Notes under the pieces: generated by a model | Database searches by the model: none | Seen by the model: only the letters and a program-made list of their open reading frames with translations | Told to the model about the DNA's origin: nothing | NCBI GenBank assembly: GCA_937136455.1 | Contig: CAKZOO010000059.1 | Span: 1 to 64,000, forward strand | Length of the DNA stretch: 64,000 nucleotides | Direction: 5' to 3' | DNA from: an uncultured Flavobacteriaceae bacterium | Lineage (GTDB): Bacteria; Bacteroidota; Bacteroidia; Flavobacteriales; Flavobacteriaceae | Made by a program: the position numbers and the translations under genes | Part shown: positions 1 through 64,000 of the stretch, one piece after another | How the letters are laid out: every line of letters starts with the position of its first letter | Numbering within the stretch: the first letter of the stretch is position 1

Positions 1-1164
1 TGAAGTGCCTACGTCACGGAACAAATTACCTGCCATTGTTACATTAGAAGCCGTTTCAAGTGCTTTAGCAATTACTGCATGAACTTCTGGGTTAGTAGTT
101 TCAAGAGTAATCATTGCATCTACAATATTGTCTGTGGTATTGTCTTCTGTTGCAATACGCTTATACTGTTCTGCACCCTGTTCTAGGGCTTTAGCACGAA
201 TTAACGCTTTACGCTCGGTTTCTGCTTCAAGAGCCTTTGCTTTGGATTCTGCAATTTGAGCTTTCATCATAACAGCTAATTCAGGATCAACTGCTTCTAA
301 AGCTTTTAACTTAGTTTCCATATCGCCAGCTTCTTGCACCTTAAGAGCTTTAGCTTTATTCACACGTTCATTTACCTCTTGATAAACTTCAGTGTAAATC
401 TCACCCCACTTAGCATCTTCTGCTGCCCAGATAGCATCTTCTACTTTCCAGATTGCATTGTATACTAAATCGGTAATTTGCCATAAATCTGCATCTGGTA
501 CTGCATCTTGTAATTTCTTAACAAGACCATGAACACCATCTAATGCATCTTTTTGGATTTGAATTAATTGATCAGGAGTATATGATTTTGCCTTTTCAGT
601 TTCTTCACCTTCTACGGCAACCTCAACTTCCTTACTTTCAGATTCAGACTCTTCTGTCTGTTCTGCAACAACCTCTTCTGTAGTTTCCTCAGATACAGGC
701 TTTTCAACCTCTTCTTCCTCAACCACTTCTTCAGCTTGTTCTTCTGTAGCTTCAGTCTCTTCAACAACCTCTTCAGTTGTCTCTGTATCAGCCTCTACAG
801 CTTTTTCTTCTTCAACTGGTTCAACTGCCTCAGTTTCTCCTGAAACCCCTTCAGATTGCTCTACAGGAGCTTCTTCAGCAACATCTGCTACTGGTGCTTC
901 AGTCTGTTCTACAGATTCTTCAACTACAGCTTCCTGTTCAGTTACTTGTTCTGCTTCAAGAGCTTTAGCTTTTTCGACTTTTGCCATAAGAGCCTGACCC
1001 CCTTCTGTTTCGAGAAAAGCTTTATCAGCGCTTTTCACTTTTGTTAAATTAATACCTAATGCACCTTCACCTACAATACTAATGGTATGTACTTGATAAC
1101 CAGATAATACCTTTTCAGCTTTACCTTGCTTATCAATCTCATCAATGTTAGTTTCTACTGCCAT
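1..1164 (-). CDS. Partial head scaffold-like protein; very acidic Glu/Val-rich low-complexity segment (runs off window start)
   Basis: Open minus frame from ATG at 1164 to window edge (MAVETNIDEIDKQGK...EEVVEEEEVEKPVSEETTEEVV...FRDVGTS), next to protease/portal genes. Confidence 0.6.
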   Translation of the reverse strand, partial: MAVETNIDEIDKQGKAEKVLSGYQVHTISIVGEGALGINLTKVKSADKAFLETEGGQALMAKVEKAKALEAEQVTEQEAVVEESVEQTEAPVADVAEEAPVEQSEGVSGETEAVEPVEEEKAVEADTETTEEVVEETEATEEQAEEVVEEEEVEKPVSEETTEEVVAEQTEESESESKEVEVAVEGEETEKAKSYTPDQLIQIQKDALDGVHGLVKKLQDAVPDADLWQITDLVYNAIWKVEDAIWAAEDAKWGEIYTEVYQEVNERVNKAKALKVQEAGDMETKLKALEAVDPELAVMMKAQIAESKAKALEAETERKALIRAKALEQGAEQYKRIATEDNTTDNIVDAMITLETTNPEVHAVIAKALETASNVTMAGNLFRDVGTS

Positions 1165-1565
1165 CAATCCTCCTTAACTACTTTATGTTCAAATACCGAA
1201 CCTTCAGGACTATAACCTGCTAAGTCTCCACTCAGAATAGCTTCCCAAATAACATCACCTGTTGGTGATTTGTCAATCTCGGTTTTAGCCATCCAAGTAC
1301 CAGCTTTTAGCAGTTTGCCATCAATTTCTGTATCAACTTCTAGCGTATAAGATTCAATAACTCTTGCACAATCAACATCAAACAAATGGTTAATATCACA
1401 TTGACCAAAATGGTTTTTGTTGTAATAGTGGCAAGCGGCTTCAACCTCATTAACTGACAAACCTTCATCATGTAGATCAAATCGGTTAGGCACTAATACT
1501 GGCCCTAAAAGGTGTCGCTTGACTTCATCAAACTCACGTACATCAGGGATAATAGTATCACTCAT
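1164..1565 (-). CDS. XkdF-like prohead serine protease (putative)
   Basis: GPVLVPN...TWMAKTEIDKSPTGDVIWEAILSGDLAGYSPEG pattern of XkdF-type phage protease; position between portal and scaffold-like gene. Confidence 0.55.
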   Translation of the reverse strand: MSDTIIPDVREFDEVKRHLLGPVLVPNRFDLHDEGLSVNEVEAACHYYNKNHFGQCDINHLFDVDCARVIESYTLEVDTEIDGKLLKAGTWMAKTEIDKSPTGDVIWEAILSGDLAGYSPEGSVFEHKVVKED

Positions 1566-1573
1566 AGCCTCTC

Positions 1574-1876
1574 CTAGTAGTAACGCCTTGGACTAGGTTT
1601 TAAACCCATTCCGCTTAGAGCGTTTCTAACCTTGTTTTTATGATAGGTATAGTTTACATTACCACCTTCAATATAACCTGAATAATACAGGGTGGAATAA
1701 ACAGTTAATATTTTGGTCTGCTTATCCCACTTAGTTTTAAGACTACGTAAAAATTCACCAGAATCTATAGCTGCTACATCTCGGATTTGTTCTCTAATGT
1801 AGTCTCTAATTTTCCGTACTTGCGAATCATTTAAGTCAAGGTCAACAAGTCGGACTTTGTAGTAAAATCCACTCAT
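1574..1876 (-). CDS. Hypothetical head-region protein
   Basis: 100 aa ORF between portal and protease, RBS-spaced. Confidence 0.6.
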   Translation of the reverse strand: MSGFYYKVRLVDLDLNDSQVRKIRDYIREQIRDVAAIDSGEFLRSLKTKWDKQTKILTVYSTLYYSGYIEGGNVNYTYHKNKVRNALSGMGLKPSPRRYY

Positions 1877-1884
1877 AAAACCTC

Positions 1885-3438
1885 CTAGCCTTCATCAATT
1901 ATATTTTTAAGGTTGTTATCGGTAATATCGCTTGCCTTAGTATCAGGGGTTTCACTATCTGTCTCTGGGCCTGTTGCTTCTTCTTGTTGGGTATCAGCGT
2001 TGGCTTGTTCCTGAGCTTTCTTAGCTTGCTCCTTCATATCTTCCTTCTCTTTTTGACGTTTCAATAAGAGTTCTTCTTGACCTGAAGGATCTACACCTAA
2101 TACTTGTGCTGCCTTGTTTTGAATCTGAGGTGTTACATCAAACACACCCATTTCAATTGATTTTTGTAATGCAGTAAAGAATTCCGTTACATCATCTTTA
2201 ATGAAATCAGAGAATGAGATATGTGGAAGATAGTGATCATTCTTCTTCACACCCTCTTTATTAGCTGCAAATAATCGTGGTATAGCTTCATTGTTCATGA
2301 TCCCTTCAATCTGGATCATGTAACCTTTCAAGGAGTTGATAAATACTTCTGACTGGTTCTTGCTTAATGCATATGAACCACCTTTACCTTGCAAGGTCAT
2401 AAACTGAGCCAACATAGATCGAGCTATTGATTGCTCTTTAGAATCTATGATAATCTTGGCATCTTGAATCTTTGAATTACCACCACCTTCACTGCCGCCC
2501 ATAATACGGACTTCAGCTAATAGGTTTCCTGTTTCATCTCTATCTGCTGGAAGGATGAAACCTTCATCTTTTCGTGCATCTAGGTTGATTACAGCTTTCT
2601 TAACAGCCTTAATAGCTGCTCTTGCTGATTCATTATTCTTGGCATCTGCTGCCATCTTTGAATGTATTCGTGCATATGGAATACCTTCTAGGCTACGTCT
2701 AAGACCTGTCATTTGAATCTTATTAGCATCTACCAAATCTACCCAATCAAGATATGCACCTTCTAAAAGACTCTTACCTGTTGGATCATTGTTTGAAGAG
2801 ATTGTACGGAATAACAACATACGAGATCGTGGTATCTGTAATTGCTCTGCTGTTTCAGGTACTCGTTGTGTAATACCTGTTAGTGCAAGATAACCACCAC
2901 CTCTCGGTGTATTCCATTTCTCAATAGTTTCTGGGTCGATTGGCATAAATGATTTCCAACCAATCTTACCATCATAATAACGACTATTGAAATTTGGATC
3001 AGTATCATAACCTGTTCGTGCCTTGAATTGAGGGATCATAATCTTGAAGCCCATATCAAGCATATCAAGTATCTCACCTACTACATCTGAGAAAGGTGTT
3101 TGCATATCATTCAGACATTCTTGCAAGAACTTGGCTCGTTTCTTAGCTCGTTCTCGATTAGGATCATCTGGGTTTTCATTCACCAATAATTTAGGTGTTT
3201 GACATAATGATTTAAATGCAAGTAGAATACCTGATACGGTAGAGTTCATACGCATCATGTTAAATACTTTAATTTTACCACTAATAGTTTTTAGTGAAGG
3301 GATTGGCATACGCCTATCAAGGTAAAGTGAACAGTCTACATAACCGTTTGATTCACCTTTATCTTCAGGTACACCACCCTCATCTACAGGAGGTGGGTCT
3401 ATTAAGACGTTACAAGGATCGTCATATTTATCTGACAT
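1885..3438 (-). CDS. Phage portal protein
   Basis: 517 aa; MMRMNSTVSGILLAFKSL...DMLDMGFKIMIPQF portal-like (DUF935-type) pattern, directly after terminase. Confidence 0.75.
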   Translation of the reverse strand: MSDKYDDPCNVLIDPPPVDEGGVPEDKGESNGYVDCSLYLDRRMPIPSLKTISGKIKVFNMMRMNSTVSGILLAFKSLCQTPKLLVNENPDDPNRERAKKRAKFLQECLNDMQTPFSDVVGEILDMLDMGFKIMIPQFKARTGYDTDPNFNSRYYDGKIGWKSFMPIDPETIEKWNTPRGGGYLALTGITQRVPETAEQLQIPRSRMLLFRTISSNNDPTGKSLLEGAYLDWVDLVDANKIQMTGLRRSLEGIPYARIHSKMAADAKNNESARAAIKAVKKAVINLDARKDEGFILPADRDETGNLLAEVRIMGGSEGGGNSKIQDAKIIIDSKEQSIARSMLAQFMTLQGKGGSYALSKNQSEVFINSLKGYMIQIEGIMNNEAIPRLFAANKEGVKKNDHYLPHISFSDFIKDDVTEFFTALQKSIEMGVFDVTPQIQNKAAQVLGVDPSGQEELLLKRQKEKEDMKEQAKKAQEQANADTQQEEATGPETDSETPDTKASDITDNNLKNIIDEG

Positions 3439-3447
3439 TAAACCTCC

Positions 3448-5028
3448 TTATCCGTACACACTATAATCCCCTCCATCCTCGCCACTAGAATCTTCATCTA
3501 AGTAAAGATTGTAAGGACTATATGTGTCGTTTGTTTGTGAATAAAGTTCCTCATAGAGGTCATTTAGTTCATTTTCATTTTTTGGTTTTCGGTATGTTTG
3601 TTCAACTGATTCATTACTGAATAATCCCCTCATTGCTGCTGGAAACAGCTTAGTGAATGCCCATACCATTGCATCCATTCTATCAGGAGATTTACTGTGA
3701 ACTTGTGGGTTATAATCTGTCATCTGTGCTTCAAGATCACGGAAAATACCCATATGATAAATCTTTTGACGCTCATACAGCAAGCCTATTGGCTCTGCCC
3801 TTGACCGCTTGCCTCGGCTGGCAAACACCTTCTCAACAACAACCATAGGGTCTATGTTGAAGATGGCTGTAGGGATAAAATCACCACCGTTGTTAGTTTC
3901 AACAACAATAGAATCTGCTCTATAGAAATGATAGAGTCTTACAACCTCTTTATAAATATCAGAGATTTTACCACGCCTAGAACCATCTTTTATAATATAA
4001 CCTTTATCACCTTTACGACCACAAACCACAACACCTGTTTCATCAGATTCAAGATCTTCTACTACGTTAGGGTCAACCCCTACTACAATAGAGTCCATAC
4101 TGTTGATAAACTTCTCAACCCTGTCATTGTATTTATCAGGATCTTCACCTTGTCCATCTAGGTCAATTCTTAATATATTCTCGTTAGTGAAAATAGCACC
4201 TAGATTTTCTTCAAGTATCATACCCAAGACTTCTTGGTTGTAAATACTTGTACCCTCATCTTTCTTAATTTCTTCAATGAAAGAGTCTGGTAAGGTATAG
4301 TTATCAAAAGTAGTACCTGTCTTGAACAGGATTTTTGAGTTTGGTTTTTTCGATTCTTCGTAAAGTTCTCTCAATACCTTGATTGGTCTTGGAGAAGTTG
4401 TTATAATATATTTTGGGTGCTTGCCAGCACGTAATGCCATCTTAGCCATTTTCCAAAAGTCATCATCCTGTCCTGTAAATTTACAGAAACAGAATTCATC
4501 AGCCCAGATAAAGTGAAAGTTTTCACCACGTATCCTGTCACCATTCTCTGCTGAGAATAGCTTAGCTGTTGCACCATTGGGCCAAGTAAGTGTACCGTCT
4601 GAACGGTTATATTTAGGTTTAAAACCTTTAGGTGATAATTTGAGAATACCTGAACTACCCTCTACCATGTTTGTTCTACCCATACCAAATGTAGGGGCAA
4701 TCAAACCTATACGACAATCTGGGTGTGTCATAGCGTATTCAATGGTAGCTGGCGCTCCACAATACGTCTTACCATAAGCACGACCACATGACCAAATCTT
4801 GCCTACCCAATAATCGGCATCAAAATCATCCCATAGTTGATCATCTCGTAACATAACTCTATAATCAGAAGCTATATAATTAAGTATTTCAGCATATCGG
4901 GATTGGAAAACATCTTGCAATTGTTCTAGGAATTGCTTACGTAGGTCTTCGTCTGGTTGCATGATCAGTTGTTCTCTGATCCATCTTGCCGTTTTTAAGT
5001 CGTAAGGGTGTGTTTGTTTTCTTGGCAT
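3448..5028 (-). CDS. terL: Terminase large subunit
   Basis: GRAYGKTYCGAPATI Walker A-like, FIWADEFCF Walker B, C-terminal nuclease with VGVDPN and PDRMDAMVWA. Confidence 0.9.
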   Translation of the reverse strand: MPRKQTHPYDLKTARWIREQLIMQPDEDLRKQFLEQLQDVFQSRYAEILNYIASDYRVMLRDDQLWDDFDADYWVGKIWSCGRAYGKTYCGAPATIEYAMTHPDCRIGLIAPTFGMGRTNMVEGSSGILKLSPKGFKPKYNRSDGTLTWPNGATAKLFSAENGDRIRGENFHFIWADEFCFCKFTGQDDDFWKMAKMALRAGKHPKYIITTSPRPIKVLRELYEESKKPNSKILFKTGTTFDNYTLPDSFIEEIKKDEGTSIYNQEVLGMILEENLGAIFTNENILRIDLDGQGEDPDKYNDRVEKFINSMDSIVVGVDPNVVEDLESDETGVVVCGRKGDKGYIIKDGSRRGKISDIYKEVVRLYHFYRADSIVVETNNGGDFIPTAIFNIDPMVVVEKVFASRGKRSRAEPIGLLYERQKIYHMGIFRDLEAQMTDYNPQVHSKSPDRMDAMVWAFTKLFPAAMRGLFSNESVEQTYRKPKNENELNDLYEELYSQTNDTYSPYNLYLDEDSSGEDGGDYSVYG

Positions 5029-5037
5029 AGAAACCCC

Positions 5038-5610
5038 TTATCGCTTAGGAGCGATCATATCGACTTTATCAATAAGTTTATTAAACTCTTCTTGAGCTGA
5101 ACCTATTGCATCACCATCTTCATCTTGCTTAGCTTGCGGCTTGGCATTTTCAAACTGTTGCAAGGCTTTCATTGCATCTTGCTTCTCTTTTGCAGAAGCA
5201 TTTGGATCATGTAATATATCCATAGCAGCATGGCTAGGTGTCACTAGTTCATCAACTGATAAGCCACGCAATATAGCATGTTGCTTCATCATTTTCAAAT
5301 ACTGAGGTGATACGGAATCTCTGAACCTTTCTTCAATAGATTGTATTAGTTCGGCTTCTCGTTTCTTACGGTATTTTTCAGAACTACATTGACCATCTAG
5401 TTCATCTGCTTCTTGCTGTAGCATTTCAGCTTGTTTAATAAGTGATTCAGCTTTAGTACGTTTCTCTTTAGCAAGTTTAACCTTCTTCTCTTTTTCTTCT
5501 CGGTTACGTCTTCTTGTCTCTACAGATTTACGTCTAGCTGCATCTTGCTTTTCCTGTGACATAGATGCAAAGCCTTTGCCACTATTGTTATTATTTTTAT
5601 CTTGTGACAT
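5038..5610 (-). CDS. Putative terminase small subunit
   Basis: 190 aa basic/charged coiled-coil protein immediately upstream of terL. Confidence 0.5.
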   Translation of the reverse strand: MSQDKNNNNSGKGFASMSQEKQDAARRKSVETRRRNREEKEKKVKLAKEKRTKAESLIKQAEMLQQEADELDGQCSSEKYRKKREAELIQSIEERFRDSVSPQYLKMMKQHAILRGLSVDELVTPSHAAMDILHDPNASAKEKQDAMKALQQFENAKPQAKQDEDGDAIGSAQEEFNKLIDKVDMIAPKR

Positions 5611-5635
5611 AGGTTTCTCCTAATTGGAAAAGAAA

Positions 5636-5665
5636 CACTACCCTGTGAATAAACACAAGGTAGTG
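5636..5665 (-). terminator. Strong hairpin in leader of packaging operon (terminator, attenuator or processing site)
   Basis: minus strand CACTACCTTGTG-TTTATT-CACAGGGTAGTG followed by TTTCTTTT. Confidence 0.5.
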
Positions 5666-5915
5666 CAATATTAATTTAGTTCTCGGCTATAAGCTACAAG
5701 AACCTAGAAATGTAAAGTATCCGCTTGCTACCTTACACCTACTACACCTTTCCTCATCTGTTTTATTATTGTTATGAGCCTAACTAGTACAGGCATCAGC
5801 TTGTTGAACTGGAATAGTATAATCCATAAGAGCTTGCGTGAAATGATTTGAGCAATACAAACTCTCACAAACCAAATGGCTTGCTTAGGATTGATAGTGT
5901 GGAATCCACTAGTCT

Positions 5916-5939
5916 ATCACCTATGGACGCCCTTAAGGA
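5916..5939 (-). promoter_or_regulatory. Candidate phage RNAP promoter copy A
   Basis: minus strand TCCTTAAGGGCGTCCATAGGTGAT; one of three 24-nt copies in the window. Confidence 0.65.
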
Positions 5940-5974
5940 TTTTCCTAAGAGAGAGACAGGTAACAAACTTCTCT

Positions 5975-5998
5975 ATCACCTATGGGCGCTCTTAAGGA
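5975..5998 (-). promoter_or_regulatory. Candidate phage RNAP promoter copy B
   Basis: minus strand TCCTTAAGAGCGCCCATAGGTGAT. Confidence 0.65.
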
Positions 5999-6160
5999 AA
6001 ATTCTTAGAAATGATACACTTATAACAATCTAGTATATAGATTGAAGACACCATACCACTGATAAGGTGATTTTAATTAATAATGTTACTTTAAAATTAA
6101 GTAAAATGATACTAAAAGGTAGATAGGTAAAGAGGTTTAAGAGGTTTTTGTGAAAAATGA

Positions 6161-6450
6161 AACTGCATAATCAATATTAATTATATAATAAGTTAGATCA
6201 TCTTATAGATCATTCATAGAATGTAGTCTTAATAAGTAGTATTAATATAATAAGATCATATGTAATATGTAGTCTTAATAAGTAATCATAATATTATTAT
6301 ATATTATAATGTCGTATACAGGTAATCAATATTATATAAGATTAATACTTCAATCTACGATTGATCTATCATAAAGATCAAGACTACATTCTACGAATGA
6401 TTTATAAGATGATCAAACCTAATATTATTATTAATATTGATTGTACAGTT
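6161..6450. repeat. Long imperfect inverted repeat (about 70-nt arms 6161-6230 and 6380-6450; 149-nt spacer)
   Basis: left AACTGCATAATCAATATTAAT...GATCATCTTATAGATCATTCATAGAATGTAGTCTT versus reverse complement of right arm AACTGTACAATCAATATTAAT...GATCATCTTATAAATCATTCGTAGAATGTAGTCTT. Confidence 0.9.
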
Positions 6451-6460
6451 TGAAAATCAA

Positions 6461-6481
6461 GAAAAGGGGCATGAAAGCCCC
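6461..6481 (-). terminator. Rho-independent terminator downstream of RNAP operon
   Basis: minus strand GGGGCTTTCATGCCCCTTTTCTT. Confidence 0.75.
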
Positions 6482-6506
6482 AGTTTATAAGGTCTGTAGC
6501 CTGATT

Positions 6507-6923
6507 TTAGTCATTTTCAGAAAGAAAACGGTCTGCATCATCCTCTTCTGATTCAATCTCTTCCTGAACTTCACTAACTATTTGAAAATGATGATGATCT
6601 AATTCTTCTCTTAACTTAGATCCTTCACAACCTTGTTGTGTTGTCTCATCAACAATTTGAAGGTGAATATCTAGTAGTTTCAGAATATGATAGTAGATAC
6701 GTAAACGATTGGCTGAGAACACTGAACGAGCTAATTGCTTCTGATCTTCTTTTGCTAATGGTTGAATTGGGTCTAGAAGTCCTATTGAAAATTCGCTGAA
6801 CAATTCATCCGTCATATCTTCAAGTTCAGATACATCTTTAACGTGTTCAGTAGGGAACATTAAATTTGCTTCAAAAATATCGCCAGCTTCCCAAGTGAGT
6901 GTAGTGTTTGTAGTTGTAGTCAT
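6507..6923 (-). CDS. Hypothetical protein
   Basis: 138 aa acidic ORF downstream of RNAP. Confidence 0.65.
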   Translation of the reverse strand: MTTTTNTTLTWEAGDIFEANLMFPTEHVKDVSELEDMTDELFSEFSIGLLDPIQPLAKEDQKQLARSVFSANRLRIYYHILKLLDIHLQIVDETTQQGCEGSKLREELDHHHFQIVSEVQEEIESEEDDADRFLSEND

Positions 6924-6940
6924 AGTTAGTACCTCTTAAA

Positions 6941-9580
6941 TTATTTAAAACAAAACTCAGATTTCAATGCTTCCATTAGATTGTAATTACCTTTCTTAAT
7001 CCCAAACTGTTCAGGACTAAGTATCATATGTTTACAATCATCAGGTAGTTGTTCTTGAAACTCCAAGTACATCTTTTGCAAAATATCTTCTTTAAAAATA
7101 TTGATAAACTCTTCACGAATAATCTTATTAAATCTTCCTGAGAAGCAACAATGTGAACCTAGTGAATCGTGTATCATGGTTAGGTAATCAATACCTTCTC
7201 GCTTACATCGTTCAGATACTTTCATAATCAATGAAGCATCTAAACTGTGTACAATATCAGGTGCAATACCTGATTTCATCTTAGCTGCATCTAACGCATA
7301 AACTTCTTTTCCTTCATCGTTTTTAATCAACTTAGGTATTTTAAGTGTGAACTCATTATACCCACTTTCACCGTGAAATAATACTTTTAATTTCACATTC
7401 TTTGTAGCGAACTTTTTCATACTGGCCTTAAAACCAATAGGTGTAGTCCACTTAACAGGAAGGTTTTGACCACCAAGAGCATCAGCTACATGTACAAACC
7501 ATTCCATAACTTTACCAGCACCAGCGATAACCTGATTGATTGAGTCATAAATTAAATTACCCATATATGCCGCAGCTTTACCTGTACCATCACACCTGAA
7601 GTAATCTTCCCAACCCTTGTCTACAATAAATTCATTACAGTGTTCAATATTACCATAACGTGTACCTGAGTAAAACTTTACCATAACAGGCTTTTTAACT
7701 AGGTTACGAATAATCAAACTAAGTCGGTTTCTTTCAACTTGAGTTAATTCTAAATACACCTCATCATATATCTGTTCAATTGATTTACCTTCATCGTAAA
7801 GGTTTGTAATCTTCTCCTGAGAAACATCAGAAAGGATCTCATTACCTTTACCCTCTACAACCTCTGTAATCGCGTCCAGTACGTTTTTACGACCTAACCA
7901 GTCTTGTGCCAAAGGATCGTCTTTAAAAACACTCTCAAGGTTCTCAGTAACCTTTCTAGCTACAGCCATATAAAGATCCTGTACTGGCATATCCATCAAA
8001 TTAGTATGCATAGCACCAACTTCATCACGGGTCATAGCTGAAAGTATTTGAGCGCCTGAACAACTTGCATCGTTAGGATCACAGAGATGACTAATAAACT
8101 TATAATCACCATACTTTTTATGATACTCTAACCAATCAGCCCATTCAAATGCCGCAGCAAGGAATTGTAAAGGTTTATCAGCTTTCATCCATGTTCGATT
8201 ATTTATGGGATCTTTGGTCTGCTCAACAATCCAATCTGTAGCGTCCTGTATCCAATTCTCAGCCTCTTTACGGGTTAGCTTATCCGTTTTTACACCATTA
8301 CCAGAATCATTACCCCAGTGGTTACAGAGAGTCTTAATGATTGCATATACTGCACCTTCACCATCACCATCAAAATCTAATGGCAAACCTACTGCAAACT
8401 CTACCACTGCTTTCTGATAATCAGCACCTTGAATATTAATACCTGTCATAGCTGAAGGATATACTCGGCTACGTCTGTCAAGACTATACGACCAATAAAT
8501 CTCTTCATACTTTTCCAACTCTTCTGTAAGTTCTAAACAACCTACAAATGCTCGATCAAGAGTCTTTTTAGCAGCCTTACGCTTCTTATGAAGATCCCTT
8601 CGATCAGCCCATTGGAAAAATCGTTTTCGTTTAAGCACTGACTCTTCATCTTGGTAAGCCATAACCATAGCTTTTTTCTTTTTACCTGTCTTAGAGTCAA
8701 CCTTAGTACCTTCAACTTTCTCCCAAATATATGATTCTGTTTCTGGATCATATGGACATTCTTCTTCAAACTTACCCAAGTTATTCATAAACACTTTTTT
8801 CATTTCACTAGGTCTAATACCTTGTAAAAGTTTACAAACTTCAAAGATTCGTTTATTTACTCTGTAAGGTGTTTTTTGTAAATGATTAATAGCATCAAGT
8901 ACAATACTTCCTTCAGGCATTTCATGCCTTGGGTTTCGTTTTACTAAAGGTGTAAGTGCCTTAGCTTCATCTGTAAGATACCCACCATCTGCTACGCCAG
9001 TCCAGTTATCAGGTTGACAAACTAATGGTAACATCTTTTTAATGAACTTGTTAAAAACATCTTCATTGTCTTCAACAAAAGTTTTAAAACCTTCATTAAC
9101 TGCCAAAGTATATTGAGTTATTGTTTTTGACAATCGTTCAAGTGATACTCTGAAAAAATGATCAGGTAGTGCATCTAAAACAAGTCGCAACAATACAAGT
9201 CCAGTAGCAATCTTATCTTTATAAGTTTTCTCGTCAATTGAGAAAATATCTTCGTGACGACCATTAGCAATTAATACGTTATTACCAATCTGCTTAGCAA
9301 TAACTGTTACAGCCATTGACTGACTTAAAGACATACATGTAAACAGACTCTTAAGACCAATATATGCAACTTCACTTATTTCTAAGTCTTCAGTAAGCTT
9401 AAAAAATGGCGCTCGTTTGCGTTGAGTCTTATCATGGTGTAATTGTATTGCTTTTTCAACCTTAAGCGATAACTCTAATAGAGTGTCACAAGATTTGTTA
9501 GCATCCAACCCATCCATGAAGTCTTGCATACTTGTTTGCTTCATATTCTGTTTCTCTAGGGCAATCTGCACATCTCTCAT
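6941..9580 (-). CDS. Single-subunit T7-like DNA-dependent RNA polymerase
   Basis: SLDRRSRVYPSAMTGINIQGADYQKAVVEFA, KPVMVKFYSGTRYG, SGIAPDIVHSLDASLIMKV, LTMIHDSLGSHC motifs. Confidence 0.93.
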   Translation of the reverse strand: MRDVQIALEKQNMKQTSMQDFMDGLDANKSCDTLLELSLKVEKAIQLHHDKTQRKRAPFFKLTEDLEISEVAYIGLKSLFTCMSLSQSMAVTVIAKQIGNNVLIANGRHEDIFSIDEKTYKDKIATGLVLLRLVLDALPDHFFRVSLERLSKTITQYTLAVNEGFKTFVEDNEDVFNKFIKKMLPLVCQPDNWTGVADGGYLTDEAKALTPLVKRNPRHEMPEGSIVLDAINHLQKTPYRVNKRIFEVCKLLQGIRPSEMKKVFMNNLGKFEEECPYDPETESYIWEKVEGTKVDSKTGKKKKAMVMAYQDEESVLKRKRFFQWADRRDLHKKRKAAKKTLDRAFVGCLELTEELEKYEEIYWSYSLDRRSRVYPSAMTGINIQGADYQKAVVEFAVGLPLDFDGDGEGAVYAIIKTLCNHWGNDSGNGVKTDKLTRKEAENWIQDATDWIVEQTKDPINNRTWMKADKPLQFLAAAFEWADWLEYHKKYGDYKFISHLCDPNDASCSGAQILSAMTRDEVGAMHTNLMDMPVQDLYMAVARKVTENLESVFKDDPLAQDWLGRKNVLDAITEVVEGKGNEILSDVSQEKITNLYDEGKSIEQIYDEVYLELTQVERNRLSLIIRNLVKKPVMVKFYSGTRYGNIEHCNEFIVDKGWEDYFRCDGTGKAAAYMGNLIYDSINQVIAGAGKVMEWFVHVADALGGQNLPVKWTTPIGFKASMKKFATKNVKLKVLFHGESGYNEFTLKIPKLIKNDEGKEVYALDAAKMKSGIAPDIVHSLDASLIMKVSERCKREGIDYLTMIHDSLGSHCCFSGRFNKIIREEFINIFKEDILQKMYLEFQEQLPDDCKHMILSPEQFGIKKGNYNLMEALKSEFCFK

Positions 9581-9619
9581 AAGTTTTATTTTAATACCTC
9601 TTTCGTTTTGATGAGGTGC

Positions 9620-9648
9620 ATTCTAGGCACACCTCTTAGATTTGTCAA
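9620..9648 (-). promoter_or_regulatory. Sigma70-type promoter for phage RNAP gene
   Basis: minus strand TTGACA-N17-TAGAAT upstream of 9580. Confidence 0.7.
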
Positions 9649-9750
9649 ACATTTTCTCTACATTATTTATAAATTGTATCTTTATATGTGAAGTTATGTA
9701 TTAAAAGATCAAATTAATTACCTTTGTAAGTCATTGTTTTTAAATAAGAA

Positions 9751-9774
9751 TCCTTAAGAGCGTCCATAGGTGAT
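9751..9774 (+). promoter_or_regulatory. Candidate phage RNAP promoter copy C
   Basis: TCCTTAAGAGCGTCCATAGGTGAT upstream of primase-helicase. Confidence 0.65.
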
Positions 9775-9816
9775 TAAAACCAAGTTTGCGGTAAAACGTA
9801 ACTTTAAGGAGGTGTA

Positions 9817-11712
9817 ATGCAAATAGAGAATAACACTCCTGATACTGTTAAACCCTCTGAAGTCTCTCGTAGAAGAAGACAAAGCAGAACAGGGAAACAG
9901 GCGAAGATTATTGCTAATTACGCTTGCCCTTCTTGCCGTGATAAAGGTGGTGACAGTACAGGTAATCACCTTATGGTGTTTGAATCGGGGAAAGGTTATT
10001 GCAACCGTTGCCCTAAACATTTCTCAGAAGAAGAGGTTAAAGCCGCTAAGGAAGAGAAATATGGTAATCGTAGACGATTCCAAAAATCTAAATTCCAAGA
10101 AGCTTATAAATATAATAAGGGATTGACACTAGAAGATATGCCACACTTAGGCTTTCTTGGTGACAAGCATAGAGGTATTACCGCTGAAACAGATCGACAC
10201 TTTGGTATAAGAACACAGGTCGATGAGAGAAATGGTAAACCACTTGCACGTTTCTACCCTTACCATGTTGAGGAAGAGTTATTCGGATATAAAAACCGTA
10301 AGCTTCCTAAAGAGTGGGAAAGTGATATTGGTACAATCAAAGGAACAGATCTCTTTGGTTGGAACTTATGTAAAGGCCCACGTAAAGTATTAGCTATCGT
10401 TGAAGGTGAAGAAGATTGTGCCGCTGGTTGGCAGATGTGGAAAGCTATTAATATGCGATCTGATAACAGACGTATAAAGCGATCCAATCCGCATATAGTC
10501 TCATTACCAAATGGTGCTAAAGGTGCTGAAAAGATTCTACTCCACCATTTTGATGAGCTTATGAAATATGAGAAAATCATCTGGTTTGGAGATAATTACA
10601 AACTAGATGTAGAAGGTGCTATAGCTCTTGAAAGGGCTGTACAGGTTATCGGGGTTGATAAACTTTATGTATCTGAGTATCCTGATCGTAAAAAAGATCT
10701 TTGTGATATATTAAAACTAGGTGGTCAAGAAGCCTTAGACGCTTTTGCAGAAATGTACTTTAATGCTAAGAAGTATCAGCCAGCAGATATTATTGATGGT
10801 GCTGATCTTACATTAGAAGATATTGAACGTGAGCAAATTTCAGGTGTACCATTACCCTTCCCTAGTGTTCAAGAAAAGATAGATGGTTTACGCCCTTATG
10901 AGCATACATTGTTGTTTGCTGGTTCGGGTATTGGTAAGTCAACTTTTGCTAAAGCAATAGGTCATTGGGTTTGTACTGAGTACGATTGGAAGGTAGGTAA
11001 TATCTTTCTTGAAGAACGGGATGACAAAACCCAACAAGGTTATATAGCTTATGATAATAAAGTCTCATTACGTGAGTATCGTAAAGATTATAATATCATA
11101 CCAAGAGAAGATAAGCAGAAGACCTTAGAAACTGTTATCAAAAATATGATGTTCTTAAGGCATATGGGTTCAATCGATCCTGATGTACTTATGAACAAGA
11201 TTAGATATTTACATGCCAAAGGTTGTAAGTTAATAATCCTAGATCATATTTCAATGGTAGTAACTCAGTCAGATGATGAGCGTAAAGATATTGATAACCT
11301 AATGGAGCAAATTTACCGATTCTGTGAAACTCATCCAGTACACGTAATCTCTATTGTACATTTAAACCGATCTGGTAAAGCAAACTTTGAACGTGGTGCT
11401 GAGATTACTTCAGGCAATCTACGTGGTTCAGCAGGTCTTTTACAGATGGCATGGAATGCAATTGGTATCGAAGGAGATAACCAACACGATCAATATCCTG
11501 ATGCCCGTTTCCCACGATTCTTAAAATGTCGTGAAACAGGTGAAGTGGGGTTATGTAGTGGTGCGTTAATGTATAATAAGAAAACAGGACGATTCAAACA
11601 TGATGAGTCTGTAACTAAAGATGACATAATGCCATCCTTTGAGAAGCAAACACCAAGTATGGGTGGCGGAAGCAAAGGAGGTGGAGGTGGATTCGACAAT
11701 AAAGCGAGTTAA
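9817..11712 (+). CDS. T7 gp4-like primase-helicase
   Basis: Zn-binding CPSC...CNRC, TOPRIM AIVEGEEDCAAG, Walker A AGSGIGKSTFAKA, LIILDHISMVV. Confidence 0.9.
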   Translation: MQIENNTPDTVKPSEVSRRRRQSRTGKQAKIIANYACPSCRDKGGDSTGNHLMVFESGKGYCNRCPKHFSEEEVKAAKEEKYGNRRRFQKSKFQEAYKYNKGLTLEDMPHLGFLGDKHRGITAETDRHFGIRTQVDERNGKPLARFYPYHVEEELFGYKNRKLPKEWESDIGTIKGTDLFGWNLCKGPRKVLAIVEGEEDCAAGWQMWKAINMRSDNRRIKRSNPHIVSLPNGAKGAEKILLHHFDELMKYEKIIWFGDNYKLDVEGAIALERAVQVIGVDKLYVSEYPDRKKDLCDILKLGGQEALDAFAEMYFNAKKYQPADIIDGADLTLEDIEREQISGVPLPFPSVQEKIDGLRPYEHTLLFAGSGIGKSTFAKAIGHWVCTEYDWKVGNIFLEERDDKTQQGYIAYDNKVSLREYRKDYNIIPREDKQKTLETVIKNMMFLRHMGSIDPDVLMNKIRYLHAKGCKLIILDHISMVVTQSDDERKDIDNLMEQIYRFCETHPVHVISIVHLNRSGKANFERGAEITSGNLRGSAGLLQMAWNAIGIEGDNQHDQYPDARFPRFLKCRETGEVGLCSGALMYNKKTGRFKHDESVTKDDIMPSFEKQTPSMGGGSKGGGGGFDNKAS

Positions 11713-12196
11713 AAAGATTCTTCCAAAGTTCAAGACTACAGAATATTTTACGTGGGGTGCTATTAAACAAAGATGCTACAATCCTAATCATCAAAAGTTT
11801 GAAGAGTATGGCGGAAGAGGTATTACTGTTTGTAAGAGGTGGAAAGATTCTTTTGAGAATTTCTTAGAAGATATGGGTAAAAAACCAACACCAAAACATA
11901 CCTTAGATCGGATTGATAACAGCAAAGGGTATTCTCCTAAAAACTGTAGATGGGTCACGAGATCTATACAAGGCAGTAATCGTAGAAAATTCAAGAAGTC
12001 TAAATCAAAATATCATGGTGTGTACCCTAATCAAGGGAAGTTCCAGTGTCAATATCGTGATAGATCAGGAAAAAGATTCCACATAGGTACTTTTGAGAAA
12101 GAAGAGGATGCAGCCAAAGCATACGATAAGAAGATTGTAGAAAATAATCTGCAAGATTTAAAACCTTTAAATTTTTCAGGAGGTACTTATGTGTAA
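11639..12196 (+). CDS. HNH homing endonuclease with AP2-like C-terminal domain (start uncertain)
   Basis: YGGRGITVCKRWKDSFENFLEDMGKKPTPKHTLDRIDNSKGYSPKNCRWVT and KYHGVYPNQGKFQCQYRDRSGKRFHIGTFEKEEDAAKAYD. Confidence 0.85.
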   Translation: MRSKHQVWVAEAKEVEVDSTIKRVKKILPKFKTTEYFTWGAIKQRCYNPNHQKFEEYGGRGITVCKRWKDSFENFLEDMGKKPTPKHTLDRIDNSKGYSPKNCRWVTRSIQGSNRRKFKKSKSKYHGVYPNQGKFQCQYRDRSGKRFHIGTFEKEEDAAKAYDKKIVENNLQDLKPLNFSGGTYV

Positions 12197-13472
12197 GGTA
12201 GAAGAACGTAAGCGTAAACGTGCTGAGAGAGCCGTAAAGAGGCGTAAGGCAGAGCGTTTAGCTAGACGTACACAACTAGATACCAAACCAACTAAAGTCG
12301 CTCAGGAGGTCGCTCAGGCTGTCTCAGAGATGAAAACGGTAGTAACTTATGATGACCTTGATGGTGATCAATTATTAGCGTATCATGGAATACATACTTG
12401 GTGGGATACCCAAAAGCGTATAGGTGGTGTAGCTGAACCATTAACAGTTGGTGGCTTTGCTGGTACAGGTAAAAGTACCTTACTAAGTATAGCGCTACCA
12501 GCTTTGAAAAACCCCGATGGTTCAGATGTAAAAGTTAAGTATTGTGCCTATACAGGTAAAGCCTCTAATGTACTGATGCAAAAGGGCTTACCAGCACAAA
12601 CAATGCATAGCTTAATCTACGACTGTGTACCAAATGGGGATACTGTTGACTTTGTTCTAAAACATAAAGATGATGTTGATGCACAACTTATTGTTGTAGA
12701 TGAAGCCAGTATGATTCCTGATGAGATGAGACAAGATCTCGAATCGTTAGGTATTCCAATCCTATATACAGGAGATCATGGACAATTACCACCTGTAGCT
12801 GGTGTTGGTAATGTAATGGCTGATCCAATTTTTAAACTGGAACAACCTCATAGACAAGCATTAGAAAGTGGTATTATTGAAGTCGCTACTAATGTACGTA
12901 ACCGTAAAAGGGTTAAGGTTGGTGTGTACGGTAAAAACAAAGATGCAGAAGTTGTGAGATCCCGTGTCATTAATGATACAGAACGTCTTGCAGCAGCAGA
13001 TATGGTTATTTGCTATACCAATAAAAAGCGTGAGCAGTTAAATAGAGTTATACGAAAGTACAAAGGATTTGAAGGTACTTACCCTCAAGTAGGTGAGAAG
13101 CTTATCTGTGTTAGAAATAACAAAAATACTCGTATGTTTAATGGTCTTGTTCTTTATGTTAAAGCTATTAAAGAAGAGGGTGGATACCTTGTAATGGATT
13201 TAGTAGATGAAGTAGGAAACGAATACCTAAATATTAAGGCATTCACAAACTACTTTGAAGGTGCTGATCATCCTAAAATCTTTGGTAGAACGCTATTTGA
13301 TGTGTTCGAGTTTGCATACGCAATCACTGGTCACAAGTCACAAGGTTCTCAATGGGATAATGTGATTGTTGTTGAAGAAGTGATGTACAGACAGACCATG
13401 GATATAAAAAGGCGTTGGAATTATACCGCTTTAACAAGGGCAGTTAAAAAACTCACTTGGATTTTAAAATAA
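12189..13472 (+). CDS. RecD/Dda-like superfamily 1 DNA helicase
   Basis: GGFAGTGKSTLL, IVVDEASMI, YAITGHKSQGSQWDNVIVVEE, YTALTRA. Confidence 0.88.
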   Translation: MCKVEERKRKRAERAVKRRKAERLARRTQLDTKPTKVAQEVAQAVSEMKTVVTYDDLDGDQLLAYHGIHTWWDTQKRIGGVAEPLTVGGFAGTGKSTLLSIALPALKNPDGSDVKVKYCAYTGKASNVLMQKGLPAQTMHSLIYDCVPNGDTVDFVLKHKDDVDAQLIVVDEASMIPDEMRQDLESLGIPILYTGDHGQLPPVAGVGNVMADPIFKLEQPHRQALESGIIEVATNVRNRKRVKVGVYGKNKDAEVVRSRVINDTERLAAADMVICYTNKKREQLNRVIRKYKGFEGTYPQVGEKLICVRNNKNTRMFNGLVLYVKAIKEEGGYLVMDLVDEVGNEYLNIKAFTNYFEGADHPKIFGRTLFDVFEFAYAITGHKSQGSQWDNVIVVEEVMYRQTMDIKRRWNYTALTRAVKKLTWILK

Positions 13473-13495
13473 ACTAGCATTTGAAAGGAGGTGCT

Positions 13496-16114
13496 ATGGA
13501 CGTAATTTGGAAGTTTCCTCATTCTGCCTATGGCGCTGAACTTACCTTTGATATTGAGTCGAACGGACTTCTAGAGGATAAAAGAGAGTTCTCTAAATCT
13601 AAAGGCTTGATAGTACATGCAGCAGCAGATAGAATTTGGATGTGTTGTCACCGCGATAACAAAACTGGTATTTGTTATGACTTTATAGATGATGAAATGT
13701 TGTCATTACATGGCAGAGCCATTAAACGTCATAACAGACAGTATGGTCGTGATCAAGCACATCTATACCCTCTATCTGCATTACCTGCTTTCTGGGAAAT
13801 CACAGGAAGACAAACAGGTCATAATGCCCAGAAGTTCGACTTTCCGTTAGTTGAAAAACTCTTAGGCTATCATATGCCAAGAGAAAAACGATGGGATACT
13901 TTGATACAATCACAAACACAATTTTGTGACCGTGAACACGTAGCAGGTTCAACAACTGGCCCACATTCTGTAGAGAGTTGGGCAATACGTATCAATAAAG
14001 GTTCTAAGGTAGAGCATGAAGATTGGCTTAACTTTAGTATTGATATGTACAGACGTTGTTGGCGAGATGTTGAAGTACAATGTGATATTCTTGTTGCACT
14101 AGAAGATGAGCGAGAAGCTGATCGACTCGAATGTAATATTGATTGGACTAAAGCACTTCACACAGAACATATGGCTGCATTTTGGATTAGCTATTCTGAA
14201 ATCTGGGGCTACCCTATTGATCAGGTTTTCGCTAACCAGAAGATCAAAGATTGGGATAAAGAGCTTGCTGATTTGGAAGATGAGCTACTACCTAATATGC
14301 CATTCCGTATCACACATGAGCGCTGTGGTACTAAGGTTAATTGGGAGACATATGTAGAAGGTATGTTGAAGAATTCAGGACTTTCAAGACTACCTTTAGG
14401 GTGGTGTTGGGAAGAAGATTCAGGTAACAAACCTCAACCTGTATGGAAGCCATTTAAAAAGAATGGTGATGTATCTAGTTCCGTTGAAACATATTTCCTT
14501 GGAAAAGAAGCACAACCAGCTAAGCCTGAAGAGCCAGCAATTGAAGCACAGCCAGCGGTTCTTGATGAAAATGGTAAAGTGGTTAAGAAAGCTGTACGAG
14601 CTAGAAAAGCTAAACCAGCCGTTGCCGCTAAGGATCGTGTACCGAGCTGTTATGAAGATGATGCAGGTCTAACTGATCCACCTTTAATTAAGTTCGGGCC
14701 TGAAGATGTGGCTGGGCCATTTACACGTATACAATGGTCTAATTACAATCTTGGTTCAAATAATCAGGTTCTTGAGTACCTTACCTTACATACTAAGTGG
14801 CAACCTACTGAGTATACAGAGAAGGGTAATCCTAAACTGACAGAAGATAGTTTTGACTCTATCGGTGATGGTGAAAGTGGTATTGGTGAGAAGATTAAGT
14901 ATTACCTTATCACTAAGTCTCGTAGAACTAATGTTAAGAACTTTAAAGATCCTACAAAGGGTTGGCTTAACAACGTAAGGGCTGATGGTCGTGTGACCCC
15001 TGTGAACAACACTATGGGTACTCCAACAACACGTAGTAGACACGCTGTAATTGTAAACGTACCTAGTGGTAGCGCTTTACACGGTGCAGATATGCGTAGA
15101 TGTTGGGTAGCAGCAGAAGGTTGTAGACAACTTGGTATTGATGCAGCAGCAATTGAAGCTAGGGCTATGGCCTCAGAAATTGATTGTGATGCTACAAGGC
15201 ATGAGATCGTTGATGGTGATTTCCATACAGCAGTATGGGATACAATTCCTGATTTCTCATCTAGCCGTGGTCATACTAAGGGTATTGAGTATGCATTACT
15301 CTATGGTGCTTCAGATGCCAAACTAGGATCATTAGCAGACATACCTAATTGTCGTGAAAAGTTTGCCTCAGTAGATAAATTAATCCTACGTGGTTGGGAG
15401 CAAGATAAAGAAGGTCTTTGGAGACACAAAAGATGGAATCCTAAGAAGCCATCATTGCTACTTAAGGAAGCACAGGAAACAGTCTGTGGATCTATTATCC
15501 GTAAGCGTATTATGGATGGATTACAGCCTCTAGGTGCGGCTATCGACCGTTTTGTTAAAATGTCTGAGAAAGGGTACTTAGTCTCTATTGATGGGCGTAA
15601 ACTTAACTGTAGAAGCTCTCACAGTGCATTTAACTTAAGACTTCAATCAACTGGTGCGATTATATGTAAGACAGCCATGATTCTTACCATGAACAAACTT
15701 GAACAAGAAGGTTTTGTTGTAGTGGGCAAAGATCATGATCCTAAAAAGCATGTTCAGTTATATACCTTCTACCATGATGAGTTACAACTGGGTGTGCCAG
15801 AACATCTATTTGAAGATAAGGTGTTTAATGTAGACTTTTCTGAATTTGACCTATCAGATAAGAAGCAAAAGAAATTAGCTGAAAAGAAAGCTAATAAAGC
15901 TATCTCTCGTTTCGTTAGAAGAGAGTTAAGGCAACATGGAAAGTATTGGTCAAGACCTAAGATTGACTTTGAAAAAGGTACGGTCTTAATAAGTTATAGT
16001 CGTGTAGGTGATATTGCTACAGAGGCATTCTATGATGCTGGTACTGTAAATGATTTCCCTATCGCTGTAGAAAGTGAATTTGATGTTGGTGCTAACTGGC
16101 TGGAATGTCACTGA
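13496..16114 (+). CDS. T7-like family A DNA polymerase with 3'-5' exonuclease
   Basis: TFDIESNGLL exo I; GIDAAAIEARAMAS motif A; GIEYALLYGASDAKLGS motif B; RSSHSAFNLRLQSTGA; FYHDELQ motif C. Confidence 0.9.
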   Translation: MDVIWKFPHSAYGAELTFDIESNGLLEDKREFSKSKGLIVHAAADRIWMCCHRDNKTGICYDFIDDEMLSLHGRAIKRHNRQYGRDQAHLYPLSALPAFWEITGRQTGHNAQKFDFPLVEKLLGYHMPREKRWDTLIQSQTQFCDREHVAGSTTGPHSVESWAIRINKGSKVEHEDWLNFSIDMYRRCWRDVEVQCDILVALEDEREADRLECNIDWTKALHTEHMAAFWISYSEIWGYPIDQVFANQKIKDWDKELADLEDELLPNMPFRITHERCGTKVNWETYVEGMLKNSGLSRLPLGWCWEEDSGNKPQPVWKPFKKNGDVSSSVETYFLGKEAQPAKPEEPAIEAQPAVLDENGKVVKKAVRARKAKPAVAAKDRVPSCYEDDAGLTDPPLIKFGPEDVAGPFTRIQWSNYNLGSNNQVLEYLTLHTKWQPTEYTEKGNPKLTEDSFDSIGDGESGIGEKIKYYLITKSRRTNVKNFKDPTKGWLNNVRADGRVTPVNNTMGTPTTRSRHAVIVNVPSGSALHGADMRRCWVAAEGCRQLGIDAAAIEARAMASEIDCDATRHEIVDGDFHTAVWDTIPDFSSSRGHTKGIEYALLYGASDAKLGSLADIPNCREKFASVDKLILRGWEQDKEGLWRHKRWNPKKPSLLLKEAQETVCGSIIRKRIMDGLQPLGAAIDRFVKMSEKGYLVSIDGRKLNCRSSHSAFNLRLQSTGAIICKTAMILTMNKLEQEGFVVVGKDHDPKKHVQLYTFYHDELQLGVPEHLFEDKVFNVDFSEFDLSDKKQKKLAEKKANKAISRFVRRELRQHGKYWSRPKIDFEKGTVLISYSRVGDIATEAFYDAGTVNDFPIAVESEFDVGANWLECH

Positions 16115-16155
16115 TTGATTTGTAATTTTTATATAAACCATAAGGAAAATAAATT

Positions 16156-17169
16156 ATGCTAATTGAACAAAAACCTCAAAAAGATTTTGAACCAGATGCA
16201 GCCCTTGATGCAGGTCGTGAATATGAAGCACGTATTGTAGGTGTTGCACATGTTGGTAAGCATGAGAAAGAAAAGTTTGGTGGTGATGGTAAGCCAAGTG
16301 GTGAATTCCAAGAAATCGAACAAGCGATTGTTATGCTTGAACTTACTGAAGAAGATACCTTTGTAGAGCGTGGCCCTGAAGATGCCCGTGTAATGAAGCC
16401 TCGCCTTATTCCTCAATTTATCAAGTGGTCTTCACATGAAAAATCAGGTATGTTTAAGCTTGCTAAAAATGCAAACCCTAAAGCAGCTTGGGTAGAGGGT
16501 AAGCAAGGTAAAGTAGATACATCTCTAATTATCGGTGAACCTGTAACTGTTGTGTTTAAAGAAGCTACAGCAGAAGGTAAGCAGTACATTGATGAAATTA
16601 AATCAATCCCTGCTAAGTACAAAGATGGTGTTGATGCAGCACAATCTACACCTTTCCAATACCACGTTGGTCTAGGTTCATTCCCTCTAGCTGATGGTAC
16701 AGAAACTAAACTAGAAGATGTTCCTGTATGGATCATTAACTATGCTCTTAATAAAGCTATTGATGCTGAAGAGTTTGGTCAACTAGATGCTATGGAAGCA
16801 TATGTTGCTGAAGCAGAAGCGGCTAAAGAGGGTAATGATGTAGAGCTTGAAGGTGATCGTCTACCAGCTAAGGAATCAGAAGAGACTAAAGAAGAGTCTG
16901 TAGAAGAAACCAAAGAGGAAGAGGTAGTTGAAGAAAAGGTTGAGGAAAAACCTAAAACTTCTCGCAGACGTTCTCGCAAGCCAGCAGCTAAAGAAGATGT
17001 TGGTCTAAAAGCTGAACTTGAAGTTGTTAAAGCAGACGTAGGTGCATTAGAAGATCTTGCTATTGAGAAAGGTCTTGCTGAAGATGTACTTGATGCAGTA
17101 GGTGCTGAAGCTGGTGAAGATGATGATCTTTACGCAACTAAAATCATTGAAGCTGTACTAGCTCTTTAA
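16156..17169 (+). CDS. Putative ssDNA-binding protein with acidic/basic low-complexity C-terminal region
   Basis: Position between pol and exonuclease; EETKEESVEETKEEEVVEEKVEEKPKTSRRRSRKPAAKED. Confidence 0.5.
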   Translation: MLIEQKPQKDFEPDAALDAGREYEARIVGVAHVGKHEKEKFGGDGKPSGEFQEIEQAIVMLELTEEDTFVERGPEDARVMKPRLIPQFIKWSSHEKSGMFKLAKNANPKAAWVEGKQGKVDTSLIIGEPVTVVFKEATAEGKQYIDEIKSIPAKYKDGVDAAQSTPFQYHVGLGSFPLADGTETKLEDVPVWIINYALNKAIDAEEFGQLDAMEAYVAEAEAAKEGNDVELEGDRLPAKESEETKEESVEETKEEEVVEEKVEEKPKTSRRRSRKPAAKEDVGLKAELEVVKADVGALEDLAIEKGLAEDVLDAVGAEAGEDDDLYATKIIEAVLAL

Positions 17170-17179
17170 TTGTAACCCT

Positions 17180-17206
17180 AGCCCTATTCGTGGGGCTTTA
17201 TTTAAT
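17180..17206 (+). terminator. Terminator-like hairpin
   Basis: AGCCC-TATTCGTG-GGGCT-TTATTTAAT. Confidence 0.5.
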
Positions 17207-17217
17207 AGGAGGGTTCT

Positions 17218-18660
17218 ATGATTATTGAGAACTCAGTTTTAGATTATGAACAAGACACAGATGGTCATTTTGAATTTACAGAAGGTGGCCCGTGTCTGTT
17301 ATTAGATGGTGATCCAATCGCCTATTCTTCAGCAGCAGCTTGTGATACTGCAACACACATTATCAAGTTAAATGGTACTAACATTTATCATATTGATGGT
17401 GGTATAACTGACCTTTATAATGCCCTTGGTTTTACAGACTATCGTGACTTTAATGCCATGTTAGAAAAGAACCCTCATATTGAATATGAGAAGCTGGTAC
17501 AATCAGATGATGCTGGCAATATGTGCCATACAATTAAGGCTCAAATCCGCAAAATCATCAAACGTGTTGGTGCTGGTTCAGTTAAAATCTTTCTAACAGA
17601 TGGTGATACAAACTTCCGTATCACACAAGATATTGCTACAATCTTAAAGTACAAAGGTAATCGCTCTTCCGATGCTAAACCTCAGATGCTAGGCAAAGCC
17701 CGTGAATATATGGTTGAAAATCTAGGTGCAATTATGGTATCTGGTATGGAAGCAGATGATGCTTTATCAATCGAACACCGTAAGGCTTGGGCAGAAGCTA
17801 TGGCGGAGGCAGAACACGAATTAGGTCAAGACGATCCTGAGCTTGTTAAGCACAACCCTGACAATATCCTTGAAAAGAAAGCTATGGAACTTTCTACAAC
17901 GGTACTAGCTACCATTGATAAAGATATTAAAATGTGTGCAGGTAAATTTATCAATCCTGATCAAGATCTTGGTATTGAAGAGATTTTCCCAATGGGTCAT
18001 TTATTCATTGAAGAAAAAGGTACTGATAAAAAGAAAACCAAGAAGCTACGATTTAGCGGTCTTAAAGGTTTTTATGCACAAATCCTTTTAGGTGATAGTT
18101 GTGATAATATTCCAAGTGTATATTTCTGTGGTGATACCCGTGTAAATGAAGTTCTTAAAGGTTGTGAAACAGAGGAAGAATTGTTTAAAGCAACATTGCG
18201 TGAAATCTATCAAGGTTTCCACCGTGAAAACATTAAGAATTTGACACCTGAAATAGAAGCTCGTTTAGAAAAAGCTATTGCAAGTGGAAAACATGGTAAA
18301 GATAATCCTTCTAACCGTACTAAGGTCAAGAAGAAGATCAAAGATCTGTTAACCAAACAGGTAGCATTTAGTGATAAACATTATTATCATTGGTCAGAGT
18401 TTGCACTTAAAGAAGATGGTACAGTATCTAAAGATCTTACCAATCCTGAAACGGCAACTCTTCTAACAATTTCACCAATTGAATATATGGTAGAAGTTGC
18501 ACGACTAATCTACATGTTAGATATTGAACCTCAAGAAGATGGTTCACACTTATGGACACCACCTAGCCAAGATTGGGTAGATGAAGTTGTTAGTGAGTTT
18601 GAAACAGAAAATCTTCTACGCATACCTATGGTGGGCTTTATCAATGAAGTCAGTGCCTAA
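17218..18660 (+). CDS. 5'-3' exonuclease / flap endonuclease-like
   Basis: GSVKIFLTDGDTNFR, MEADDALSIEH, LGDSCDNIPSV. Confidence 0.8.
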   Translation: MIIENSVLDYEQDTDGHFEFTEGGPCLLLDGDPIAYSSAAACDTATHIIKLNGTNIYHIDGGITDLYNALGFTDYRDFNAMLEKNPHIEYEKLVQSDDAGNMCHTIKAQIRKIIKRVGAGSVKIFLTDGDTNFRITQDIATILKYKGNRSSDAKPQMLGKAREYMVENLGAIMVSGMEADDALSIEHRKAWAEAMAEAEHELGQDDPELVKHNPDNILEKKAMELSTTVLATIDKDIKMCAGKFINPDQDLGIEEIFPMGHLFIEEKGTDKKKTKKLRFSGLKGFYAQILLGDSCDNIPSVYFCGDTRVNEVLKGCETEEELFKATLREIYQGFHRENIKNLTPEIEARLEKAIASGKHGKDNPSNRTKVKKKIKDLLTKQVAFSDKHYYHWSEFALKEDGTVSKDLTNPETATLLTISPIEYMVEVARLIYMLDIEPQEDGSHLWTPPSQDWVDEVVSEFETENLLRIPMVGFINEVSA

Positions 18661-19354
18661 AGAGTTAGTCAGAAAGCTCTGTAGGCAACGTAGAGGTGAT
18701 AAGACAGTTAAGGTAGTGGCAATAGACCAGTCACTATCTAACTGCGCTTGTGTACTGTTCGAGGATGGTATACCAAAGGATCGTTGTGTGTTTCACACTG
18801 GCGATCCAACTACTAAGGATTTTAAAAACAGGCTTAAACGTGGTGATACCATTTTTGGTGAATATTTTGAATCACACGTTAAACAAGTTGAGTACATCAC
18901 TTCTCAAGTGATAGAAAAAATGTCGGAATGGAATCCTAATTATGTCTGCCTAGAAGGGCTTGCATTTAATGCACAAGGTATGAAAGAGCGACAACTTGCA
19001 GGTTTATACCATTCTATTTTAACAAGTTTACACAGAGAATTAGGGTATTGTATTGATACTCAATTAATCACTGTAACACCTACTCAAGTAAAGAAGATTG
19101 CCCGTGAACATTTGCCAGAAGCAGATCAATATACTGGTGAATATACTTCAAGAGGTAAGCCAAAACTTAACCCTATGAAGAAATCAGATATGGTAAAGGC
19201 ATTACAAACCACTAAACATAAGTGGATACTTGATGGATATACCCGTAAAACACTTGTTGCTTCCCGTAAAAACCCTACTGGGCTTGAAGACCTACCAGAT
19301 GCTTATTTCATCGGTTTGTACTTCTTGAAAAACAAGAAACAGTTTATTAAATAA
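18644..19354 (+). CDS. RuvC-like Holliday junction resolvase
   Basis: VVAIDQSLSNCACVLFEDG, YVCLEGLAF, LPDAYFIGLYFL RNase H-fold acidic motifs; start set at MKSVPKEL. Confidence 0.75.
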   Translation: MKSVPKELVRKLCRQRRGDKTVKVVAIDQSLSNCACVLFEDGIPKDRCVFHTGDPTTKDFKNRLKRGDTIFGEYFESHVKQVEYITSQVIEKMSEWNPNYVCLEGLAFNAQGMKERQLAGLYHSILTSLHRELGYCIDTQLITVTPTQVKKIAREHLPEADQYTGEYTSRGKPKLNPMKKSDMVKALQTTKHKWILDGYTRKTLVASRKNPTGLEDLPDAYFIGLYFLKNKKQFIK

Positions 19355-19363
19355 GGAGTGATG

Positions 19364-20365
19364 ATGGCAGAGAAGAAAAAGCCTCAGATTCAAACGTACC
19401 AGCCAGCGTATGTATTCGCATATCCAGAATATGCTGAAGTGGCTGATCAGCAGATCGAGATATATTGGCCTTGGAATGAAATTGATGTAGCCAAGGACAA
19501 ACAAGTGCTCTTGACAGAAATGACAGAGAGTGAAAAACATGGTGTAATTACTGCATTAAAACTATTTACTAAGTACGAAATCTTTGTAGGTAATGAGTAT
19601 TGGCTAAACCGTGTAATGAAGAAATTCCCTCGCCCTGAAATTCAACGCATGGCATCGGTATTTGGTCATGTTGAGCTTAATTCTCATGCCCCATTCTATA
19701 ACCAAATCAATGAAGAACTTGGTTTAGCTACAGAAGAATTTTACAATTCATATGTGGAAGATCCTATCTTAGTCGAGCGTATGGAGTTTATTGATTCATT
19801 AGTTGATAATGATGATGATGCACTATCGCTTGCTGGCTTTAGTATGGTAGAAGGTGCTGTACTTTATAGCTCATTTGCATTCTTAAAGCATTTTCAATCA
19901 AACGGTAAAAACAAGCTTATGAATATCTGTCGTGGCATTAATATGTCAGTTACAGATGAAAACCTACATTCAGTAGGTGGTGCTATGCTTTGTAATCAAT
20001 TAGTTGAAGAACTTGAAATGTCAGAAGATGAGTATACAGAGTTCCGAAACAAAGTATATCAAATGGCTGAGAAGATTTATGAACATGAATCTCGTATCAT
20101 TGATATGTTATTTGAACAAGGCCCGATGGATGGTATTACACCTGAAGAGATGAAGATCTTTGTTAAGAGCCGTATCAATACCTGTCTTGGTCAATTAAAA
20201 CTTAAACCGCTTTATGTTCTTACTAAAAACCCTGTAGCAGATTGGTTCTACAAAGGTATCAATAATTATCAATTCAACGATTTCTTCAGCGGTCTTGGTC
20301 GTGAATATCAACGTAACTGGGTAGCTAATAAATTCGTGTGGATTCCAAAAGGAGTTGCAAAATAA
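19364..20365 (+). CDS. nrdB: Ribonucleotide reductase class I beta subunit
   Basis: ATG after GGAGTGATG; FGHVELNSHAPFY, NMSVTDENLHS, RIIDMLFEQG. Confidence 0.88.
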   Translation: MAEKKKPQIQTYQPAYVFAYPEYAEVADQQIEIYWPWNEIDVAKDKQVLLTEMTESEKHGVITALKLFTKYEIFVGNEYWLNRVMKKFPRPEIQRMASVFGHVELNSHAPFYNQINEELGLATEEFYNSYVEDPILVERMEFIDSLVDNDDDALSLAGFSMVEGAVLYSSFAFLKHFQSNGKNKLMNICRGINMSVTDENLHSVGGAMLCNQLVEELEMSEDEYTEFRNKVYQMAEKIYEHESRIIDMLFEQGPMDGITPEEMKIFVKSRINTCLGQLKLKPLYVLTKNPVADWFYKGINNYQFNDFFSGLGREYQRNWVANKFVWIPKGVAK

Positions 20366-22071
20366 TGAGTACAATTTATAATAAGCTATCTGAAGAACGA
20401 AAAGACCTACAAGCAAAAGGTCTTATGCCAGAGTTTATGACTACTGGTGGTTGGCAACTATTTAAAGAAAAGTATCTTTATGAAGCGTCAAACCCTTTAG
20501 AACAATACAGACGTATTGCTGAATCAGCAGCTAAACATGTACGTGGTAAACTACCTCATCCTAAACACCATGATTGGGGTGATGTATTCTTTAATCTATT
20601 GTTCAAAGGTGATGTATCACCATCTACACCTGTTCTTGCAAATATGGGTACTGATCGTGGTCTGCCTGTATCTTGTTCGGGTCAATATATTGAAGATAGT
20701 ATTGATGGTATCTATGCTTCACGCAGAGAAACAGCTATCCTTACTAAACATGGCTTTGGTACAGCAGGTTATCTTGATGTACGCCCCCGTGGTGCAGCTA
20801 TCAGTGTTGGTGGTAAGAGTTTAGGTGTAGTTCCAGTATTTGAGCGTTATGTATCAGATATGCGTTATGTAAGCCAAGGTGCAGCCCGTAGAGGTGCTTG
20901 GGCAGGTTATCTTGATATTGATCATGGTGACTTCTTTGAATTAACTACCCATATCGAAAACTTCCCTGATGATGCCAATCTAGGTTATGTAGTTACTCAG
21001 GACTTCATTGATCGACTTAATGCAGGTGATGAAGATGCTATCAAGCGTTATCAAACAGCTATGCGTCTTAAGATGATTACGGGTAAAGGTTATTTCTTCT
21101 TTAAAGATAAAGCTAACAAACAACGTCCTCAAATGTACAAAGATTTAGGTCTTGATATTATTGCCCCACAACTTTGTGCTGAAATTATGCTACACAGCAG
21201 CCCAGAATACACGTATACGTGCGTTCTAAGTAGTATGAATGTATCACGCTATGATGAATGGAAAGACTCTCTAGCGGTCTTTGAGGCTACTGTATTCTTA
21301 GATTGTGTGGTAGAAGAGTTCTTGCACAAAGCCCGTAAGATTTCAGGTCTTGAAAAAGCTGTGGCATTTACTGAGAAAAGCCGAGCTTTAGGTTTAGGTG
21401 CATGTGGTTTACATTCTTTATTCCAAAAAAGAGGCTTACCATTTGAATCACTGAAAGCACATATGCTTAACAATGAAGTGTTTGAACATATCAAAGTTGA
21501 GTCTGAAAAAGCTACTCGCTATATGGCTGAACATTTAGGTGAGCCTGAATGGTGTGAAGGTTATGGTGTACGCAATACTCATTTACGTGCAGTTGCTCCT
21601 ACTAAATCTACGGCATTAATTATGGGTGGTATTTCTGAAGGTATTAACCCAGATCCAGCTATGGTTTATACACAAATGACACCAGCAGGTGAAGTTGAAC
21701 GTGTTAACCCTCAACTACTCAAACTGATGAAAGCTAAAGGTGTTTATACAGCTAAGCATATTCAAGAAGTGATTGATGCCAAAGGTAGTGTTCAAGAGGT
21801 TGATTGGTTAACTGATGAAGAGAAGAAGGTATTTAAAACAGCCTTTGAACTTAATCAGAAAGTAATCGTTCGTATGGGTTCAGCCCGTCAAACACGACTT
21901 GATCAGGGTCAATCTTTAAACCTATTCTTCTCATCTGAGGAAGAGGAAGAAGTGATTTCAGAGGTACACCAGATGGCCTTTGAAGATGAAAACATTAATG
22001 CACTTTACTATTGCTACTCTAAGCGTGGACTTAGTGGTAGTAAGGGTGAAGAATGTGAAGCTTGCCAGTAA
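20365..22071 (+). CDS. nrdA: Ribonucleotide reductase class I alpha subunit (no N-terminal ATP cone)
   Basis: STPVLANMGTDRGLPVSCSGQ, GFGTAGYLDVRPRGA, PQLCAEIML, APTKSTALIMGGISEGI, C-terminal CEAC. Confidence 0.92.
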   Translation: MSTIYNKLSEERKDLQAKGLMPEFMTTGGWQLFKEKYLYEASNPLEQYRRIAESAAKHVRGKLPHPKHHDWGDVFFNLLFKGDVSPSTPVLANMGTDRGLPVSCSGQYIEDSIDGIYASRRETAILTKHGFGTAGYLDVRPRGAAISVGGKSLGVVPVFERYVSDMRYVSQGAARRGAWAGYLDIDHGDFFELTTHIENFPDDANLGYVVTQDFIDRLNAGDEDAIKRYQTAMRLKMITGKGYFFFKDKANKQRPQMYKDLGLDIIAPQLCAEIMLHSSPEYTYTCVLSSMNVSRYDEWKDSLAVFEATVFLDCVVEEFLHKARKISGLEKAVAFTEKSRALGLGACGLHSLFQKRGLPFESLKAHMLNNEVFEHIKVESEKATRYMAEHLGEPEWCEGYGVRNTHLRAVAPTKSTALIMGGISEGINPDPAMVYTQMTPAGEVERVNPQLLKLMKAKGVYTAKHIQEVIDAKGSVQEVDWLTDEEKKVFKTAFELNQKVIVRMGSARQTRLDQGQSLNLFFSSEEEEEVISEVHQMAFEDENINALYYCYSKRGLSGSKGEECEACQ

Positions 22072-22080
22072 GGAGTTCTA

Positions 22081-22824
22081 ATGAAGGTAACAGTTTATAC
22101 AGCAGGTTGGTGTACCTATTGCACTAAGTTAAAAGATTTCTTGAAAGAAAAAGGTATTGAATTTCTTGAAGTAAATATTGATCAACACCCTGAAGAAGCA
22201 GGTAAGGTGTTTGCAGAGCTTGACCTTGAAACATTGCCACAAGTATTTATTGATGGCGTACATATTGGTGGTTGTGATGATACAATCCACCATCTTTCAC
22301 AAGGAACAGATAAAGTGGAACAAGACAATAAAACAATCTCTTTCCGAGAATTATTAGGTAATAATCCTGAGATTCAAAAAGCTATGGCTACAGCTATCAA
22401 TGAAGCACAGCGTATGTGTCATGGTCTTGCTGTAGAAGGTGGTTGGTGGAATAAATCAGAAGAAGCTATTGCAGCACAAGCTATTTTAGATAGTGACAAT
22501 GCACCTGTAGAAGGTTCACCTCTTCACAAAATCTTGGTAAAACAGGCTAATGAAGAACGTAATATTGCTGAACTTTTATGCTTAGTTCATTCTGAAGTTT
22601 CAGAAGCTATGGAAGGTATTCGTAAAAATCTTGATGATGATAAACTTCCTCATCGTAAAATGTTAGAAGTAGAATTAGCTGATGCCATTGTACGGATCTT
22701 GGATATTAGTGGCGGATTTGGTCTAGATGTTGGTGGTGCATTGGTTGAAAAACTAATCTTCAATATTAGTCGTGAAGATCACAAATTAGAAAACCGTAGC
22801 TCTGAAAATGGTAAAAAATTTTAA
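22081..22824 (+). CDS. Glutaredoxin-MazG-like pyrophosphohydrolase fusion
   Basis: N-term YTAGWCTYCTKLKDFL...LPQVFIDG; C-term EERNIAELLCLVHSEVSEAMEGIRK...EVELADAIVRILD. Confidence 0.8.
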   Translation: MKVTVYTAGWCTYCTKLKDFLKEKGIEFLEVNIDQHPEEAGKVFAELDLETLPQVFIDGVHIGGCDDTIHHLSQGTDKVEQDNKTISFRELLGNNPEIQKAMATAINEAQRMCHGLAVEGGWWNKSEEAIAAQAILDSDNAPVEGSPLHKILVKQANEERNIAELLCLVHSEVSEAMEGIRKNLDDDKLPHRKMLEVELADAIVRILDISGGFGLDVGGALVEKLIFNISREDHKLENRSSENGKKF

Positions 22825-23383
22825 TCAATGGACAATAGTTGAAGAACTAAATACGAGCAACGGCAAAAGGAGAGTATCTTGCCGTTGTTCTTGTGGCGTA
22901 ATTGCGGAAAGATACTATTGTGATCTTAAAAGCGGTCATAGTAAATCTTGTGGGTGCTTAAGAGATCTCTTAGCCAGTAAAAGAGCCATAACACACGGAG
23001 AATCTAAAACAAGACTTTATGCTTGCTGGTGCAAGATGAAGGAAAGGGCTTCTAAAAGAGGGAACACTTGTAATGTTTTTCACGAATGGCTTGATTTTAA
23101 AAACTTTAAAACATGGTCATTAAACAACGGATACAATGATTCTCTTCAATTATGCAGAAATGGTGATATAGGTGATTATGTACCAAATAATTGCCGTTGG
23201 GATACTTTAGAAAATAATGTAATAGAGGCAAAATCTAAAACATATATATTTAAATGTCCAAAAGGAAATGTTCTAACAATTACCAATCTTTCTAAATTTT
23301 GCAGAGAAAACAAGCTTTCGGTAACAGGTTTCCATAGACTTTTAAAAGGTCAGAAATCTTACAAAGGTTATACATTAAATTAA
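22808..23383 (+). CDS. HNH-type homing endonuclease-like protein
   Basis: RRVSCRCSCGV...KSGHSKSCGCLR...NNCRWDTLENN typical of phage HNH proteins. Confidence 0.75.
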   Translation: MVKNFNQWTIVEELNTSNGKRRVSCRCSCGVIAERYYCDLKSGHSKSCGCLRDLLASKRAITHGESKTRLYACWCKMKERASKRGNTCNVFHEWLDFKNFKTWSLNNGYNDSLQLCRNGDIGDYVPNNCRWDTLENNVIEAKSKTYIFKCPKGNVLTITNLSKFCRENKLSVTGFHRLLKGQKSYKGYTLN

Positions 23384-23389
23384 TGACTC

Positions 23390-23415
23390 AAGAGTGTTTT
23401 AAATAGCACTCTTTT
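23390..23415 (+). terminator. Rho-independent terminator
   Basis: AAGAGTG-TTTTAAATAG-CACTCTT-TTT. Confidence 0.8.
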
Positions 23416-23446
23416 TGATATTAATTTCAAACTAAGGAGAATATCT

Positions 23447-23743
23447 ATGAAGCAAAATCCTCACTACCGTAATCTTACGGAAATGGAGACAGAATTGACT
23501 CTTGAAGTACGTCAACTTGAAGCCCAGATTTTAGAAAAGTTAGAAGAAATCGGTGCTATGCGTCAAGCTCAAAAAGATTCACTACGTAACTATGGCGATA
23601 CAGTAGAAGGTTTAGGTATCCACCAATTAAATGAATCACATCGTTGTATTGCATTAGCTAAGACAAATATTCAACAAGGTATTATGTGGGCTGTACGAGC
23701 TACTACATTGCCTGACCAAATTAAGGCGGCTAATGATGACTAA
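23447..23743 (+). CDS. Hypothetical coiled-coil protein
   Basis: 98 aa ORF with GGAGA RBS. Confidence 0.65.
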   Translation: MKQNPHYRNLTEMETELTLEVRQLEAQILEKLEEIGAMRQAQKDSLRNYGDTVEGLGIHQLNESHRCIALAKTNIQQGIMWAVRATTLPDQIKAANDD

Positions 23744-23903
23744 AGAACAGATTGATGATAAAGAAAAATATATTATCAAAACTTGGGCAGGTGGTGGGCC
23801 ATTCGCTCATAATATTGTTAGATTAGAACTTCAAAATATTGCCAAACATGATAGAGAACGTGCTGACAGTATTTACATTAAACTACAACGTATGGGGTAT
23901 TAA
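23736..23903 (+). CDS. Hypothetical small protein not in ORF track
   Basis: MTKEQIDDKEKYIIKTWAGGGPFAHNIVRLELQNIAKHDRERADSIYIKLQRMGY. Confidence 0.5.
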   Translation: MTKEQIDDKEKYIIKTWAGGGPFAHNIVRLELQNIAKHDRERADSIYIKLQRMGY

Positions 23904-23904
23904 T

Positions 23905-24504
23905 ATGATTCCAATTGAAAGTATTGATGATGAAAACTTCTTAGGTGGTAAAGTTATCCTCTTGAATGCACCACCTAATACAGGTAAAGATTACGCAGCA
24001 AGTGTAATTAGTCAATATACAGGTGCTAAACATATGGAGTTTAAAAAGACACTCCACAATATCGCTATGGCGATCACTGGTTTAGAAGAGGAACAATATT
24101 TCAAGATTTACAATGATCGTGATTTGAAAGAAATGCCTCATAAACTGTTTCTTGGTAAGTCACCACGGGAGATGTTGATTTGGATCTCTGAAACAGTTTG
24201 TAAACCTGAATTCGGTCAAGACTATTTTGGCAAGCCAGCAGCAGCAGGTTGTGATCCTTTCTTAGGAACAGTGTTTAGTGATTCAGGATTCCCAGAAGAA
24301 GTATTCCCTATCGCTGAAAAGGTAGGTGCTAAAAATATCCTAGTAGTACGATTCACACGCAATGGTGCTACCTTTGGCAATGATAGTCGTGATTATCTTC
24401 AACCTGAAGATTGTCCTAAAGGTGTTAAATTTGTAGACCTTACAAATGATGGTGATATTGATGAGTTTGTTTCTAAAATTTTAGAAGAGGTTAAGTTTGG
24501 CTAA
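23905..24504 (+). CDS. P-loop deoxynucleoside monophosphate kinase-like protein
   Basis: ILLNAPPNTGKDYAA P-loop, HMEFKKTLH; start set at MIPIESIDD. Confidence 0.6.
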   Translation: MIPIESIDDENFLGGKVILLNAPPNTGKDYAASVISQYTGAKHMEFKKTLHNIAMAITGLEEEQYFKIYNDRDLKEMPHKLFLGKSPREMLIWISETVCKPEFGQDYFGKPAAAGCDPFLGTVFSDSGFPEEVFPIAEKVGAKNILVVRFTRNGATFGNDSRDYLQPEDCPKGVKFVDLTNDGDIDEFVSKILEEVKFG

Positions 24505-25336
24505 ACTTATCGGGTATGTAGGTAGTAAGGAAAAATTATTATCTGTCATAGAAGACTACATACCTGTAAACACTTCTATAATTTACGAGTGCTTTTGCGG
24601 TAGTGCCGCTGTAAGCCTCTCTCAGGACGTTTCTAAGTATTATCTAGCAGATAGTCAACCAGAGTTAATAAACTTCTTAGGATGCGTTAGAGACAATCCT
24701 GATGCCGTTATTAGTCGTGTACAAGAATTATTAGATCAAGGTGTGTCTGAAGAGTTGTATATGGCATTACGTGTACAGGATCGTAAAGAGGGATTCTTAA
24801 GGACAGATTTATATTCAAGGGCAGCACGATACTTCTTTATTGTAAACAATGGATATAACAACTTATATCGAGTTAATGGTAAAGGACAGTGCAATACACC
24901 TTATGCCAAAGGTAAGAAGAAAATACCTAATGATTGGAAAGAACGTATTACTGAGACAAGTGAGAAACTTGCCCGTAATTGTAATGGAATCTTTGAACAG
25001 CAATTTGATAATAAAGAGGTCTTACAAGCTGTAATAGATAGCCAACCAGAAGGGCAGACAGCCTTTGTGTTCATTGATCCGCCTTACTATGGTACATATG
25101 ACCAGTACACTAAAGAACGTACCTCAGAAGAATTCTGGGAGCGTCTGTATCAGTATCTTGAAGATCTTGATGAAGCAGGTATACCTTTCTTAATGACAAA
25201 TAGTTACCATGAGTTTATTCTTGAAAAGTTTGGTAAATGGAATATAACTGAAGTACCTGTAAAATACACTGTTGCCGCTGATGGCAGTAAGCGTGTAAAA
25301 ACTAGTGAAGCTTTTATCACAAATTTATCAAAATAA
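24497..25336 (+). CDS. Dam-like N6-adenine DNA methyltransferase (D12 class), TTG start
   Basis: IGYVGSKEKLL (FxGxK-like), FVFIDPPYYGTYDQYTK (DPPY). Confidence 0.85.
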   Translation: MAKLIGYVGSKEKLLSVIEDYIPVNTSIIYECFCGSAAVSLSQDVSKYYLADSQPELINFLGCVRDNPDAVISRVQELLDQGVSEELYMALRVQDRKEGFLRTDLYSRAARYFFIVNNGYNNLYRVNGKGQCNTPYAKGKKKIPNDWKERITETSEKLARNCNGIFEQQFDNKEVLQAVIDSQPEGQTAFVFIDPPYYGTYDQYTKERTSEEFWERLYQYLEDLDEAGIPFLMTNSYHEFILEKFGKWNITEVPVKYTVAADGSKRVKTSEAFITNLSK

Positions 25337-25339
25337 ATG

Positions 25340-25367
25340 TTGACAGAAAATGTGGCTGGTATATACT
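25340..25367 (+). promoter_or_regulatory. Sigma70-type promoter for lipoprotein/ATP-grasp cassette
   Basis: TTGACA-N16-TATACT. Confidence 0.75.
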
Positions 25368-25399
25368 GGTCACATCTTAACAAACAGGAGCAATAACTT

Positions 25400-25933
25400 A
25401 TGAAATTTATGAAAACAAAACTTATGTTAGCAATGGCAGCAATTACAACTGGCCTTTTCGGTTGTTCAGAAGGTATTAACCAAGATGACGCTGCAAACCG
25501 TTTAGCATCGGAAACTCTTAATAAAGAGACACAAGAACTGAAACAACTTGAAAACAAATTAAAAGAGCAAGATCCTTCAGTGAAAGAAGTTTTTAAGTCA
25601 GTTGGTGATGATGGTAAAGAAGTGATTAACATTGTACGTGAAGATGATAACACAGGTGATATGTTAGTTGCTGGTATGTTAGGTATGACAGCAGGTATGC
25701 TTATGTCTAACATGATGAACAATCGCCCAATCGTATATAACAATACATCGGTGATGAGTAAGACAAGTTACAAAAGCTATAAGCGTACTTCAGTTTCAAA
25801 ATACACAAACAATGTACGTAAAAATGCTAAAAAGAAGGTTGCATCAAACCCATCTAAGTACAATGTAAGTACCCGTGGTCGTGCATTCTCAGGTAAAAGT
25901 AGTCGTTCAGGTTCGTACTCAAGAGGTGGTTAA
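25400..25933 (+). CDS. YgiB-like (DUF1190-type) lipoprotein
   Basis: Signal peptide + lipobox TGLFGC; Met-rich AGMLGMTAGMLMSNMM and Ser/Gly/Arg-rich C-terminus; next to YgiC-like gene. Confidence 0.55.
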   Translation: MKFMKTKLMLAMAAITTGLFGCSEGINQDDAANRLASETLNKETQELKQLENKLKEQDPSVKEVFKSVGDDGKEVINIVREDDNTGDMLVAGMLGMTAGMLMSNMMNNRPIVYNNTSVMSKTSYKSYKRTSVSKYTNNVRKNAKKKVASNPSKYNVSTRGRAFSGKSSRSGSYSRGG

Positions 25934-25982
25934 TTCTACCCTTTGAACCAAACTTACTTTTATCAAACTCATAGGAGCAAAA

Positions 25983-27302
25983 ATGACTATTAAAGCTAAA
26001 TATTTTCCAGTACAATTTGATGTAGATACTTTTATTAAAGAAGAATTACCGCTAACGTATGCCTTTTTTGATGGTGCTAATAATCCTGAATATCGTAATG
26101 ATTTAGATGCATTGTTTTCTTTTGTAAGTAATAACAAAGACAATATGCCATTCTATGCGATTTCAGAAGATACCGCTAAACATATTTCTCATAGTTGTGA
26201 GAAAATGTATGAAGCTATGGCACACTGTCTTGATCATTTATTGACAAGTGATTATGACCGTGAAACCTTAGAATACTTCTTTGGTGAAACATTAAAGAAA
26301 CACCCATACTTTACAAACTATGCTCGTAAAACTTGGGATCGTAATCATGCAGCGGTATATGGTCGTTTTGACCTAGCGGTTTCTACTACTGGTGAAATTA
26401 AAGGCTTCTATGAGTTCAATGGCGATACTCCTGTAATGTTGTTTGAATCAACATCATTACAAAATAACCTTGTATCTCAGGTAACAAGCCCAGAGAATCA
26501 GTATAATGATTATTTTGAAAAGATGGTCAAAAATGCAGACCGATATATGCCACAAGGCAATGTATGTGTAGTTCTTGACTATGATTACATTGAAGATATT
26601 TGTACTTGTGAGACAATCAAGCAAATCTTTGAAGAAGCAGGGCGTACAGTATTTATTTCTAGCATTAAAGATTTGGTTGTAGATATTACCGAACATCATA
26701 AACCGTTTATGGTAAATGATATTGTAGTTGATAATCTATTTGTTCTATCACCTTGGGAAGAACTTTTAGAAGGTGATAACTACCATGCAATTATGCGACA
26801 TGATAACTGGATGAACCATGTACATTTCTTTGAACCTTCATGGCGTTGGTTTATGGCTAACAAAGGCTTCCTTGCTTGGATGACTTACTTAGCAGAAGAT
26901 ATGTCTGAAGAGTTTGGCTATATCTTAGAGTTGGAAGGTTTCTTACCTACATATCGTGAAAAAGATGTATTCATCGAACATGGTAAAGAATTTGTAGGAA
27001 AGCCGTTGACAGGGCGATTAAGTAGTAATATTGTCTTCTTTGATTCGGAAGGTAATACTTTGTCAGAAAGTGATGGTAATTACGGTGATGATGATTATGT
27101 TTATCAATTACTATGTAAGCCAGATCAAGTAGAAGGTCGTAACAACTTCATTATGGGCGCTTGGATGATTCCATACGTTCAACAAGGTACAAAGTATGAC
27201 CTAGAATCAGAAGTTGGTACATTGTGTATTCGAGAGTTTGATAAAGAAATTCTTGATATTAAAAATGAGCGTTTTATCCCTCATATTGTTGAATGGAATT
27301 AA
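25983..27302 (+). CDS. Glutathionylspermidine synthase-like ATP-grasp ligase (YgiC/YjfC family)
   Basis: GFYEFNGDTPVMLFES, EPSWRWFMANKGFLAWM, KPLTGRLSSNIVFFD, NFIMGAWMIPY. Confidence 0.8.
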   Translation: MTIKAKYFPVQFDVDTFIKEELPLTYAFFDGANNPEYRNDLDALFSFVSNNKDNMPFYAISEDTAKHISHSCEKMYEAMAHCLDHLLTSDYDRETLEYFFGETLKKHPYFTNYARKTWDRNHAAVYGRFDLAVSTTGEIKGFYEFNGDTPVMLFESTSLQNNLVSQVTSPENQYNDYFEKMVKNADRYMPQGNVCVVLDYDYIEDICTCETIKQIFEEAGRTVFISSIKDLVVDITEHHKPFMVNDIVVDNLFVLSPWEELLEGDNYHAIMRHDNWMNHVHFFEPSWRWFMANKGFLAWMTYLAEDMSEEFGYILELEGFLPTYREKDVFIEHGKEFVGKPLTGRLSSNIVFFDSEGNTLSESDGNYGDDDYVYQLLCKPDQVEGRNNFIMGAWMIPYVQQGTKYDLESEVGTLCIREFDKEILDIKNERFIPHIVEWN

Positions 27303-27313
27303 GGAGAAAAGAT

Positions 27314-27640
27314 ATGTTCCCAAAAACTAAGCGATTTATTACAGTATTACTACGTAAACTACGTGGCGAAGATTTTAACAAAATTACCATGAAAGGTAAT
27401 GAGCAAATCTTAAAATTACAAAAGGTTTCTGAAAACCATGAAGCTGATGCCAAGGCAGCAGAAGCACAAGCTGAAGCAGCACGTATCTATGCTCGTCAAA
27501 TGTCGAAGCAAGCTGAGCAATTAACAGTTGAATCTCAGAAAGCATTAGTGCTTAAGTCACGCTTTGAAGATATTTTCACAGTATCAGATCAAGATGTAGA
27601 ACTTTACAACAACCTAAAAGATAATGGTGTTGAAGTTTAA
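27314..27640 (+). CDS. Small coiled-coil protein in the same cassette
   Basis: NEQILKLQKVSENHEADAKAAEAQAEAARIYARQMSKQAEQL. Confidence 0.6.
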   Translation: MFPKTKRFITVLLRKLRGEDFNKITMKGNEQILKLQKVSENHEADAKAAEAQAEAARIYARQMSKQAEQLTVESQKALVLKSRFEDIFTVSDQDVELYNNLKDNGVEV

Positions 27641-27648
27641 TATTAATT

Positions 27649-27670
27649 AGTGGGCTACGGCCCACTTTTT
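27649..27670 (+). terminator. Rho-independent terminator
   Basis: AGTGGGC-TACG-GCCCACT-TTTT. Confidence 0.88.
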
Positions 27671-27683
27671 GTTAGGAGAGAAA

Positions 27684-28889
27684 ATGTTAAATACAACACT
27701 CTTTAAGATTAATAAAAATCTCTCTATTCAAATTTGGAAAGCTTGGGTAGAGGGTTCTAAAGTAATTGCTGAATATGGTAAGCAAGATGGTAAGCAAACA
27801 CGTTCAGAGTATGAAGCTAAGCCTACTAATGTAGGTCGTTCTAATGAACGCAATGCAGAGCAACAAGCTATTTTTGAATGTGAAGCCATGTATGCCGATC
27901 AGGTTGACAACAAGCATTATCGTAAATCAGTAGAAGAAGCTGAAGCATTTCACGATTCATGTACTGTACCTATGAAGGTGCAAGATTATAAAAAACATGC
28001 AATCAAGATCATCTTTCCTTGCTGGGTTCAATTGAAATTTAATGGTAGTCGTTTATGTGTAGTAGATGGTAAATTTATGTCTAAAGCAGGTCGTGAAGAG
28101 ACTTGTAAAGTACGACATATTGCCCGTGAAGTCCGCCAACTAGGTATGGATATTGATTCAGAAGTATATTGTCACGGGTTCAGTCTACAGGCTATCCGTT
28201 CAGCATTCTTGAAGCCAAACGATAATACACCTCACCTTAAATTAATGATCTTTGATAGCCCTCAACGTAGAGTACCTTTTAGTGAAAGAGCTAAAGAGCT
28301 TGTACGTATTCAAAAGCGTATTGAAGAACTCGGATTACGACACCTGCAAGTAGAGATGCCTGTACGTATCAATACCCAAGAAGAGCTTGATGAGTTTTAT
28401 GACAAAGCCATTAATCAGAAATATGCAGGTATCAAATCATTCCTACGCACATCTTATGAACATAAAAAGGCGGGTGAATTAGTACCTACAGAAGATGGTG
28501 GTGAAGAATGTTTTGAACCATATGAAGGTATTATTATCCGCAATGATAACGGTATGTTTGAGTTTGGCAACCGTAGCTATGATACTCAAAAACGTAAGCC
28601 ACGTTTTGACTCTGAAGCAAAAGTTTTAGAAGTTTCTAAAGATAAGTCTGGACAAGGCGTACTACATTGTGTAACATGTGACTCATTGGGTGCTATTAAG
28701 TTTAAGTGTAAGATGAAAGTTGACCGCAGAGATGGTAAAAAGTACCCAAGAGATTACGAAACAATGTTGCAATTAATTGGTAAATGGATTACATTTAGTT
28801 ATGAAGAGTTAAGTGACAAAGGTGTACCAACTAAGCCAGTTGGAGAGCTTGAACGTAACTGTGATGAACAAGGTAATCCTTTGGAGTAG
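27684..28889 (+). CDS. ATP-dependent DNA ligase
   Basis: WVQLKFNGSRLCVV (motif I variant), MIFDSPQ, EGIIIRN, FDSEAKVLEV. Confidence 0.75.
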   Translation: MLNTTLFKINKNLSIQIWKAWVEGSKVIAEYGKQDGKQTRSEYEAKPTNVGRSNERNAEQQAIFECEAMYADQVDNKHYRKSVEEAEAFHDSCTVPMKVQDYKKHAIKIIFPCWVQLKFNGSRLCVVDGKFMSKAGREETCKVRHIAREVRQLGMDIDSEVYCHGFSLQAIRSAFLKPNDNTPHLKLMIFDSPQRRVPFSERAKELVRIQKRIEELGLRHLQVEMPVRINTQEELDEFYDKAINQKYAGIKSFLRTSYEHKKAGELVPTEDGGEECFEPYEGIIIRNDNGMFEFGNRSYDTQKRKPRFDSEAKVLEVSKDKSGQGVLHCVTCDSLGAIKFKCKMKVDRRDGKKYPRDYETMLQLIGKWITFSYEELSDKGVPTKPVGELERNCDEQGNPLE

Positions 28890-28891
28890 AT

Positions 28892-29116
28892 ATGGATCTT
28901 ATAAAAAGAGATGCACTAATTACAAACAAAGATGCTACGGAAACTCATATACGTAGAACCTTGAAGCGTAAAGGGTTCTCTGAAGACCGTATTACTAAAT
29001 ATTTAAGAGGTTGGAATCTTGTAAAAGAAGGTACTAATCTAAAACCTAAAGTTAAAAAGGAGTCTGATAATGACAAAAAGCCAAAACGAAAACGTAAACC
29101 AGCAAAACGAAAATGA
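28892..29116 (+). CDS. Hypothetical small basic protein
   Basis: 74 aa, basic C-terminus, overlaps next ORF. Confidence 0.55.
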   Translation: MDLIKRDALITNKDATETHIRRTLKRKGFSEDRITKYLRGWNLVKEGTNLKPKVKKESDNDKKPKRKRKPAKRK

Positions 29117-29438
29117 AGTAGCAGTTGACATTGTAGTTCAACAAAAAGCATCTCTTTATGGTATTGCATCGGTAATTGTTGGTCTTGGTCATACGCCTAA
29201 GAAAAAGGCTATGAAGAAGGTAGTAAAACAATTACGTAAAGATGTACGGGCAGCAGTTGGCCCTGATGGTGGTGATGAGCTAATGAAGCAAAATCGTGAA
29301 GTAGTTGAGGGTATCTTTACAGGTATTCGTAGAAACCCATCATTATCTGATAAAGATCGTAAACAACAAATGTTCTTAGCTACACAAGACTTATATGCCT
29401 CATATAAAAAAGGTCTTAAAAACGTGGTAAATGGCTAA
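29070..29438 (+). CDS. Hypothetical protein
   Basis: 122 aa, RBS AAGGAGTC. Confidence 0.6.
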   Translation: MTKSQNENVNQQNENEVAVDIVVQQKASLYGIASVIVGLGHTPKKKAMKKVVKQLRKDVRAAVGPDGGDELMKQNREVVEGIFTGIRRNPSLSDKDRKQQMFLATQDLYASYKKGLKNVVNG

Positions 29439-30054
29439 TCGTACCAAAATGCTAGAAGCCTTACCTAGGGCTTCTGGTGAAAGATTGAAAGCAAAATACC
29501 TCTGTAATTGTGGAGTAATATTTATAGCTCAAGTAAGAAATGTTACGTCAGGAAGAACAACATCTTGTGGGTGTTTATTGAAGAAGTTAGTAGGAGAATA
29601 TGCCACTACAAAACACCCACTATATTTCACCTATGAAGGAATGATAGCACGTTGTTATAGAAAATCTCATCATGCTTACAAAAATTATGGAGGAAGAGGG
29701 ATTGCAGTTTGTAGTTCATGGTTGGAATCTTTTTCTAATTTTGTAAAAGATATGGGAGAAAAACCTACACCTGAACATACATTAGATCGTATAGATAATA
29801 ATAAAGATTATTCACCAGAAAATTGTAAATGGTCAACACCTAAAGAGCAATCTTCTAATAAAAGGAATAATGTAAAATATACTTATAACGGTTTAACATT
29901 AACAGCTACAGATTGGTCTTTACGTCTTGGTGGAAATCGTCATCTTGTCAGAGACAGGATTAAGAATGGTATGGATATAGAAAAAGCCATAAGTACACCA
30001 GTTCGTAAATCAAAAGGAGGAACTTGTATGAGCAACCAAGTTATAGAAAAATAG
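29431..30054 (+). CDS. HNH homing endonuclease
   Basis: CNCGV...TTSCGCL, YEGMIARCY, YGGRGIAVCSSW, HTLDRIDNNKDYSPENCKWSTPKEQSSNKRNN. Confidence 0.85.
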   Translation: MANRTKMLEALPRASGERLKAKYLCNCGVIFIAQVRNVTSGRTTSCGCLLKKLVGEYATTKHPLYFTYEGMIARCYRKSHHAYKNYGGRGIAVCSSWLESFSNFVKDMGEKPTPEHTLDRIDNNKDYSPENCKWSTPKEQSSNKRNNVKYTYNGLTLTATDWSLRLGGNRHLVRDRIKNGMDIEKAISTPVRKSKGGTCMSNQVIEK

Positions 30055-30584
30055 CAAATAAGACAAAACATGTTGGGGTTATCCGCCCCACTGTTCCTCA
30101 TCCTCAAATATTTTGGGGTACAATAGATGAAGTAGCGGCTCATTTAGGTATTTCTAGAAGAGCCACTGTTTCACTTTTAGATGGTGTCACTAAATCAACT
30201 CGAAAAGGTCATAGGGCAATGACTGAAGAGGAACAAGAAAAATATTATCAACCACCAAAGCCACCTAAAAAGAAACCTTCCAAAAGAAACACAAACTATA
30301 ATCAAAAAATGTATTGGAAGATTACCTTTTTCAAAGATTGGAAGAAAGGTGAACCCTATCCCCAAGAACCTGATCGTATATTCTCAGGAACTCCGCAAGA
30401 ATTTGTAAGATTTACTAACTGCAATATTGGTCAAATTTATCGACTAATAAACTGGCATGATGGTAATGAAGAAAAATATCCATTAAAGTCAATCAAAGGC
30501 TGGACTATTGCCCGTATTAGACGGTATACTGAACCTTATAAACGTAAACCACGTAAATCTAAGGAGTCAGAAGATGCAGCGTAA
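30024..30584 (+). CDS. Hypothetical protein with HTH-like N-terminal region
   Basis: GTIDEVAAHLGISRRATVSLLDG. Confidence 0.5.
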   Translation: MYEQPSYRKIANKTKHVGVIRPTVPHPQIFWGTIDEVAAHLGISRRATVSLLDGVTKSTRKGHRAMTEEEQEKYYQPPKPPKKKPSKRNTNYNQKMYWKITFFKDWKKGEPYPQEPDRIFSGTPQEFVRFTNCNIGQIYRLINWHDGNEEKYPLKSIKGWTIARIRRYTEPYKRKPRKSKESEDAA

Positions 30585-31257
30585 GAATTATTCCAAAGCT
30601 CAAATATATTTAACAGAATGTACTCATCCTCAATACACTAATCTACGGTATATTGGTTTAGATACTAAATGTGATCCTAATTACCTAGGAAGCTCTGTAG
30701 CGTTAAAGTGGTGGATAAACTACCTAGGACGCAACAACTTCACTAAAACGGTCTTAGAAGAGATTACAGGCACTATGACAGAGCTTTGTAGTATCGAACA
30801 AAAGTATATCCTTGAACATGATGCTGTTAGAAGTCCATTTTATTTCAATATGAATGGTGGAAGTAGAGCCGCATCTATAGAAGATATGGTTATTGATATG
30901 AATTACATAGTCAGACCAACTTCTACCTTGTCTCAAACATTTGTGGATAAAACTATTTCTGATATGAGAGAATCAATGGGCTTCTTCAGTCACTCAAAAC
31001 GTCAATTAGCAAGCCGTGTACTATGTATGATGCTTTACGGTTATATCAAATATGATCAGTGCGAATTTGAATACAATAGTTATACACATTATGGCACTTG
31101 CAAACCTGAAGATTTTCAAGATATACTTTCAGCACTTAGTAATTTAAACATTGCTAATTCAGGTCTAGGTAATATTATTCCTACAGAGGAATTTTTGGAT
31201 AGTTTACCTGAACTTTCACATGAACATTTTAGTGTTCAATTAACCCAAAACCATTAA
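30574..31257 (+). CDS. GIY-YIG-like (Seg-type) endonuclease, putative
   Basis: IYLTECTHPQYTNLRYIGLDTKCDPNYLGSS...FTKTVLEEI...CSIEQKYILEHDAVRSPFYFNMNGG; start set at MQRKNYSK. Confidence 0.6.
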   Translation: MQRKNYSKAQIYLTECTHPQYTNLRYIGLDTKCDPNYLGSSVALKWWINYLGRNNFTKTVLEEITGTMTELCSIEQKYILEHDAVRSPFYFNMNGGSRAASIEDMVIDMNYIVRPTSTLSQTFVDKTISDMRESMGFFSHSKRQLASRVLCMMLYGYIKYDQCEFEYNSYTHYGTCKPEDFQDILSALSNLNIANSGLGNIIPTEEFLDSLPELSHEHFSVQLTQNH

Positions 31258-31266
31258 GGAGATATA

Positions 31267-31725
31267 ATGGCACAAACAACTATGAATGCAGCGCTAGGTA
31301 ATATCAAGCGTAACTATTCAAAAGAGGATTACAACCCTTTTAAAATGATGGAATATATCTATGACAATTGCCTACATCAAGGTGCAGGTCATACTGTATT
31401 AATCGTTGGTTATTCAGATCGCTTTGTTAATGAAAGTCTACGAGCATGGCAACATGTTCTAGTGGATAAAAATTTACTTAAAGATGGTGATCCTATTCCA
31501 ACACTTTCAGCTACACAAGAGTTTGTAACTCACACTGGTACTGTGTTACAATTCAAATTCTTCAAAGATGAAGCACAACATCAAATGGCTTTTTACGAGG
31601 CAACTAAAGGTGTAACAACACTTGCACTTTGTAGTGAATACAAATCTGCGGATTTCTTGAATGTTATTCGAGAAGCACAGGCAGATAGTAATGTGTACGA
31701 TTTTTCAAAAAATAATGAAAAATAA
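31267..31725 (+). CDS. Hypothetical protein
   Basis: 152 aa with AAGGAGA RBS. Confidence 0.65.
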   Translation: MAQTTMNAALGNIKRNYSKEDYNPFKMMEYIYDNCLHQGAGHTVLIVGYSDRFVNESLRAWQHVLVDKNLLKDGDPIPTLSATQEFVTHTGTVLQFKFFKDEAQHQMAFYEATKGVTTLALCSEYKSADFLNVIREAQADSNVYDFSKNNEK

Positions 31726-31726
31726 G

Positions 31727-31754
31727 TTGACACAGAGAATCTAAGTGATAAACT
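31727..31754 (+). promoter_or_regulatory. Sigma70-like promoter
   Basis: TTGACA-N16-TAAACT. Confidence 0.45.
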
Positions 31755-31757
31755 TAC

Positions 31758-31790
31758 AGGCAATCAGATAACAACTGGTTGCCTATTTTT
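31758..31790 (+). terminator. Terminator
   Basis: AGGCAA...TTGCCT then ATTTTT. Confidence 0.65.
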
Positions 31791-31811
31791 CGCAAACAAA
31801 AGGAGGTCTTT

Positions 31812-32141
31812 ATGATCATTGAAAATAATATTGAAATTGTAGCTCCTACAGCTATCTTATTTATCTTATTGTGTTACTGGATTATCAAGAAAGTAACAAC
31901 ACCAGTAGCTAGTGAAGAAGTTCCGACATTTACAGAGGGTTTAAGTGAACTTTCTGAACCAAAGATTAAAGCGGTAACTGAGTCTCGCTATGTTGAAAAG
32001 AAAGCAAGTCGTACTCACAAAGATGTAAACCGTTGGGGTCGTTGGCGTTGTACTTTGACAAATGGTAAAGAAGTTACACGTATGGGTCAGCTATCAAATG
32101 TAATTAAAGCTGATGTAAAATCTTACCGAGAAATCAAGTAA
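31812..32141 (+). CDS. Small membrane protein
   Basis: IVAPTAILFILLCYWII TM segment; AGGAGG RBS. Confidence 0.6.
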   Translation: MIIENNIEIVAPTAILFILLCYWIIKKVTTPVASEEVPTFTEGLSELSEPKIKAVTESRYVEKKASRTHKDVNRWGRWRCTLTNGKEVTRMGQLSNVIKADVKSYREIK

Positions 32142-32168
32142 TTTAATTAAAAGTTTGGAGAAAACATT

Positions 32169-32366
32169 ATGAGTACATTTTTTATCATTTCAGTAATCAT
32201 CTTATTAATCTATACCTTTGTAGGTTATAAGGTTTACAAACAATCAAACAGCTTTTCTAAGCACATGATTTGGGGGTGGTTGCCAATGGTTTTCTTATGC
32301 TGGTGTGTTAAAAGTGGTTTTATTCCATTTGGTTGCCAACCAACTAAAGGTACAGCCAATGGTTAA
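32169..32366 (+). CDS. Small membrane protein
   Basis: FFIISVIILLIYTFVGYKVY and WLPMVFLCWCV TM segments. Confidence 0.6.
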   Translation: MSTFFIISVIILLIYTFVGYKVYKQSNSFSKHMIWGWLPMVFLCWCVKSGFIPFGCQPTKGTANG

Positions 32367-32682
32367 GAAGCCTGAAGTAGAAGCGAGTGTACATCTCTTA
32401 AAAACACTTCCTGAAAACTTTAATAAAGTAGCAACTGGTGTAATGTCTTTTCAATTAAGAAAGAATGACCGAGACTACAAATTAAATGATATTCTTGTAC
32501 TCCAAGAATATGTAGGTTCAGTACATGATGAAGATCAGTACACAGGTAGACAATTTGTATGTCGAGTTAATTGCATCTTGACTGAAGATGATGGGTTACA
32601 ACAAAACTATGTACTCTTGAATATCTCCAAAATTCATTTATTTGGAAATAGGGCAGGGTTAAGGTATGAAACCAAACTATGA
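32305..32682 (+). CDS. Hypothetical protein (start likely internal, MVKKPEVEASVH)
   Basis: FQLRKNDRDYKLNDILVLQEY...YTGRQFVCRVN (DUF3850-like pattern). Confidence 0.5.
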   Translation: MLKVVLFHLVANQLKVQPMVKKPEVEASVHLLKTLPENFNKVATGVMSFQLRKNDRDYKLNDILVLQEYVGSVHDEDQYTGRQFVCRVNCILTEDDGLQQNYVLLNISKIHLFGNRAGLRYETKL

Positions 32683-32845
32683 AACTAGTTACCAATTTTG
32701 TGAAGGTTGTGAACGTAGAATACATAAAAGCTTATTTGAAGATAAACAACGCTGTAATTCTTGTCGTGGCTTTTGGGCAGATGGTACTAAGATGCAAAAG
32801 GTGAAACGGGCAAAATCAGGAGAAGAAGAGATTGTCAACACCTAA
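32666..32845 (+). CDS. Small zinc-ribbon protein not in ORF track
   Basis: MKPNYETSYQFCEGCERRIHKSLFEDKQRCNSCRGFW; two CxxC knuckles. Confidence 0.55.
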   Translation: MKPNYETSYQFCEGCERRIHKSLFEDKQRCNSCRGFWADGTKMQKVKRAKSGEEEIVNT

Positions 32846-33170
32846 AATAATTATTGGTAGAGTAGGTTACTGTCCAAAAGGTTATGCACCTTACAGATGT
32901 GACCGAAATACCAATAGTCCTCTGAAAAATCCGTTTGGAGGTAAAAATAATCCTAAGAATGGTCGTGAGGAAGCCTGTAATCAATTCTCAGCGTATTTCT
33001 CGAAAGAAATGATAAATCGTACCAGTGAAGTACGAATCGCTGTCAGAAGGCTTCTCAGGCGCTTACAGAAAGGTGAAAAAGGTTTGTGTTTACAATGCCA
33101 TTGCTTTCCGTTAAGATGCCACACAGAAACAATTAAACAATATTTAGAGAAGGAGTTAGCAAATGGCTAA
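32832..33170 (+). CDS. DUF4326-like protein
   Basis: SPLKNPFGGKNN...RRLLRRLQKGEKGLCLQCHCFPLRCHTETIKQYL. Confidence 0.65.
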   Translation: MSTPKIIIGRVGYCPKGYAPYRCDRNTNSPLKNPFGGKNNPKNGREEACNQFSAYFSKEMINRTSEVRIAVRRLLRRLQKGEKGLCLQCHCFPLRCHTETIKQYLEKELANG

Positions 33171-33549
33171 AACATTAATCCGTAACAAAGTACACGAAAA
33201 TGCACAAAAGAAAGGTGAAGCTCTTCCAGTAACAGTAGCTATTGGTGAAGATGCATTGCAATCTCTTGTTGAGGATGCCGTAGAAGCTCATAGTGCAGAA
33301 TTCTTATCAGCAGTGGGTGATGGTCGTAGTTCTTTAGAAACTCTTCTTGAAACGGCTGGTACGGCTTTACAAGCTATGATTGCAGCTATTCGAGTACGTT
33401 ACCCTGAAGAGCAGTACACTATGTCTCAAATCGTAACAGCATCGGCAGCACAATCTCAAAAGAATGGAGATTTTGTTTTCCAAAAGGGTTTACAAGAAGG
33501 TAAGCTGCATGGTATTGTATTACACACTGAAGATGAACAAGGAAACTAA
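33163..33549 (+). CDS. Hypothetical protein
   Basis: 128 aa ORF. Confidence 0.6.
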   Translation: MAKTLIRNKVHENAQKKGEALPVTVAIGEDALQSLVEDAVEAHSAEFLSAVGDGRSSLETLLETAGTALQAMIAAIRVRYPEEQYTMSQIVTASAAQSQKNGDFVFQKGLQEGKLHGIVLHTEDEQGN

Positions 33550-33551
33550 TT

Positions 33552-33881
33552 ATGAATTTAATCTCTCTATCTGATAAACTTAAAAGTGAAATTTCACAAC
33601 TAAATGCACATTTTCAAAAGGTACGTGAAAATAAAGTCCTTGAAGATAACGAGCAATTAGAAGGTACAGTTGACACCTTCGTAAGTCTTGCAGGTTTTAA
33701 GGATAATGCTGATGCTATTATCAATGTTGCCAATGTATTAGATCAGGGTTTTAATATCGAATCATTGAACCTACACGAATCTATTGAACTAGCAAGCTCT
33801 AAAATGGTATTAGAAAAAACACTTGAAGAGTGTGGTTATCCAGTACAATATGAACCTGAGCCTGAAACAAAATGGCAATAG
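33552..33881 (+). CDS. Hypothetical protein
   Basis: 109 aa ORF. Confidence 0.6.
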   Translation: MNLISLSDKLKSEISQLNAHFQKVRENKVLEDNEQLEGTVDTFVSLAGFKDNADAIINVANVLDQGFNIESLNLHESIELASSKMVLEKTLEECGYPVQYEPEPETKWQ

Positions 33882-34099
33882 ACTTTGAAAACAAACGCCC
33901 AAGGATAGGAGATACGATTAAATATGTAAATCCTAAATCCTCAAGAGGCGGAAGTAGATACATTGTAATCGGATACCCTATGGATAAGCAACGTGATGGG
34001 TCTTGGGAAGAAAAGATTTGTTACAAAAGTATTGACACAGGTATGGAGTTTACAAGATCATTTGACTTGTTGGATAAATTTGAATTAGTGGAGCAATAG
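33872..34099 (+). CDS. Hypothetical protein
   Basis: 75 aa ORF, overlapping start. Confidence 0.55.
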   Translation: MAIDFENKRPRIGDTIKYVNPKSSRGGSRYIVIGYPMDKQRDGSWEEKICYKSIDTGMEFTRSFDLLDKFELVEQ

Positions 34100-34101
34100 C
34101 T

Positions 34102-34380
34102 TTGAAAAAGTTTGGAATTTACTTATTAGAGTATTTACTTATTCGACCTTTCAAGTTTTGGAAGATTCGTGGGTATGAAGTTGAAATCAAATATGAACCA
34201 CTTCATACACCTGCTATGGGTTTTGAACCACCACAAAATACGGTGAAAAAGTTCAAACTATACAATGATGCAGTTGATTATTTCAATATTGAAATAGAGA
34301 AACCTTTGTATGACAGTATCGAATTGTTTTATATTGACAACAAAGGTAATCGAGTTAAAGTTAAAAGTCTACGGTGGTAG
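34102..34380 (+). CDS. Hypothetical protein
   Basis: 92 aa ORF. Confidence 0.55.
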   Translation: MKKFGIYLLEYLLIRPFKFWKIRGYEVEIKYEPLHTPAMGFEPPQNTVKKFKLYNDAVDYFNIEIEKPLYDSIELFYIDNKGNRVKVKSLRW

Positions 34381-34406
34381 CCCTAACGGGTTATCACCAT
34401 TTTTTC
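34373..34406 (+). terminator. Rho-independent terminator overlapping end of upstream ORF
   Basis: GGTGGTAGCCC-TAAC-GGGTTATCACC-ATTTTTT, 11-bp stem. Confidence 0.85.
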
Positions 34407-34421
34407 GTAATTGGAGGTTTT

Positions 34422-34709
34422 ATGTCACTAGAATTGATATTATCTATGGTAGGTTTATTGGTACTTTGCTTTGTACAAAACATTGCATTCAGTTTAGTAA
34501 GCCGTAGTCGTAACCGTAATCACAAAGGTTACTTAATTGCTTGCTCTATTTTCAGCAATGGTGTATTCTTTGCCACACTAGGTATTTTAGTTAAATCAGA
34601 CCTTGATCCGATTATGGCAATACCATATATTATTGGTTCTGTTTCAGGTTCAGTAGTTGGTACTGATATTGCCATTTATATTGAGAAGAAACTAGGAGTA
34701 AAAATGTAA
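34422..34709 (+). CDS. Multi-pass membrane protein (DUF5698/YebE-like topology), hypothetical
   Basis: MSLELILSMVGLLVLCFVQNIAFSLVSRSRNRNHKG... TM-rich. Confidence 0.6.
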   Translation: MSLELILSMVGLLVLCFVQNIAFSLVSRSRNRNHKGYLIACSIFSNGVFFATLGILVKSDLDPIMAIPYIIGSVSGSVVGTDIAIYIEKKLGVKM

Positions 34710-34957
34710 TGAACAACCTTAAGGTAGATGTGATTAGTCTGTTAGAAACAATGCAAAGGTATTGTAAGGGCGAGGTGAATGTTAGTTTTAGTGTTTCACC
34801 TGATTGTCAATTTACTGTACACTATTGGGTGATAAAAGATGAAAAGAAAGTGTCTCAGACATTTTGCTATTGCCTTGGTCATTTGAAATTATGTAAGATA
34901 CCTGCTAGTGAAATACTCTTTAAAGATTTTGAACGATTTGTAAGGAGTATACGATGA
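34709..34957 (+). CDS. Hypothetical protein
   Basis: 82 aa ORF. Confidence 0.55.
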   Translation: MNNLKVDVISLLETMQRYCKGEVNVSFSVSPDCQFTVHYWVIKDEKKVSQTFCYCLGHLKLCKIPASEILFKDFERFVRSIR

Positions 34958-35223
34958 AGGTAATCTGTATAGGTGGTACAAATGATGGAAAAGTTGTAAA
35001 TGTAAGAAACGGTTGGACTCTCTTTGATCTTCCCGAAGAAACTTTATCAATGGAAAGGTATTCAATGGTAGAAGGTAAAGAAGCTTGTACTGAAACTTAT
35101 AAAGTTGAAAATTATATTATTGAAAATTTTTGTGTGAACAATAGAACTTTTCAAATTGCAAGACATTCTAGTTTGACTCTAGAAGAAAGTTTTGTTAAGC
35201 TGTTAGATAATTACAAACCATAA
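34954..35223 (+). CDS. Hypothetical protein
   Basis: 89 aa; MKVICIGGTNDGKVV. Confidence 0.55.
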   Translation: MKVICIGGTNDGKVVNVRNGWTLFDLPEETLSMERYSMVEGKEACTETYKVENYIIENFCVNNRTFQIARHSSLTLEESFVKLLDNYKP

Positions 35224-35232
35224 GGAATCAAT

Positions 35233-35421
35233 ATGAAATCAATTCGATTAACTTGCACACTACCAATTGCTAAAGAACATAAGGCTGTAGAAGGTTCAGA
35301 ATGGCATGGCTGTGTAGATCATGTAACATCTTACAAGAAGAAGGGTGTAAAGGTAAATGGCCCTGAAGGTATTTTTGTAGCCCTAGAGGGTGAATATGTT
35401 GTAATTGAGAAAGGAGAATAA
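35233..35421 (+). CDS. Hypothetical protein
   Basis: 62 aa, AAGGAATC RBS. Confidence 0.5.
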   Translation: MKSIRLTCTLPIAKEHKAVEGSEWHGCVDHVTSYKKKGVKVNGPEGIFVALEGEYVVIEKGE

Positions 35422-35422
35422 T

Positions 35423-35824
35423 ATGTTGTTTGTAGAATCGAGAGCTAAGCGACACCTTAAAAAGTTTTTAATTAAATTTCTTGAAAACCCTCATAGTGTA
35501 GATCGTCAACATGGATTATGTGACAACCTACGTATACAGATGAATAAACACTATTATGTCAAACTCAATGACAGGTCGCACCCTATTGTAACTAAGGCTA
35601 GACATTTGTTTCGTGATTTATCTGTAGGTTGGCCCTTACATTCAGGAAGTGCTGGTTTTCCTATCAGAGATAAGGCAGAGGTGGTTTGGAAAGATTGTGG
35701 CCCTCATTGTCCTTCTGCTACAATTCAATATTTTTCTTGTGAAAAGTATAAAGGTCGTCAATTAGAATTACGTATACAGTTGGCTAAGTATATACTTTCT
35801 AAACTAGGATATTATTATGGGTAA
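35423..35824 (+). CDS. Hypothetical protein
   Basis: start set at MLFVESRAKR after GGAGAATAAT. Confidence 0.55.
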   Translation: MLFVESRAKRHLKKFLIKFLENPHSVDRQHGLCDNLRIQMNKHYYVKLNDRSHPIVTKARHLFRDLSVGWPLHSGSAGFPIRDKAEVVWKDCGPHCPSATIQYFSCEKYKGRQLELRIQLAKYILSKLGYYYG

Positions 35825-36452
35825 ATTTCGTGACTTTAACTTTTATGAAAGCAAATCATGGAAGGTCTTAAAAGAACGGGCAAAGAAAGAGCTTGACAAA
35901 GAATTAACTTCAATGCAAGATGCTTATACTTTTACAACATCAAGTGCAAGTCCTCAAGACTTCTTTGAAGAACTTTTAGAAACTTATTGGACAGAAGAAC
36001 AAGTACCGTTGTTAGAAGATAAGCAATTACGCTATATTATGGCACAAATCCATGCTATGATGTGTGCAACTTGGGCTAATAAGCAAATTGCAGAGAAGTA
36101 CACAAGTAAGATTGATGAGTTTTGGAAAACTACTCCAAGTAAAGATGCTGAAGAATTTTGTAACCACTACTTAGGTTCTAAAGGACATATGACCTATGAT
36201 AAGATACGCAGAAGTGACCACCAAAAACTAGCAGCCTCTTTTTGCACCAGTTATAAAAGATCAGGTAACTTTATATGGACTAGTTTAGGGGAGATGGATG
36301 TATCTTTCTTAAAAAGAGCTATCAAGATTGTTTGTTTAGAGCAATATAATTGGGTCTTGGATAAAGAAAAAAGACTACCAGTATACACAGAAAACATGGT
36401 AGAGTATATGGAAACAATACGTGTAGCAGCACGTAGAAAGGTTTTAATGTAG
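35817..36452 (+). CDS. Hypothetical protein
   Basis: 211 aa ORF. Confidence 0.65.
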   Translation: MGKFRDFNFYESKSWKVLKERAKKELDKELTSMQDAYTFTTSSASPQDFFEELLETYWTEEQVPLLEDKQLRYIMAQIHAMMCATWANKQIAEKYTSKIDEFWKTTPSKDAEEFCNHYLGSKGHMTYDKIRRSDHQKLAASFCTSYKRSGNFIWTSLGEMDVSFLKRAIKIVCLEQYNWVLDKEKRLPVYTENMVEYMETIRVAARRKVLM

Positions 36453-36487
36453 AAGTGGCGTAGCCACGCAGCCGAGACAATAACTTT

Positions 36488-36517
36488 GGCAGATGAAATT
36501 GTCTGCCTATTATTTAA
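36488..36517 (+). terminator. Terminator-like hairpin
   Basis: GGCAGA-TGAAATTG-TCTGCC-TATTATTT. Confidence 0.5.
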
Positions 36518-36534
36518 TCAATATTGGAGGTACT

Positions 36535-37008
36535 ATGAGTATACGATGTAAGTTAGGCATCCATGACTGGAAGATTACCAGAGAAGAATCTGGTGTTTGT
36601 AAGATCATGGTACAGGTTGAAGCTCAACGTACTTGTCAGCGTTGTGGTAAAATGCAAGAACAAGATACACATTGCCTTGGATTAAACCCACCTGAGTATA
36701 TTAAGAGTTGGCACAATATAGAGCCACCTAAGTTTGAGAAGCCTAAGCGTGATAAAAGGCAACCTAAAAAGCCCTTGTTTAATGATACATTATTGTTCAA
36801 GCAAGTGGCATGTTCAGTAGGTAAAGTTGAGGCATTAAACGAACTTCTAGCGGTATCTCGTTTTTGTAAATTTATGGGATTACCATTTGTAATAGATCAT
36901 CCATTACACCTAGCCTTTAATTGGAATAATACGCCTCAAGGTTACGACTATTGGAGACAAGTAAGTAAAGGTGTTGATACTTCTTATTGGCTAGAGTGGG
37001 ATCTTTAA
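36535..37008 (+). CDS. Hypothetical protein with zinc-knuckle-like motif
   Basis: CKLGIHDWK...RTCQRCGKMQEQDTHC; start at MSIRCKLG after GGAGG. Confidence 0.6.
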   Translation: MSIRCKLGIHDWKITREESGVCKIMVQVEAQRTCQRCGKMQEQDTHCLGLNPPEYIKSWHNIEPPKFEKPKRDKRQPKKPLFNDTLLFKQVACSVGKVEALNELLAVSRFCKFMGLPFVIDHPLHLAFNWNNTPQGYDYWRQVSKGVDTSYWLEWDL

Positions 37009-37380
37009 ATGAGCATAGTGTTTTACAATAAAGACCATCTAAAAGAGTTGGTATATAAAAACCTTCCGAAAGAGGGTAAAATTGAATTAACGCAAGATTA
37101 CCACTACACAGATAATCGCGGTAACTTGCATGTAATACCTAAAGGGTTTAAATCTGATGGGGCAAGTATTCCTAAGTGGCTTTGGAGTATTGCTGGTACA
37201 CCATTTGCACCTGATGTTATTCGTGCGGCTGTAGTACACGATTATTTATATTCAGTTAAATATGATAGAAAGCTTGCAGATCGTATCTTCCATGATATAC
37301 TGAAGGAAGATGGAGTTAACGTAGTAAAGCGTAGAGCTTATAAGACTGGTGTTAACTTATTTGGCTGGACATGTTATTAG
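37009..37380 (+). CDS. DUF1353 family protein
   Basis: IPKGFKSDGASIPKWLWSI...AAVVHDYLYSVKYDRKLADRIFHDIL. Confidence 0.75.
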   Translation: MSIVFYNKDHLKELVYKNLPKEGKIELTQDYHYTDNRGNLHVIPKGFKSDGASIPKWLWSIAGTPFAPDVIRAAVVHDYLYSVKYDRKLADRIFHDILKEDGVNVVKRRAYKTGVNLFGWTCY

Positions 37381-37577
37381 GAGATACTATGATTAAATTA
37401 ATAGATAAACTTTTATTTATAATCCTAACCCTTATTGGTGTAATTGCATTGGTGTGTTTCTTGAAATGGCAAACACCTGTAGATTATTTCCTATACACTG
37501 ATTGGGAGGAAATAAGAGTAACTGGTTTAGTAGGAGTATTAGCTGGATTAGGACTGTACTACACCTATAAGGTTTAA
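37371..37577 (+). CDS. Small membrane protein
   Basis: LLFIILTLIGVIALVCFL and VGVLAGLGLYYTY. Confidence 0.5.
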   Translation: MLLGDTMIKLIDKLLFIILTLIGVIALVCFLKWQTPVDYFLYTDWEEIRVTGLVGVLAGLGLYYTYKV

Positions 37578-37591
37578 AAAAGGGAGATAAG

Positions 37592-37834
37592 ATGAAAGTA
37601 AAAGTAATTAAACCTGTTTCCGCTGATGCAGGTACATATGGCGGCATGAAAGATGTAGAGTGGGGTTCAGTAGTAGAAGCCCGTTGGATACGCCCTGAGA
37701 TGGCTTCTGAGCCTGATAAACCTACTAATGGCGTAATGATTCGTGGTGATGAATTCATACGTATAGGTGGTTGCCCAGAGGCTTTTAAGGGTAATCGAGA
37801 ACACCTTTTTGGCACTTTTGAGGTGGTAGAATAA
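37592..37834 (+). CDS. Hypothetical protein
   Basis: 80 aa ORF. Confidence 0.55.
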   Translation: MKVKVIKPVSADAGTYGGMKDVEWGSVVEARWIRPEMASEPDKPTNGVMIRGDEFIRIGGCPEAFKGNREHLFGTFEVVE

Positions 37835-38187
37835 TGGTACTATTAGAGTATCCTTTTATCTTACTTCATAGACCAATTGTAGTTGATATGAAATTAAAAA
37901 TACCTACTGGCAGGTATAAAGGATTTACCGCTAACTACATGATTAAGGTTAATGGAAGACCAATTTACTGTGGACAAAGTAAAGATGTGTTCAAACGTGT
38001 AGGTAAACACCGTTCTATGATGAAAAACCATAAAAAATTGGCTACAGGTGTTGACTTACCTGATTTAGATTGGCACAATGACCATATTACTTTTGAACTA
38101 TTTAACATGTATGCTGATTTGGCTGGCAGAAAGGAGTTAGAACAGCTTATACATGATGAATGTCCTGAATTATTATCAAATCCCTAG
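37834..38187 (+). CDS. GIY-YIG-like nuclease, putative
   Basis: NYMIKVNGRPIYCGQSKDVFKRVGKHRSMMK. Confidence 0.55.
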   Translation: MVLLEYPFILLHRPIVVDMKLKIPTGRYKGFTANYMIKVNGRPIYCGQSKDVFKRVGKHRSMMKNHKKLATGVDLPDLDWHNDHITFELFNMYADLAGRKELEQLIHDECPELLSNP

Positions 38188-38196
38188 GAGGTAACA

Positions 38197-38811
38197 ATGT
38201 TTGATGCAAATATGAGACACCTGTGTAAAGGACTTAAATTCTTTGCTGAAGTACATGCAGTACGTGGCAATAGTCCGTTGGTCAATGAAGGTGTAAAGTC
38301 AGGTGATATTTTGTTATGTACAATGCTTAGTATCGGTAACTATAATCCACGTATCAAGGTACACTTTCCTAATGGACGTTCAATAATCACCCGTCACTGG
38401 GATCACCATGACGAAGATAAACTTTTAGACACTATGCTGGTGTTTAGTGGTATTTTAAAAGATGATGGTACATTTGGTAGCTTCATTGAAGATTGCTGGA
38501 AAACTAAAGCACAGAATCTTATGGAAAAATTTAAAAAGGCTGGCAAGCGAAAACTTATCAAGGCAACTGATGACTGGTATCCTTGCTTTCCTCAAAATAT
38601 GGTAGAGCTTTCATTCGCTAAGTTACAACGTGATAAGGAAGATAAGACCGATACTTACCGTGTAGCTGTGTGGGGTATGGATGATATGGGCATGGATAAA
38701 GATTTTCACTCAGATGATCCTACTGAAGCACTGGCACTGTATAATAAATTGGCAAGTATTGATTCAGTGAGTACTGAATACTTAACAACCCTTGGGTTTG
38801 AATCTTTTTAA
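38197..38811 (+). CDS. Hypothetical protein
   Basis: 204 aa; GGAGG RBS. Confidence 0.65.
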   Translation: MFDANMRHLCKGLKFFAEVHAVRGNSPLVNEGVKSGDILLCTMLSIGNYNPRIKVHFPNGRSIITRHWDHHDEDKLLDTMLVFSGILKDDGTFGSFIEDCWKTKAQNLMEKFKKAGKRKLIKATDDWYPCFPQNMVELSFAKLQRDKEDKTDTYRVAVWGMDDMGMDKDFHSDDPTEALALYNKLASIDSVSTEYLTTLGFESF

Positions 38812-38820
38812 GGAGAAAAT

Positions 38821-39060
38821 ATGAGTTGGTCAGAAATTTTAGATAGAGCTACTTTGGCAGCAGATATTTGGGGAGTATTTCTATTCACCATCATGTTAAT
38901 AATTACTTGGTGCTTAGGTACTGAAGAAAAGCGTCACCGTTGGAATCAATCAATTTACCAATACTACCTTAGATTACCATTCCTTGTAGGTGTTTGGGCT
39001 TGGATTCTTTCAGTGGTATGTTACACTACAGCAATTGTAGTAAGGTATGGTGTAGCATGA
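38821..39060 (+). CDS. Small membrane protein
   Basis: two TM segments. Confidence 0.6.
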   Translation: MSWSEILDRATLAADIWGVFLFTIMLIITWCLGTEEKRHRWNQSIYQYYLRLPFLVGVWAWILSVVCYTTAIVVRYGVA

Positions 39061-39344
39061 GTATAAGATTACCATATAAACCAGTTAACTTCCTGAATAC
39101 AGGTAATGAACCAATCCGAGACTTAGTATTCAGTTGTGCAGTACAGGGGTTTCGATATAAACAAGTACGTGAGATGGTTGGAAAGCAAGGCTATTTCCTT
39201 ACTGTAGAGCAGTATAACGCTGTCTGCAAGCTTGTTAATGATCAGATGAATCTTGATATAGGTCACAAACAACACCTCTTAGGACGCAAGGTAGAGCCTG
39301 AGATGGAAGATATACCTTTAGATTGGGATAATATTGATGTATAA
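39057..39344 (+). CDS. Hypothetical protein (start set at MSIRLPYKP)
   Basis: ATGAG overlap with upstream stop. Confidence 0.5.
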   Translation: MSIRLPYKPVNFLNTGNEPIRDLVFSCAVQGFRYKQVREMVGKQGYFLTVEQYNAVCKLVNDQMNLDIGHKQHLLGRKVEPEMEDIPLDWDNIDV

Positions 39345-39579
39345 GTTTCCAGTAACACAAAGCGTTATGTTTGTACAAAAAGATCCGTGGAATAGAGGCG
39401 CTATGTGGCGAGTAAAATCTAATTATGGCAACTTATTTCAGATAGCATATCTTGAGAAACGGCCCAATGGACGTATTCTAAGGCAACTGAAAAAGCGTTT
39501 AAAGCGTAAGGGTAAGCAACTACTGGCAGACCCTAAAACGGCTCACAGAATACCATACAAGGGGGTACAATGGAGATAG
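39334..39579 (+). CDS. Hypothetical protein
   Basis: 81 aa basic ORF. Confidence 0.5.
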   Translation: MMYKFPVTQSVMFVQKDPWNRGAMWRVKSNYGNLFQIAYLEKRPNGRILRQLKKRLKRKGKQLLADPKTAHRIPYKGVQWR

Positions 39580-39782
39580 TATTAAAGATATTAGAAGCAG
39601 TAGCAACGGTCATCATAGCATACTTTTCGATAGGTTTTATTTTGATCTGGAGATGCTGGCCTGTTAATGATGATCAAAATCAAGCACCATTCTGGGTGCT
39701 AGGTCGATTGATTGCAAAACCATTTAAATTATTATGGAAAGGATTAAGGGGGCTGTTCTTATGGATGGGGAAATATTTCTAG
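39570..39782 (+). CDS. Small membrane protein
   Basis: AVATVIIAYFSIGFILIW. Confidence 0.5.
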   Translation: MEIVLKILEAVATVIIAYFSIGFILIWRCWPVNDDQNQAPFWVLGRLIAKPFKLLWKGLRGLFLWMGKYF

Positions 39783-39837
39783 CATTGGTAATTCTTTATA
39801 TTTTATTTGGTAGTTACAACACAGAGGATAGAAGCTA

Positions 39838-40065
39838 ATGGCAGCAGAGTTTGAATTTGATTGGTGTGATATTGCAGTAAGTGAAGATACAATGAGTGGA
39901 GGTGTGGCAATCACCTTTACCAATAAATCAGATGGCGAAGGTAATCAACTTCCAAAAGAAGAACGGCAAGTATATCATGCTGAAATGGATAACTACCAAG
40001 CCTACCGATTAGCTATGGAAATCCTAAAGCGTGTTGATGTAAACGATACAAGGGGTTCACATTGA
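39838..40065 (+). CDS. Hypothetical protein
   Basis: 75 aa ORF. Confidence 0.5.
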   Translation: MAAEFEFDWCDIAVSEDTMSGGVAITFTNKSDGEGNQLPKEERQVYHAEMDNYQAYRLAMEILKRVDVNDTRGSH

Positions 40066-40262
40066 GTAAAAAGATATTCGATCCAATAGGGTGTAATGAT
40101 GATGTAGAAGTCCTTACAGGCAAGTATAAGGGTTACAAAGGTTATGTGGTAGATACTAGTGCTTTAAATGGTACGGTGGCTGTAAGGCTTCAGACAGGCT
40201 TAGGTTGGCATACCTTTAACTACAAGCATAAAAATGTGAGGAAAATAAAAAGCGTAGCGTAG
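40062..40262 (+). CDS. KOW-like small protein
   Basis: NDDVEVLTGKYKGYKGYVVDTSALNGTVAVRL. Confidence 0.55.
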   Translation: MSKKIFDPIGCNDDVEVLTGKYKGYKGYVVDTSALNGTVAVRLQTGLGWHTFNYKHKNVRKIKSVA

Positions 40263-40302
40263 TCGAAAATTTCAAAAAATTTAAAATCTAATTTTTTGAA
40301 AT

Positions 40303-40338
40303 AGGGGGGTCATCTGTAAAAGGGTGGCCCTCTTTTTT
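40303..40338 (+). terminator. Rho-independent terminator ending the plus-strand block
   Basis: GGGTCA...TGGCCCTCTTTTTT. Confidence 0.75.
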
Positions 40339-40575
40339 GATCAAAATTTATATGGTCAGTAGTAGGTGTCAGTAGTAACTAGTCAGAGTTTAATGTCAGA
40401 GATATAACCTCAGAAGTATATGGTCATTATTTATACAGTCCTCAAAACTAGAATTTATCTGTGAGGGTGGGTAGGGGTCATTTTGAAGCCCCACACCCCT
40501 GTATTTTATCATGGATTGTGTATCATTGTCAAGCTAATTAATTAAATAAATAACATTACTTATTGATTATTTATG

Positions 40576-40603
40576 TTGACTTGCCATGATGGATCATTAT
40601 AAT
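40576..40603 (+). promoter_or_regulatory. Sigma70-type promoter
   Basis: TTGACT-N16-TATAAT. Confidence 0.8.
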
Positions 40604-40635
40604 AGTGTGTATTGATTAGATAAGGAACTTACACG

Positions 40636-40746
40636 ATGGACAATGAAGAGTTTAGAAACAACGCTTGTTTGTTATTAGCTGTGATAATATTTGCCCTGAT
40701 AGGGTTGTTATATTTATATGATAAAGGGTTTATTAATTATGTTTAA
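40636..40746 (+). CDS. 36-aa single-TM protein
   Basis: MDNEEFRNNACLLLAVIIFALIGLLYLYDKGFINYV; downstream of promoter. Confidence 0.5.
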   Translation: MDNEEFRNNACLLLAVIIFALIGLLYLYDKGFINYV

Positions 40747-40837
40747 ATCACTTAATGTGGAGCGTATAGGGCGCTGTATTGATGTTATTACTGCTTGCTT
40801 AGTAGTTGTATTAGTTGTTAAGTTATGCACTCTATAA
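40739..40837 (+). CDS. 32-aa single-TM protein, overlaps previous stop
   Basis: MFKSLNVERIGRCIDVITACLVVVLVVKLCTL. Confidence 0.4.
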   Translation: MFKSLNVERIGRCIDVITACLVVVLVVKLCTL

Positions 40838-40926
40838 GCTTGCTGTGTGTCATTATGGCTATGGTATTGCATGATCATTGGTATAACGGGCAAGGTATTG
40901 AATAGTTAAATAGTTTAAATAAAGGG

Positions 40927-40954
40927 TTGCATTGTGTAGCCCTTGCTGTATAAT
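40927..40954 (+). promoter_or_regulatory. Sigma70-type promoter into non-coding region
   Basis: TTGCAT-N16-TATAAT. Confidence 0.65.
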
Positions 40955-41242
40955 AGGCTTTATCAATTAAGGAATGATTGAACCATGCTTACTAAGGCTT
41001 AACAGCTAAAGGGGTTATCAATACGGGGCGGCTGGCTGTAATTCAATTAAAAGGATCGGATCTCCCCGAATCAGTTATCCCACAACTTGATCCCCATTGT
41101 CAGCGGTTGGTTATAATGCCCCTTGTGTGAGGTTGGCAAGTTTCCCCGTCCTGTTCTGATTCCAGTTTATCCAGTGTGGTGCTGTTATGTTAGGTCATTT
41201 CAGTTTATCCGCTTGATGGCGTTACTTCGGAATACATGAGCC

Positions 41243-41270
41243 ATTATAATGATCCTGATCCTAATGTCAA
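41243..41270 (-). promoter_or_regulatory. Sigma70-type promoter
   Basis: minus TTGACA-N16-TATAAT. Confidence 0.8.
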
Positions 41271-41313
41271 CACTTTATTTTAACCTTTTTACTGTCTATA
41301 TAGTCTTAGTAAT

Positions 41314-41472
41314 GATTATATAGTTTCATTTTGCCCATTTTAGCCCTTTTTCAAGGGTTTCTAAATCCCTTGATTCCTCTGTAGCCCTTGCTGTATAAGG
41401 TTTTGCGAGATTAATAGACGCCAAACCGCCAGCGGAAAAGGGTCAAAAACCAGAAAATGAAACTATATAATC
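41314..41472. repeat. 19-bp perfect inverted repeat (41314-41332 / 41454-41472) related to the 6.2-kb repeat arms
   Basis: GATTATATAGTTTCATTTT and AAAATGAAACTATATAATC. Confidence 0.9.
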
Positions 41473-42087
41473 ACTATTAATATTAATAATAGTACTATTC
41501 TAATGATGATGATTGTTTTAGCGTGTGTTAATCCTATATAACGAATAGTTATGATTGATTAGCCTATTATAAGTAATATTTATGTTAGTTAAATAGTGGG
41601 ATTCCTCCGCTGTTTGATCCTATATTGTAGCTTATTTGATTATTATACTATGATTAATTATGATTGTTAATACTTGATTGATTATTAGTGATTGATTGTT
41701 ACTATTGATTATGATTAATTATTATGTTAAGCCTTATTTTGATTGGTCTATAGCTTGATCGCTCGGTCATTCGTTGCCACTCATTCCCTCGCTTATAGCC
41801 TATTAGATTGTAAGGCTCTGTAAAGCTCTGTAAGACGTTTTAAGGTTGTGTTAATATGATTTACTGTTAGATAGGGTTAAAAGCTCTTAGGATTGATTCT
41901 AGATAGGTTATATTTGATTGTTGTATAGTATTGTTTTGTTTATTTGTATTGTATGTATTTATCTAGTTGTATAAGAGAGTTTAACAAGGTTAGTATAGAG
42001 AAAATGAGAATGATCAAGCGTATAAGCTCTTGTATGCGCCTGTAAGCCTTGTTATTAGTGAGTTGGTATGATTTATTAGCTATTATA

Positions 42088-42118
42088 CAAAAAGCCTGTT
42101 AGGATTGCTTACAGGCTT
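42088..42118 (-). terminator. Rho-independent terminator
   Basis: minus AAGCCTGT-AAGCAATCCTA-ACAGGCTTTTTG. Confidence 0.85.
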
Positions 42119-42398
42119 ATATTAGTAAAGGTTTTGTATTCTTAAGATCCCTTATAATACTATTTAAGCTAGTCTTATGATATATGCGGATCGTACCTTG
42201 TCGGGTTGTCATTGCATCCGTTCTAAGCTCCCAAGTTTTTGATCTTGTCTTGTGTCCTTTGTGGTTAGCTATTCTAATGAGTTTGACTTGTTTAGAGTGT
42301 AGTTTGATATAGATCGATCCTGTGGTCTTGCTTGGTATCACTACAGGGTTTAAGTGTTGGCAATGTGGCAAGAGTTGATCAAGTAACTTAGTAAGCAT
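42117..42398 (-). CDS. Hypothetical early protein
   Basis: 93 aa ORF ahead of terminator. Confidence 0.6.
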   Translation of the reverse strand: MLTKLLDQLLPHCQHLNPVVIPSKTTGSIYIKLHSKQVKLIRIANHKGHKTRSKTWELRTDAMTTRQGTIRIYHKTSLNSIIRDLKNTKPLLI

Positions 42399-42412
42399 TT
42401 TGTAAGCTCCAA

Positions 42413-42439
42413 TAAAAAAGCCCTAGGATTAACTAGGGC
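42413..42439 (-). terminator. Rho-independent terminator
   Basis: minus GCCCTAG-TTAATC-CTAGGGC-TTTTTT. Confidence 0.85.
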
Positions 42440-42457
42440 AAACAGTCAAGGGAATGA

Positions 42458-42685
42458 TCAATCTGTAGTGTGAATAATACGAGCATATGATCCGTTATTA
42501 CGATCACACCAGTAAAGCAATTCTTTTTCTGTCACCATATCAGATAAAACATCTGTTAAGGTCTTACTACCTGCGTATACATTGCCTATTGCTTTCTTGG
42601 CGGCTTCCATTGGGCAATTGAAATTAAAAGTACCGTTGTATTTGTCGGTGTGTGTTAAGTATACTTCTACAGTGAATTTAGCCAT
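42458..42685 (-). CDS. Hypothetical early protein
   Basis: 75 aa ORF with upstream promoter. Confidence 0.6.
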   Translation of the reverse strand: MAKFTVEVYLTHTDKYNGTFNFNCPMEAAKKAIGNVYAGSKTLTDVLSDMVTEKELLYWCDRNNGSYARIIHTTD

Positions 42686-42743
42686 TGTGACTTGCTCCGA
42701 TTAAGTTTAAAAGGTGGGGCGCTTTGCCCCTTGCTTGAGTTGT

Positions 42744-42772
42744 ATTATTACCGATCTTGATATTGGTGTCAA
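42744..42772 (-). promoter_or_regulatory. Sigma70-like promoter
   Basis: minus TTGACA-N17-AATAAT. Confidence 0.5.
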
Positions 42773-42781
42773 CAATTGTTT

Positions 42782-43015
42782 TTAAATATTTTCAATTAAT
42801 GGATCAGCGTGTCTTGCTCTTTCTAGTGCCTCTTTGTTGTTAGCTCTTAACCCCTCTTTAGCAGATAGGATTATATCGACAACGCCTTGACTAGAAAACA
42901 ATTTTACTTCGTAGATGTTACCAGCTACCATACCCAAACCTACTATATAACCTTTATCCTCTAACATTGCTAAGGTCTGGCTTGCCATTAAAGCTACTTT
43001 TGAAACTGCTAACAT
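42782..43015 (-). CDS. Hypothetical early protein
   Basis: 77 aa ORF. Confidence 0.6.
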   Translation of the reverse strand: MLAVSKVALMASQTLAMLEDKGYIVGLGMVAGNIYEVKLFSSQGVVDIILSAKEGLRANNKEALERARHADPLIENI

Positions 43016-43054
43016 TTGAAATTATCCTTTGTTTTGTCTGTTTAACTGTGTACT

Positions 43055-43083
43055 ATTGTAAGGCTTAACTATTTTGCAGTCAA
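43055..43083 (-). promoter_or_regulatory. Sigma70-type promoter
   Basis: minus TTGACT-N17-TACAAT. Confidence 0.7.
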
Positions 43084-43100
43084 GCCTTTTTGCAAATAAT

Positions 43101-43319
43101 TTAAAATTGTACATCTAGTAAAGCATTGCCTAATGTAAGATAGTAATCGTTAGCCGCTTGCTTTCTTGCTTCAGTTAGTGAAGTGCTAGCTGATTTGTTT
43201 AGGTTGTTTTCAACTTCTTTAATGTATAAAGCGTGAAAACCATCAGCCTCTTTTTCTTGGTTCGCTGCTAAATCTAAGGCTAAATTTAAGTGAGTTAAAA
43301 AATCATTACCTGTGTACAT
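43101..43319 (-). CDS. Hypothetical early protein
   Basis: 72 aa ORF. Confidence 0.6.
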   Translation of the reverse strand: MYTGNDFLTHLNLALDLAANQEKEADGFHALYIKEVENNLNKSASTSLTEARKQAANDYYLTLGNALLDVQF

Positions 43320-43367
43320 TTTAAGTTTTCCTTTTGTTGGTGGGCTTCCCCGTTTGACTTGCTGCCC

Positions 43368-43395
43368 ATTATAAGGATCTAGACAAGCAAGTCAA
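43368..43395 (-). promoter_or_regulatory. Sigma70-type promoter
   Basis: minus TTGACT-N16-TATAAT. Confidence 0.8.
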
Positions 43396-43406
43396 CAACT
43401 ATTTTA

Positions 43407-43802
43407 CTATTTAGTTAATAAATTATGATGCTCTAATTGTTCACTAGTAAAATATGAAAAACGTCTAGCAAAAGGTGATCTTTCAAATGCTGCCCAGCTT
43501 GGAAAAGTGCGGACACTGATCGCCATCTCAAAGCCCTTGCTTTCATTTGTGGCATAGGTAACACGGATCGCGGTTCTCTTCTTGCTCTTAAGCTTTTCTA
43601 GCTCTGCTAACATCTCAGCCTTTTTTACTCTTTCACCATTCAAAAACATAGGTAAATGATTAGTTTTATATAGGATCGAATCCTTGCCCGTTTTGCTTAA
43701 TAAATCTATTGCGAACCCTACACGATCAAAGGCTCTTTCATAAACCTGATAGATTGATCCTAGACCTTGGCAATATGTGATTGAATCGACTGATTTAAGC
43801 AT
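43407..43802 (-). CDS. Hypothetical early protein
   Basis: 131 aa ORF. Confidence 0.6.
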   Translation of the reverse strand: MLKSVDSITYCQGLGSIYQVYERAFDRVGFAIDLLSKTGKDSILYKTNHLPMFLNGERVKKAEMLAELEKLKSKKRTAIRVTYATNESKGFEMAISVRTFPSWAAFERSPFARRFSYFTSEQLEHHNLLTK

Positions 43803-43835
43803 TTTAATTTATCCTTTTCTCTTGTTTAGGGCTTC

Positions 43836-43865
43836 ATTATAAAGCTAATTAATTAACACTGTCAA
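43836..43865 (-). promoter_or_regulatory. Sigma70-type promoter
   Basis: minus TTGACA-N18-TATAAT. Confidence 0.7.
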
Positions 43866-43890
43866 CAACTAAATGATAAAAACTTTAAAT

Positions 43891-44130
43891 TTATTTATAC
43901 TCTTCAATTTTTAAACAATAGATAGAGTTTTCAGCTTGAGCCGTTACAATGTCACCATCAAAGGCAAAGGCTCGACTAATAAGATCCTCGGCTTGTGTGA
44001 TTGTTAAATACTGACCTTGTAAGGCTGTTAATGTTGCCACTTCTGCGATCTGATCTCCACCTTCAGCAATGATAAGATCTAGTAGTGTTTGACAGCCTTG
44101 TGAATTGGTAACAGTTAAAAATACTTTCAT
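43891..44130 (-). CDS. Hypothetical early protein
   Basis: 79 aa ORF. Confidence 0.6.
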   Translation of the reverse strand: MKVFLTVTNSQGCQTLLDLIIAEGGDQIAEVATLTALQGQYLTITQAEDLISRAFAFDGDIVTAQAENSIYCLKIEEYK

Positions 44131-44142
44131 TGTAAATTGTCC

Positions 44143-44265
44143 TTAATATTTAGCAAGTGTAATAATTAAAGTAGCTACTAAAAAAGTCGCACCTAAACCA
44201 GTTAAGCCAGTTGCAACAAGTACAGCGCCAGCACAAGCCATTTTAAGTTTAGTAAGTGTTTTCAT
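44143..44265 (-). CDS. 40-aa small membrane protein
   Basis: MKTLTKLKMACAGAVLVATGLTGLGATFLVATLIITLAKY. Confidence 0.5.
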   Translation of the reverse strand: MKTLTKLKMACAGAVLVATGLTGLGATFLVATLIITLAKY

Positions 44266-44304
44266 TTTGTAGCCCTCTTTGGGTTGTTCGTTTAAGTTGT
44301 GGTC

Positions 44305-44332
44305 ATTATACCTAACTGATTTACACTGTCAA
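44305..44332 (-). promoter_or_regulatory. Sigma70-type promoter
   Basis: minus TTGACA-N16-TATAAT. Confidence 0.8.
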
Positions 44333-44390
44333 TACATTAAATGCAAATTAGTTAAATTAATTGTAAGGGCGATTTCTCGCCCCGTTAGGC

Positions 44391-44612
44391 TTAAAGTTTA
44401 TCTGGATCAATGTTGTAGATAGATTCGTTTGTAGCCGTATAAGTTGCTTTTTCAAGCGTTGTATTGTTAAGGATAATCAAAAGTTCAAAGCTTAAATCAG
44501 AATTGCTATAGTAACTAGTTGAAAGTGTCACGCCCTCTTGTGAGCGTAGAATTAAGCCGTGTTTCTCGATTAGTTCAGCGATTTGATGATCAGTTAGATT
44601 TAAATTTTTCAT
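44391..44612 (-). CDS. Hypothetical early protein
   Basis: start set at MKNLNLTDHQ next to RBS. Confidence 0.6.
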   Translation of the reverse strand: MKNLNLTDHQIAELIEKHGLILRSQEGVTLSTSYYSNSDLSFELLIILNNTTLEKATYTATNESIYNIDPDKL

Positions 44613-44670
44613 TTGAATTTTACCTTTTATTATAGCCTGTTGCATTAGTGCCGTTGGTCTATGTGTGGCA

Positions 44671-44699
44671 TTATGGGGCTAAACGGTTTTATAGTCAAG
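44671..44699 (-). promoter_or_regulatory. Sigma70-type promoter
   Basis: minus TTGACT-N17-CATAAT. Confidence 0.7.
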
Positions 44700-44722
44700 C
44701 CCCTTTTTCAATTAATTTTAAA

Positions 44723-45028
44723 TTATTTTAGACGTTGCCCAAACTGATTAAAATGTATGTATTCGGCTTGCCTTTTTCTTAGTGCATCTTGATAGGCTGG
44801 CTTTTTATTCTCTGGTATTGGATCACCTATCTTGTAAAAGGTATCAAAGATCGTTAGTATTGAGGCTGGTTTAATTGATCCGCCCTTACTAAGTGCATTT
44901 AGGGTTTTATTGCCCACGTAAGAGCCTTTACCAGCTTTTAAAAGCTTTCTTAATACTTTGGCTCTCATTTTCTCCTGAAGCGCTGCCTGTGCGTTGTGGG
45001 CTTCATATTTTGCGATATTTGATAACAC
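44723..45028 (-). CDS. Hypothetical early protein
   Basis: 101 aa ORF. Confidence 0.6.
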   Translation of the reverse strand: MLSNIAKYEAHNAQAALQEKMRAKVLRKLLKAGKGSYVGNKTLNALSKGGSIKPASILTIFDTFYKIGDPIPENKKPAYQDALRKRQAEYIHFNQFGQRLK

Positions 45029-45062
45029 TTTACTTTCTCCAATCTGTTTTGTTTACAGGGCT

Positions 45063-45091
45063 ATTATCTGATAATTAATAAACCCCGTCAA
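45063..45091 (-). promoter_or_regulatory. Sigma70-type promoter
   Basis: minus TTGACG-N17-GATAAT. Confidence 0.65.
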
Positions 45092-45109
45092 GCACTTTTT
45101 GAAAAAGAT

Positions 45110-45250
45110 TTAAATTATTCTCAAAACTCTGGTTTTACGTTTTGCCGCTTCTTCCATAGCCCAGCCGATCCGCATGGCTGTAGCACAATTAAAGGTATAA
45201 CTTGTTCCATCTTCAAAATATGCCGTATGTGTTGGTTTAGCTTGTTTCAT
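45110..45250 (-). CDS. 46-aa hypothetical protein not in ORF track
   Basis: MKQAKPTHTAYFEDGTSYTFNCATAMRIGWAMEEAAKRKTRVLRII; ATGA overlap with upstream stop. Confidence 0.5.
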   Translation of the reverse strand: MKQAKPTHTAYFEDGTSYTFNCATAMRIGWAMEEAAKRKTRVLRII

Positions 45251-45576
45251 TACTTTGTCACCATATCATTAAAACCGTTTTCAATCAACCACTTTGCAAA
45301 AAGTGATCCCTTTCTCTCGCTTTTGTTCCATATTGGGCTTTTCAATTGCTCCGCGATCCATGTTACCACATCTTTTTGAACTTGTGAAGCCCATTTACGC
45401 ACCAAGCCATGATCAAATTCAGGAACACAATTGAAAAAAGAATAATCTTGATCCCCATCTTTATACACTTTTAAAATGTGGGCTGTTTTATCTTCAGAGA
45501 GAAAATAACACGTAGTTACTTTAAAAACATACTTAGAATCATTGGTTAAATAGATTTGGTTTAAATTGTAATTCAT
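45250..45576 (-). CDS. Hypothetical early protein
   Basis: start moved to MNYNLNQIY because the longer ORF start overlaps the promoter. Confidence 0.6.
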   Translation of the reverse strand: MNYNLNQIYLTNDSKYVFKVTTCYFLSEDKTAHILKVYKDGDQDYSFFNCVPEFDHGLVRKWASQVQKDVVTWIAEQLKSPIWNKSERKGSLFAKWLIENGFNDMVTK

Positions 45577-45607
45577 GGTTAAATTATCCTTTTGTTTAAG
45601 TCTGGGC

Positions 45608-45636
45608 ATTATGGGGCAATTGTTCGCCCCTGTCAA
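45608..45636 (-). promoter_or_regulatory. Sigma70-type promoter
   Basis: minus TTGACA-N17-CATAAT. Confidence 0.7.
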
Positions 45637-45649
45637 TAAGTATTTTAAA

Positions 45650-45988
45650 TTAATTCTTAATCATACCCATTACATATAGTAAATCAAGCTTATGGTTTTC
45701 ATAGTGAGCTATACGACTTTCAAACGTACCAGAACGGGCTTTCATGTTTAAGCTGGTAAACTCTTTGATCTTCTTGCTAACGTCCGTTAGACGTAATTCT
45801 AGGCGCTGATAGATGCCGCCTTTGTAGCCTGTCTTTGTGCGATTAATAAGAGTACGAAAAGCAAGGTAAACCGCACGCAAACAACCAGCAAAATATTTGC
45901 CCTTGAAACCACCAAAGATCGTAGCTCGTTGTGCTGCCATTTTCCAAGCTTGCTTGAAGATTTTAGATTTAGTTGATAAGTTAAACAT
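45650..45988 (-). CDS. Hypothetical early protein
   Basis: 112 aa basic ORF. Confidence 0.6.
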   Translation of the reverse strand: MFNLSTKSKIFKQAWKMAAQRATIFGGFKGKYFAGCLRAVYLAFRTLINRTKTGYKGGIYQRLELRLTDVSKKIKEFTSLNMKARSGTFESRIAHYENHKLDLLYVMGMIKN

Positions 45989-46035
45989 GAATTTTTCCTT
46001 TCGTTGTGTTGTGTTGTTCTCTTTAACTGTGACCT

Positions 46036-46063
46036 ATTATAATGATCTAAATTTTAGAGTCAA
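46036..46063 (-). promoter_or_regulatory. Sigma70-type promoter
   Basis: minus TTGACT-N16-TATAAT. Confidence 0.8.
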
Positions 46064-46332
46064 CACCTATTTTTAATTTTTTCGTAAAAAGTTGCTTTAT
46101 TGTGACTATGAAAACCTAGATCAATGCTTTTAGTGGTTTTATTGAAATAGATAACAATAAAGTTGCCCGTTCTTTTTTCACCAACAAAGAAGCCTTTTAA
46201 CTCTGATCCTACATGGTATGGATCAACCGTGTTTAGGTCTACAGACAATTTAGGGGCGTGAGTAAGTACCAGATCGATCAAGTCTTGCTGTAAGTTGTGA
46301 TCACGGGCTGCTGTTAGAAAATTGTTACTCAT
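46060..46332 (-). CDS. Hypothetical early protein
   Basis: 90 aa ORF. Confidence 0.6.
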   Translation of the reverse strand: MSNNFLTAARDHNLQQDLIDLVLTHAPKLSVDLNTVDPYHVGSELKGFFVGEKRTGNFIVIYFNKTTKSIDLGFHSHNKATFYEKIKNRC

Positions 46333-46334
46333 GG

Positions 46335-46592
46335 CTAGATCTGTCCTTCAAAATAAAGTGCTACAACTGGGCAAGCTTTGCAATGCTCTTTGATCTCGCG
46401 CTTGCTCATTTCTAAATCGCTGATAGTATCGGATATTTCGCCTTGTTTGTCAATAGCTTTTTGCTCGATTCTTTCTTTTTGTGCCTCGGTCTTACCTTCA
46501 AGATCATAGGCTGTTTGTTCAATCTCAACTTGTGTATTAAAGCGGTTTACAAGCCCTTGAATGCGTTTTAGAGTTGCTTTATTCTTAGCCAC
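46335..46592 (-). CDS. Hypothetical early protein
   Basis: 85 aa ORF. Confidence 0.6.
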   Translation of the reverse strand: MAKNKATLKRIQGLVNRFNTQVEIEQTAYDLEGKTEAQKERIEQKAIDKQGEISDTISDLEMSKREIKEHCKACPVVALYFEGQI

Positions 46593-46633
46593 GACTTTCT
46601 CCCGTGATTGGCTTTCTCTTAACTGTGTGACCT

Positions 46634-46661
46634 ATTATAAAGTCACACGATTAAAAGTCAA
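46634..46661 (-). promoter_or_regulatory. Sigma70-type promoter
   Basis: minus TTGACT-N16-TATAAT. Confidence 0.8.
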
Positions 46662-46668
46662 TACCTAA

Positions 46669-47031
46669 TTAAAGAAATTCAGATAAAATATTTTTAGCCT
46701 GTTTTCTTGTTTGGCTTAATTTCAATTCATTAGCTCGATATTCAAAACGGCCTAATGATTGAATAGCAAGATCAATTGCTTGGCGCTCGTTGTCTCCAAT
46801 TCGTGAATCATGGAAAATAAGAGGACGATCCGCCCCGACTGGCTTAACCATGATACGAATACTAGGCCAGCAAGATAAACCGCTTAATTCGATCTTAACA
46901 TCAATATTGATTAGCTCGTCATCTGAATTAAGAACATCAAAATTAAACCCTGTGCCTGTGTCGTGTTGCTTTACTGTTTCACGTACTGCACTATTTACGA
47001 GGTTAGTTAAAAATTCCATTGAATTCTCCAA
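46669..47031 (-). CDS. Hypothetical early protein
   Basis: 120 aa ORF. Confidence 0.6.
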   Translation of the reverse strand: MENSMEFLTNLVNSAVRETVKQHDTGTGFNFDVLNSDDELINIDVKIELSGLSCWPSIRIMVKPVGADRPLIFHDSRIGDNERQAIDLAIQSLGRFEYRANELKLSQTRKQAKNILSEFL

Positions 47032-47077
47032 GTTTGGTAAGTGAGGTTAAACCCTTTGCTTAACCTCTTAACTACGT

Positions 47078-47105
47078 ATTATAAGGATTTAGATCCCTGT
47101 GTCAA
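47078..47105 (-). promoter_or_regulatory. Sigma70-type promoter
   Basis: minus TTGACA-N16-TATAAT. Confidence 0.8.
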
Positions 47106-47107
47106 CA

Positions 47108-47494
47108 CTATTTTAGTTTATTTAGTAGAAAAGTTTCTACAGCGTTAAAACCGTTGTGAATTTCACCCGTTGCGGTGTCGGTTAGTTCAAAGGTTAAGCG
47201 GTCAGTATTTACCGTGATAAGGAACGGAACACCACCAAGGATCAAAGCGTTTGCCATTAGTTCGGGCTTTGCCTTGAATAGTTCGGTTAATACCTGTTCG
47301 CCTAGGTCTTTAATATAAGCTAAACGAGCCTTAAACACTTCTAAGCAAGCTTGACGTTGTGCGGCTAGGTTTGCAACGCTTGGCATTTTGTCATAGACTA
47401 GACGGGCTTTGTCGGCTGTCTCTTGTGCCTTAACTACTGCTAACTGCTTAGTATTATTTTGTGCTAGTGCTGTTTTTTGCTTTTCCATTTTCAT
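47108..47494 (-). CDS. Hypothetical early protein
   Basis: 128 aa ORF. Confidence 0.6.
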   Translation of the reverse strand: MKMEKQKTALAQNNTKQLAVVKAQETADKARLVYDKMPSVANLAAQRQACLEVFKARLAYIKDLGEQVLTELFKAKPELMANALILGGVPFLITVNTDRLTFELTDTATGEIHNGFNAVETFLLNKLK

Positions 47495-47532
47495 CTCCTT
47501 AGATGTTTAGTTAACTTAACTTTAGAGCCTCA

Positions 47533-47560
47533 ATTCTAAAGCCCTAAAATCTAATGTCAA
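47533..47560 (-). promoter_or_regulatory. Sigma70-type promoter
   Basis: minus TTGACA-N16-TAGAAT. Confidence 0.7.
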
Positions 47561-47563
47561 CTA

Positions 47564-47668
47564 TTAAAACAAAATATTTGCTAATAATTTTAAACCTAAA
47601 ATACCAGTCGGGATCATCATTAGGTGAGTAATAAACCAGATATAACCTTTTAACATTTTAGTATTCAT
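47564..47668 (-). CDS. 34-aa small membrane protein
   Basis: MNTKMLKGYIWFITHLMMIPTGILGLKLLANILF. Confidence 0.45.
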   Translation of the reverse strand: MNTKMLKGYIWFITHLMMIPTGILGLKLLANILF

Positions 47669-47717
47669 TTGAATTTATCCTTATAGTAAGTAGTTTGCTT
47701 TGCTTCAATAACTACGT

Positions 47718-47745
47718 ATTATAAGGATATTGATCAGGGTGTCAA
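47718..47745 (-). promoter_or_regulatory. Sigma70-type promoter
   Basis: minus TTGACA-N16-TATAAT. Confidence 0.8.
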
Positions 47746-48056
47746 CACTTATTTATAAAATTATTGCAAATATCCCATAATTTTTGAAAACCGTTATTAT
47801 TGATCCGTTGCTTAGTTCGGATCTCTCTTACTATGTTGTAACTTTTCCCGTCTTCGCTGGGAGTCCTTACAACGTGTTGCACTTCGTTTGATCCACTGTT
47901 TAAGCGGTCAGTTTTGATGATCAATAAATCGTGATCACCATAGAAAAATTCAATTTGTTGACCGTAAACATTGAGCCATAATTTAAGCTTATTTTCCGCG
48001 ATCAATTGTTCAAGAATCTTTGAAACTTGATTAAGTGTTTTTACTTCTGCAAACAT
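47742..48056 (-). CDS. Hypothetical early protein
   Basis: 104 aa ORF. Confidence 0.6.
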   Translation of the reverse strand: MFAEVKTLNQVSKILEQLIAENKLKLWLNVYGQQIEFFYGDHDLLIIKTDRLNSGSNEVQHVVRTPSEDGKSYNIVREIRTKQRINNNGFQKLWDICNNFINKC

Positions 48057-48099
48057 GGTAAAGCCTCTTGATTTGTCCTTGTTTGTTTATCTGTGGTTC

Positions 48100-48127
48100 A
48101 TTATAAGGATATTTGATCGCCCGTCAA
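48100..48127 (-). promoter_or_regulatory. Sigma70-type promoter
   Basis: minus TTGACG-N16-TATAAT. Confidence 0.75.
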
Positions 48128-48455
48128 TACCTTTTTGTAAAAATAATTAAATTAATTTTATGTTGCTTTTTTCTATCTATACATGCAAGGCTATAAAAGA
48201 TTATACACGGGATCGCTTTTGCTGGCTTCCTGTGCGAGGCTGTGAGCGCTTTTCTCTTATGTGGTAAAGTGTTTGCTTGTCTTGCCTGTGTGGGGCGCTT
48301 AAAATGGCTCTTAGGGCTTTTAAATTATTTTCAAAATTTCATCTCAAAATGATTGATCTGTATCTGGTTTTATGTTAAGCTGGATCATTTTGATTTCACA
48401 AAATAGCACAAAAATAGCTGGTTTTGCTGCTGCCCTAGTAATTAGAAACGAGATC

Positions 48456-48489
48456 GAAAAAGCCCCTAGGTATGGTTTTTAGGGGGCTT
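48456..48489 (-). terminator. Rho-independent terminator (possibly bidirectional)
   Basis: minus AAGCCCCCTA...TAGGGGCTTTTT. Confidence 0.75.
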
Positions 48490-48539
48490 GGTTTTTATGC
48501 TCTTTATATTTTCTATATTGAGGTTTAGAAAATTCTTTT

Positions 48540-48668
48540 TTAAATTGCCATAGCCATCGGGGTAAATATTAACATAGCTAATACACTAATTGCAACCACT
48601 TTTATAAAAGTTGGTGAATTTACTTTTTTATCCTTTGGTGTCATGTTAACGTAATCTATACCGACCAT
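48540..48668 (-). CDS. 42-aa membrane protein
   Basis: MVGIDYVNMTPKDKKVNSPTFIKVVAISVLAMLIFTPMAMAI. Confidence 0.5.
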   Translation of the reverse strand: MVGIDYVNMTPKDKKVNSPTFIKVVAISVLAMLIFTPMAMAI

Positions 48669-48700
48669 TTTTATTTACTCGCTTTGTTTAACTTGTGCTT

Positions 48701-48729
48701 ATTGTCTCAGGTCTTGACTGTATCGTCAA
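48701..48729 (-). promoter_or_regulatory. Sigma70-like promoter
   Basis: minus TTGACG-N17-GACAAT. Confidence 0.5.
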
Positions 48730-48735
48730 TAGGTT

Positions 48736-49107
48736 TTAGTAAAAAACTTTTCTTCCTGTGGTGATCATATAATCACACTGTAACCCGTCTAAATTGACGC
48801 TGTGATCCTCTCTGGTGTGCCAATGGTCACAACGCATAGGATTATAGCAAGCCTCTTGATTAAAGCCGTTAACAGGCGTTACAGGGGCGATCACAACCTC
48901 TTCACACTCTACCCAAGCACAAACCTGTTTAAGGTTGTTAGCCTTGATCCATTGTGCCGTTTTAACACTATTTACCAGCTTAGCACCTTTTAAAACTAAA
49001 TTGTTTTTGTTAGGATCAATATACTGCTTTTCACTTGTCTTTGTGTCGGTGATCTGCCAGTGCATAAAATGTTTACCATTCTTTAAATGAAAACGTACCT
49101 TAAACAT
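48736..49107 (-). CDS. Hypothetical early protein
   Basis: 123 aa ORF. Confidence 0.6.
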   Translation of the reverse strand: MFKVRFHLKNGKHFMHWQITDTKTSEKQYIDPNKNNLVLKGAKLVNSVKTAQWIKANNLKQVCAWVECEEVVIAPVTPVNGFNQEACYNPMRCDHWHTREDHSVNLDGLQCDYMITTGRKVFY

Positions 49108-49147
49108 TAGATTTTCCTTTTGTTTGTTTCTCTTAATAAGTAAGGCT

Positions 49148-49175
49148 ATTTTAAACCCTACTCGGTAAAAGTCAA
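49148..49175 (-). promoter_or_regulatory. Sigma70-type promoter
   Basis: minus TTGACT-N16-TAAAAT. Confidence 0.7.
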
Positions 49176-49184
49176 CAATTATTT

Positions 49185-49574
49185 TTAAAAATCTGGGTGA
49201 TCATCTTCTAACTGTTTAGCCTTCTTTTCTCGGTGGCTTTCTCGGATCTTGTATTTCTTCATAGCATACATGATCTTAGCCCTTGCTTTGTGTTCTTTGC
49301 TCACTGGCTCGGACGGTGTACCGTTTAAATTGAATCGTACAGCGTCAGCCCTGCGGCATTGCTTAACATATTCTAGGCGCTTAGTCCATACCGCTAGACA
49401 GTCGCGGATCTCAGTCTTACTTAAACCGCTTAGCCCGTCATTAGCTAGTTGCTCTAGGATACCAATTGCCAAAGGTAAAGGCAAGCGTTTATTGAATAAA
49501 TGCGGATAAGTTTTAACTAGTTCGCCTATGTTCTTTTTGTAACGCTTAAAAATATTTCTCTTATACTTAGCCAT
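49185..49574 (-). CDS. Hypothetical basic early protein
   Basis: start at MAKYKRNIF, ATG overlapping upstream stop. Confidence 0.6.
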   Translation of the reverse strand: MAKYKRNIFKRYKKNIGELVKTYPHLFNKRLPLPLAIGILEQLANDGLSGLSKTEIRDCLAVWTKRLEYVKQCRRADAVRFNLNGTPSEPVSKEHKARAKIMYAMKKYKIRESHREKKAKQLEDDHPDF

Positions 49575-49857
49575 TGCTTTTGATCTCTTGAATGTATTTA
49601 ACAAGTAAGGTTTTCACCTTGTTTAATATCTCATCTTTGTTAGATACGTTTTCAATATCAACAAAGATCCCTTTTTGGTTGATTTCAACAACACCCATCC
49701 CTAACAAAGTTAGTTCAGTATCACTATACAGGTATTCGTTTTTAAATACAAATACACTAGATGATTTTGATTTAAAAGTTTTCAACAATTCTTTTGTAAA
49801 CTTAATCAATACGGTTAGTTTAACGATCTCGGTTTCCATAGTCAAGCCCTTAATCAA
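49567..49857 (-). CDS. Hypothetical early protein
   Basis: 96 aa ORF. Confidence 0.55.
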   Translation of the reverse strand: MIKGLTMETEIVKLTVLIKFTKELLKTFKSKSSSVFVFKNEYLYSDTELTLLGMGVVEINQKGIFVDIENVSNKDEILNKVKTLLVKYIQEIKSNG

Positions 49858-50275
49858 TATATTTTAAAAGTTTTATCGTTGCCTTGATCGCCATTGGTCG
49901 CGCTCCACCTGAAGCCATAGAAAAGCCCTGATAAACGTCTATTAGTTCTCGCTTTTCTAAGTCATCAACAATATTTTTTAACATCTGGTAATTGATATTA
50001 AAAACCATCGTGCTAACCTGTAATAGTTTGTTATTGTTAATAACTAACCAGCTAACGATCCGCCTGATCAATTCTAAGCGCTTCTTTGTAGCTCTCTTGT
50101 TCTCTTTTTTGTAATCTTCTGATACCCTTAAAGCGATTTCAAAAGCTCTTACAGTCGCGTTGTGGCGGTCTGATAAAAGATCCCAAGTGGGTTTTTGTAA
50201 ATCAGGATTCCATTTATTAAGTGGTCTACCTGTTTTAGTGTGGCGCTCTAATCCTAAACCATTTTCGATAAGCAT
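49850..50275 (-). CDS. Hypothetical HTH-like early protein
   Basis: LLQVSTMVFNINYQMLKNIVDDLEKRELIDVYQG (winged-helix-like spacing). Confidence 0.55.
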   Translation of the reverse strand: MLIENGLGLERHTKTGRPLNKWNPDLQKPTWDLLSDRHNATVRAFEIALRVSEDYKKENKRATKKRLELIRRIVSWLVINNNKLLQVSTMVFNINYQMLKNIVDDLEKRELIDVYQGFSMASGGARPMAIKATIKLLKYID

Positions 50276-50306
50276 TTGATCGCCTCCTTAACTGTTTAAC
50301 GTGTGG

Positions 50307-50471
50307 CTATGTTAAACTATTGCTTGTAATAGTGCAAGCGTTTTTATTATTAAATTCTTGGTGATCCTGAATTACTTGGTGCAATGCCTTTGTAACGCTA
50401 TCTAAGCCGCGATCAGTCTTAATCTGTTCTAGGTAATCAAGGTTTGTTTTTGCTACTGATAATTTAGCCAT
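50307..50471 (-). CDS. 54-aa hypothetical protein not in ORF track
   Basis: MAKLSVAKTNLDYLEQIKTDRGLDSVTKALHQVIQDHQEF...; AGGAGG RBS. Confidence 0.5.
   Translation of the reverse strand: MAKLSVAKTNLDYLEQIKTDRGLDSVTKALHQVIQDHQEFNNKNACTITSNSLT
50309..50337 (-). promoter_or_regulatory. Sigma70-like promoter inside 3' end of upstream ORF
   Basis: minus TTGCAC-N17-TAACAT. Confidence 0.5.
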
Positions 50472-50473
50472 TG

Positions 50474-51247
50474 TTATACCTCCTTACCATTAACACAAGC
50501 AAAATGAAAGTGCAAGCAATATTTCATAAGACTATAATCGCCCTCGTTAAGCTTGTGTAATGCCTTGTTAAAACCTAAGCTTTTCAAATACTCTTCAATT
50601 GATTCAATAGTATTGTGTTTAGATTTATCTTGGTGTGTCTTTTCTAACCACTTGAAAAACTCAAGATCCTTAAATGGTGTCGAATTCTTGCCAGTGTCGG
50701 GAATATTAAACACTTCTTTTTCTAAGATACCTTTTAATAAAACCTTTGCCGCTTCTCGCTTCTGCTGTTTGATCCAGTGTGGCTTTAAAACGTCCTCAAA
50801 AGCTCCCCAACAAGAGATCATAACATCGTCAAGGGTTTTATTGTAAAACTTACAAAGTGCCTTAGAAAGCGTTACAGCGTCATCATAGCTAGATAAGAAA
50901 ACTACAAAAGTTTTCTCTTTAAGTACGCAAAGTTTAAATTGCTTTGTACCTTCTCGCCAGTATGCCAAATTATTTAATTTAAGGATCGTTTGTTCAAAAC
51001 CTTTTAAACTATATTGTGCATCACTGATTAAACCGTTATAGTATAGGTTTTCATCTTGTCTATAAAGTACCGTACCTTCAAACATGATCGCCTGTAGTGC
51101 AATATCATTACCTTGTGCAAGGTCTAACGGGCTGTAATGTCTGCCAACTTCAAAAGCTTCTGAACTATTTTGTACCTGATACGAATAGCCATTATGCATC
51201 ATATCATATTGAAGGTTATGAATAAGTTTAGATTGAATCTGTGCCAT
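50474..51247 (-). CDS. Hypothetical early protein
   Basis: 257 aa ORF. Confidence 0.65.
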   Translation of the reverse strand: MAQIQSKLIHNLQYDMMHNGYSYQVQNSSEAFEVGRHYSPLDLAQGNDIALQAIMFEGTVLYRQDENLYYNGLISDAQYSLKGFEQTILKLNNLAYWREGTKQFKLCVLKEKTFVVFLSSYDDAVTLSKALCKFYNKTLDDVMISCWGAFEDVLKPHWIKQQKREAAKVLLKGILEKEVFNIPDTGKNSTPFKDLEFFKWLEKTHQDKSKHNTIESIEEYLKSLGFNKALHKLNEGDYSLMKYCLHFHFACVNGKEV

Positions 51248-51302
51248 AATTATAAATTCCTATAGTTGGCTAAAAGTAAGTTTCTCTTATCTATAGCCCC
51301 GT

Positions 51303-51330
51303 ATTATACAGAGCTATAAATCAAAGTCAA
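51303..51330 (-). promoter_or_regulatory. Sigma70-type promoter
   Basis: minus TTGACT-N16-TATAAT. Confidence 0.8.
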
Positions 51331-51339
51331 CAATTAATT

Positions 51340-51906
51340 TTAAAAAATCTTTCGAGTTTCTAAGCTTGGGAATTCACTATAAAATAACCAGTTAGTTAGT
51401 TTAAAATAGTTCTCCCAAGTGCGAGACATACCCCAAACAGGTTGATACTCTTTTTGTGCATCAGCTACGAAACTTTTAAGATTATAACCATGCTTTAAAG
51501 AAAGTTCAAGTATTATTTTATGAGTTTCTGATAAAAACTTTTTATCGCTTAATGTGCTTAAAACTTCAGCGCCATCAGTCCATAAAAGTTTATGTTTGAA
51601 AACACCTTTTTCTTTAGCAAGGCTTGATTTCCAATTGTCAAACAATGGTTGATTAAAAGTGAATTTAAAAATTGCATTATCTTGTTTTTCAGATTCCCAT
51701 TGTTTATATACTGTAACATGGGCAACTCTATCACACAAGACTTTTCTTGATACACAATAAAAACCCCTTGGATCAAGTCCTCTTTCTTCACATAGGCGTT
51801 TCATCTCTTGGAAAATATTCTCATCTGAAGCCATAGGGAAAGAGTTTGTAACAATACCTAAGCGTGTTTTTAACTGTTCTAATGTAATCACTTTTAATTT
51901 CTCCAA
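51340..51906 (-). CDS. Hypothetical early protein
   Basis: 188 aa ORF. Confidence 0.65.
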   Translation of the reverse strand: MEKLKVITLEQLKTRLGIVTNSFPMASDENIFQEMKRLCEERGLDPRGFYCVSRKVLCDRVAHVTVYKQWESEKQDNAIFKFTFNQPLFDNWKSSLAKEKGVFKHKLLWTDGAEVLSTLSDKKFLSETHKIILELSLKHGYNLKSFVADAQKEYQPVWGMSRTWENYFKLTNWLFYSEFPSLETRKIF

Positions 51907-51932
51907 GTGGTTGTTTTGTTTAACTGTTACCT

Positions 51933-51960
51933 ATTATAAGGATTTAATTTTTAAATGCAA
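51933..51960 (-). promoter_or_regulatory. Sigma70-type promoter
   Basis: minus TTGCAT-N16-TATAAT. Confidence 0.75.
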
Positions 51961-51968
51961 GCTTTATT

Positions 51969-52127
51969 TTATAAACTTTCGCGGTATTTGTGATCTTTTG
52001 CCGCTTGGCGTTGGCGCTTCAAAAGCTTAGCTTGTTTCTTTGCTGCTTTTCGCCCTAGCTGCTGATCGTGCTGCTCTTGGTTAACTACTACGCGCTTTGT
52101 GTTCTTCATTGGTGCATTTGGTTTCAT
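51969..52127 (-). CDS. 52-aa highly basic protein not in ORF track
   Basis: MKPNAPMKNTKRVVVNQEQHDQQLGRKAAKKQAKLLKRQRQAAKDHKYRESL. Confidence 0.5.
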   Translation of the reverse strand: MKPNAPMKNTKRVVVNQEQHDQQLGRKAAKKQAKLLKRQRQAAKDHKYRESL

Positions 52128-52128
52128 T

Positions 52129-52632
52129 CTAATACCTGTAATTAAATCTAATACTTTGAACCATTACAGCGCCATTATCAGAAGGTAATACACCTAAATC
52201 AACCGTAAAGCTTACTTTTTCGGTTAGTGGGTATTTTACCGCGATACTGGGCAAAATGTAAAGGCTTAAATGTTTATTTAAATATGCCGCCCCTGCCTGA
52301 TCTTTAGTGTAGCCAGTGACAGCCCCTAACATTAAGTTAGTGCTAACCTGTACCGTGTTTAGTTGGTACTTGGTTAACTTCCAATTATAACCAATCAAGT
52401 GAGATCGATTATAATAGGAATTTTCAAAGGTTGCAACAACTATTTTATTATTAAATATTAAGCCTTTCATATGATGATCGGCATTAAATAGGTTGTTATC
52501 TTGTCCTTTGATATAGTGTTGAGACTTAGCGCCAATTATAGCGCTTATTGTCTCTGTATGACCTTGTAACGGGCTTAAACCGATAATCAAGGTCATTGCA
52601 CTAATTAACCGTTTAATGGGCGTACTGTGCAT
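52129..52632 (-). CDS. Putative secreted/outer-membrane beta-barrel protein
   Basis: Signal peptide MHSTPIKRLISAMTLIIGLSPLQGHTET; alternating beta pattern; C-terminal IRFNYRY. Confidence 0.55.
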   Translation of the reverse strand: MHSTPIKRLISAMTLIIGLSPLQGHTETISAIIGAKSQHYIKGQDNNLFNADHHMKGLIFNNKIVVATFENSYYNRSHLIGYNWKLTKYQLNTVQVSTNLMLGAVTGYTKDQAGAAYLNKHLSLYILPSIAVKYPLTEKVSFTVDLGVLPSDNGAVMVQSIRFNYRY

Positions 52633-52933
52633 TTTGGAACGCTTCAGACATTGCCGTCATAGGTTGGATCGGCTCTGGGCTGTGTTGCTTAGCGTGTTCT
52701 TTTGCTGTTAATACATCTTGACCCACAACAAAGATTTTACGCTTAATTCGTTGTGCTGGTAAACGCAAAGAACGATTAACCTTTGACGGTAGTTTTAGAG
52801 TACCTTTAGTAAAAGGAATAGGCCATAAACCACCAACCTTTGATCGTGCTTGCTTAGTAAGCTTATAACCTGCCATAGTGTTGATAATAGTGCCTAGTGT
52901 ACGTGCATTGTTACGGTTTGCTACTGCTAACAT
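52613..52933 (-). CDS. Hypothetical basic early protein
   Basis: 106 aa ORF. Confidence 0.6.
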   Translation of the reverse strand: MLAVANRNNARTLGTIINTMAGYKLTKQARSKVGGLWPIPFTKGTLKLPSKVNRSLRLPAQRIKRKIFVVGQDVLTAKEHAKQHSPEPIQPMTAMSEAFQNAQYAH

Positions 52934-52982
52934 AATTTACCCTTATTGGTTTATTTAAAGTTTCTCTTAATGAGTAACCCTG

Positions 52983-53010
52983 ATTATAAGGGCTACTGTT
53001 TAAAAGTCAA
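52983..53010 (-). promoter_or_regulatory. Sigma70-type promoter
   Basis: minus TTGACT-N16-TATAAT. Confidence 0.8.
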
Positions 53011-53017
53011 CTACTTT

Positions 53018-53287
53018 TTAAAAGAATTTTTCTAAAGTTGGCAATTCTTGCTCTGTTACTGGTTTACAATCATAAAGTGTGTAAATCATTTCACCGTGTA
53101 GATCTTCTATCTGCTGACCCTTTTCTAGCCACTCAGCGCCATCATCAAGATTACAATGACATTCAGCTAGTAATGCCTGTGTTGCTGCACTTTCTTCTGT
53201 TACAGCGTGTTTGACAAGCGTGTGTGTCGTCTTCTCATATTCACCAGTTTGAATTTTAAGTGTTACTAAGAATGCTACCGTTTTCAT
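53018..53287 (-). CDS. Hypothetical early protein
   Basis: 89 aa ORF. Confidence 0.6.
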   Translation of the reverse strand: MKTVAFLVTLKIQTGEYEKTTHTLVKHAVTEESAATQALLAECHCNLDDGAEWLEKGQQIEDLHGEMIYTLYDCKPVTEQELPTLEKFF

Positions 53288-53312
53288 AAATTACCCTTTT
53301 AGGTTGTTTGTT

Positions 53313-53855
53313 TTAACTGTTTACTAGTTTACTTGATTCATTTTGAAAGTCAACAACATTTTGAAGAGTTTCAAAATTTATTTGCATCGGGATTGCTTCA
53401 ATAATTCCGCCCACATCTAGAACCACCTTAGACGCGATTTCTACCGCTTCCGCTGGTTTTAGTTCAGGATTAGCCAGCATTGCCCCGTGTGCAACTCTAC
53501 GACCTGATCCAATGCAATAAAGATCATCAACTATCTCAAGTTGCATAAGTTCACCATCTTTTAAATAGAACTCATACAGTGCGTTAGATATGCGGTCATA
53601 GTACACGGCTATATTATTTTTTGCAAGTGTTTTCTTGAACAATTTTAAAAGATGTTTACGATCATATTTGAGCTTGTGCCATTGATCCGAAATATTACCG
53701 ATCACGCCCATTTCACCAGATACAAAAATAAATTGCTCTTGCTTTGGACACTGTACCCATTTACAATATCGATCTGATCGAATCTCACCTTGCCAAGTAA
53801 CACGGCTATCAATAGCGATCTGGTTGTGTGTCTTACTAATAACTAAACAGGTCAT
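53313..53855 (-). CDS. Proteasome beta/HslV-like Ntn hydrolase, putative
   Basis: M-TCLVISKTHNQIAIDSRVTWQG...K; FVSGEMGVIG; DDLYCIGSGRRVAHGAMLANPELKPAEAVEIASKVVLDVGG. Confidence 0.7.
   Translation of the reverse strand: MTCLVISKTHNQIAIDSRVTWQGEIRSDRYCKWVQCPKQEQFIFVSGEMGVIGNISDQWHKLKYDRKHLLKLFKKTLAKNNIAVYYDRISNALYEFYLKDGELMQLEIVDDLYCIGSGRRVAHGAMLANPELKPAEAVEIASKVVLDVGGIIEAIPMQINFETLQNVVDFQNESSKLVNS
53326..53353 (-). promoter_or_regulatory. Sigma70-like promoter
   Basis: minus TTGACT-N16-TAAACT. Confidence 0.45.
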
Positions 53856-53858
53856 AAA

Positions 53859-54155
53859 TTATAAATCCTTTGCAATTAAAACATATTCTGTTTGTGGGAA
53901 TGCTTTATAATGTGCCACCATGTAACCGCTTTTAGCGTAACGCTCACCAAGCGCATGAGGTGCATAAAATCGTTTACATATATAAACTAAAGCCCTTTGA
54001 AAATCATCATCACAAATCTTTAGAGCCTGATCTACTGTATCACCATCTTTGCAAAACTCTTTAGTGATTGTATTATGCCCGTTTGAAAACTTAATACGTG
54101 TCGGCTTTGTTGCCGTTTCTGGTAAAATTTTTGCTTTGATTGCCCAATTAGCCAT
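53859..54155 (-). CDS. Hypothetical early protein
   Basis: 98 aa ORF. Confidence 0.6.
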   Translation of the reverse strand: MANWAIKAKILPETATKPTRIKFSNGHNTITKEFCKDGDTVDQALKICDDDFQRALVYICKRFYAPHALGERYAKSGYMVAHYKAFPQTEYVLIAKDL

Positions 54156-54202
54156 TTTTAAATTATCCTAATGTTAGTTAGTTTCTCTTAACTTAGGACT
54201 TC

Positions 54203-54230
54203 ATTATAAAGCCCTAAATTTAAAAGTCAA
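54203..54230 (-). promoter_or_regulatory. Sigma70-type promoter
   Basis: minus TTGACT-N16-TATAAT. Confidence 0.8.
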
Positions 54231-54481
54231 CTATTATTTTCAACTATTGTGATCAGGTCTTCAAGTGAAAGATCAAAAATACTGTAATGTTGTTGATCAA
54301 ATCCGATTAAGGTTAATTGATCATGTACTATCACCAATTCACTAAAACTTTCAAAACCTACATGTAAAGCGTTTGAATGGCTTACAACCTTTGATTCTAC
54401 TTTAGAGTTTATCACAAGATCTCTAAGTGTTGCAAGTGTTTGTGTCTCTAAATCTCTGTAACGCTTTTTTAATGTTTCCAT
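54227..54481 (-). CDS. Hypothetical early protein
   Basis: 84 aa ORF. Confidence 0.6.
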   Translation of the reverse strand: METLKKRYRDLETQTLATLRDLVINSKVESKVVSHSNALHVGFESFSELVIVHDQLTLIGFDQQHYSIFDLSLEDLITIVENNS

Positions 54482-54523
54482 GACTTACCTTTTTAATTAA
54501 GTTTTCTCTTGTCTATGGGCAGT

Positions 54524-54553
54524 ATTATAAACCGCCCATAATTCAAAAGTCAA
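54524..54553 (-). promoter_or_regulatory. Sigma70-type promoter
   Basis: minus TTGACT-N18-TATAAT. Confidence 0.7.
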
Positions 54554-54558
54554 ACATT

Positions 54559-54975
54559 TTAAACACTAAATTTTAAATCTTTCATACGCTTTTCAGCCGC
54601 GACAATATAAGCCACAATTACAGGATCATATTTTTGTCTATACTTTTTAATAATGTCTAAAGACAAACGCGCATCAGCTACTTTATCAACAAGATCATTA
54701 TAAGTCTTGTCATTATATTTCACCATATCATTATAAATATTCTCGGCATGATTTGCAACTTCTTCAGTAACAAATTTTGCAACACCATGATCACCCATAG
54801 CGAAGATTAAAAAGCCGTGGTAAGATTGGCTTGATTCACTTACATAACGATCAAGGTTTAGATCATCTTTAATCATGCAAGCGTTAAAACCGTTCTCGTT
54901 TGGCGTACCTGTGTACGTCTTACCAACTGTAAACATTTTTGTATCTCTTGGTAAACCAGTGCAAACTACTTTCAT
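54559..54975 (-). CDS. Hypothetical early protein
   Basis: start moved to MKVVCTGLPRD since the longer ORF start lies in the promoter. Confidence 0.6.
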   Translation of the reverse strand: MKVVCTGLPRDTKMFTVGKTYTGTPNENGFNACMIKDDLNLDRYVSESSQSYHGFLIFAMGDHGVAKFVTEEVANHAENIYNDMVKYNDKTYNDLVDKVADARLSLDIIKKYRQKYDPVIVAYIVAAEKRMKDLKFSV

Positions 54976-55007
54976 TTTTAATTGTTCCTTTTTGTTTAAG
55001 TAAAGCC

Positions 55008-55035
55008 AGTTTAACAGACTGGCGGCTGGTGTCAA
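55008..55035 (-). promoter_or_regulatory. Sigma70-like promoter
   Basis: minus TTGACA-N16-TAAACT. Confidence 0.6.
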
Positions 55036-55043
55036 TAGTTAAA

Positions 55044-55499
55044 TTAAGAAATTTTAACTCTTTTTTGTAGGTGGATAAAAAAGGCACTACCTAACGACAT
55101 AGAAGATCCGCTTGGCTTTCTGTATCGCGTTATTTTAGCCCATTTAGCTAATAGGGTTAGTTCGCTATTGCGTAACTGTGTAACGTCCTTAGAAAAGCTT
55201 ACAAACGGTTTTAGAACACCTTTTGCCATTGCTCTAGTTGGTTTTGTGTGGTAGTAAATCTGACCTTTTCGAGCGTCCTCATCTGCAGCCAAACGCGCCC
55301 CAACTTCTCGGCTAGTACCACAATCAACATGTAACTTGTATGATAAGGCTTTGCCATCTTCCCCGATGATTTCAATATCAACCGCTTGCATACCGTTTCT
55401 AGGGTTTGAATAAAAGCGGTAGTTACTACCTGAATCAGCTAAAAATTCATTGAAAGTTGCAATATCAGATCTTAGGTCAGAAATTGTATAACGTGCCAT
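55044..55499 (-). CDS. Hypothetical early protein
   Basis: 151 aa ORF. Confidence 0.6.
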   Translation of the reverse strand: MARYTISDLRSDIATFNEFLADSGSNYRFYSNPRNGMQAVDIEIIGEDGKALSYKLHVDCGTSREVGARLAADEDARKGQIYYHTKPTRAMAKGVLKPFVSFSKDVTQLRNSELTLLAKWAKITRYRKPSGSSMSLGSAFFIHLQKRVKIS

Positions 55500-55534
55500 T
55501 TTTAAATTATCCTTGTGTTTTGTTTATAGCGCCC

Positions 55535-55562
55535 ATTATACAGGACGCTTTCAGGTTGTCAA
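55535..55562 (-). promoter_or_regulatory. Sigma70-type promoter
   Basis: minus TTGACA-N16-TATAAT. Confidence 0.8.
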
Positions 55563-55730
55563 TTACTTTGATTCAATTACTTCAAAAGAATTTTTGTTTA
55601 GTGTTTTATCTACAAAGATCCCACTATCACCATATTTTTTGATCCATTGCTCACCCCGTTCTCTTGACCAAGTGAGACAATGTACAGCGTTATGGTTTTT
55701 CTTTTCAACTACTTTGAAATTACCTACCAT
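55563..55730 (-). CDS. 55-aa hypothetical protein not in ORF track
   Basis: MVGNFKVVEKKNHNAVHCLTWSRERGEQWIKKYGDSGIFVDKTLNKNSFEVIESK. Confidence 0.5.
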   Translation of the reverse strand: MVGNFKVVEKKNHNAVHCLTWSRERGEQWIKKYGDSGIFVDKTLNKNSFEVIESK

Positions 55731-55756
55731 TTTACCTACTTAAATTTGATTGTCAA
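55729..55756 (-). promoter_or_regulatory. Sigma70-like promoter
   Basis: minus TTGACA-N16-TAAAAT; very short leader to ATG at 55730. Confidence 0.5.
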
Positions 55757-55759
55757 CTA

Positions 55760-56155
55760 TTATTTTAAAATATTTTCTAAACTTTCAATCTCTGCTTTAC
55801 GCTCGGCTAAGTATTTAGCACCAAACGCCTGTAAATGCTCTGTAGCGGCCTTTTTAACTTCTTCAATATTATCAGGCAAGCATAAACAATGAAAGCTTAC
55901 ATAGCCCCATCGAGCGCTTAAATCGTTAATTTCAGGTAAACCGCCTTTTTCATAAAATGAATTACTATCAACCGAACCCAAGCCAGTTACAAGATCACAA
56001 AATTGGGCTGGTACAACATTTGGGCTTACTGATACATGAGTTAGGGCATTTTGTACCATTTCAACCGTTAAGCCATTGGTAAAATGTAATTGTGCTTTTA
56101 CCTGTACAAATTCAAAGCCGTTAGTATTTACTTCATCAAAATTAAAAGGTTTCAT
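55760..56155 (-). CDS. Hypothetical early protein
   Basis: start moved to MKPFNFDEV downstream of promoter. Confidence 0.6.
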   Translation of the reverse strand: MKPFNFDEVNTNGFEFVQVKAQLHFTNGLTVEMVQNALTHVSVSPNVVPAQFCDLVTGLGSVDSNSFYEKGGLPEINDLSARWGYVSFHCLCLPDNIEEVKKAATEHLQAFGAKYLAERKAEIESLENILK

Positions 56156-56195
56156 AATTTTCCTTAGTTGGTTTAACCTTGTTTCTATGCCAACT

Positions 56196-56224
56196 ATTTT
56201 AAGCTGGCATAATTTCAAAGTCAA
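56196..56224 (-). promoter_or_regulatory. Sigma70-type promoter
   Basis: minus TTGACT-N17-TAAAAT. Confidence 0.7.
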
Positions 56225-56227
56225 GCA

Positions 56228-56791
56228 CTAATTTATAATATCTTTTAAATTATATGCTTCTTTCATTACCTCTTTATAAGGTTTGCGATCATCATGCACC
56301 AGTAAGAAACGCTTAAAAGCTTGTTCAGGGAATTTATTTAAAAGCTCATTAAATTTATACATTGATCCACCAAAGGCAACACAAGCGGCCTTTTTCGTTG
56401 TACCGTCAATGTAACGCATTCTAAGCGCTTTTAAATTGGTTTCTGGTATAAAGCTATTGCCTAGCATAATTTCAGCCTTATAATAGCTTGTGAAGTGATG
56501 CACAACTTTAGCGCGATCATCTCCATAAAGATCATCAATACCTAAATATGGGTGACGTTTAAGCGCTGCCGTGAGAGAATCCGCAACACGTACATTGTAT
56601 ATTTCTTTAATGGTGTACTTCATAAAGGCTTTACTGTCAAAATCAACATCATAGCGCGATCCTATTTGGTGTTGTAGTCGGTAAAAACTAGGGGCAATAC
56701 TTGCAGCATATTGTTCCATTAATTCCGAAAATTCACGATCATTTTCAAGGGTTACAACAATGTTTTCTAAGTCAAAACTAGATAAAGCCAT
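56228..56791 (-). CDS. Hypothetical early protein
   Basis: 187 aa ORF. Confidence 0.65.
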   Translation of the reverse strand: MALSSFDLENIVVTLENDREFSELMEQYAASIAPSFYRLQHQIGSRYDVDFDSKAFMKYTIKEIYNVRVADSLTAALKRHPYLGIDDLYGDDRAKVVHHFTSYYKAEIMLGNSFIPETNLKALRMRYIDGTTKKAACVAFGGSMYKFNELLNKFPEQAFKRFLLVHDDRKPYKEVMKEAYNLKDIIN

Positions 56792-56836
56792 TTTTAAATT
56801 CTCCCGTGTTGGCTGTTTCTCTTAATCATGTAGCCC

Positions 56837-56865
56837 ATTTTAAAGGCTACATTGTTAAAAGTCAA
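56837..56865 (-). promoter_or_regulatory. Sigma70-type promoter
   Basis: minus TTGACT-N17-TAAAAT. Confidence 0.7.
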
Positions 56866-56868
56866 CAA

Positions 56869-57261
56869 CTATAAACAACAATCTTGTAAATTATTTACTA
56901 GCCCGTCAAAATCCTCTTCTATGCCTAAAAGATCGGCTAAGTGTTGCACCGTGTCAAGGTCTTGATCGTACTCTTCAGCCATACAAGCCAAGTAATCAGA
57001 TCGCCCTTTGTAACCCTCTCGCCAGTGCTGTTCCTCTTCTGGTAGAATATCCAAGCCCCAATAGTTAACGCAGTGATTGCAAGAGTCTAACACGCTTGAA
57101 AAAGTAATGTCAATAGGAAAAGGTGAATTTTCTTCTAAAAATGATACTTGATTATTTTGTTTACCATAAATAGTAAGAGCGCCACAATTACATTTTTGAA
57201 CGTCCATCTGGTTCTCATTTGCAGCCATGAAAAGGTTTAGAGCTTCAGTGATATTACACAT
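56869..57261 (-). CDS. Hypothetical early protein
   Basis: 130 aa acidic Cys-containing ORF. Confidence 0.6.
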   Translation of the reverse strand: MCNITEALNLFMAANENQMDVQKCNCGALTIYGKQNNQVSFLEENSPFPIDITFSSVLDSCNHCVNYWGLDILPEEEQHWREGYKGRSDYLACMAEEYDQDLDTVQHLADLLGIEEDFDGLVNNLQDCCL

Positions 57262-57304
57262 TTTAAATTATCCTTGATAGGTTGTTTTGTTTTATCTGGG
57301 GCTT

Positions 57305-57333
57305 ATATTATCAGCCCCGTTTTTAAATTGCAA
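57305..57333 (-). promoter_or_regulatory. Sigma70-like promoter
   Basis: minus TTGCAA-N17-TAATAT. Confidence 0.6.
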
Positions 57334-57343
57334 GCTTTATTTG

Positions 57344-57625
57344 TTAGATTTTGAAAATAATATTTTTTCTAATCTTGGCTATTTCTTCATCTGTTAAAGA
57401 TTCCTCAACTTGTGATCCAATGTTTACACCAAAAGCCGCTTGCAACATTCCGCCTATTATTTGGCGATCATCTCGCTTAGCTCTTGTTAAGCGGTCTTGA
57501 TACTTTACTAACTGCTTAGCGTGTGTTTTAGCCCATTTGATTGTTTTAACTTCTCTCACAAACTTAGTTAATGAGTAGTCATAACCATAAGGCAAAGCAA
57601 AAGATCCGAATTTAGAATTTAACAT
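57344..57625 (-). CDS. Hypothetical early protein
   Basis: 93 aa ORF. Confidence 0.6.
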   Translation of the reverse strand: MLNSKFGSFALPYGYDYSLTKFVREVKTIKWAKTHAKQLVKYQDRLTRAKRDDRQIIGGMLQAAFGVNIGSQVEESLTDEEIAKIRKNIIFKI

Positions 57626-57657
57626 TTGAAATTATCCTTTTGTTTAAGTTGCCGCCC

Positions 57658-57685
57658 ATTATACGCACCTTTTCGATCAGGTCAA
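57658..57685 (-). promoter_or_regulatory. Sigma70-type promoter
   Basis: minus TTGACC-N16-TATAAT. Confidence 0.75.
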
Positions 57686-57721
57686 TACTTTTTATTAAAT
57701 AATTTTATTTTAATTTATCTA

Positions 57722-57749
57722 TTGACACCGCGATCAGTTTCTATATAAT
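57722..57749 (+). promoter_or_regulatory. Sigma70-type promoter (divergent)
   Basis: TTGACA-N16-TATAAT. Confidence 0.85.
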
Positions 57750-57783
57750 GGCACTCATACCAACAAACAACGGATATATAAAA

Positions 57784-57966
57784 ATGTCTCAAGAGAATTT
57801 ACAATTACATGACGGGCAAAACGATTTAGAAGTTAATACTAACATTTTAAACACTGACAACAACGAGCGAGAAACACAACTAATTTTAACTAATGAAGAA
57901 GGGCAAAAATTAGAATTTTGGCTTAGCCCTGAACAAAGAGATCTTTTAATAAATGTATTAAATTAA
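57784..57966 (+). CDS. Hypothetical early protein
   Basis: start moved to MSQENLQLHDG; track start 57748 overlaps the -10 element. Confidence 0.65.
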   Translation: MSQENLQLHDGQNDLEVNTNILNTDNNERETQLILTNEEGQKLEFWLSPEQRDLLINVLN

Positions 57967-57980
57967 TTTCAAAAAAGGGC

Positions 57981-58008
57981 TTGCAATTAAAAGTAAGTCC
58001 TGTATAAT
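57981..58008 (+). promoter_or_regulatory. Sigma70-type promoter into non-coding region
   Basis: TTGCAA-N16-TATAAT. Confidence 0.65.
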
Positions 58009-58228
58009 GTAACTTACAAATTGGTTAAACAGCGGCTCGGCAGATAACGCAGATTAGTTTCTAAAGCTCTTGGTATCTCTAGAGGGTGGGCGCTATTCCT
58101 GTAAAGCCCTGTAAGCCATTTTAAGAGCCTTTAAAACTTATTTAATAAAGTGTATTACCTTGATCAAGATCGCCCGTCCTGATGCGTTACAGGGGCTTAA
58201 AATAGTTTAAATTAATTAATAAAAAGTG

Positions 58229-58256
58229 TTGCATTTAGTTTTAATTGCTGTAATAT
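58229..58256 (+). promoter_or_regulatory. Sigma70-like promoter into structured region
   Basis: TTGCAT-N16-TAATAT. Confidence 0.55.
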
Positions 58257-58259
58257 ACT

Positions 58260-58390
58260 AACCCATAGCGGAAACGAAAGTTTGCCGAATACCTCGCCTA
58301 GTGTGTTGCGTATCTCTGCTTTCCTTGATACCGGAGTACAAGGGTGGAGAGTGCGTGATCGAAAATCATACCATGCAAAACCCTTGCCAA
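58260..58390 (+). ncRNA. Candidate structured small RNA
   Basis: GAAA-tetraloop hairpin CGGAAAC-GAAA-GTTTgCCG; CCTTG...CAAGG and CTCT...AGAG nested stem; TGAT-CGAAA-ATCA; no ORF. Confidence 0.45.
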
Positions 58391-58603
58391 GTTATCAACA
58401 AGTTAAGTTTATTTATTCAAAAGTAATATTATTTACAAAATAGACTTGACAAATTGCTAAAAATCTGAAACAGGTCGAAAAATGACCAAAATATTGAAAA
58501 ATCGGGAAATCTGAATTGCCCTATAAAAATATTTTGAGTTTTAAATGACCCCTAGGTCTGATTTTTGACTATAATTTACAAACGAGATTTAAATATACCC
58601 TAG

Positions 58604-58864
58604 GTGGCTATTTTGAAAAATAAATTTAAAAATAAAGTATCTATTACAGTTGTAACAGAAGAAGGTGTTAGTAATTCAAACATCTTGGAAGAACATTCAA
58701 TTGAAGAAGTGGTAAGACGTATTAGCAAGTTTGCTGAGTGGGATGATCTTACAGGTTTGGTGTTTGTCTCTGGTAAAGGTAAGGTGTTGGAAACTGCTCC
58801 ACCATATAGTCCTACCAAGATGGATAGTGTTGCAAAAATCGTTACGGGGTATTATGATGGCTGA
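58604..58864 (+). CDS. Hypothetical protein (start uncertain)
   Basis: 86 aa ORF. Confidence 0.55.
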   Translation: MAILKNKFKNKVSITVVTEEGVSNSNILEEHSIEEVVRRISKFAEWDDLTGLVFVSGKGKVLETAPPYSPTKMDSVAKIVTGYYDG

Positions 58865-59093
58865 ATGTAATAAGTGTGGTGAGACTTGTCTTGAATGGTC
58901 TAAGAAAAGTGGTCGCTGGAAACTTTACAGTGGAAGAAAGGAACATGTTTGTGGAACTCCAAGTATGGGCTTCTTAAAACAAAAAGAGATTGACAAGAGA
59001 AAACAAGAATCTATAATAGGATTCTGTTTCAACAATCGTAACCTTGAAGAAGGTTTATTAGAAAGAATAAAGAGAGGTGATTATGCCAACTAA
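58857..59093 (+). CDS. Small zinc-knuckle protein
   Basis: MAECNKCGETCLEW...GRKEHVCG. Confidence 0.55.
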   Translation: MAECNKCGETCLEWSKKSGRWKLYSGRKEHVCGTPSMGFLKQKEIDKRKQESIIGFCFNNRNLEEGLLERIKRGDYAN

Positions 59094-59691
59094 ATTTAAT
59101 ATTGAAGATTTTAAACTACCTGAAGGTCATGATCCTCATGGTAAAGCTATTCATCAAACAATGGCCCGACTTTCTTACTTTGCACATAAGGATCAAAAAT
59201 ATGGCTTGATCTTACCTTACACATACCACCTTGCAGATGTAGAAGCTAAGATCCTTCTTGTGAATTCTAAGCGTGACATTCTTGTAATGATGGATTTAAT
59301 GGGTTATAAAGAAGAGTATTCCTTTGAAGGTATGAAGAATATTCTTAAAGCATTAGCTCTTGGGCATGACCTTATTGAAGATACTTTTGTTACAGAAGAT
59401 ACTCTTGCACAACTTGGTTTTCCAAACTTTTTCATCTCAGCAATTGTTGCTATGACAAAGCGTGATGGTGAAACATTGGAAGAATATATTAATCGACTAA
59501 TAATGAACCCTATGGCTATTATGTGCAAGAAAGCAGATAGTTTTAGTAACCTACAACACAGCCTACATGATGGTGATGAAGGAGCTATAAAGCGTGTTAA
59601 AAAGTATACACAAGTATTACGTTATCTTTCTGGTGTGGATAAGGTATCTTTTCCTGAAGGTTTCACATTTGGAGATGCTTATGCAGGTTAG
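59083..59691 (+). CDS. RelA/SpoT-type HD-domain hydrolase-like protein
   Basis: YHLADVEAKI, LALGHDLIEDTFVTEDTL, AIVAMTKRDGET, IMCKKADSFSNLQHS. Confidence 0.7.
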   Translation: MPTKFNIEDFKLPEGHDPHGKAIHQTMARLSYFAHKDQKYGLILPYTYHLADVEAKILLVNSKRDILVMMDLMGYKEEYSFEGMKNILKALALGHDLIEDTFVTEDTLAQLGFPNFFISAIVAMTKRDGETLEEYINRLIMNPMAIMCKKADSFSNLQHSLHDGDEGAIKRVKKYTQVLRYLSGVDKVSFPEGFTFGDAYAG

Positions 59692-60256
59692 ACCTTTTTC
59701 TCATAAATTCAATAATAAGGTAACAAAAGAGTTGCAACGATTAAAGTTTAATGGTAATCTTGCATTCACAAACTCTTTAACTGTTTGTCCTGATATTGGA
59801 ACTATTGTAAAGCATGATGGTGATGGTACTAGAAGACATTGGATCGGTATTATAGAAAAGTTTACTGGTTTACAAAGTGATTACTTGACAGTACGATGGT
59901 TAGTGTGCAACAATGGTAACAGTTTAATGGATAACCGCTATCGACAAAGATGTACAAGTGGTGGTGTTCTTCAAGATTACTCAAAAGAGTGGGCTAGAAT
60001 GCACCTCTTAAGTGGTAAACTAAGTAACCACAATATTTTTGAATTATTAAATACTAATGAAGAAGGAAACAAAACTATGAAAAATTATCTCGTTTGGAGT
60101 CCAACTGGTAACACCAACCCATCTGTTCGACACGGTTCAGAAAAAGAAGCTGTTAAGGTAGCTGAAGAAATGGCTGCAAAGTATGGTGGTGAGTTCTTTG
60201 TAGCTAAGTTGGTAAGTAAGTCTGTTCGCAACAATGTAGTGACAACTAAACTGTAA
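59681..60256 (+). CDS. Hypothetical protein (a second start at 60077 is possible)
   Basis: start at MQVRPFSHKFN. Confidence 0.5.
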   Translation: MQVRPFSHKFNNKVTKELQRLKFNGNLAFTNSLTVCPDIGTIVKHDGDGTRRHWIGIIEKFTGLQSDYLTVRWLVCNNGNSLMDNRYRQRCTSGGVLQDYSKEWARMHLLSGKLSNHNIFELLNTNEEGNKTMKNYLVWSPTGNTNPSVRHGSEKEAVKVAEEMAAKYGGEFFVAKLVSKSVRNNVVTTKL

Positions 60257-60265
60257 GGAAGTATC

Positions 60266-60709
60266 ATGGCTAAGAGAAAGTTTGTATTTAAACGTAGAAA
60301 ACCTCAGACTCTTCAAGAGATGTGTTGGAATGTTGTTGGCATAGAGCGCCCTAGAAAGCGTGGTAGACATTTAAAAGCTGCAACCTTCATAATCATGTAT
60401 GGTGGAGGTAATCAGGGCGTACAGGCTCATACAGGGCTTTCTCTTAGACGTATCAAGGTACTTCGTAAAGAACTTTTAGGAAATGCTGATGCTAAGATAT
60501 TGGGTAAGTCAATTGCCATTTCTCGCGGTAAACTTATGCAACCAGATCAAATCAGAAGAGGTTTGAAAACAGGTGAAGTGAATGTTATAATGAGTGGGCG
60601 TAATGTAGGTAAATCAATGATGCCTAATATTGTTCACGCTGTAGATTCGCAGCTTTCATCTAAAATAAATAGGCTGGCAATAGAAAGAGGTTACAAGGTA
60701 TGCAATTAA
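60266..60709 (+). CDS. Small protein with polymerase-like motifs
   Basis: KAATFIIMYGGGNQGV and MMPNIVHAVDSQLSSKINRLAIERGYKV. Confidence 0.55.
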   Translation: MAKRKFVFKRRKPQTLQEMCWNVVGIERPRKRGRHLKAATFIIMYGGGNQGVQAHTGLSLRRIKVLRKELLGNADAKILGKSIAISRGKLMQPDQIRRGLKTGEVNVIMSGRNVGKSMMPNIVHAVDSQLSSKINRLAIERGYKVCN

Positions 60710-60987
60710 CACAAAAGCTTCCCAATAGCCAGTGGATAGCACATGATATTGGTACTACAGATGTATTATCTAAAACACTAAGGTCATCATTGGTAGAGTG
60801 CAAAGGGGCATATATTTGGCAAAACATTGTACCTAAGTCTAAGAAAGATACAATCACTCGTAATCTTTTAGATACAGGTCATAAGCCTACGTATTTTGAA
60901 TTGGTAGATGAGTATGAAGACCAGATACCAAAACATGTTAAATTTGTAATAGTTACATTAGAGCCACGATGGGAGACACAAGTATGA
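60700..60987 (+). CDS. Hypothetical protein
   Basis: 95 aa ORF. Confidence 0.55.
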   Translation: MQLTQKLPNSQWIAHDIGTTDVLSKTLRSSLVECKGAYIWQNIVPKSKKDTITRNLLDTGHKPTYFELVDEYEDQIPKHVKFVIVTLEPRWETQV

Positions 60988-62243
60988 AACAATTAAGTGA
61001 AAAGCAACAACAAGTATTAGAGCATTTGTTATCAGGTACAGGTGTACGTAAAACTGCTGTACAGGTTTTTGGTAAGTCCTCTAAAGAATCTACAGTACGT
61101 AATTGGCGTGATGGTATTCTTGCACCTTACTTGGAAGAAGGTTATCAAAAGGTAGCTGAAGAAGCTGTACAGGGTGTAGAGCAAGAAATTATTGATACCC
61201 TTTGTGAACACCAAGATGTTAATGTGTCTAAGATGGCAAAAAGTATCCGTACCTATCAGCGTGAGAATAACCGATTACGTAAAGTTCAACGTGATATGCT
61301 TGACAAGGGATCAGATATTGAATTGATTAACAATTCTTTAGGTATTTTAGCGGCCTCAATTGGCAAATTACCTAGCCTTGAAAATGTGCGTATCATTAAT
61401 CCTGATCGACCTATCAAGAAAAAGGTTGTTGAAATTCTATTCTCAGATCTTCAAATCGGTAAAGTGAATGAATGTTATGATACACCTACAGCTAAAAAGG
61501 CTCTACGTTATTATGGTGCTGAAGTGCTTAAGATTGTGATGGAAAATAATCCTGAAGAAATTGTGTTTGCCTCAATTGGTGATATTGTTGAAGATCATCT
61601 TAAACATGGTGTACAATCAGCTACAAGTACCGATACAGGTTTAGCAGAACAAATGGCTGATGCTATGGAAGGTATTTGGAAATATGTACTACGTCCTCTT
61701 GCAGCGCTAGGTATTCCTATGACTGTTATTGGTGTAGCTGGTAATCACGGCACAAGTACACATAAAGGTATGGATATGTTTAAAGCAGGTCGCTTCTGCT
61801 ATGACTATGCCATGTACAAAGCTTTAGAACTTCTTTGCCAAGCTTCAAATGCTAAGCATGTTAAGTTTGTTCTTCCTGAAGGGTGTTTTGCTACACATAC
61901 AATCTTTGGTCAAAAATACCTGTATGAGCATGGTTACTTTAATGGCTGTACTGAAGCAAGCTTGCTTAAGCAGAAAGAAAAGCGTATGAATAATCTTAAG
62001 ACATTTTTACATGGTATTCGTGTAGGTGATATGCACCACGTTTGTCTGTATGATAATTCTAACCTAGTAGTTAATGGTGCTTTCTTTGGTATTGAAACTA
62101 CAGGTCAAGAGTATTCAGGTATCCTTGGTTTTAATGCAATCCCTGCACAGGTAGTTATGGTGCATGAACCTGTACCAGAAGACGCTATAGGGCTTTCTAC
62201 GGTGTCTGAAACTAAAGTCATTCAAATTGCCAAGGGTTATTAA
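60984..62243 (+). CDS. Metallophosphoesterase-like protein with N-terminal HTH-like region
   Basis: ILFSDLQIGK, FASIGDIVED, GVAGNHGTSTHKG. Confidence 0.7.
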   Translation: MKQLSEKQQQVLEHLLSGTGVRKTAVQVFGKSSKESTVRNWRDGILAPYLEEGYQKVAEEAVQGVEQEIIDTLCEHQDVNVSKMAKSIRTYQRENNRLRKVQRDMLDKGSDIELINNSLGILAASIGKLPSLENVRIINPDRPIKKKVVEILFSDLQIGKVNECYDTPTAKKALRYYGAEVLKIVMENNPEEIVFASIGDIVEDHLKHGVQSATSTDTGLAEQMADAMEGIWKYVLRPLAALGIPMTVIGVAGNHGTSTHKGMDMFKAGRFCYDYAMYKALELLCQASNAKHVKFVLPEGCFATHTIFGQKYLYEHGYFNGCTEASLLKQKEKRMNNLKTFLHGIRVGDMHHVCLYDNSNLVVNGAFFGIETTGQEYSGILGFNAIPAQVVMVHEPVPEDAIGLSTVSETKVIQIAKGY

Positions 62244-62276
62244 CAAAGGGGCTTAGCGCCCCTCTCAGGAGGTTTT

Positions 62277-62513
62277 ATGGACTTAAATCAGGTAATAAAT
62301 CAACAAGCTCAAATGTTTGCTAATCGTGTTAAGCAAAAAGATCCTAATGCTGAAATACGGATTACTAATACCGCTATTCAAGGTATTCAAAATAGTTTTG
62401 CCCAACCTGTAGCAGATATTTATGTCAAAACAGGTGGAAAAGAATTTAATTATAACTTGATATTAGATCAAATGAGTGGTAAATTTAGCACAATCCCATT
62501 TATTAACGTATAG
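62277..62513 (+). CDS. Hypothetical protein
   Basis: 78 aa; AGGAGG RBS. Confidence 0.6.
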   Translation: MDLNQVINQQAQMFANRVKQKDPNAEIRITNTAIQGIQNSFAQPVADIYVKTGGKEFNYNLILDQMSGKFSTIPFINV

Positions 62514-62520
62514 AGGTTTT

Positions 62521-63234
62521 ATGAACTACACAGATTTAAAGATTCAAGAGCGCCATTCTCAGGCTGTAGATAAGGCATTAAGACGTATCATACAACATGC
62601 ACCATCGGCATTATTCTTATCAGAAAACAAAGGTATTATTAAGGTTGATCATATTGATATTCAGCCAAGAGGTTTAAGTTTTAATGATAACGGAACTATT
62701 GAAGGTACTTTCTTACTTCCTAAAACCATTATCAATTTCAATGGTAAGTTTCTTTGTTCAGTAGATCTTACATGTACAACTTTGGTAAAAGATTGGGTTA
62801 AGATTCTTAGACGTTGGCAACGTGAACAAGATGATATTGCCGCTGGCTACTGTGTAGGTCTACCTATTCCAAGAGGAACGGTTTTAGAGATCAGTAGAGG
62901 GCCAAGAAAAGGTAAAATTATTACAGCCCGTATAGATGTATCTGAAGATGTAGAGTATGTGCCAACTTCTTCAGGTGTAATTAATAAGCGCATCTTAAAG
63001 ATTATCAATCCTGAATACTCTGAAGCATTGAAGGTTGCCCATGCCATAGATGTTGTTGTAAACTGGAATCTCAAATCTGAAGAGAAAGATAAAATCTCTA
63101 TTGTAAACGGATCTGAACGTGTATTTAAAGGTCGTGGAAGTAAGATAAATTACAAAAGACCACAAAAACAATATGATGTAGAAGAATTTGCAAGCATTCT
63201 TGCACCAAAACATTTAAAAAGAGAGGTAAAATAA
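62521..63234 (+). CDS. Hypothetical protein
   Basis: start at MNYTDLKIQER. Confidence 0.6.
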   Translation: MNYTDLKIQERHSQAVDKALRRIIQHAPSALFLSENKGIIKVDHIDIQPRGLSFNDNGTIEGTFLLPKTIINFNGKFLCSVDLTCTTLVKDWVKILRRWQREQDDIAAGYCVGLPIPRGTVLEISRGPRKGKIITARIDVSEDVEYVPTSSGVINKRILKIINPEYSEALKVAHAIDVVVNWNLKSEEKDKISIVNGSERVFKGRGSKINYKRPQKQYDVEEFASILAPKHLKREVK

Positions 63235-63236
63235 TT

Positions 63237-64000
63237 ATGTCAAATGTTCCTTACGAAATAGAGTATATGAAGCTTAGTCAGAAAATCCTTGATGAAGGTG
63301 TCTGGGTAGAAAACAAACGTACAGGTACACGTTGCCTTACAATTATTGGTCACACGTTCCAATATAATGTAGGTAAAGGTGAAGTACCACTACTAAGTAC
63401 CAAGCAGAGCTTCCCAGTGAGCGCTGTAGCAGAGATCTTAGGCTATCTTCGCGGTTATACTAATGCACAACAATTTGCTGATATAGGCTCTCCTACGTGG
63501 TTTGCTAATGCCAATGATAACCAAGCTTGGCTTAACAACCTACATCGTAAAGGTGAGAATGATATGGGTAAAGTTTATGGTGCTATTGGTCGTGACTTTG
63601 GTGGTATTGATTTACTTGAAAAGGTTTATAAGAACCTAGATCGTGGTATTGATGATCGTGGCGAAACATTAACATTTTGGAAGCCTGATGATTTTGACAA
63701 AGGTTGTCTACGTCCTTGTATGCGTACACACACGTTCAGTATCTTAGGTGACACTTTGCACCTTACAAGTGAATCTCGTAGTGTTGATCATTGCTTAGGT
63801 AGTAATTTTAATAGTATTCAGTGTTACTTTTTATTGGCATTGATGGCTAAGGTTACAGGTCTTAAAGCTGGCATTGCAACGCATCATATGATCAATGTAC
63901 ATATCTATGAAGATCATTTAAAAGGTCTTAAAGAACAGATGAGCCGCCCTATTATTGAATTAAACCCTAGTCTTAAGATCAAACCTTGGGTGTGTGGTTT
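63237..64000 (+). CDS. Thymidylate synthase-family enzyme (divergent; partial at window end)
   Basis: MSNVPYEIEYMKLSQKILDEG...GTRCLTIIGHTFQYNVGKGEVPLLSTKQSFP...CLRPCMRTHTFSILGDTLHLTSESRSVDHCLGSNFNS. Confidence 0.85.
   Translation, partial: MSNVPYEIEYMKLSQKILDEGVWVENKRTGTRCLTIIGHTFQYNVGKGEVPLLSTKQSFPVSAVAEILGYLRGYTNAQQFADIGSPTWFANANDNQAWLNNLHRKGENDMGKVYGAIGRDFGGIDLLEKVYKNLDRGIDDRGETLTFWKPDDFDKGCLRPCMRTHTFSILGDTLHLTSESRSVDHCLGSNFNSIQCYFLLALMAKVTGLKAGIATHHMINVHIYEDHLKGLKEQMSRPIIELNPSLKIKPWVCG

Follow-up and report, generated by a model that had tools for sequence, protein, structure and literature searches.

Hairpins formed in read-through RNA probably insulate the transcription units of a dense phage early promoter array

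How does a phage line up about 30 strong promoters on one strand, nearly one per small gene, and what becomes of RNA that runs from one promoter into the next? This question is raised by positions 41,243 to 57,685 of a 64,000-nucleotide stretch (the window) from contig CAKZOO010000059.1, which is partial (75 kb). The window carries a phage of a marine bacterium, and this phage is related to Colwellia phage 9A, an isolate that infects Colwellia psychrerythraea 34H, with 69% identity in the RNA polymerase (RNAP) and 70% in the DNA polymerase. Its T7-like RNAP, which scored 532 bits against phrog_414 and 146 bits against the N4-like phrog_2166, presumably serves later genes.

We used our own script to count matches to the -35 and -10 consensus (out of 12) at 16-18 nt spacing; an independent tool agreed. 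Between 41 and 58 kb, the minus strand holds 36 σ70-like sites with at least 10 matches, where dinucleotide shuffles give 7.6 ± 2.2. A score of 11 or better is reached by 20 sites (0.4 in the shuffles), and six sites are perfect (0.02 in the shuffles). At the same thresholds the plus strand has just four, one and one, and the minus strand in the remaining window outside the array has almost no sites with at least 11 matches. The dense, near-consensus σ70 array described in an earlier note, which had proposed such a scan against shuffled sequence, is thus real. Sites that resembled chance matches, inside ORFs or in non-coding A/T-rich sequence, were dropped (54758, 52262, 51509, 46453, 57113, 55788, 52436, and 41670), and three weaker intergenic sites were added (57333, 51994, and 48729). 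The final tally of about 29 bears out the estimate of about 30 in that note. Spacers of 16 bp predominate, as the note says: among 26 curated sites, the spacer is 16 nt in 17, 17 nt in seven and 18 nt in two. UP-like A/T tracts accompany the array promoters. The array and the features around it are:

41243..57685, minus strand: early promoter array with transcription running from 57.7 kb down to 41 kb, about 29 σ70-type promoters for about 40 small genes (shuffle counts and gap association)
57722..57749, plus strand: 12/12 divergent promoter for plus-strand genes
57658..57685, minus strand: first array promoter, upstream of gene 57625-57344, which is conserved in phage 9A
55729..55756, minus strand: promoter of gene 55730-55563; it overlaps the 3' end of the preceding gene
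55535..55562, minus strand: 12/12 promoter, its -10 box spanned by a 7-bp stem
48100..48127, minus strand: promoter without a -10 hairpin
47718..47745, minus strand: 12/12 promoter; in read-through RNA, its -10 region and the Shine-Dalgarno region form a helix
47078..47105, minus strand: 12/12 promoter, with a hairpin in the leader downstream
44305..44332, minus strand: 12/12 promoter
43836..43865, minus strand: 12/12 promoter with an 18-nt spacer and a short stem across the -10 box
42420..42439, minus strand: canonical intrinsic terminator near the array end
6941..9580, minus strand: T7-like single-subunit RNAP gene

On the gene map, which comprises about 40 small minus-strand genes, nearly all gaps of at least about 50 nt, the leading gap included, hold a promoter scoring at least 9/12, and the promoters in these wide gaps sit 30-60 nt ahead of start codons. 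The sole wide gap without a promoter (42457-42399) contains a canonical terminator instead. No promoter was assigned to gaps below 35 nt, yet gene 55730 is served by promoter 55756 inside its upstream neighbor. This arrangement agrees with the earlier proposal of about one promoter per gene or gene pair. About 10 of the small genes have a homolog in 9A or in KASIA, a third relative in which part of the early genes lies within a 6.9-kb terminal repeat (PMC8541194), and family searches with the early proteins examined gave no informative matches. Judging from its position and its small ORFan genes, a host-takeover role for the array is plausible.

GATC is present in 8 of 26 promoter spacers, where about 2.6 are expected. 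We rejected a Dam-type switch acting through these sites, since GATC is enriched across the whole early region (8.4 per kb compared to 3.7 elsewhere).

The main feature of the array, which the earlier note missed, lies in RNA structure: at 9-12 of about 27 promoters in the window, an RNA hairpin with arms of 9-15 bp has the -10 box as its loop. Most such hairpins have an outer helix, in which the bases after the -35 box pair with a conserved downstream AAGAGAAAC box. The hairpin-bearing promoters are listed below, with folding z scores and E values from models R1 and R2 where these apply.

57262..57343, minus strand: gap with a 9/12 promoter, -35 at 57333, -10 in the loop of GGGGCU-gauaauaua-AGCCCC (z -2.7)
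56807..56872, minus strand: long promoter-hairpin cassette, -35 start 56865, inner stem AUGUAGCCU/GGGCUACAU (R1 E 2.2e-9, as a member of the R1 training set; z -5.2 to -5.8)
56166..56231, minus strand: cassette, -35 start 56224, compensatory change in the outer helix (UUGACUUUG/CAAGGUUAA)
54491..54560, minus strand: cassette, -35 start 54553, closely resembling the cassette of Pseudoalteromonas phage J2-1
54172..54237, minus strand: cassette, -35 start 54230; a cassette also precedes the homologous phage 9A gene
52949..53017, minus strand: cassette, -35 start 53010
51271..51337, minus strand: cassette, -35 start 51330, inner stem of 15 bp
49117..49182, minus strand: cassette, -35 start 49175
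47501..47567, minus strand: cassette, -35 start 47560, TTGACA variant, downstream box altered to GTTAACTA with the outer pairing kept (z -6.7)
46603..46668, minus strand: cassette, -35 start 46661
46006..46070, minus strand: weaker cassette, -35 start 46063 (R1 E 0.0056, outside the R1 training set; R2 E 6.4e-7, as a member of R2)
43335..43402, minus strand: promoter 43395, in whose hairpin the -35 (UUGACUUGCU) pairs with AGCAAGUCAA downstream of the -10 (z -3.3; E 0.56, weak)

Stems across the -10 box scoring at least 8 were found at 9 of 26 sites, compared to 0.56 when downstream arms were permuted. With G·U pairs allowed, stem scores at these 26 sites sum to 149 (93.9 ± 6.9 permuted); with A·C pairs allowed instead, they sum to 90.5 (84 ± 4.7 permuted). 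Since G·U pairs are used but A·C pairs are not, selection acts on the sense RNA. We considered N4-type hairpin promoters, in which an N4-like virion polymerase recognizes a DNA hairpin, and tentatively set them aside; the G·U preference points to RNA. When folding energies were compared by permuting the halves, z was -8.8 for the sense and -5.2 for the antisense strand in the window, and -4.5 and -0.8, respectively, in phage 9A; KASIA gave no such hairpin folding signal in the same test.

Covariation points the same way. Across 19 cassettes, 88.4% of pairs are formed, compared to 71.9% after shuffling and at most 55% when the pairing was slid, and there are 54 double changes, compared to 16.5 and at most 18, respectively. 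The model to which A6 was fitted had been seeded with hairpins of the window itself, and the pattern that found the IMG/VR cassettes contains the -35, the -10 and AAGAGAAA; hence only their inner arms count as independent evidence. A search of Rfam gave no match at gathering scores.

Which transcripts contain the hairpin? The folding z score was -2.64 for read-through leaders, -0.01 for primary leaders and -0.48 upstream of plus-strand genes. Strong structure (z < -2) is predicted in the read-through RNA of 17 of 27 promoter regions and in one of the 27 primary leaders; the other 10 regions lack significant read-through structure (z above -2). Folding thus predicts that the hairpin exists only in read-through transcripts and that primary leaders are unstructured. 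This bears on the earlier suggestion that transcription accumulates along the array because internal terminators are almost absent. Canonical U-tract terminators are indeed few: a terminator scan returned 15 matches, compared to 10.5 in shuffles, of which 42439-42420 was the clear one and a weak match at 55023-55005 the only one among the promoter hairpins. Accumulation, however, fits poorly with read-through RNA that is so often structured.

Probably, the array consists of composite cassettes that insulate neighboring units and resemble the promoter(early) stem-loops (PeSLs) of T4-like phages (Arbiol 2010, doi 10.1093/gbe/evq006, and Comeau 2014, doi 10.1093/gbe/evu129, as cited in PMC4503421). 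As DNA, each cassette is a strong host σ70 promoter, with an UP-like tract, TTGACW, a spacer of mostly 16 nt and a TATAAT-like box, placed where the upstream gene ends, at or just past its stop codon. In RNA entering from an upstream promoter, the -10 becomes a loop, and long-form cassettes also pair the bases following the -35 with the AAGAGAAAC box. The cassette's own transcript, predicted to start about 7 nt past the -10, would lack the 5' arm and have an open leader; the hairpin would therefore mark read-through RNA only. Most likely, it insulates neighboring units, either as a stop for the arriving polymerase or as a cleavage site or protected 3' terminus. These features suggest that each promoter is a point at which read-through RNA is handled; a series of insulated transcription units describes the array better than promoters summing along one operon.

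Termination and RNA processing have about equal odds as the way in which the hairpin acts, and we hold each tentatively. For processing, host RNase III or another endonuclease may cut the imperfect hairpin of 19-25 bp, giving uniform mRNA ends. RNase III cuts between T7 early genes, and the length of the bipartite helix and its small internal loops are compatible with such cleavage. The conserved outer helix, needless for a terminator, and the missing U-tract also favor processing, although RB49-type stems, mostly about 7-9 bp, are short for RNase III. If processing is correct, all transcripts, whether own-start or read-through, would end with a nearly identical 5' end. For termination, the argument is by analogy: the hairpin might stop incoming polymerase and prevent promoter occlusion, making each gene or gene pair its own unit, and PeSLs, the nearest known counterparts, bear the name "promoter-terminator motifs" in the title of Comeau 2014 as given in PMC4503421. 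However, no U-tract was found after the inner or outer helix of the promoter hairpins, so these are not canonical intrinsic terminators, and the array does use a canonical terminator at 42439.

Other readings account for less. In T4 gene e, a hairpin hides the ribosome-binding site (PMC3014915), and promoter 47745 has a -10 that can base-pair with the Shine-Dalgarno region; translation control of this kind in read-through RNA is nevertheless improbable for the array, since across 27 sites the start region is about equally open in read-through and primary RNA (mean unpaired 0.72 and 0.79), with exceptions such as 47745. The symmetry centered on the -10 could reflect a palindromic operator or an extruded cruciform that regulates the promoter as DNA. 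This is very unlikely, as the arm sequences vary freely while pairing is kept, unlike in an operator, and tolerance of G·U but not A·C points to one RNA strand. We give least weight to a plain early promoter array in which one cassette was recently copied and the hairpins arose incidentally: the copies do have similar flanks (TTGACTTTT, AAGAGAAAC), but copying cannot yield compensatory arms or the difference between G·U and A·C.

The cassette is not confined to the window. It is present in phage 9A, phage J2-1 and T4-like marine contigs, and the cassette-bearing contigs L057, L088, and G013 carry T4-type genes. A simpler form, with the -10 in a loop, occurs in RB49, and model R2 gave no match in RB49, T4, KVP40, Aeh1, 44RR, nt-1, 65 or RB43. 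Most of the matches listed in an IMG/VR pattern scan (at least 123) were rejected as A/T-rich chance, with inner stems scoring at least 7 in 15 of 123 compared to 7 by permutation; we kept just those also scored by R1 (L103, L088, L057, and L074). Searches of viral and genome contigs with the RNAP, DNA polymerase, early genes and first gene gave no close relative with the array, and the RNAP was not found in any other same-genus genome searched. PeSLs are linked to the shuffling of gene modules by recombination; here, early gene content differs among relatives, and the cassette occurs in unrelated phages. Possibly, though this is the more doubtful proposal, 66 bases encode both a σ70 promoter in DNA and a covarying bipartite processing hairpin in read-through RNA, and move as a cassette among unrelated marine phages (9A-like siphoviruses, J2-1 and T4-like phages). 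In the cassettes, a short sequence is selected in two ways, as DNA promoter and as read-through RNA hairpin, with covariation as evidence for its second role. They extend the PeSL idea from T4-like phages to another phage group with its own polymerase, and offer a testable model of how phages pack dozens of strong head-to-tail promoters without interference. The search model (18 base pairs) can be used to find such cassettes in other genomes.

Distributed early promoters are not as unusual as the earlier note supposed: T4-type phages have dozens, with 35 predicted in the T4-like phage UFV13 (PMC5931544), and RB49 shares the promoter/stem-loop layout with the -10 in the loop. The SPO1 host-takeover module, which is marked by its location in a terminal repeat, likewise brings small early genes together with numerous strong promoters of host type, but 10 plus-strand SPO1 sites showed no excess of -10-spanning hairpins. 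In the haloarchaeal virus HGTV-1, a promoter element (TATA) plus an inverted repeat precedes most genes of one genome arm, and its authors already compared the motif with PeSLs (PMC3950731); its promoter is archaeal, and the likeness noted here is one of layout. At T4 gene e, the promoter lies within the 5' side of a hairpin that forms solely in longer transcripts (PMC3014915), but this is a late promoter of a single gene, and the ribosome site hidden there is mostly open at the window promoters. Closest are the PeSLs of T4-like phages. Like these, the array has strong σ70-like early promoters, packed densely between small variable genes and nearly repeated within one genome, and 9-12 of them place the -10 in a stem-loop, a PeSL trait that we read from the RB49 sequence. 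It differs in its carrier, which is related to siphovirus 9A, has a T7-like polymerase and is not a T4-type phage, in its G·U-rich arms and in the second, outer helix that many copies form between -35-adjacent bases and AAGAGAAAC.

The window covers positions 1-64000 of contig C59, which is 75,105 bases long and comes from a metagenome-type assembly. Since it carries genes for a terminase, a portal protein, a T7-like RNA polymerase, a DNA polymerase and a ribonucleotide reductase, this DNA is that of a phage. The nearest relatives are Colwellia phage 9A (69% identity in RNA polymerase, 70% in DNA polymerase) and Shewanella phage KASIA (55% in RNA polymerase), in which a 6.9-kb terminal repeat holds part of the early genes (PMC8541194). 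The phage also carries a gene resembling glutathionylspermidine synthase (window 25983-27302, plus strand; phrog_6215, E 1.5e-94).

An earlier note had described an array of near-consensus sigma70 promoters on the minus strand, roughly one per one or two small early genes. We counted sites between 41 and 58 kb with 16-18-nt spacing by the number of consensus bases matched out of 12. The minus strand held 36 sites with at least 10 matches (shuffles, 7.6 ± 2.2), 20 with at least 11 (shuffles, 0.4) and six with all 12 (shuffles, 0.02); the plus strand held 4, 1 and 1, respectively. An independent tool was also applied to the promoter sites, and their distribution over the whole window was examined. 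Our gene map of this region contains ~40 small genes. On this map, promoters with at least 9 of 12 matches are present in nearly all gaps of at least ~50 nt, typically with the -10 ending 30-60 nt upstream of the start codon; no promoters were assigned to short gaps, and the sole larger gap without one carries a canonical terminator (42439-42420). Because the counts far exceed those in shuffles and the promoters are tied to gaps, the description was correct. A spacer of 16 nt predominates. Upstream of the promoters, A+T makes up 81% of the adjacent 28 nt (65% in the region), and these bases match the UP-element consensus better (10.2/14) than do shuffles of them (8.3/14). GATC occurs 8.4 times per kb in 41001-58000 (3.7 elsewhere; 3.2 expected) and lies within the spacer of 8 of 26 promoters.

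Near one end of the array, ~1.85 kb (window 40263-42116) contains no convincing genes and is flanked by converging transcription units. Phage 9A has a comparable gap (93438-95571), with short patches 82-96% identical to that of the window. Within the window gap are A/T-rich tandem repeats (near 41636-41712) and a perfect minus-strand sigma70 promoter at 41270 with no gene behind it, followed by a weak terminator-like hairpin (41069-41056). The stretch 41270-41056 (minus strand) is a candidate small RNA of ~180 nt; it had no Rfam matches at gathering scores. A long inverted repeat at ~41310-41490 (minus strand), GATTATATAGTTTCATTTT ... AAAATGAAACTATATAATC, with arms ~110-150 nt apart by eye, gave a weak Rfam match to a miRNA precursor that is probably due to chance.

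Reading the promoters side by side revealed a feature that the earlier note overlooked, an inverted repeat centered on the -10 box with arms that vary by site. At 9 of 26 promoters, the -10 forms the loop of an unbroken stem of 9-15 pairs; exchanging downstream arms at random between sites predicts 0.56 such promoters, with no more than 4 in any of 1000 permutations. The excess over permutation hinges on G.U pairs of the minus strand: with these counted, the pairing sum was 149 (permuted, 93.9 ± 6.9). With A.C pairs counted in their place, which correspond to G.U on the opposite strand, it was 90.5 (permuted, 84 ± 4.7). Of the pairs in the nine stems, 21 are G.U. As this asymmetry is expected if sense RNA, rather than DNA, must pair, these data show that hairpin pairing is selected on the sense strand.

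Folding the whole gap revealed a second, outer helix at most of the nine sites. CUUUUAA directly after the -35 pairs with UUAAGAG of the conserved downstream AAGAGAAAC, with additional pairing of GUU with AAC, such that the complete hairpin has ~19-25 pairs. Where the left side has changed, the right side tracks it, as at 47560 (UAGUUGAC with GUUAACUA) and 56224 (UUGACUUUG with CAAGGUUAA; sites are named by their -35 start). In halves-permutation tests of folding energy, z was -8.8 for the window (antisense, -5.2) and -4.5 for 9A (antisense, -0.8); KASIA gave no signal.

A covariance model of this promoter-hairpin cassette built from the nine sites (R1) matched one additional window site and two sites in 9A. 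It also matched a single site in Pseudoalteromonas phage J2-1 (E 6.5e-8) and several sites in IMG/VR contigs. One 9A cassette precedes a homolog of the window gene that follows cassette 54230. In contigs L057 and L088, the cassette has a gp30-like ligase gene on one side and an rIIA-like gene on the other, and contig G013 encodes relatives of T4-type gp43, gp44, gp46 and gp47. Thus, the cassette is common to 9A-like and T4-like phages. Across 19 cassettes, in an 18-pair structure to which the alignment was fitted, pairing is kept in 88.4% of cells, compared to 71.9% in shuffles and no more than 55% with slid partners. Double changes number 54, compared to 16.5 in shuffles and no more than 18 with slid partners. 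Since the IMG/VR loci were chosen by a pattern that fixed the -35, the -10 and AAGAGAAA, their independent evidence lies in the inner arms; many other matches to this pattern are A/T-rich chance. Whole-record searches with a second model (R2) found 10 matches in the window contig, 2 in 9A and 1 in J2-1. G012 had 7 and G013 had 9, a few of which are listed sites read on the reverse strand. There were none elsewhere in the window contig's assembly or in KASIA, RB49, T4, KVP40, Aeh1, 44RR, nt-1, 65, RB43 or SPO1.

J2-1, annotated as Ounavirinae, has two early genes in common with the window phage (17995-18276 and 18563-18988; 39% and 44% identity). As both adjoin its single cassette at 19027, genes and cassette may travel together. 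At several early promoters of 9A, a hairpin of another kind follows immediately after the -10 (e.g., GTGGTTAGC-aagtc-GCTAGCCAC) and would lie at the extreme 5′ end of the primary transcript:

Sequence records L005, ~96000-100250 (record coordinates), and L002, ~3100: 9A downstream hairpins

At sigma70 promoters, RNA starts ~7 nt downstream of the -10, and a cassette's own transcript would therefore lack the left arm. Predicted leaders of read-through RNA, which enters from an upstream promoter, had a mean z of -2.64, with 17 of 27 below -2; predicted primary leaders averaged -0.01, with 1 of 27 below -2. The mean was -0.48 for the 70 nt that precede genes on the plus strand. By these predictions, the hairpin is confined to read-through RNA. 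In T4 gene e, a hairpin conceals the ribosome site (PMC3014915). As the start region is similarly open in both RNA forms here (average unpaired, 0.72 in read-through and 0.79 in primary leaders), such hiding is not the general role. One exception is 47745 (47745 to 47668), where read-through RNA could form a helix between the -10 and Shine-Dalgarno regions (AUCCUUAUA with UAUAAGGAU), an arrangement that, at this single gene, resembles the control of T4 gene e.

The analysis thus shows the promoters, the hairpins and their covariation, selection on the sense strand, occurrence of the cassette across phages and, by prediction, confinement of the structure to read-through RNA. We propose that the hairpin would insulate neighboring transcription units. 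It could do so by halting the incoming polymerase, as suggested by the promoter early stem-loops (PeSLs) of T4-like phages, although the lack of a U-tract argues against it. Alternatively, the hairpin could be cut or act as a 3′ end, with which its bipartite shape of 19-25 bp is compatible. Whether the hairpin stops polymerase, is cut or acts as a 3′ end, a picture in which transcription merely accumulates from promoter to promoter, as the earlier note envisaged, becomes the less likely one.

The closest known system is the PeSLs, which reportedly act as terminators. In our scan of RB49, the -10 lies in a loop at many early promoters, as in the window, with near-uniform arms such as GGGAGTA/TACTCCC; 12 stems have at least 6 Watson-Crick pairs (2.2 expected). 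We regard these stem-loops as the PeSLs of the literature. Titles among the references in PMC4503421 call PeSLs mobile regulatory cassettes as well as composite promoter-terminator motifs. The archaeal virus HGTV-1 has been reported to carry a similar motif (PMC3950731). The window array has the sequence-level features of PeSLs and would work like them, but it differs in its carrier, in its extra second helix and in its specific model, which has no match in RB49.
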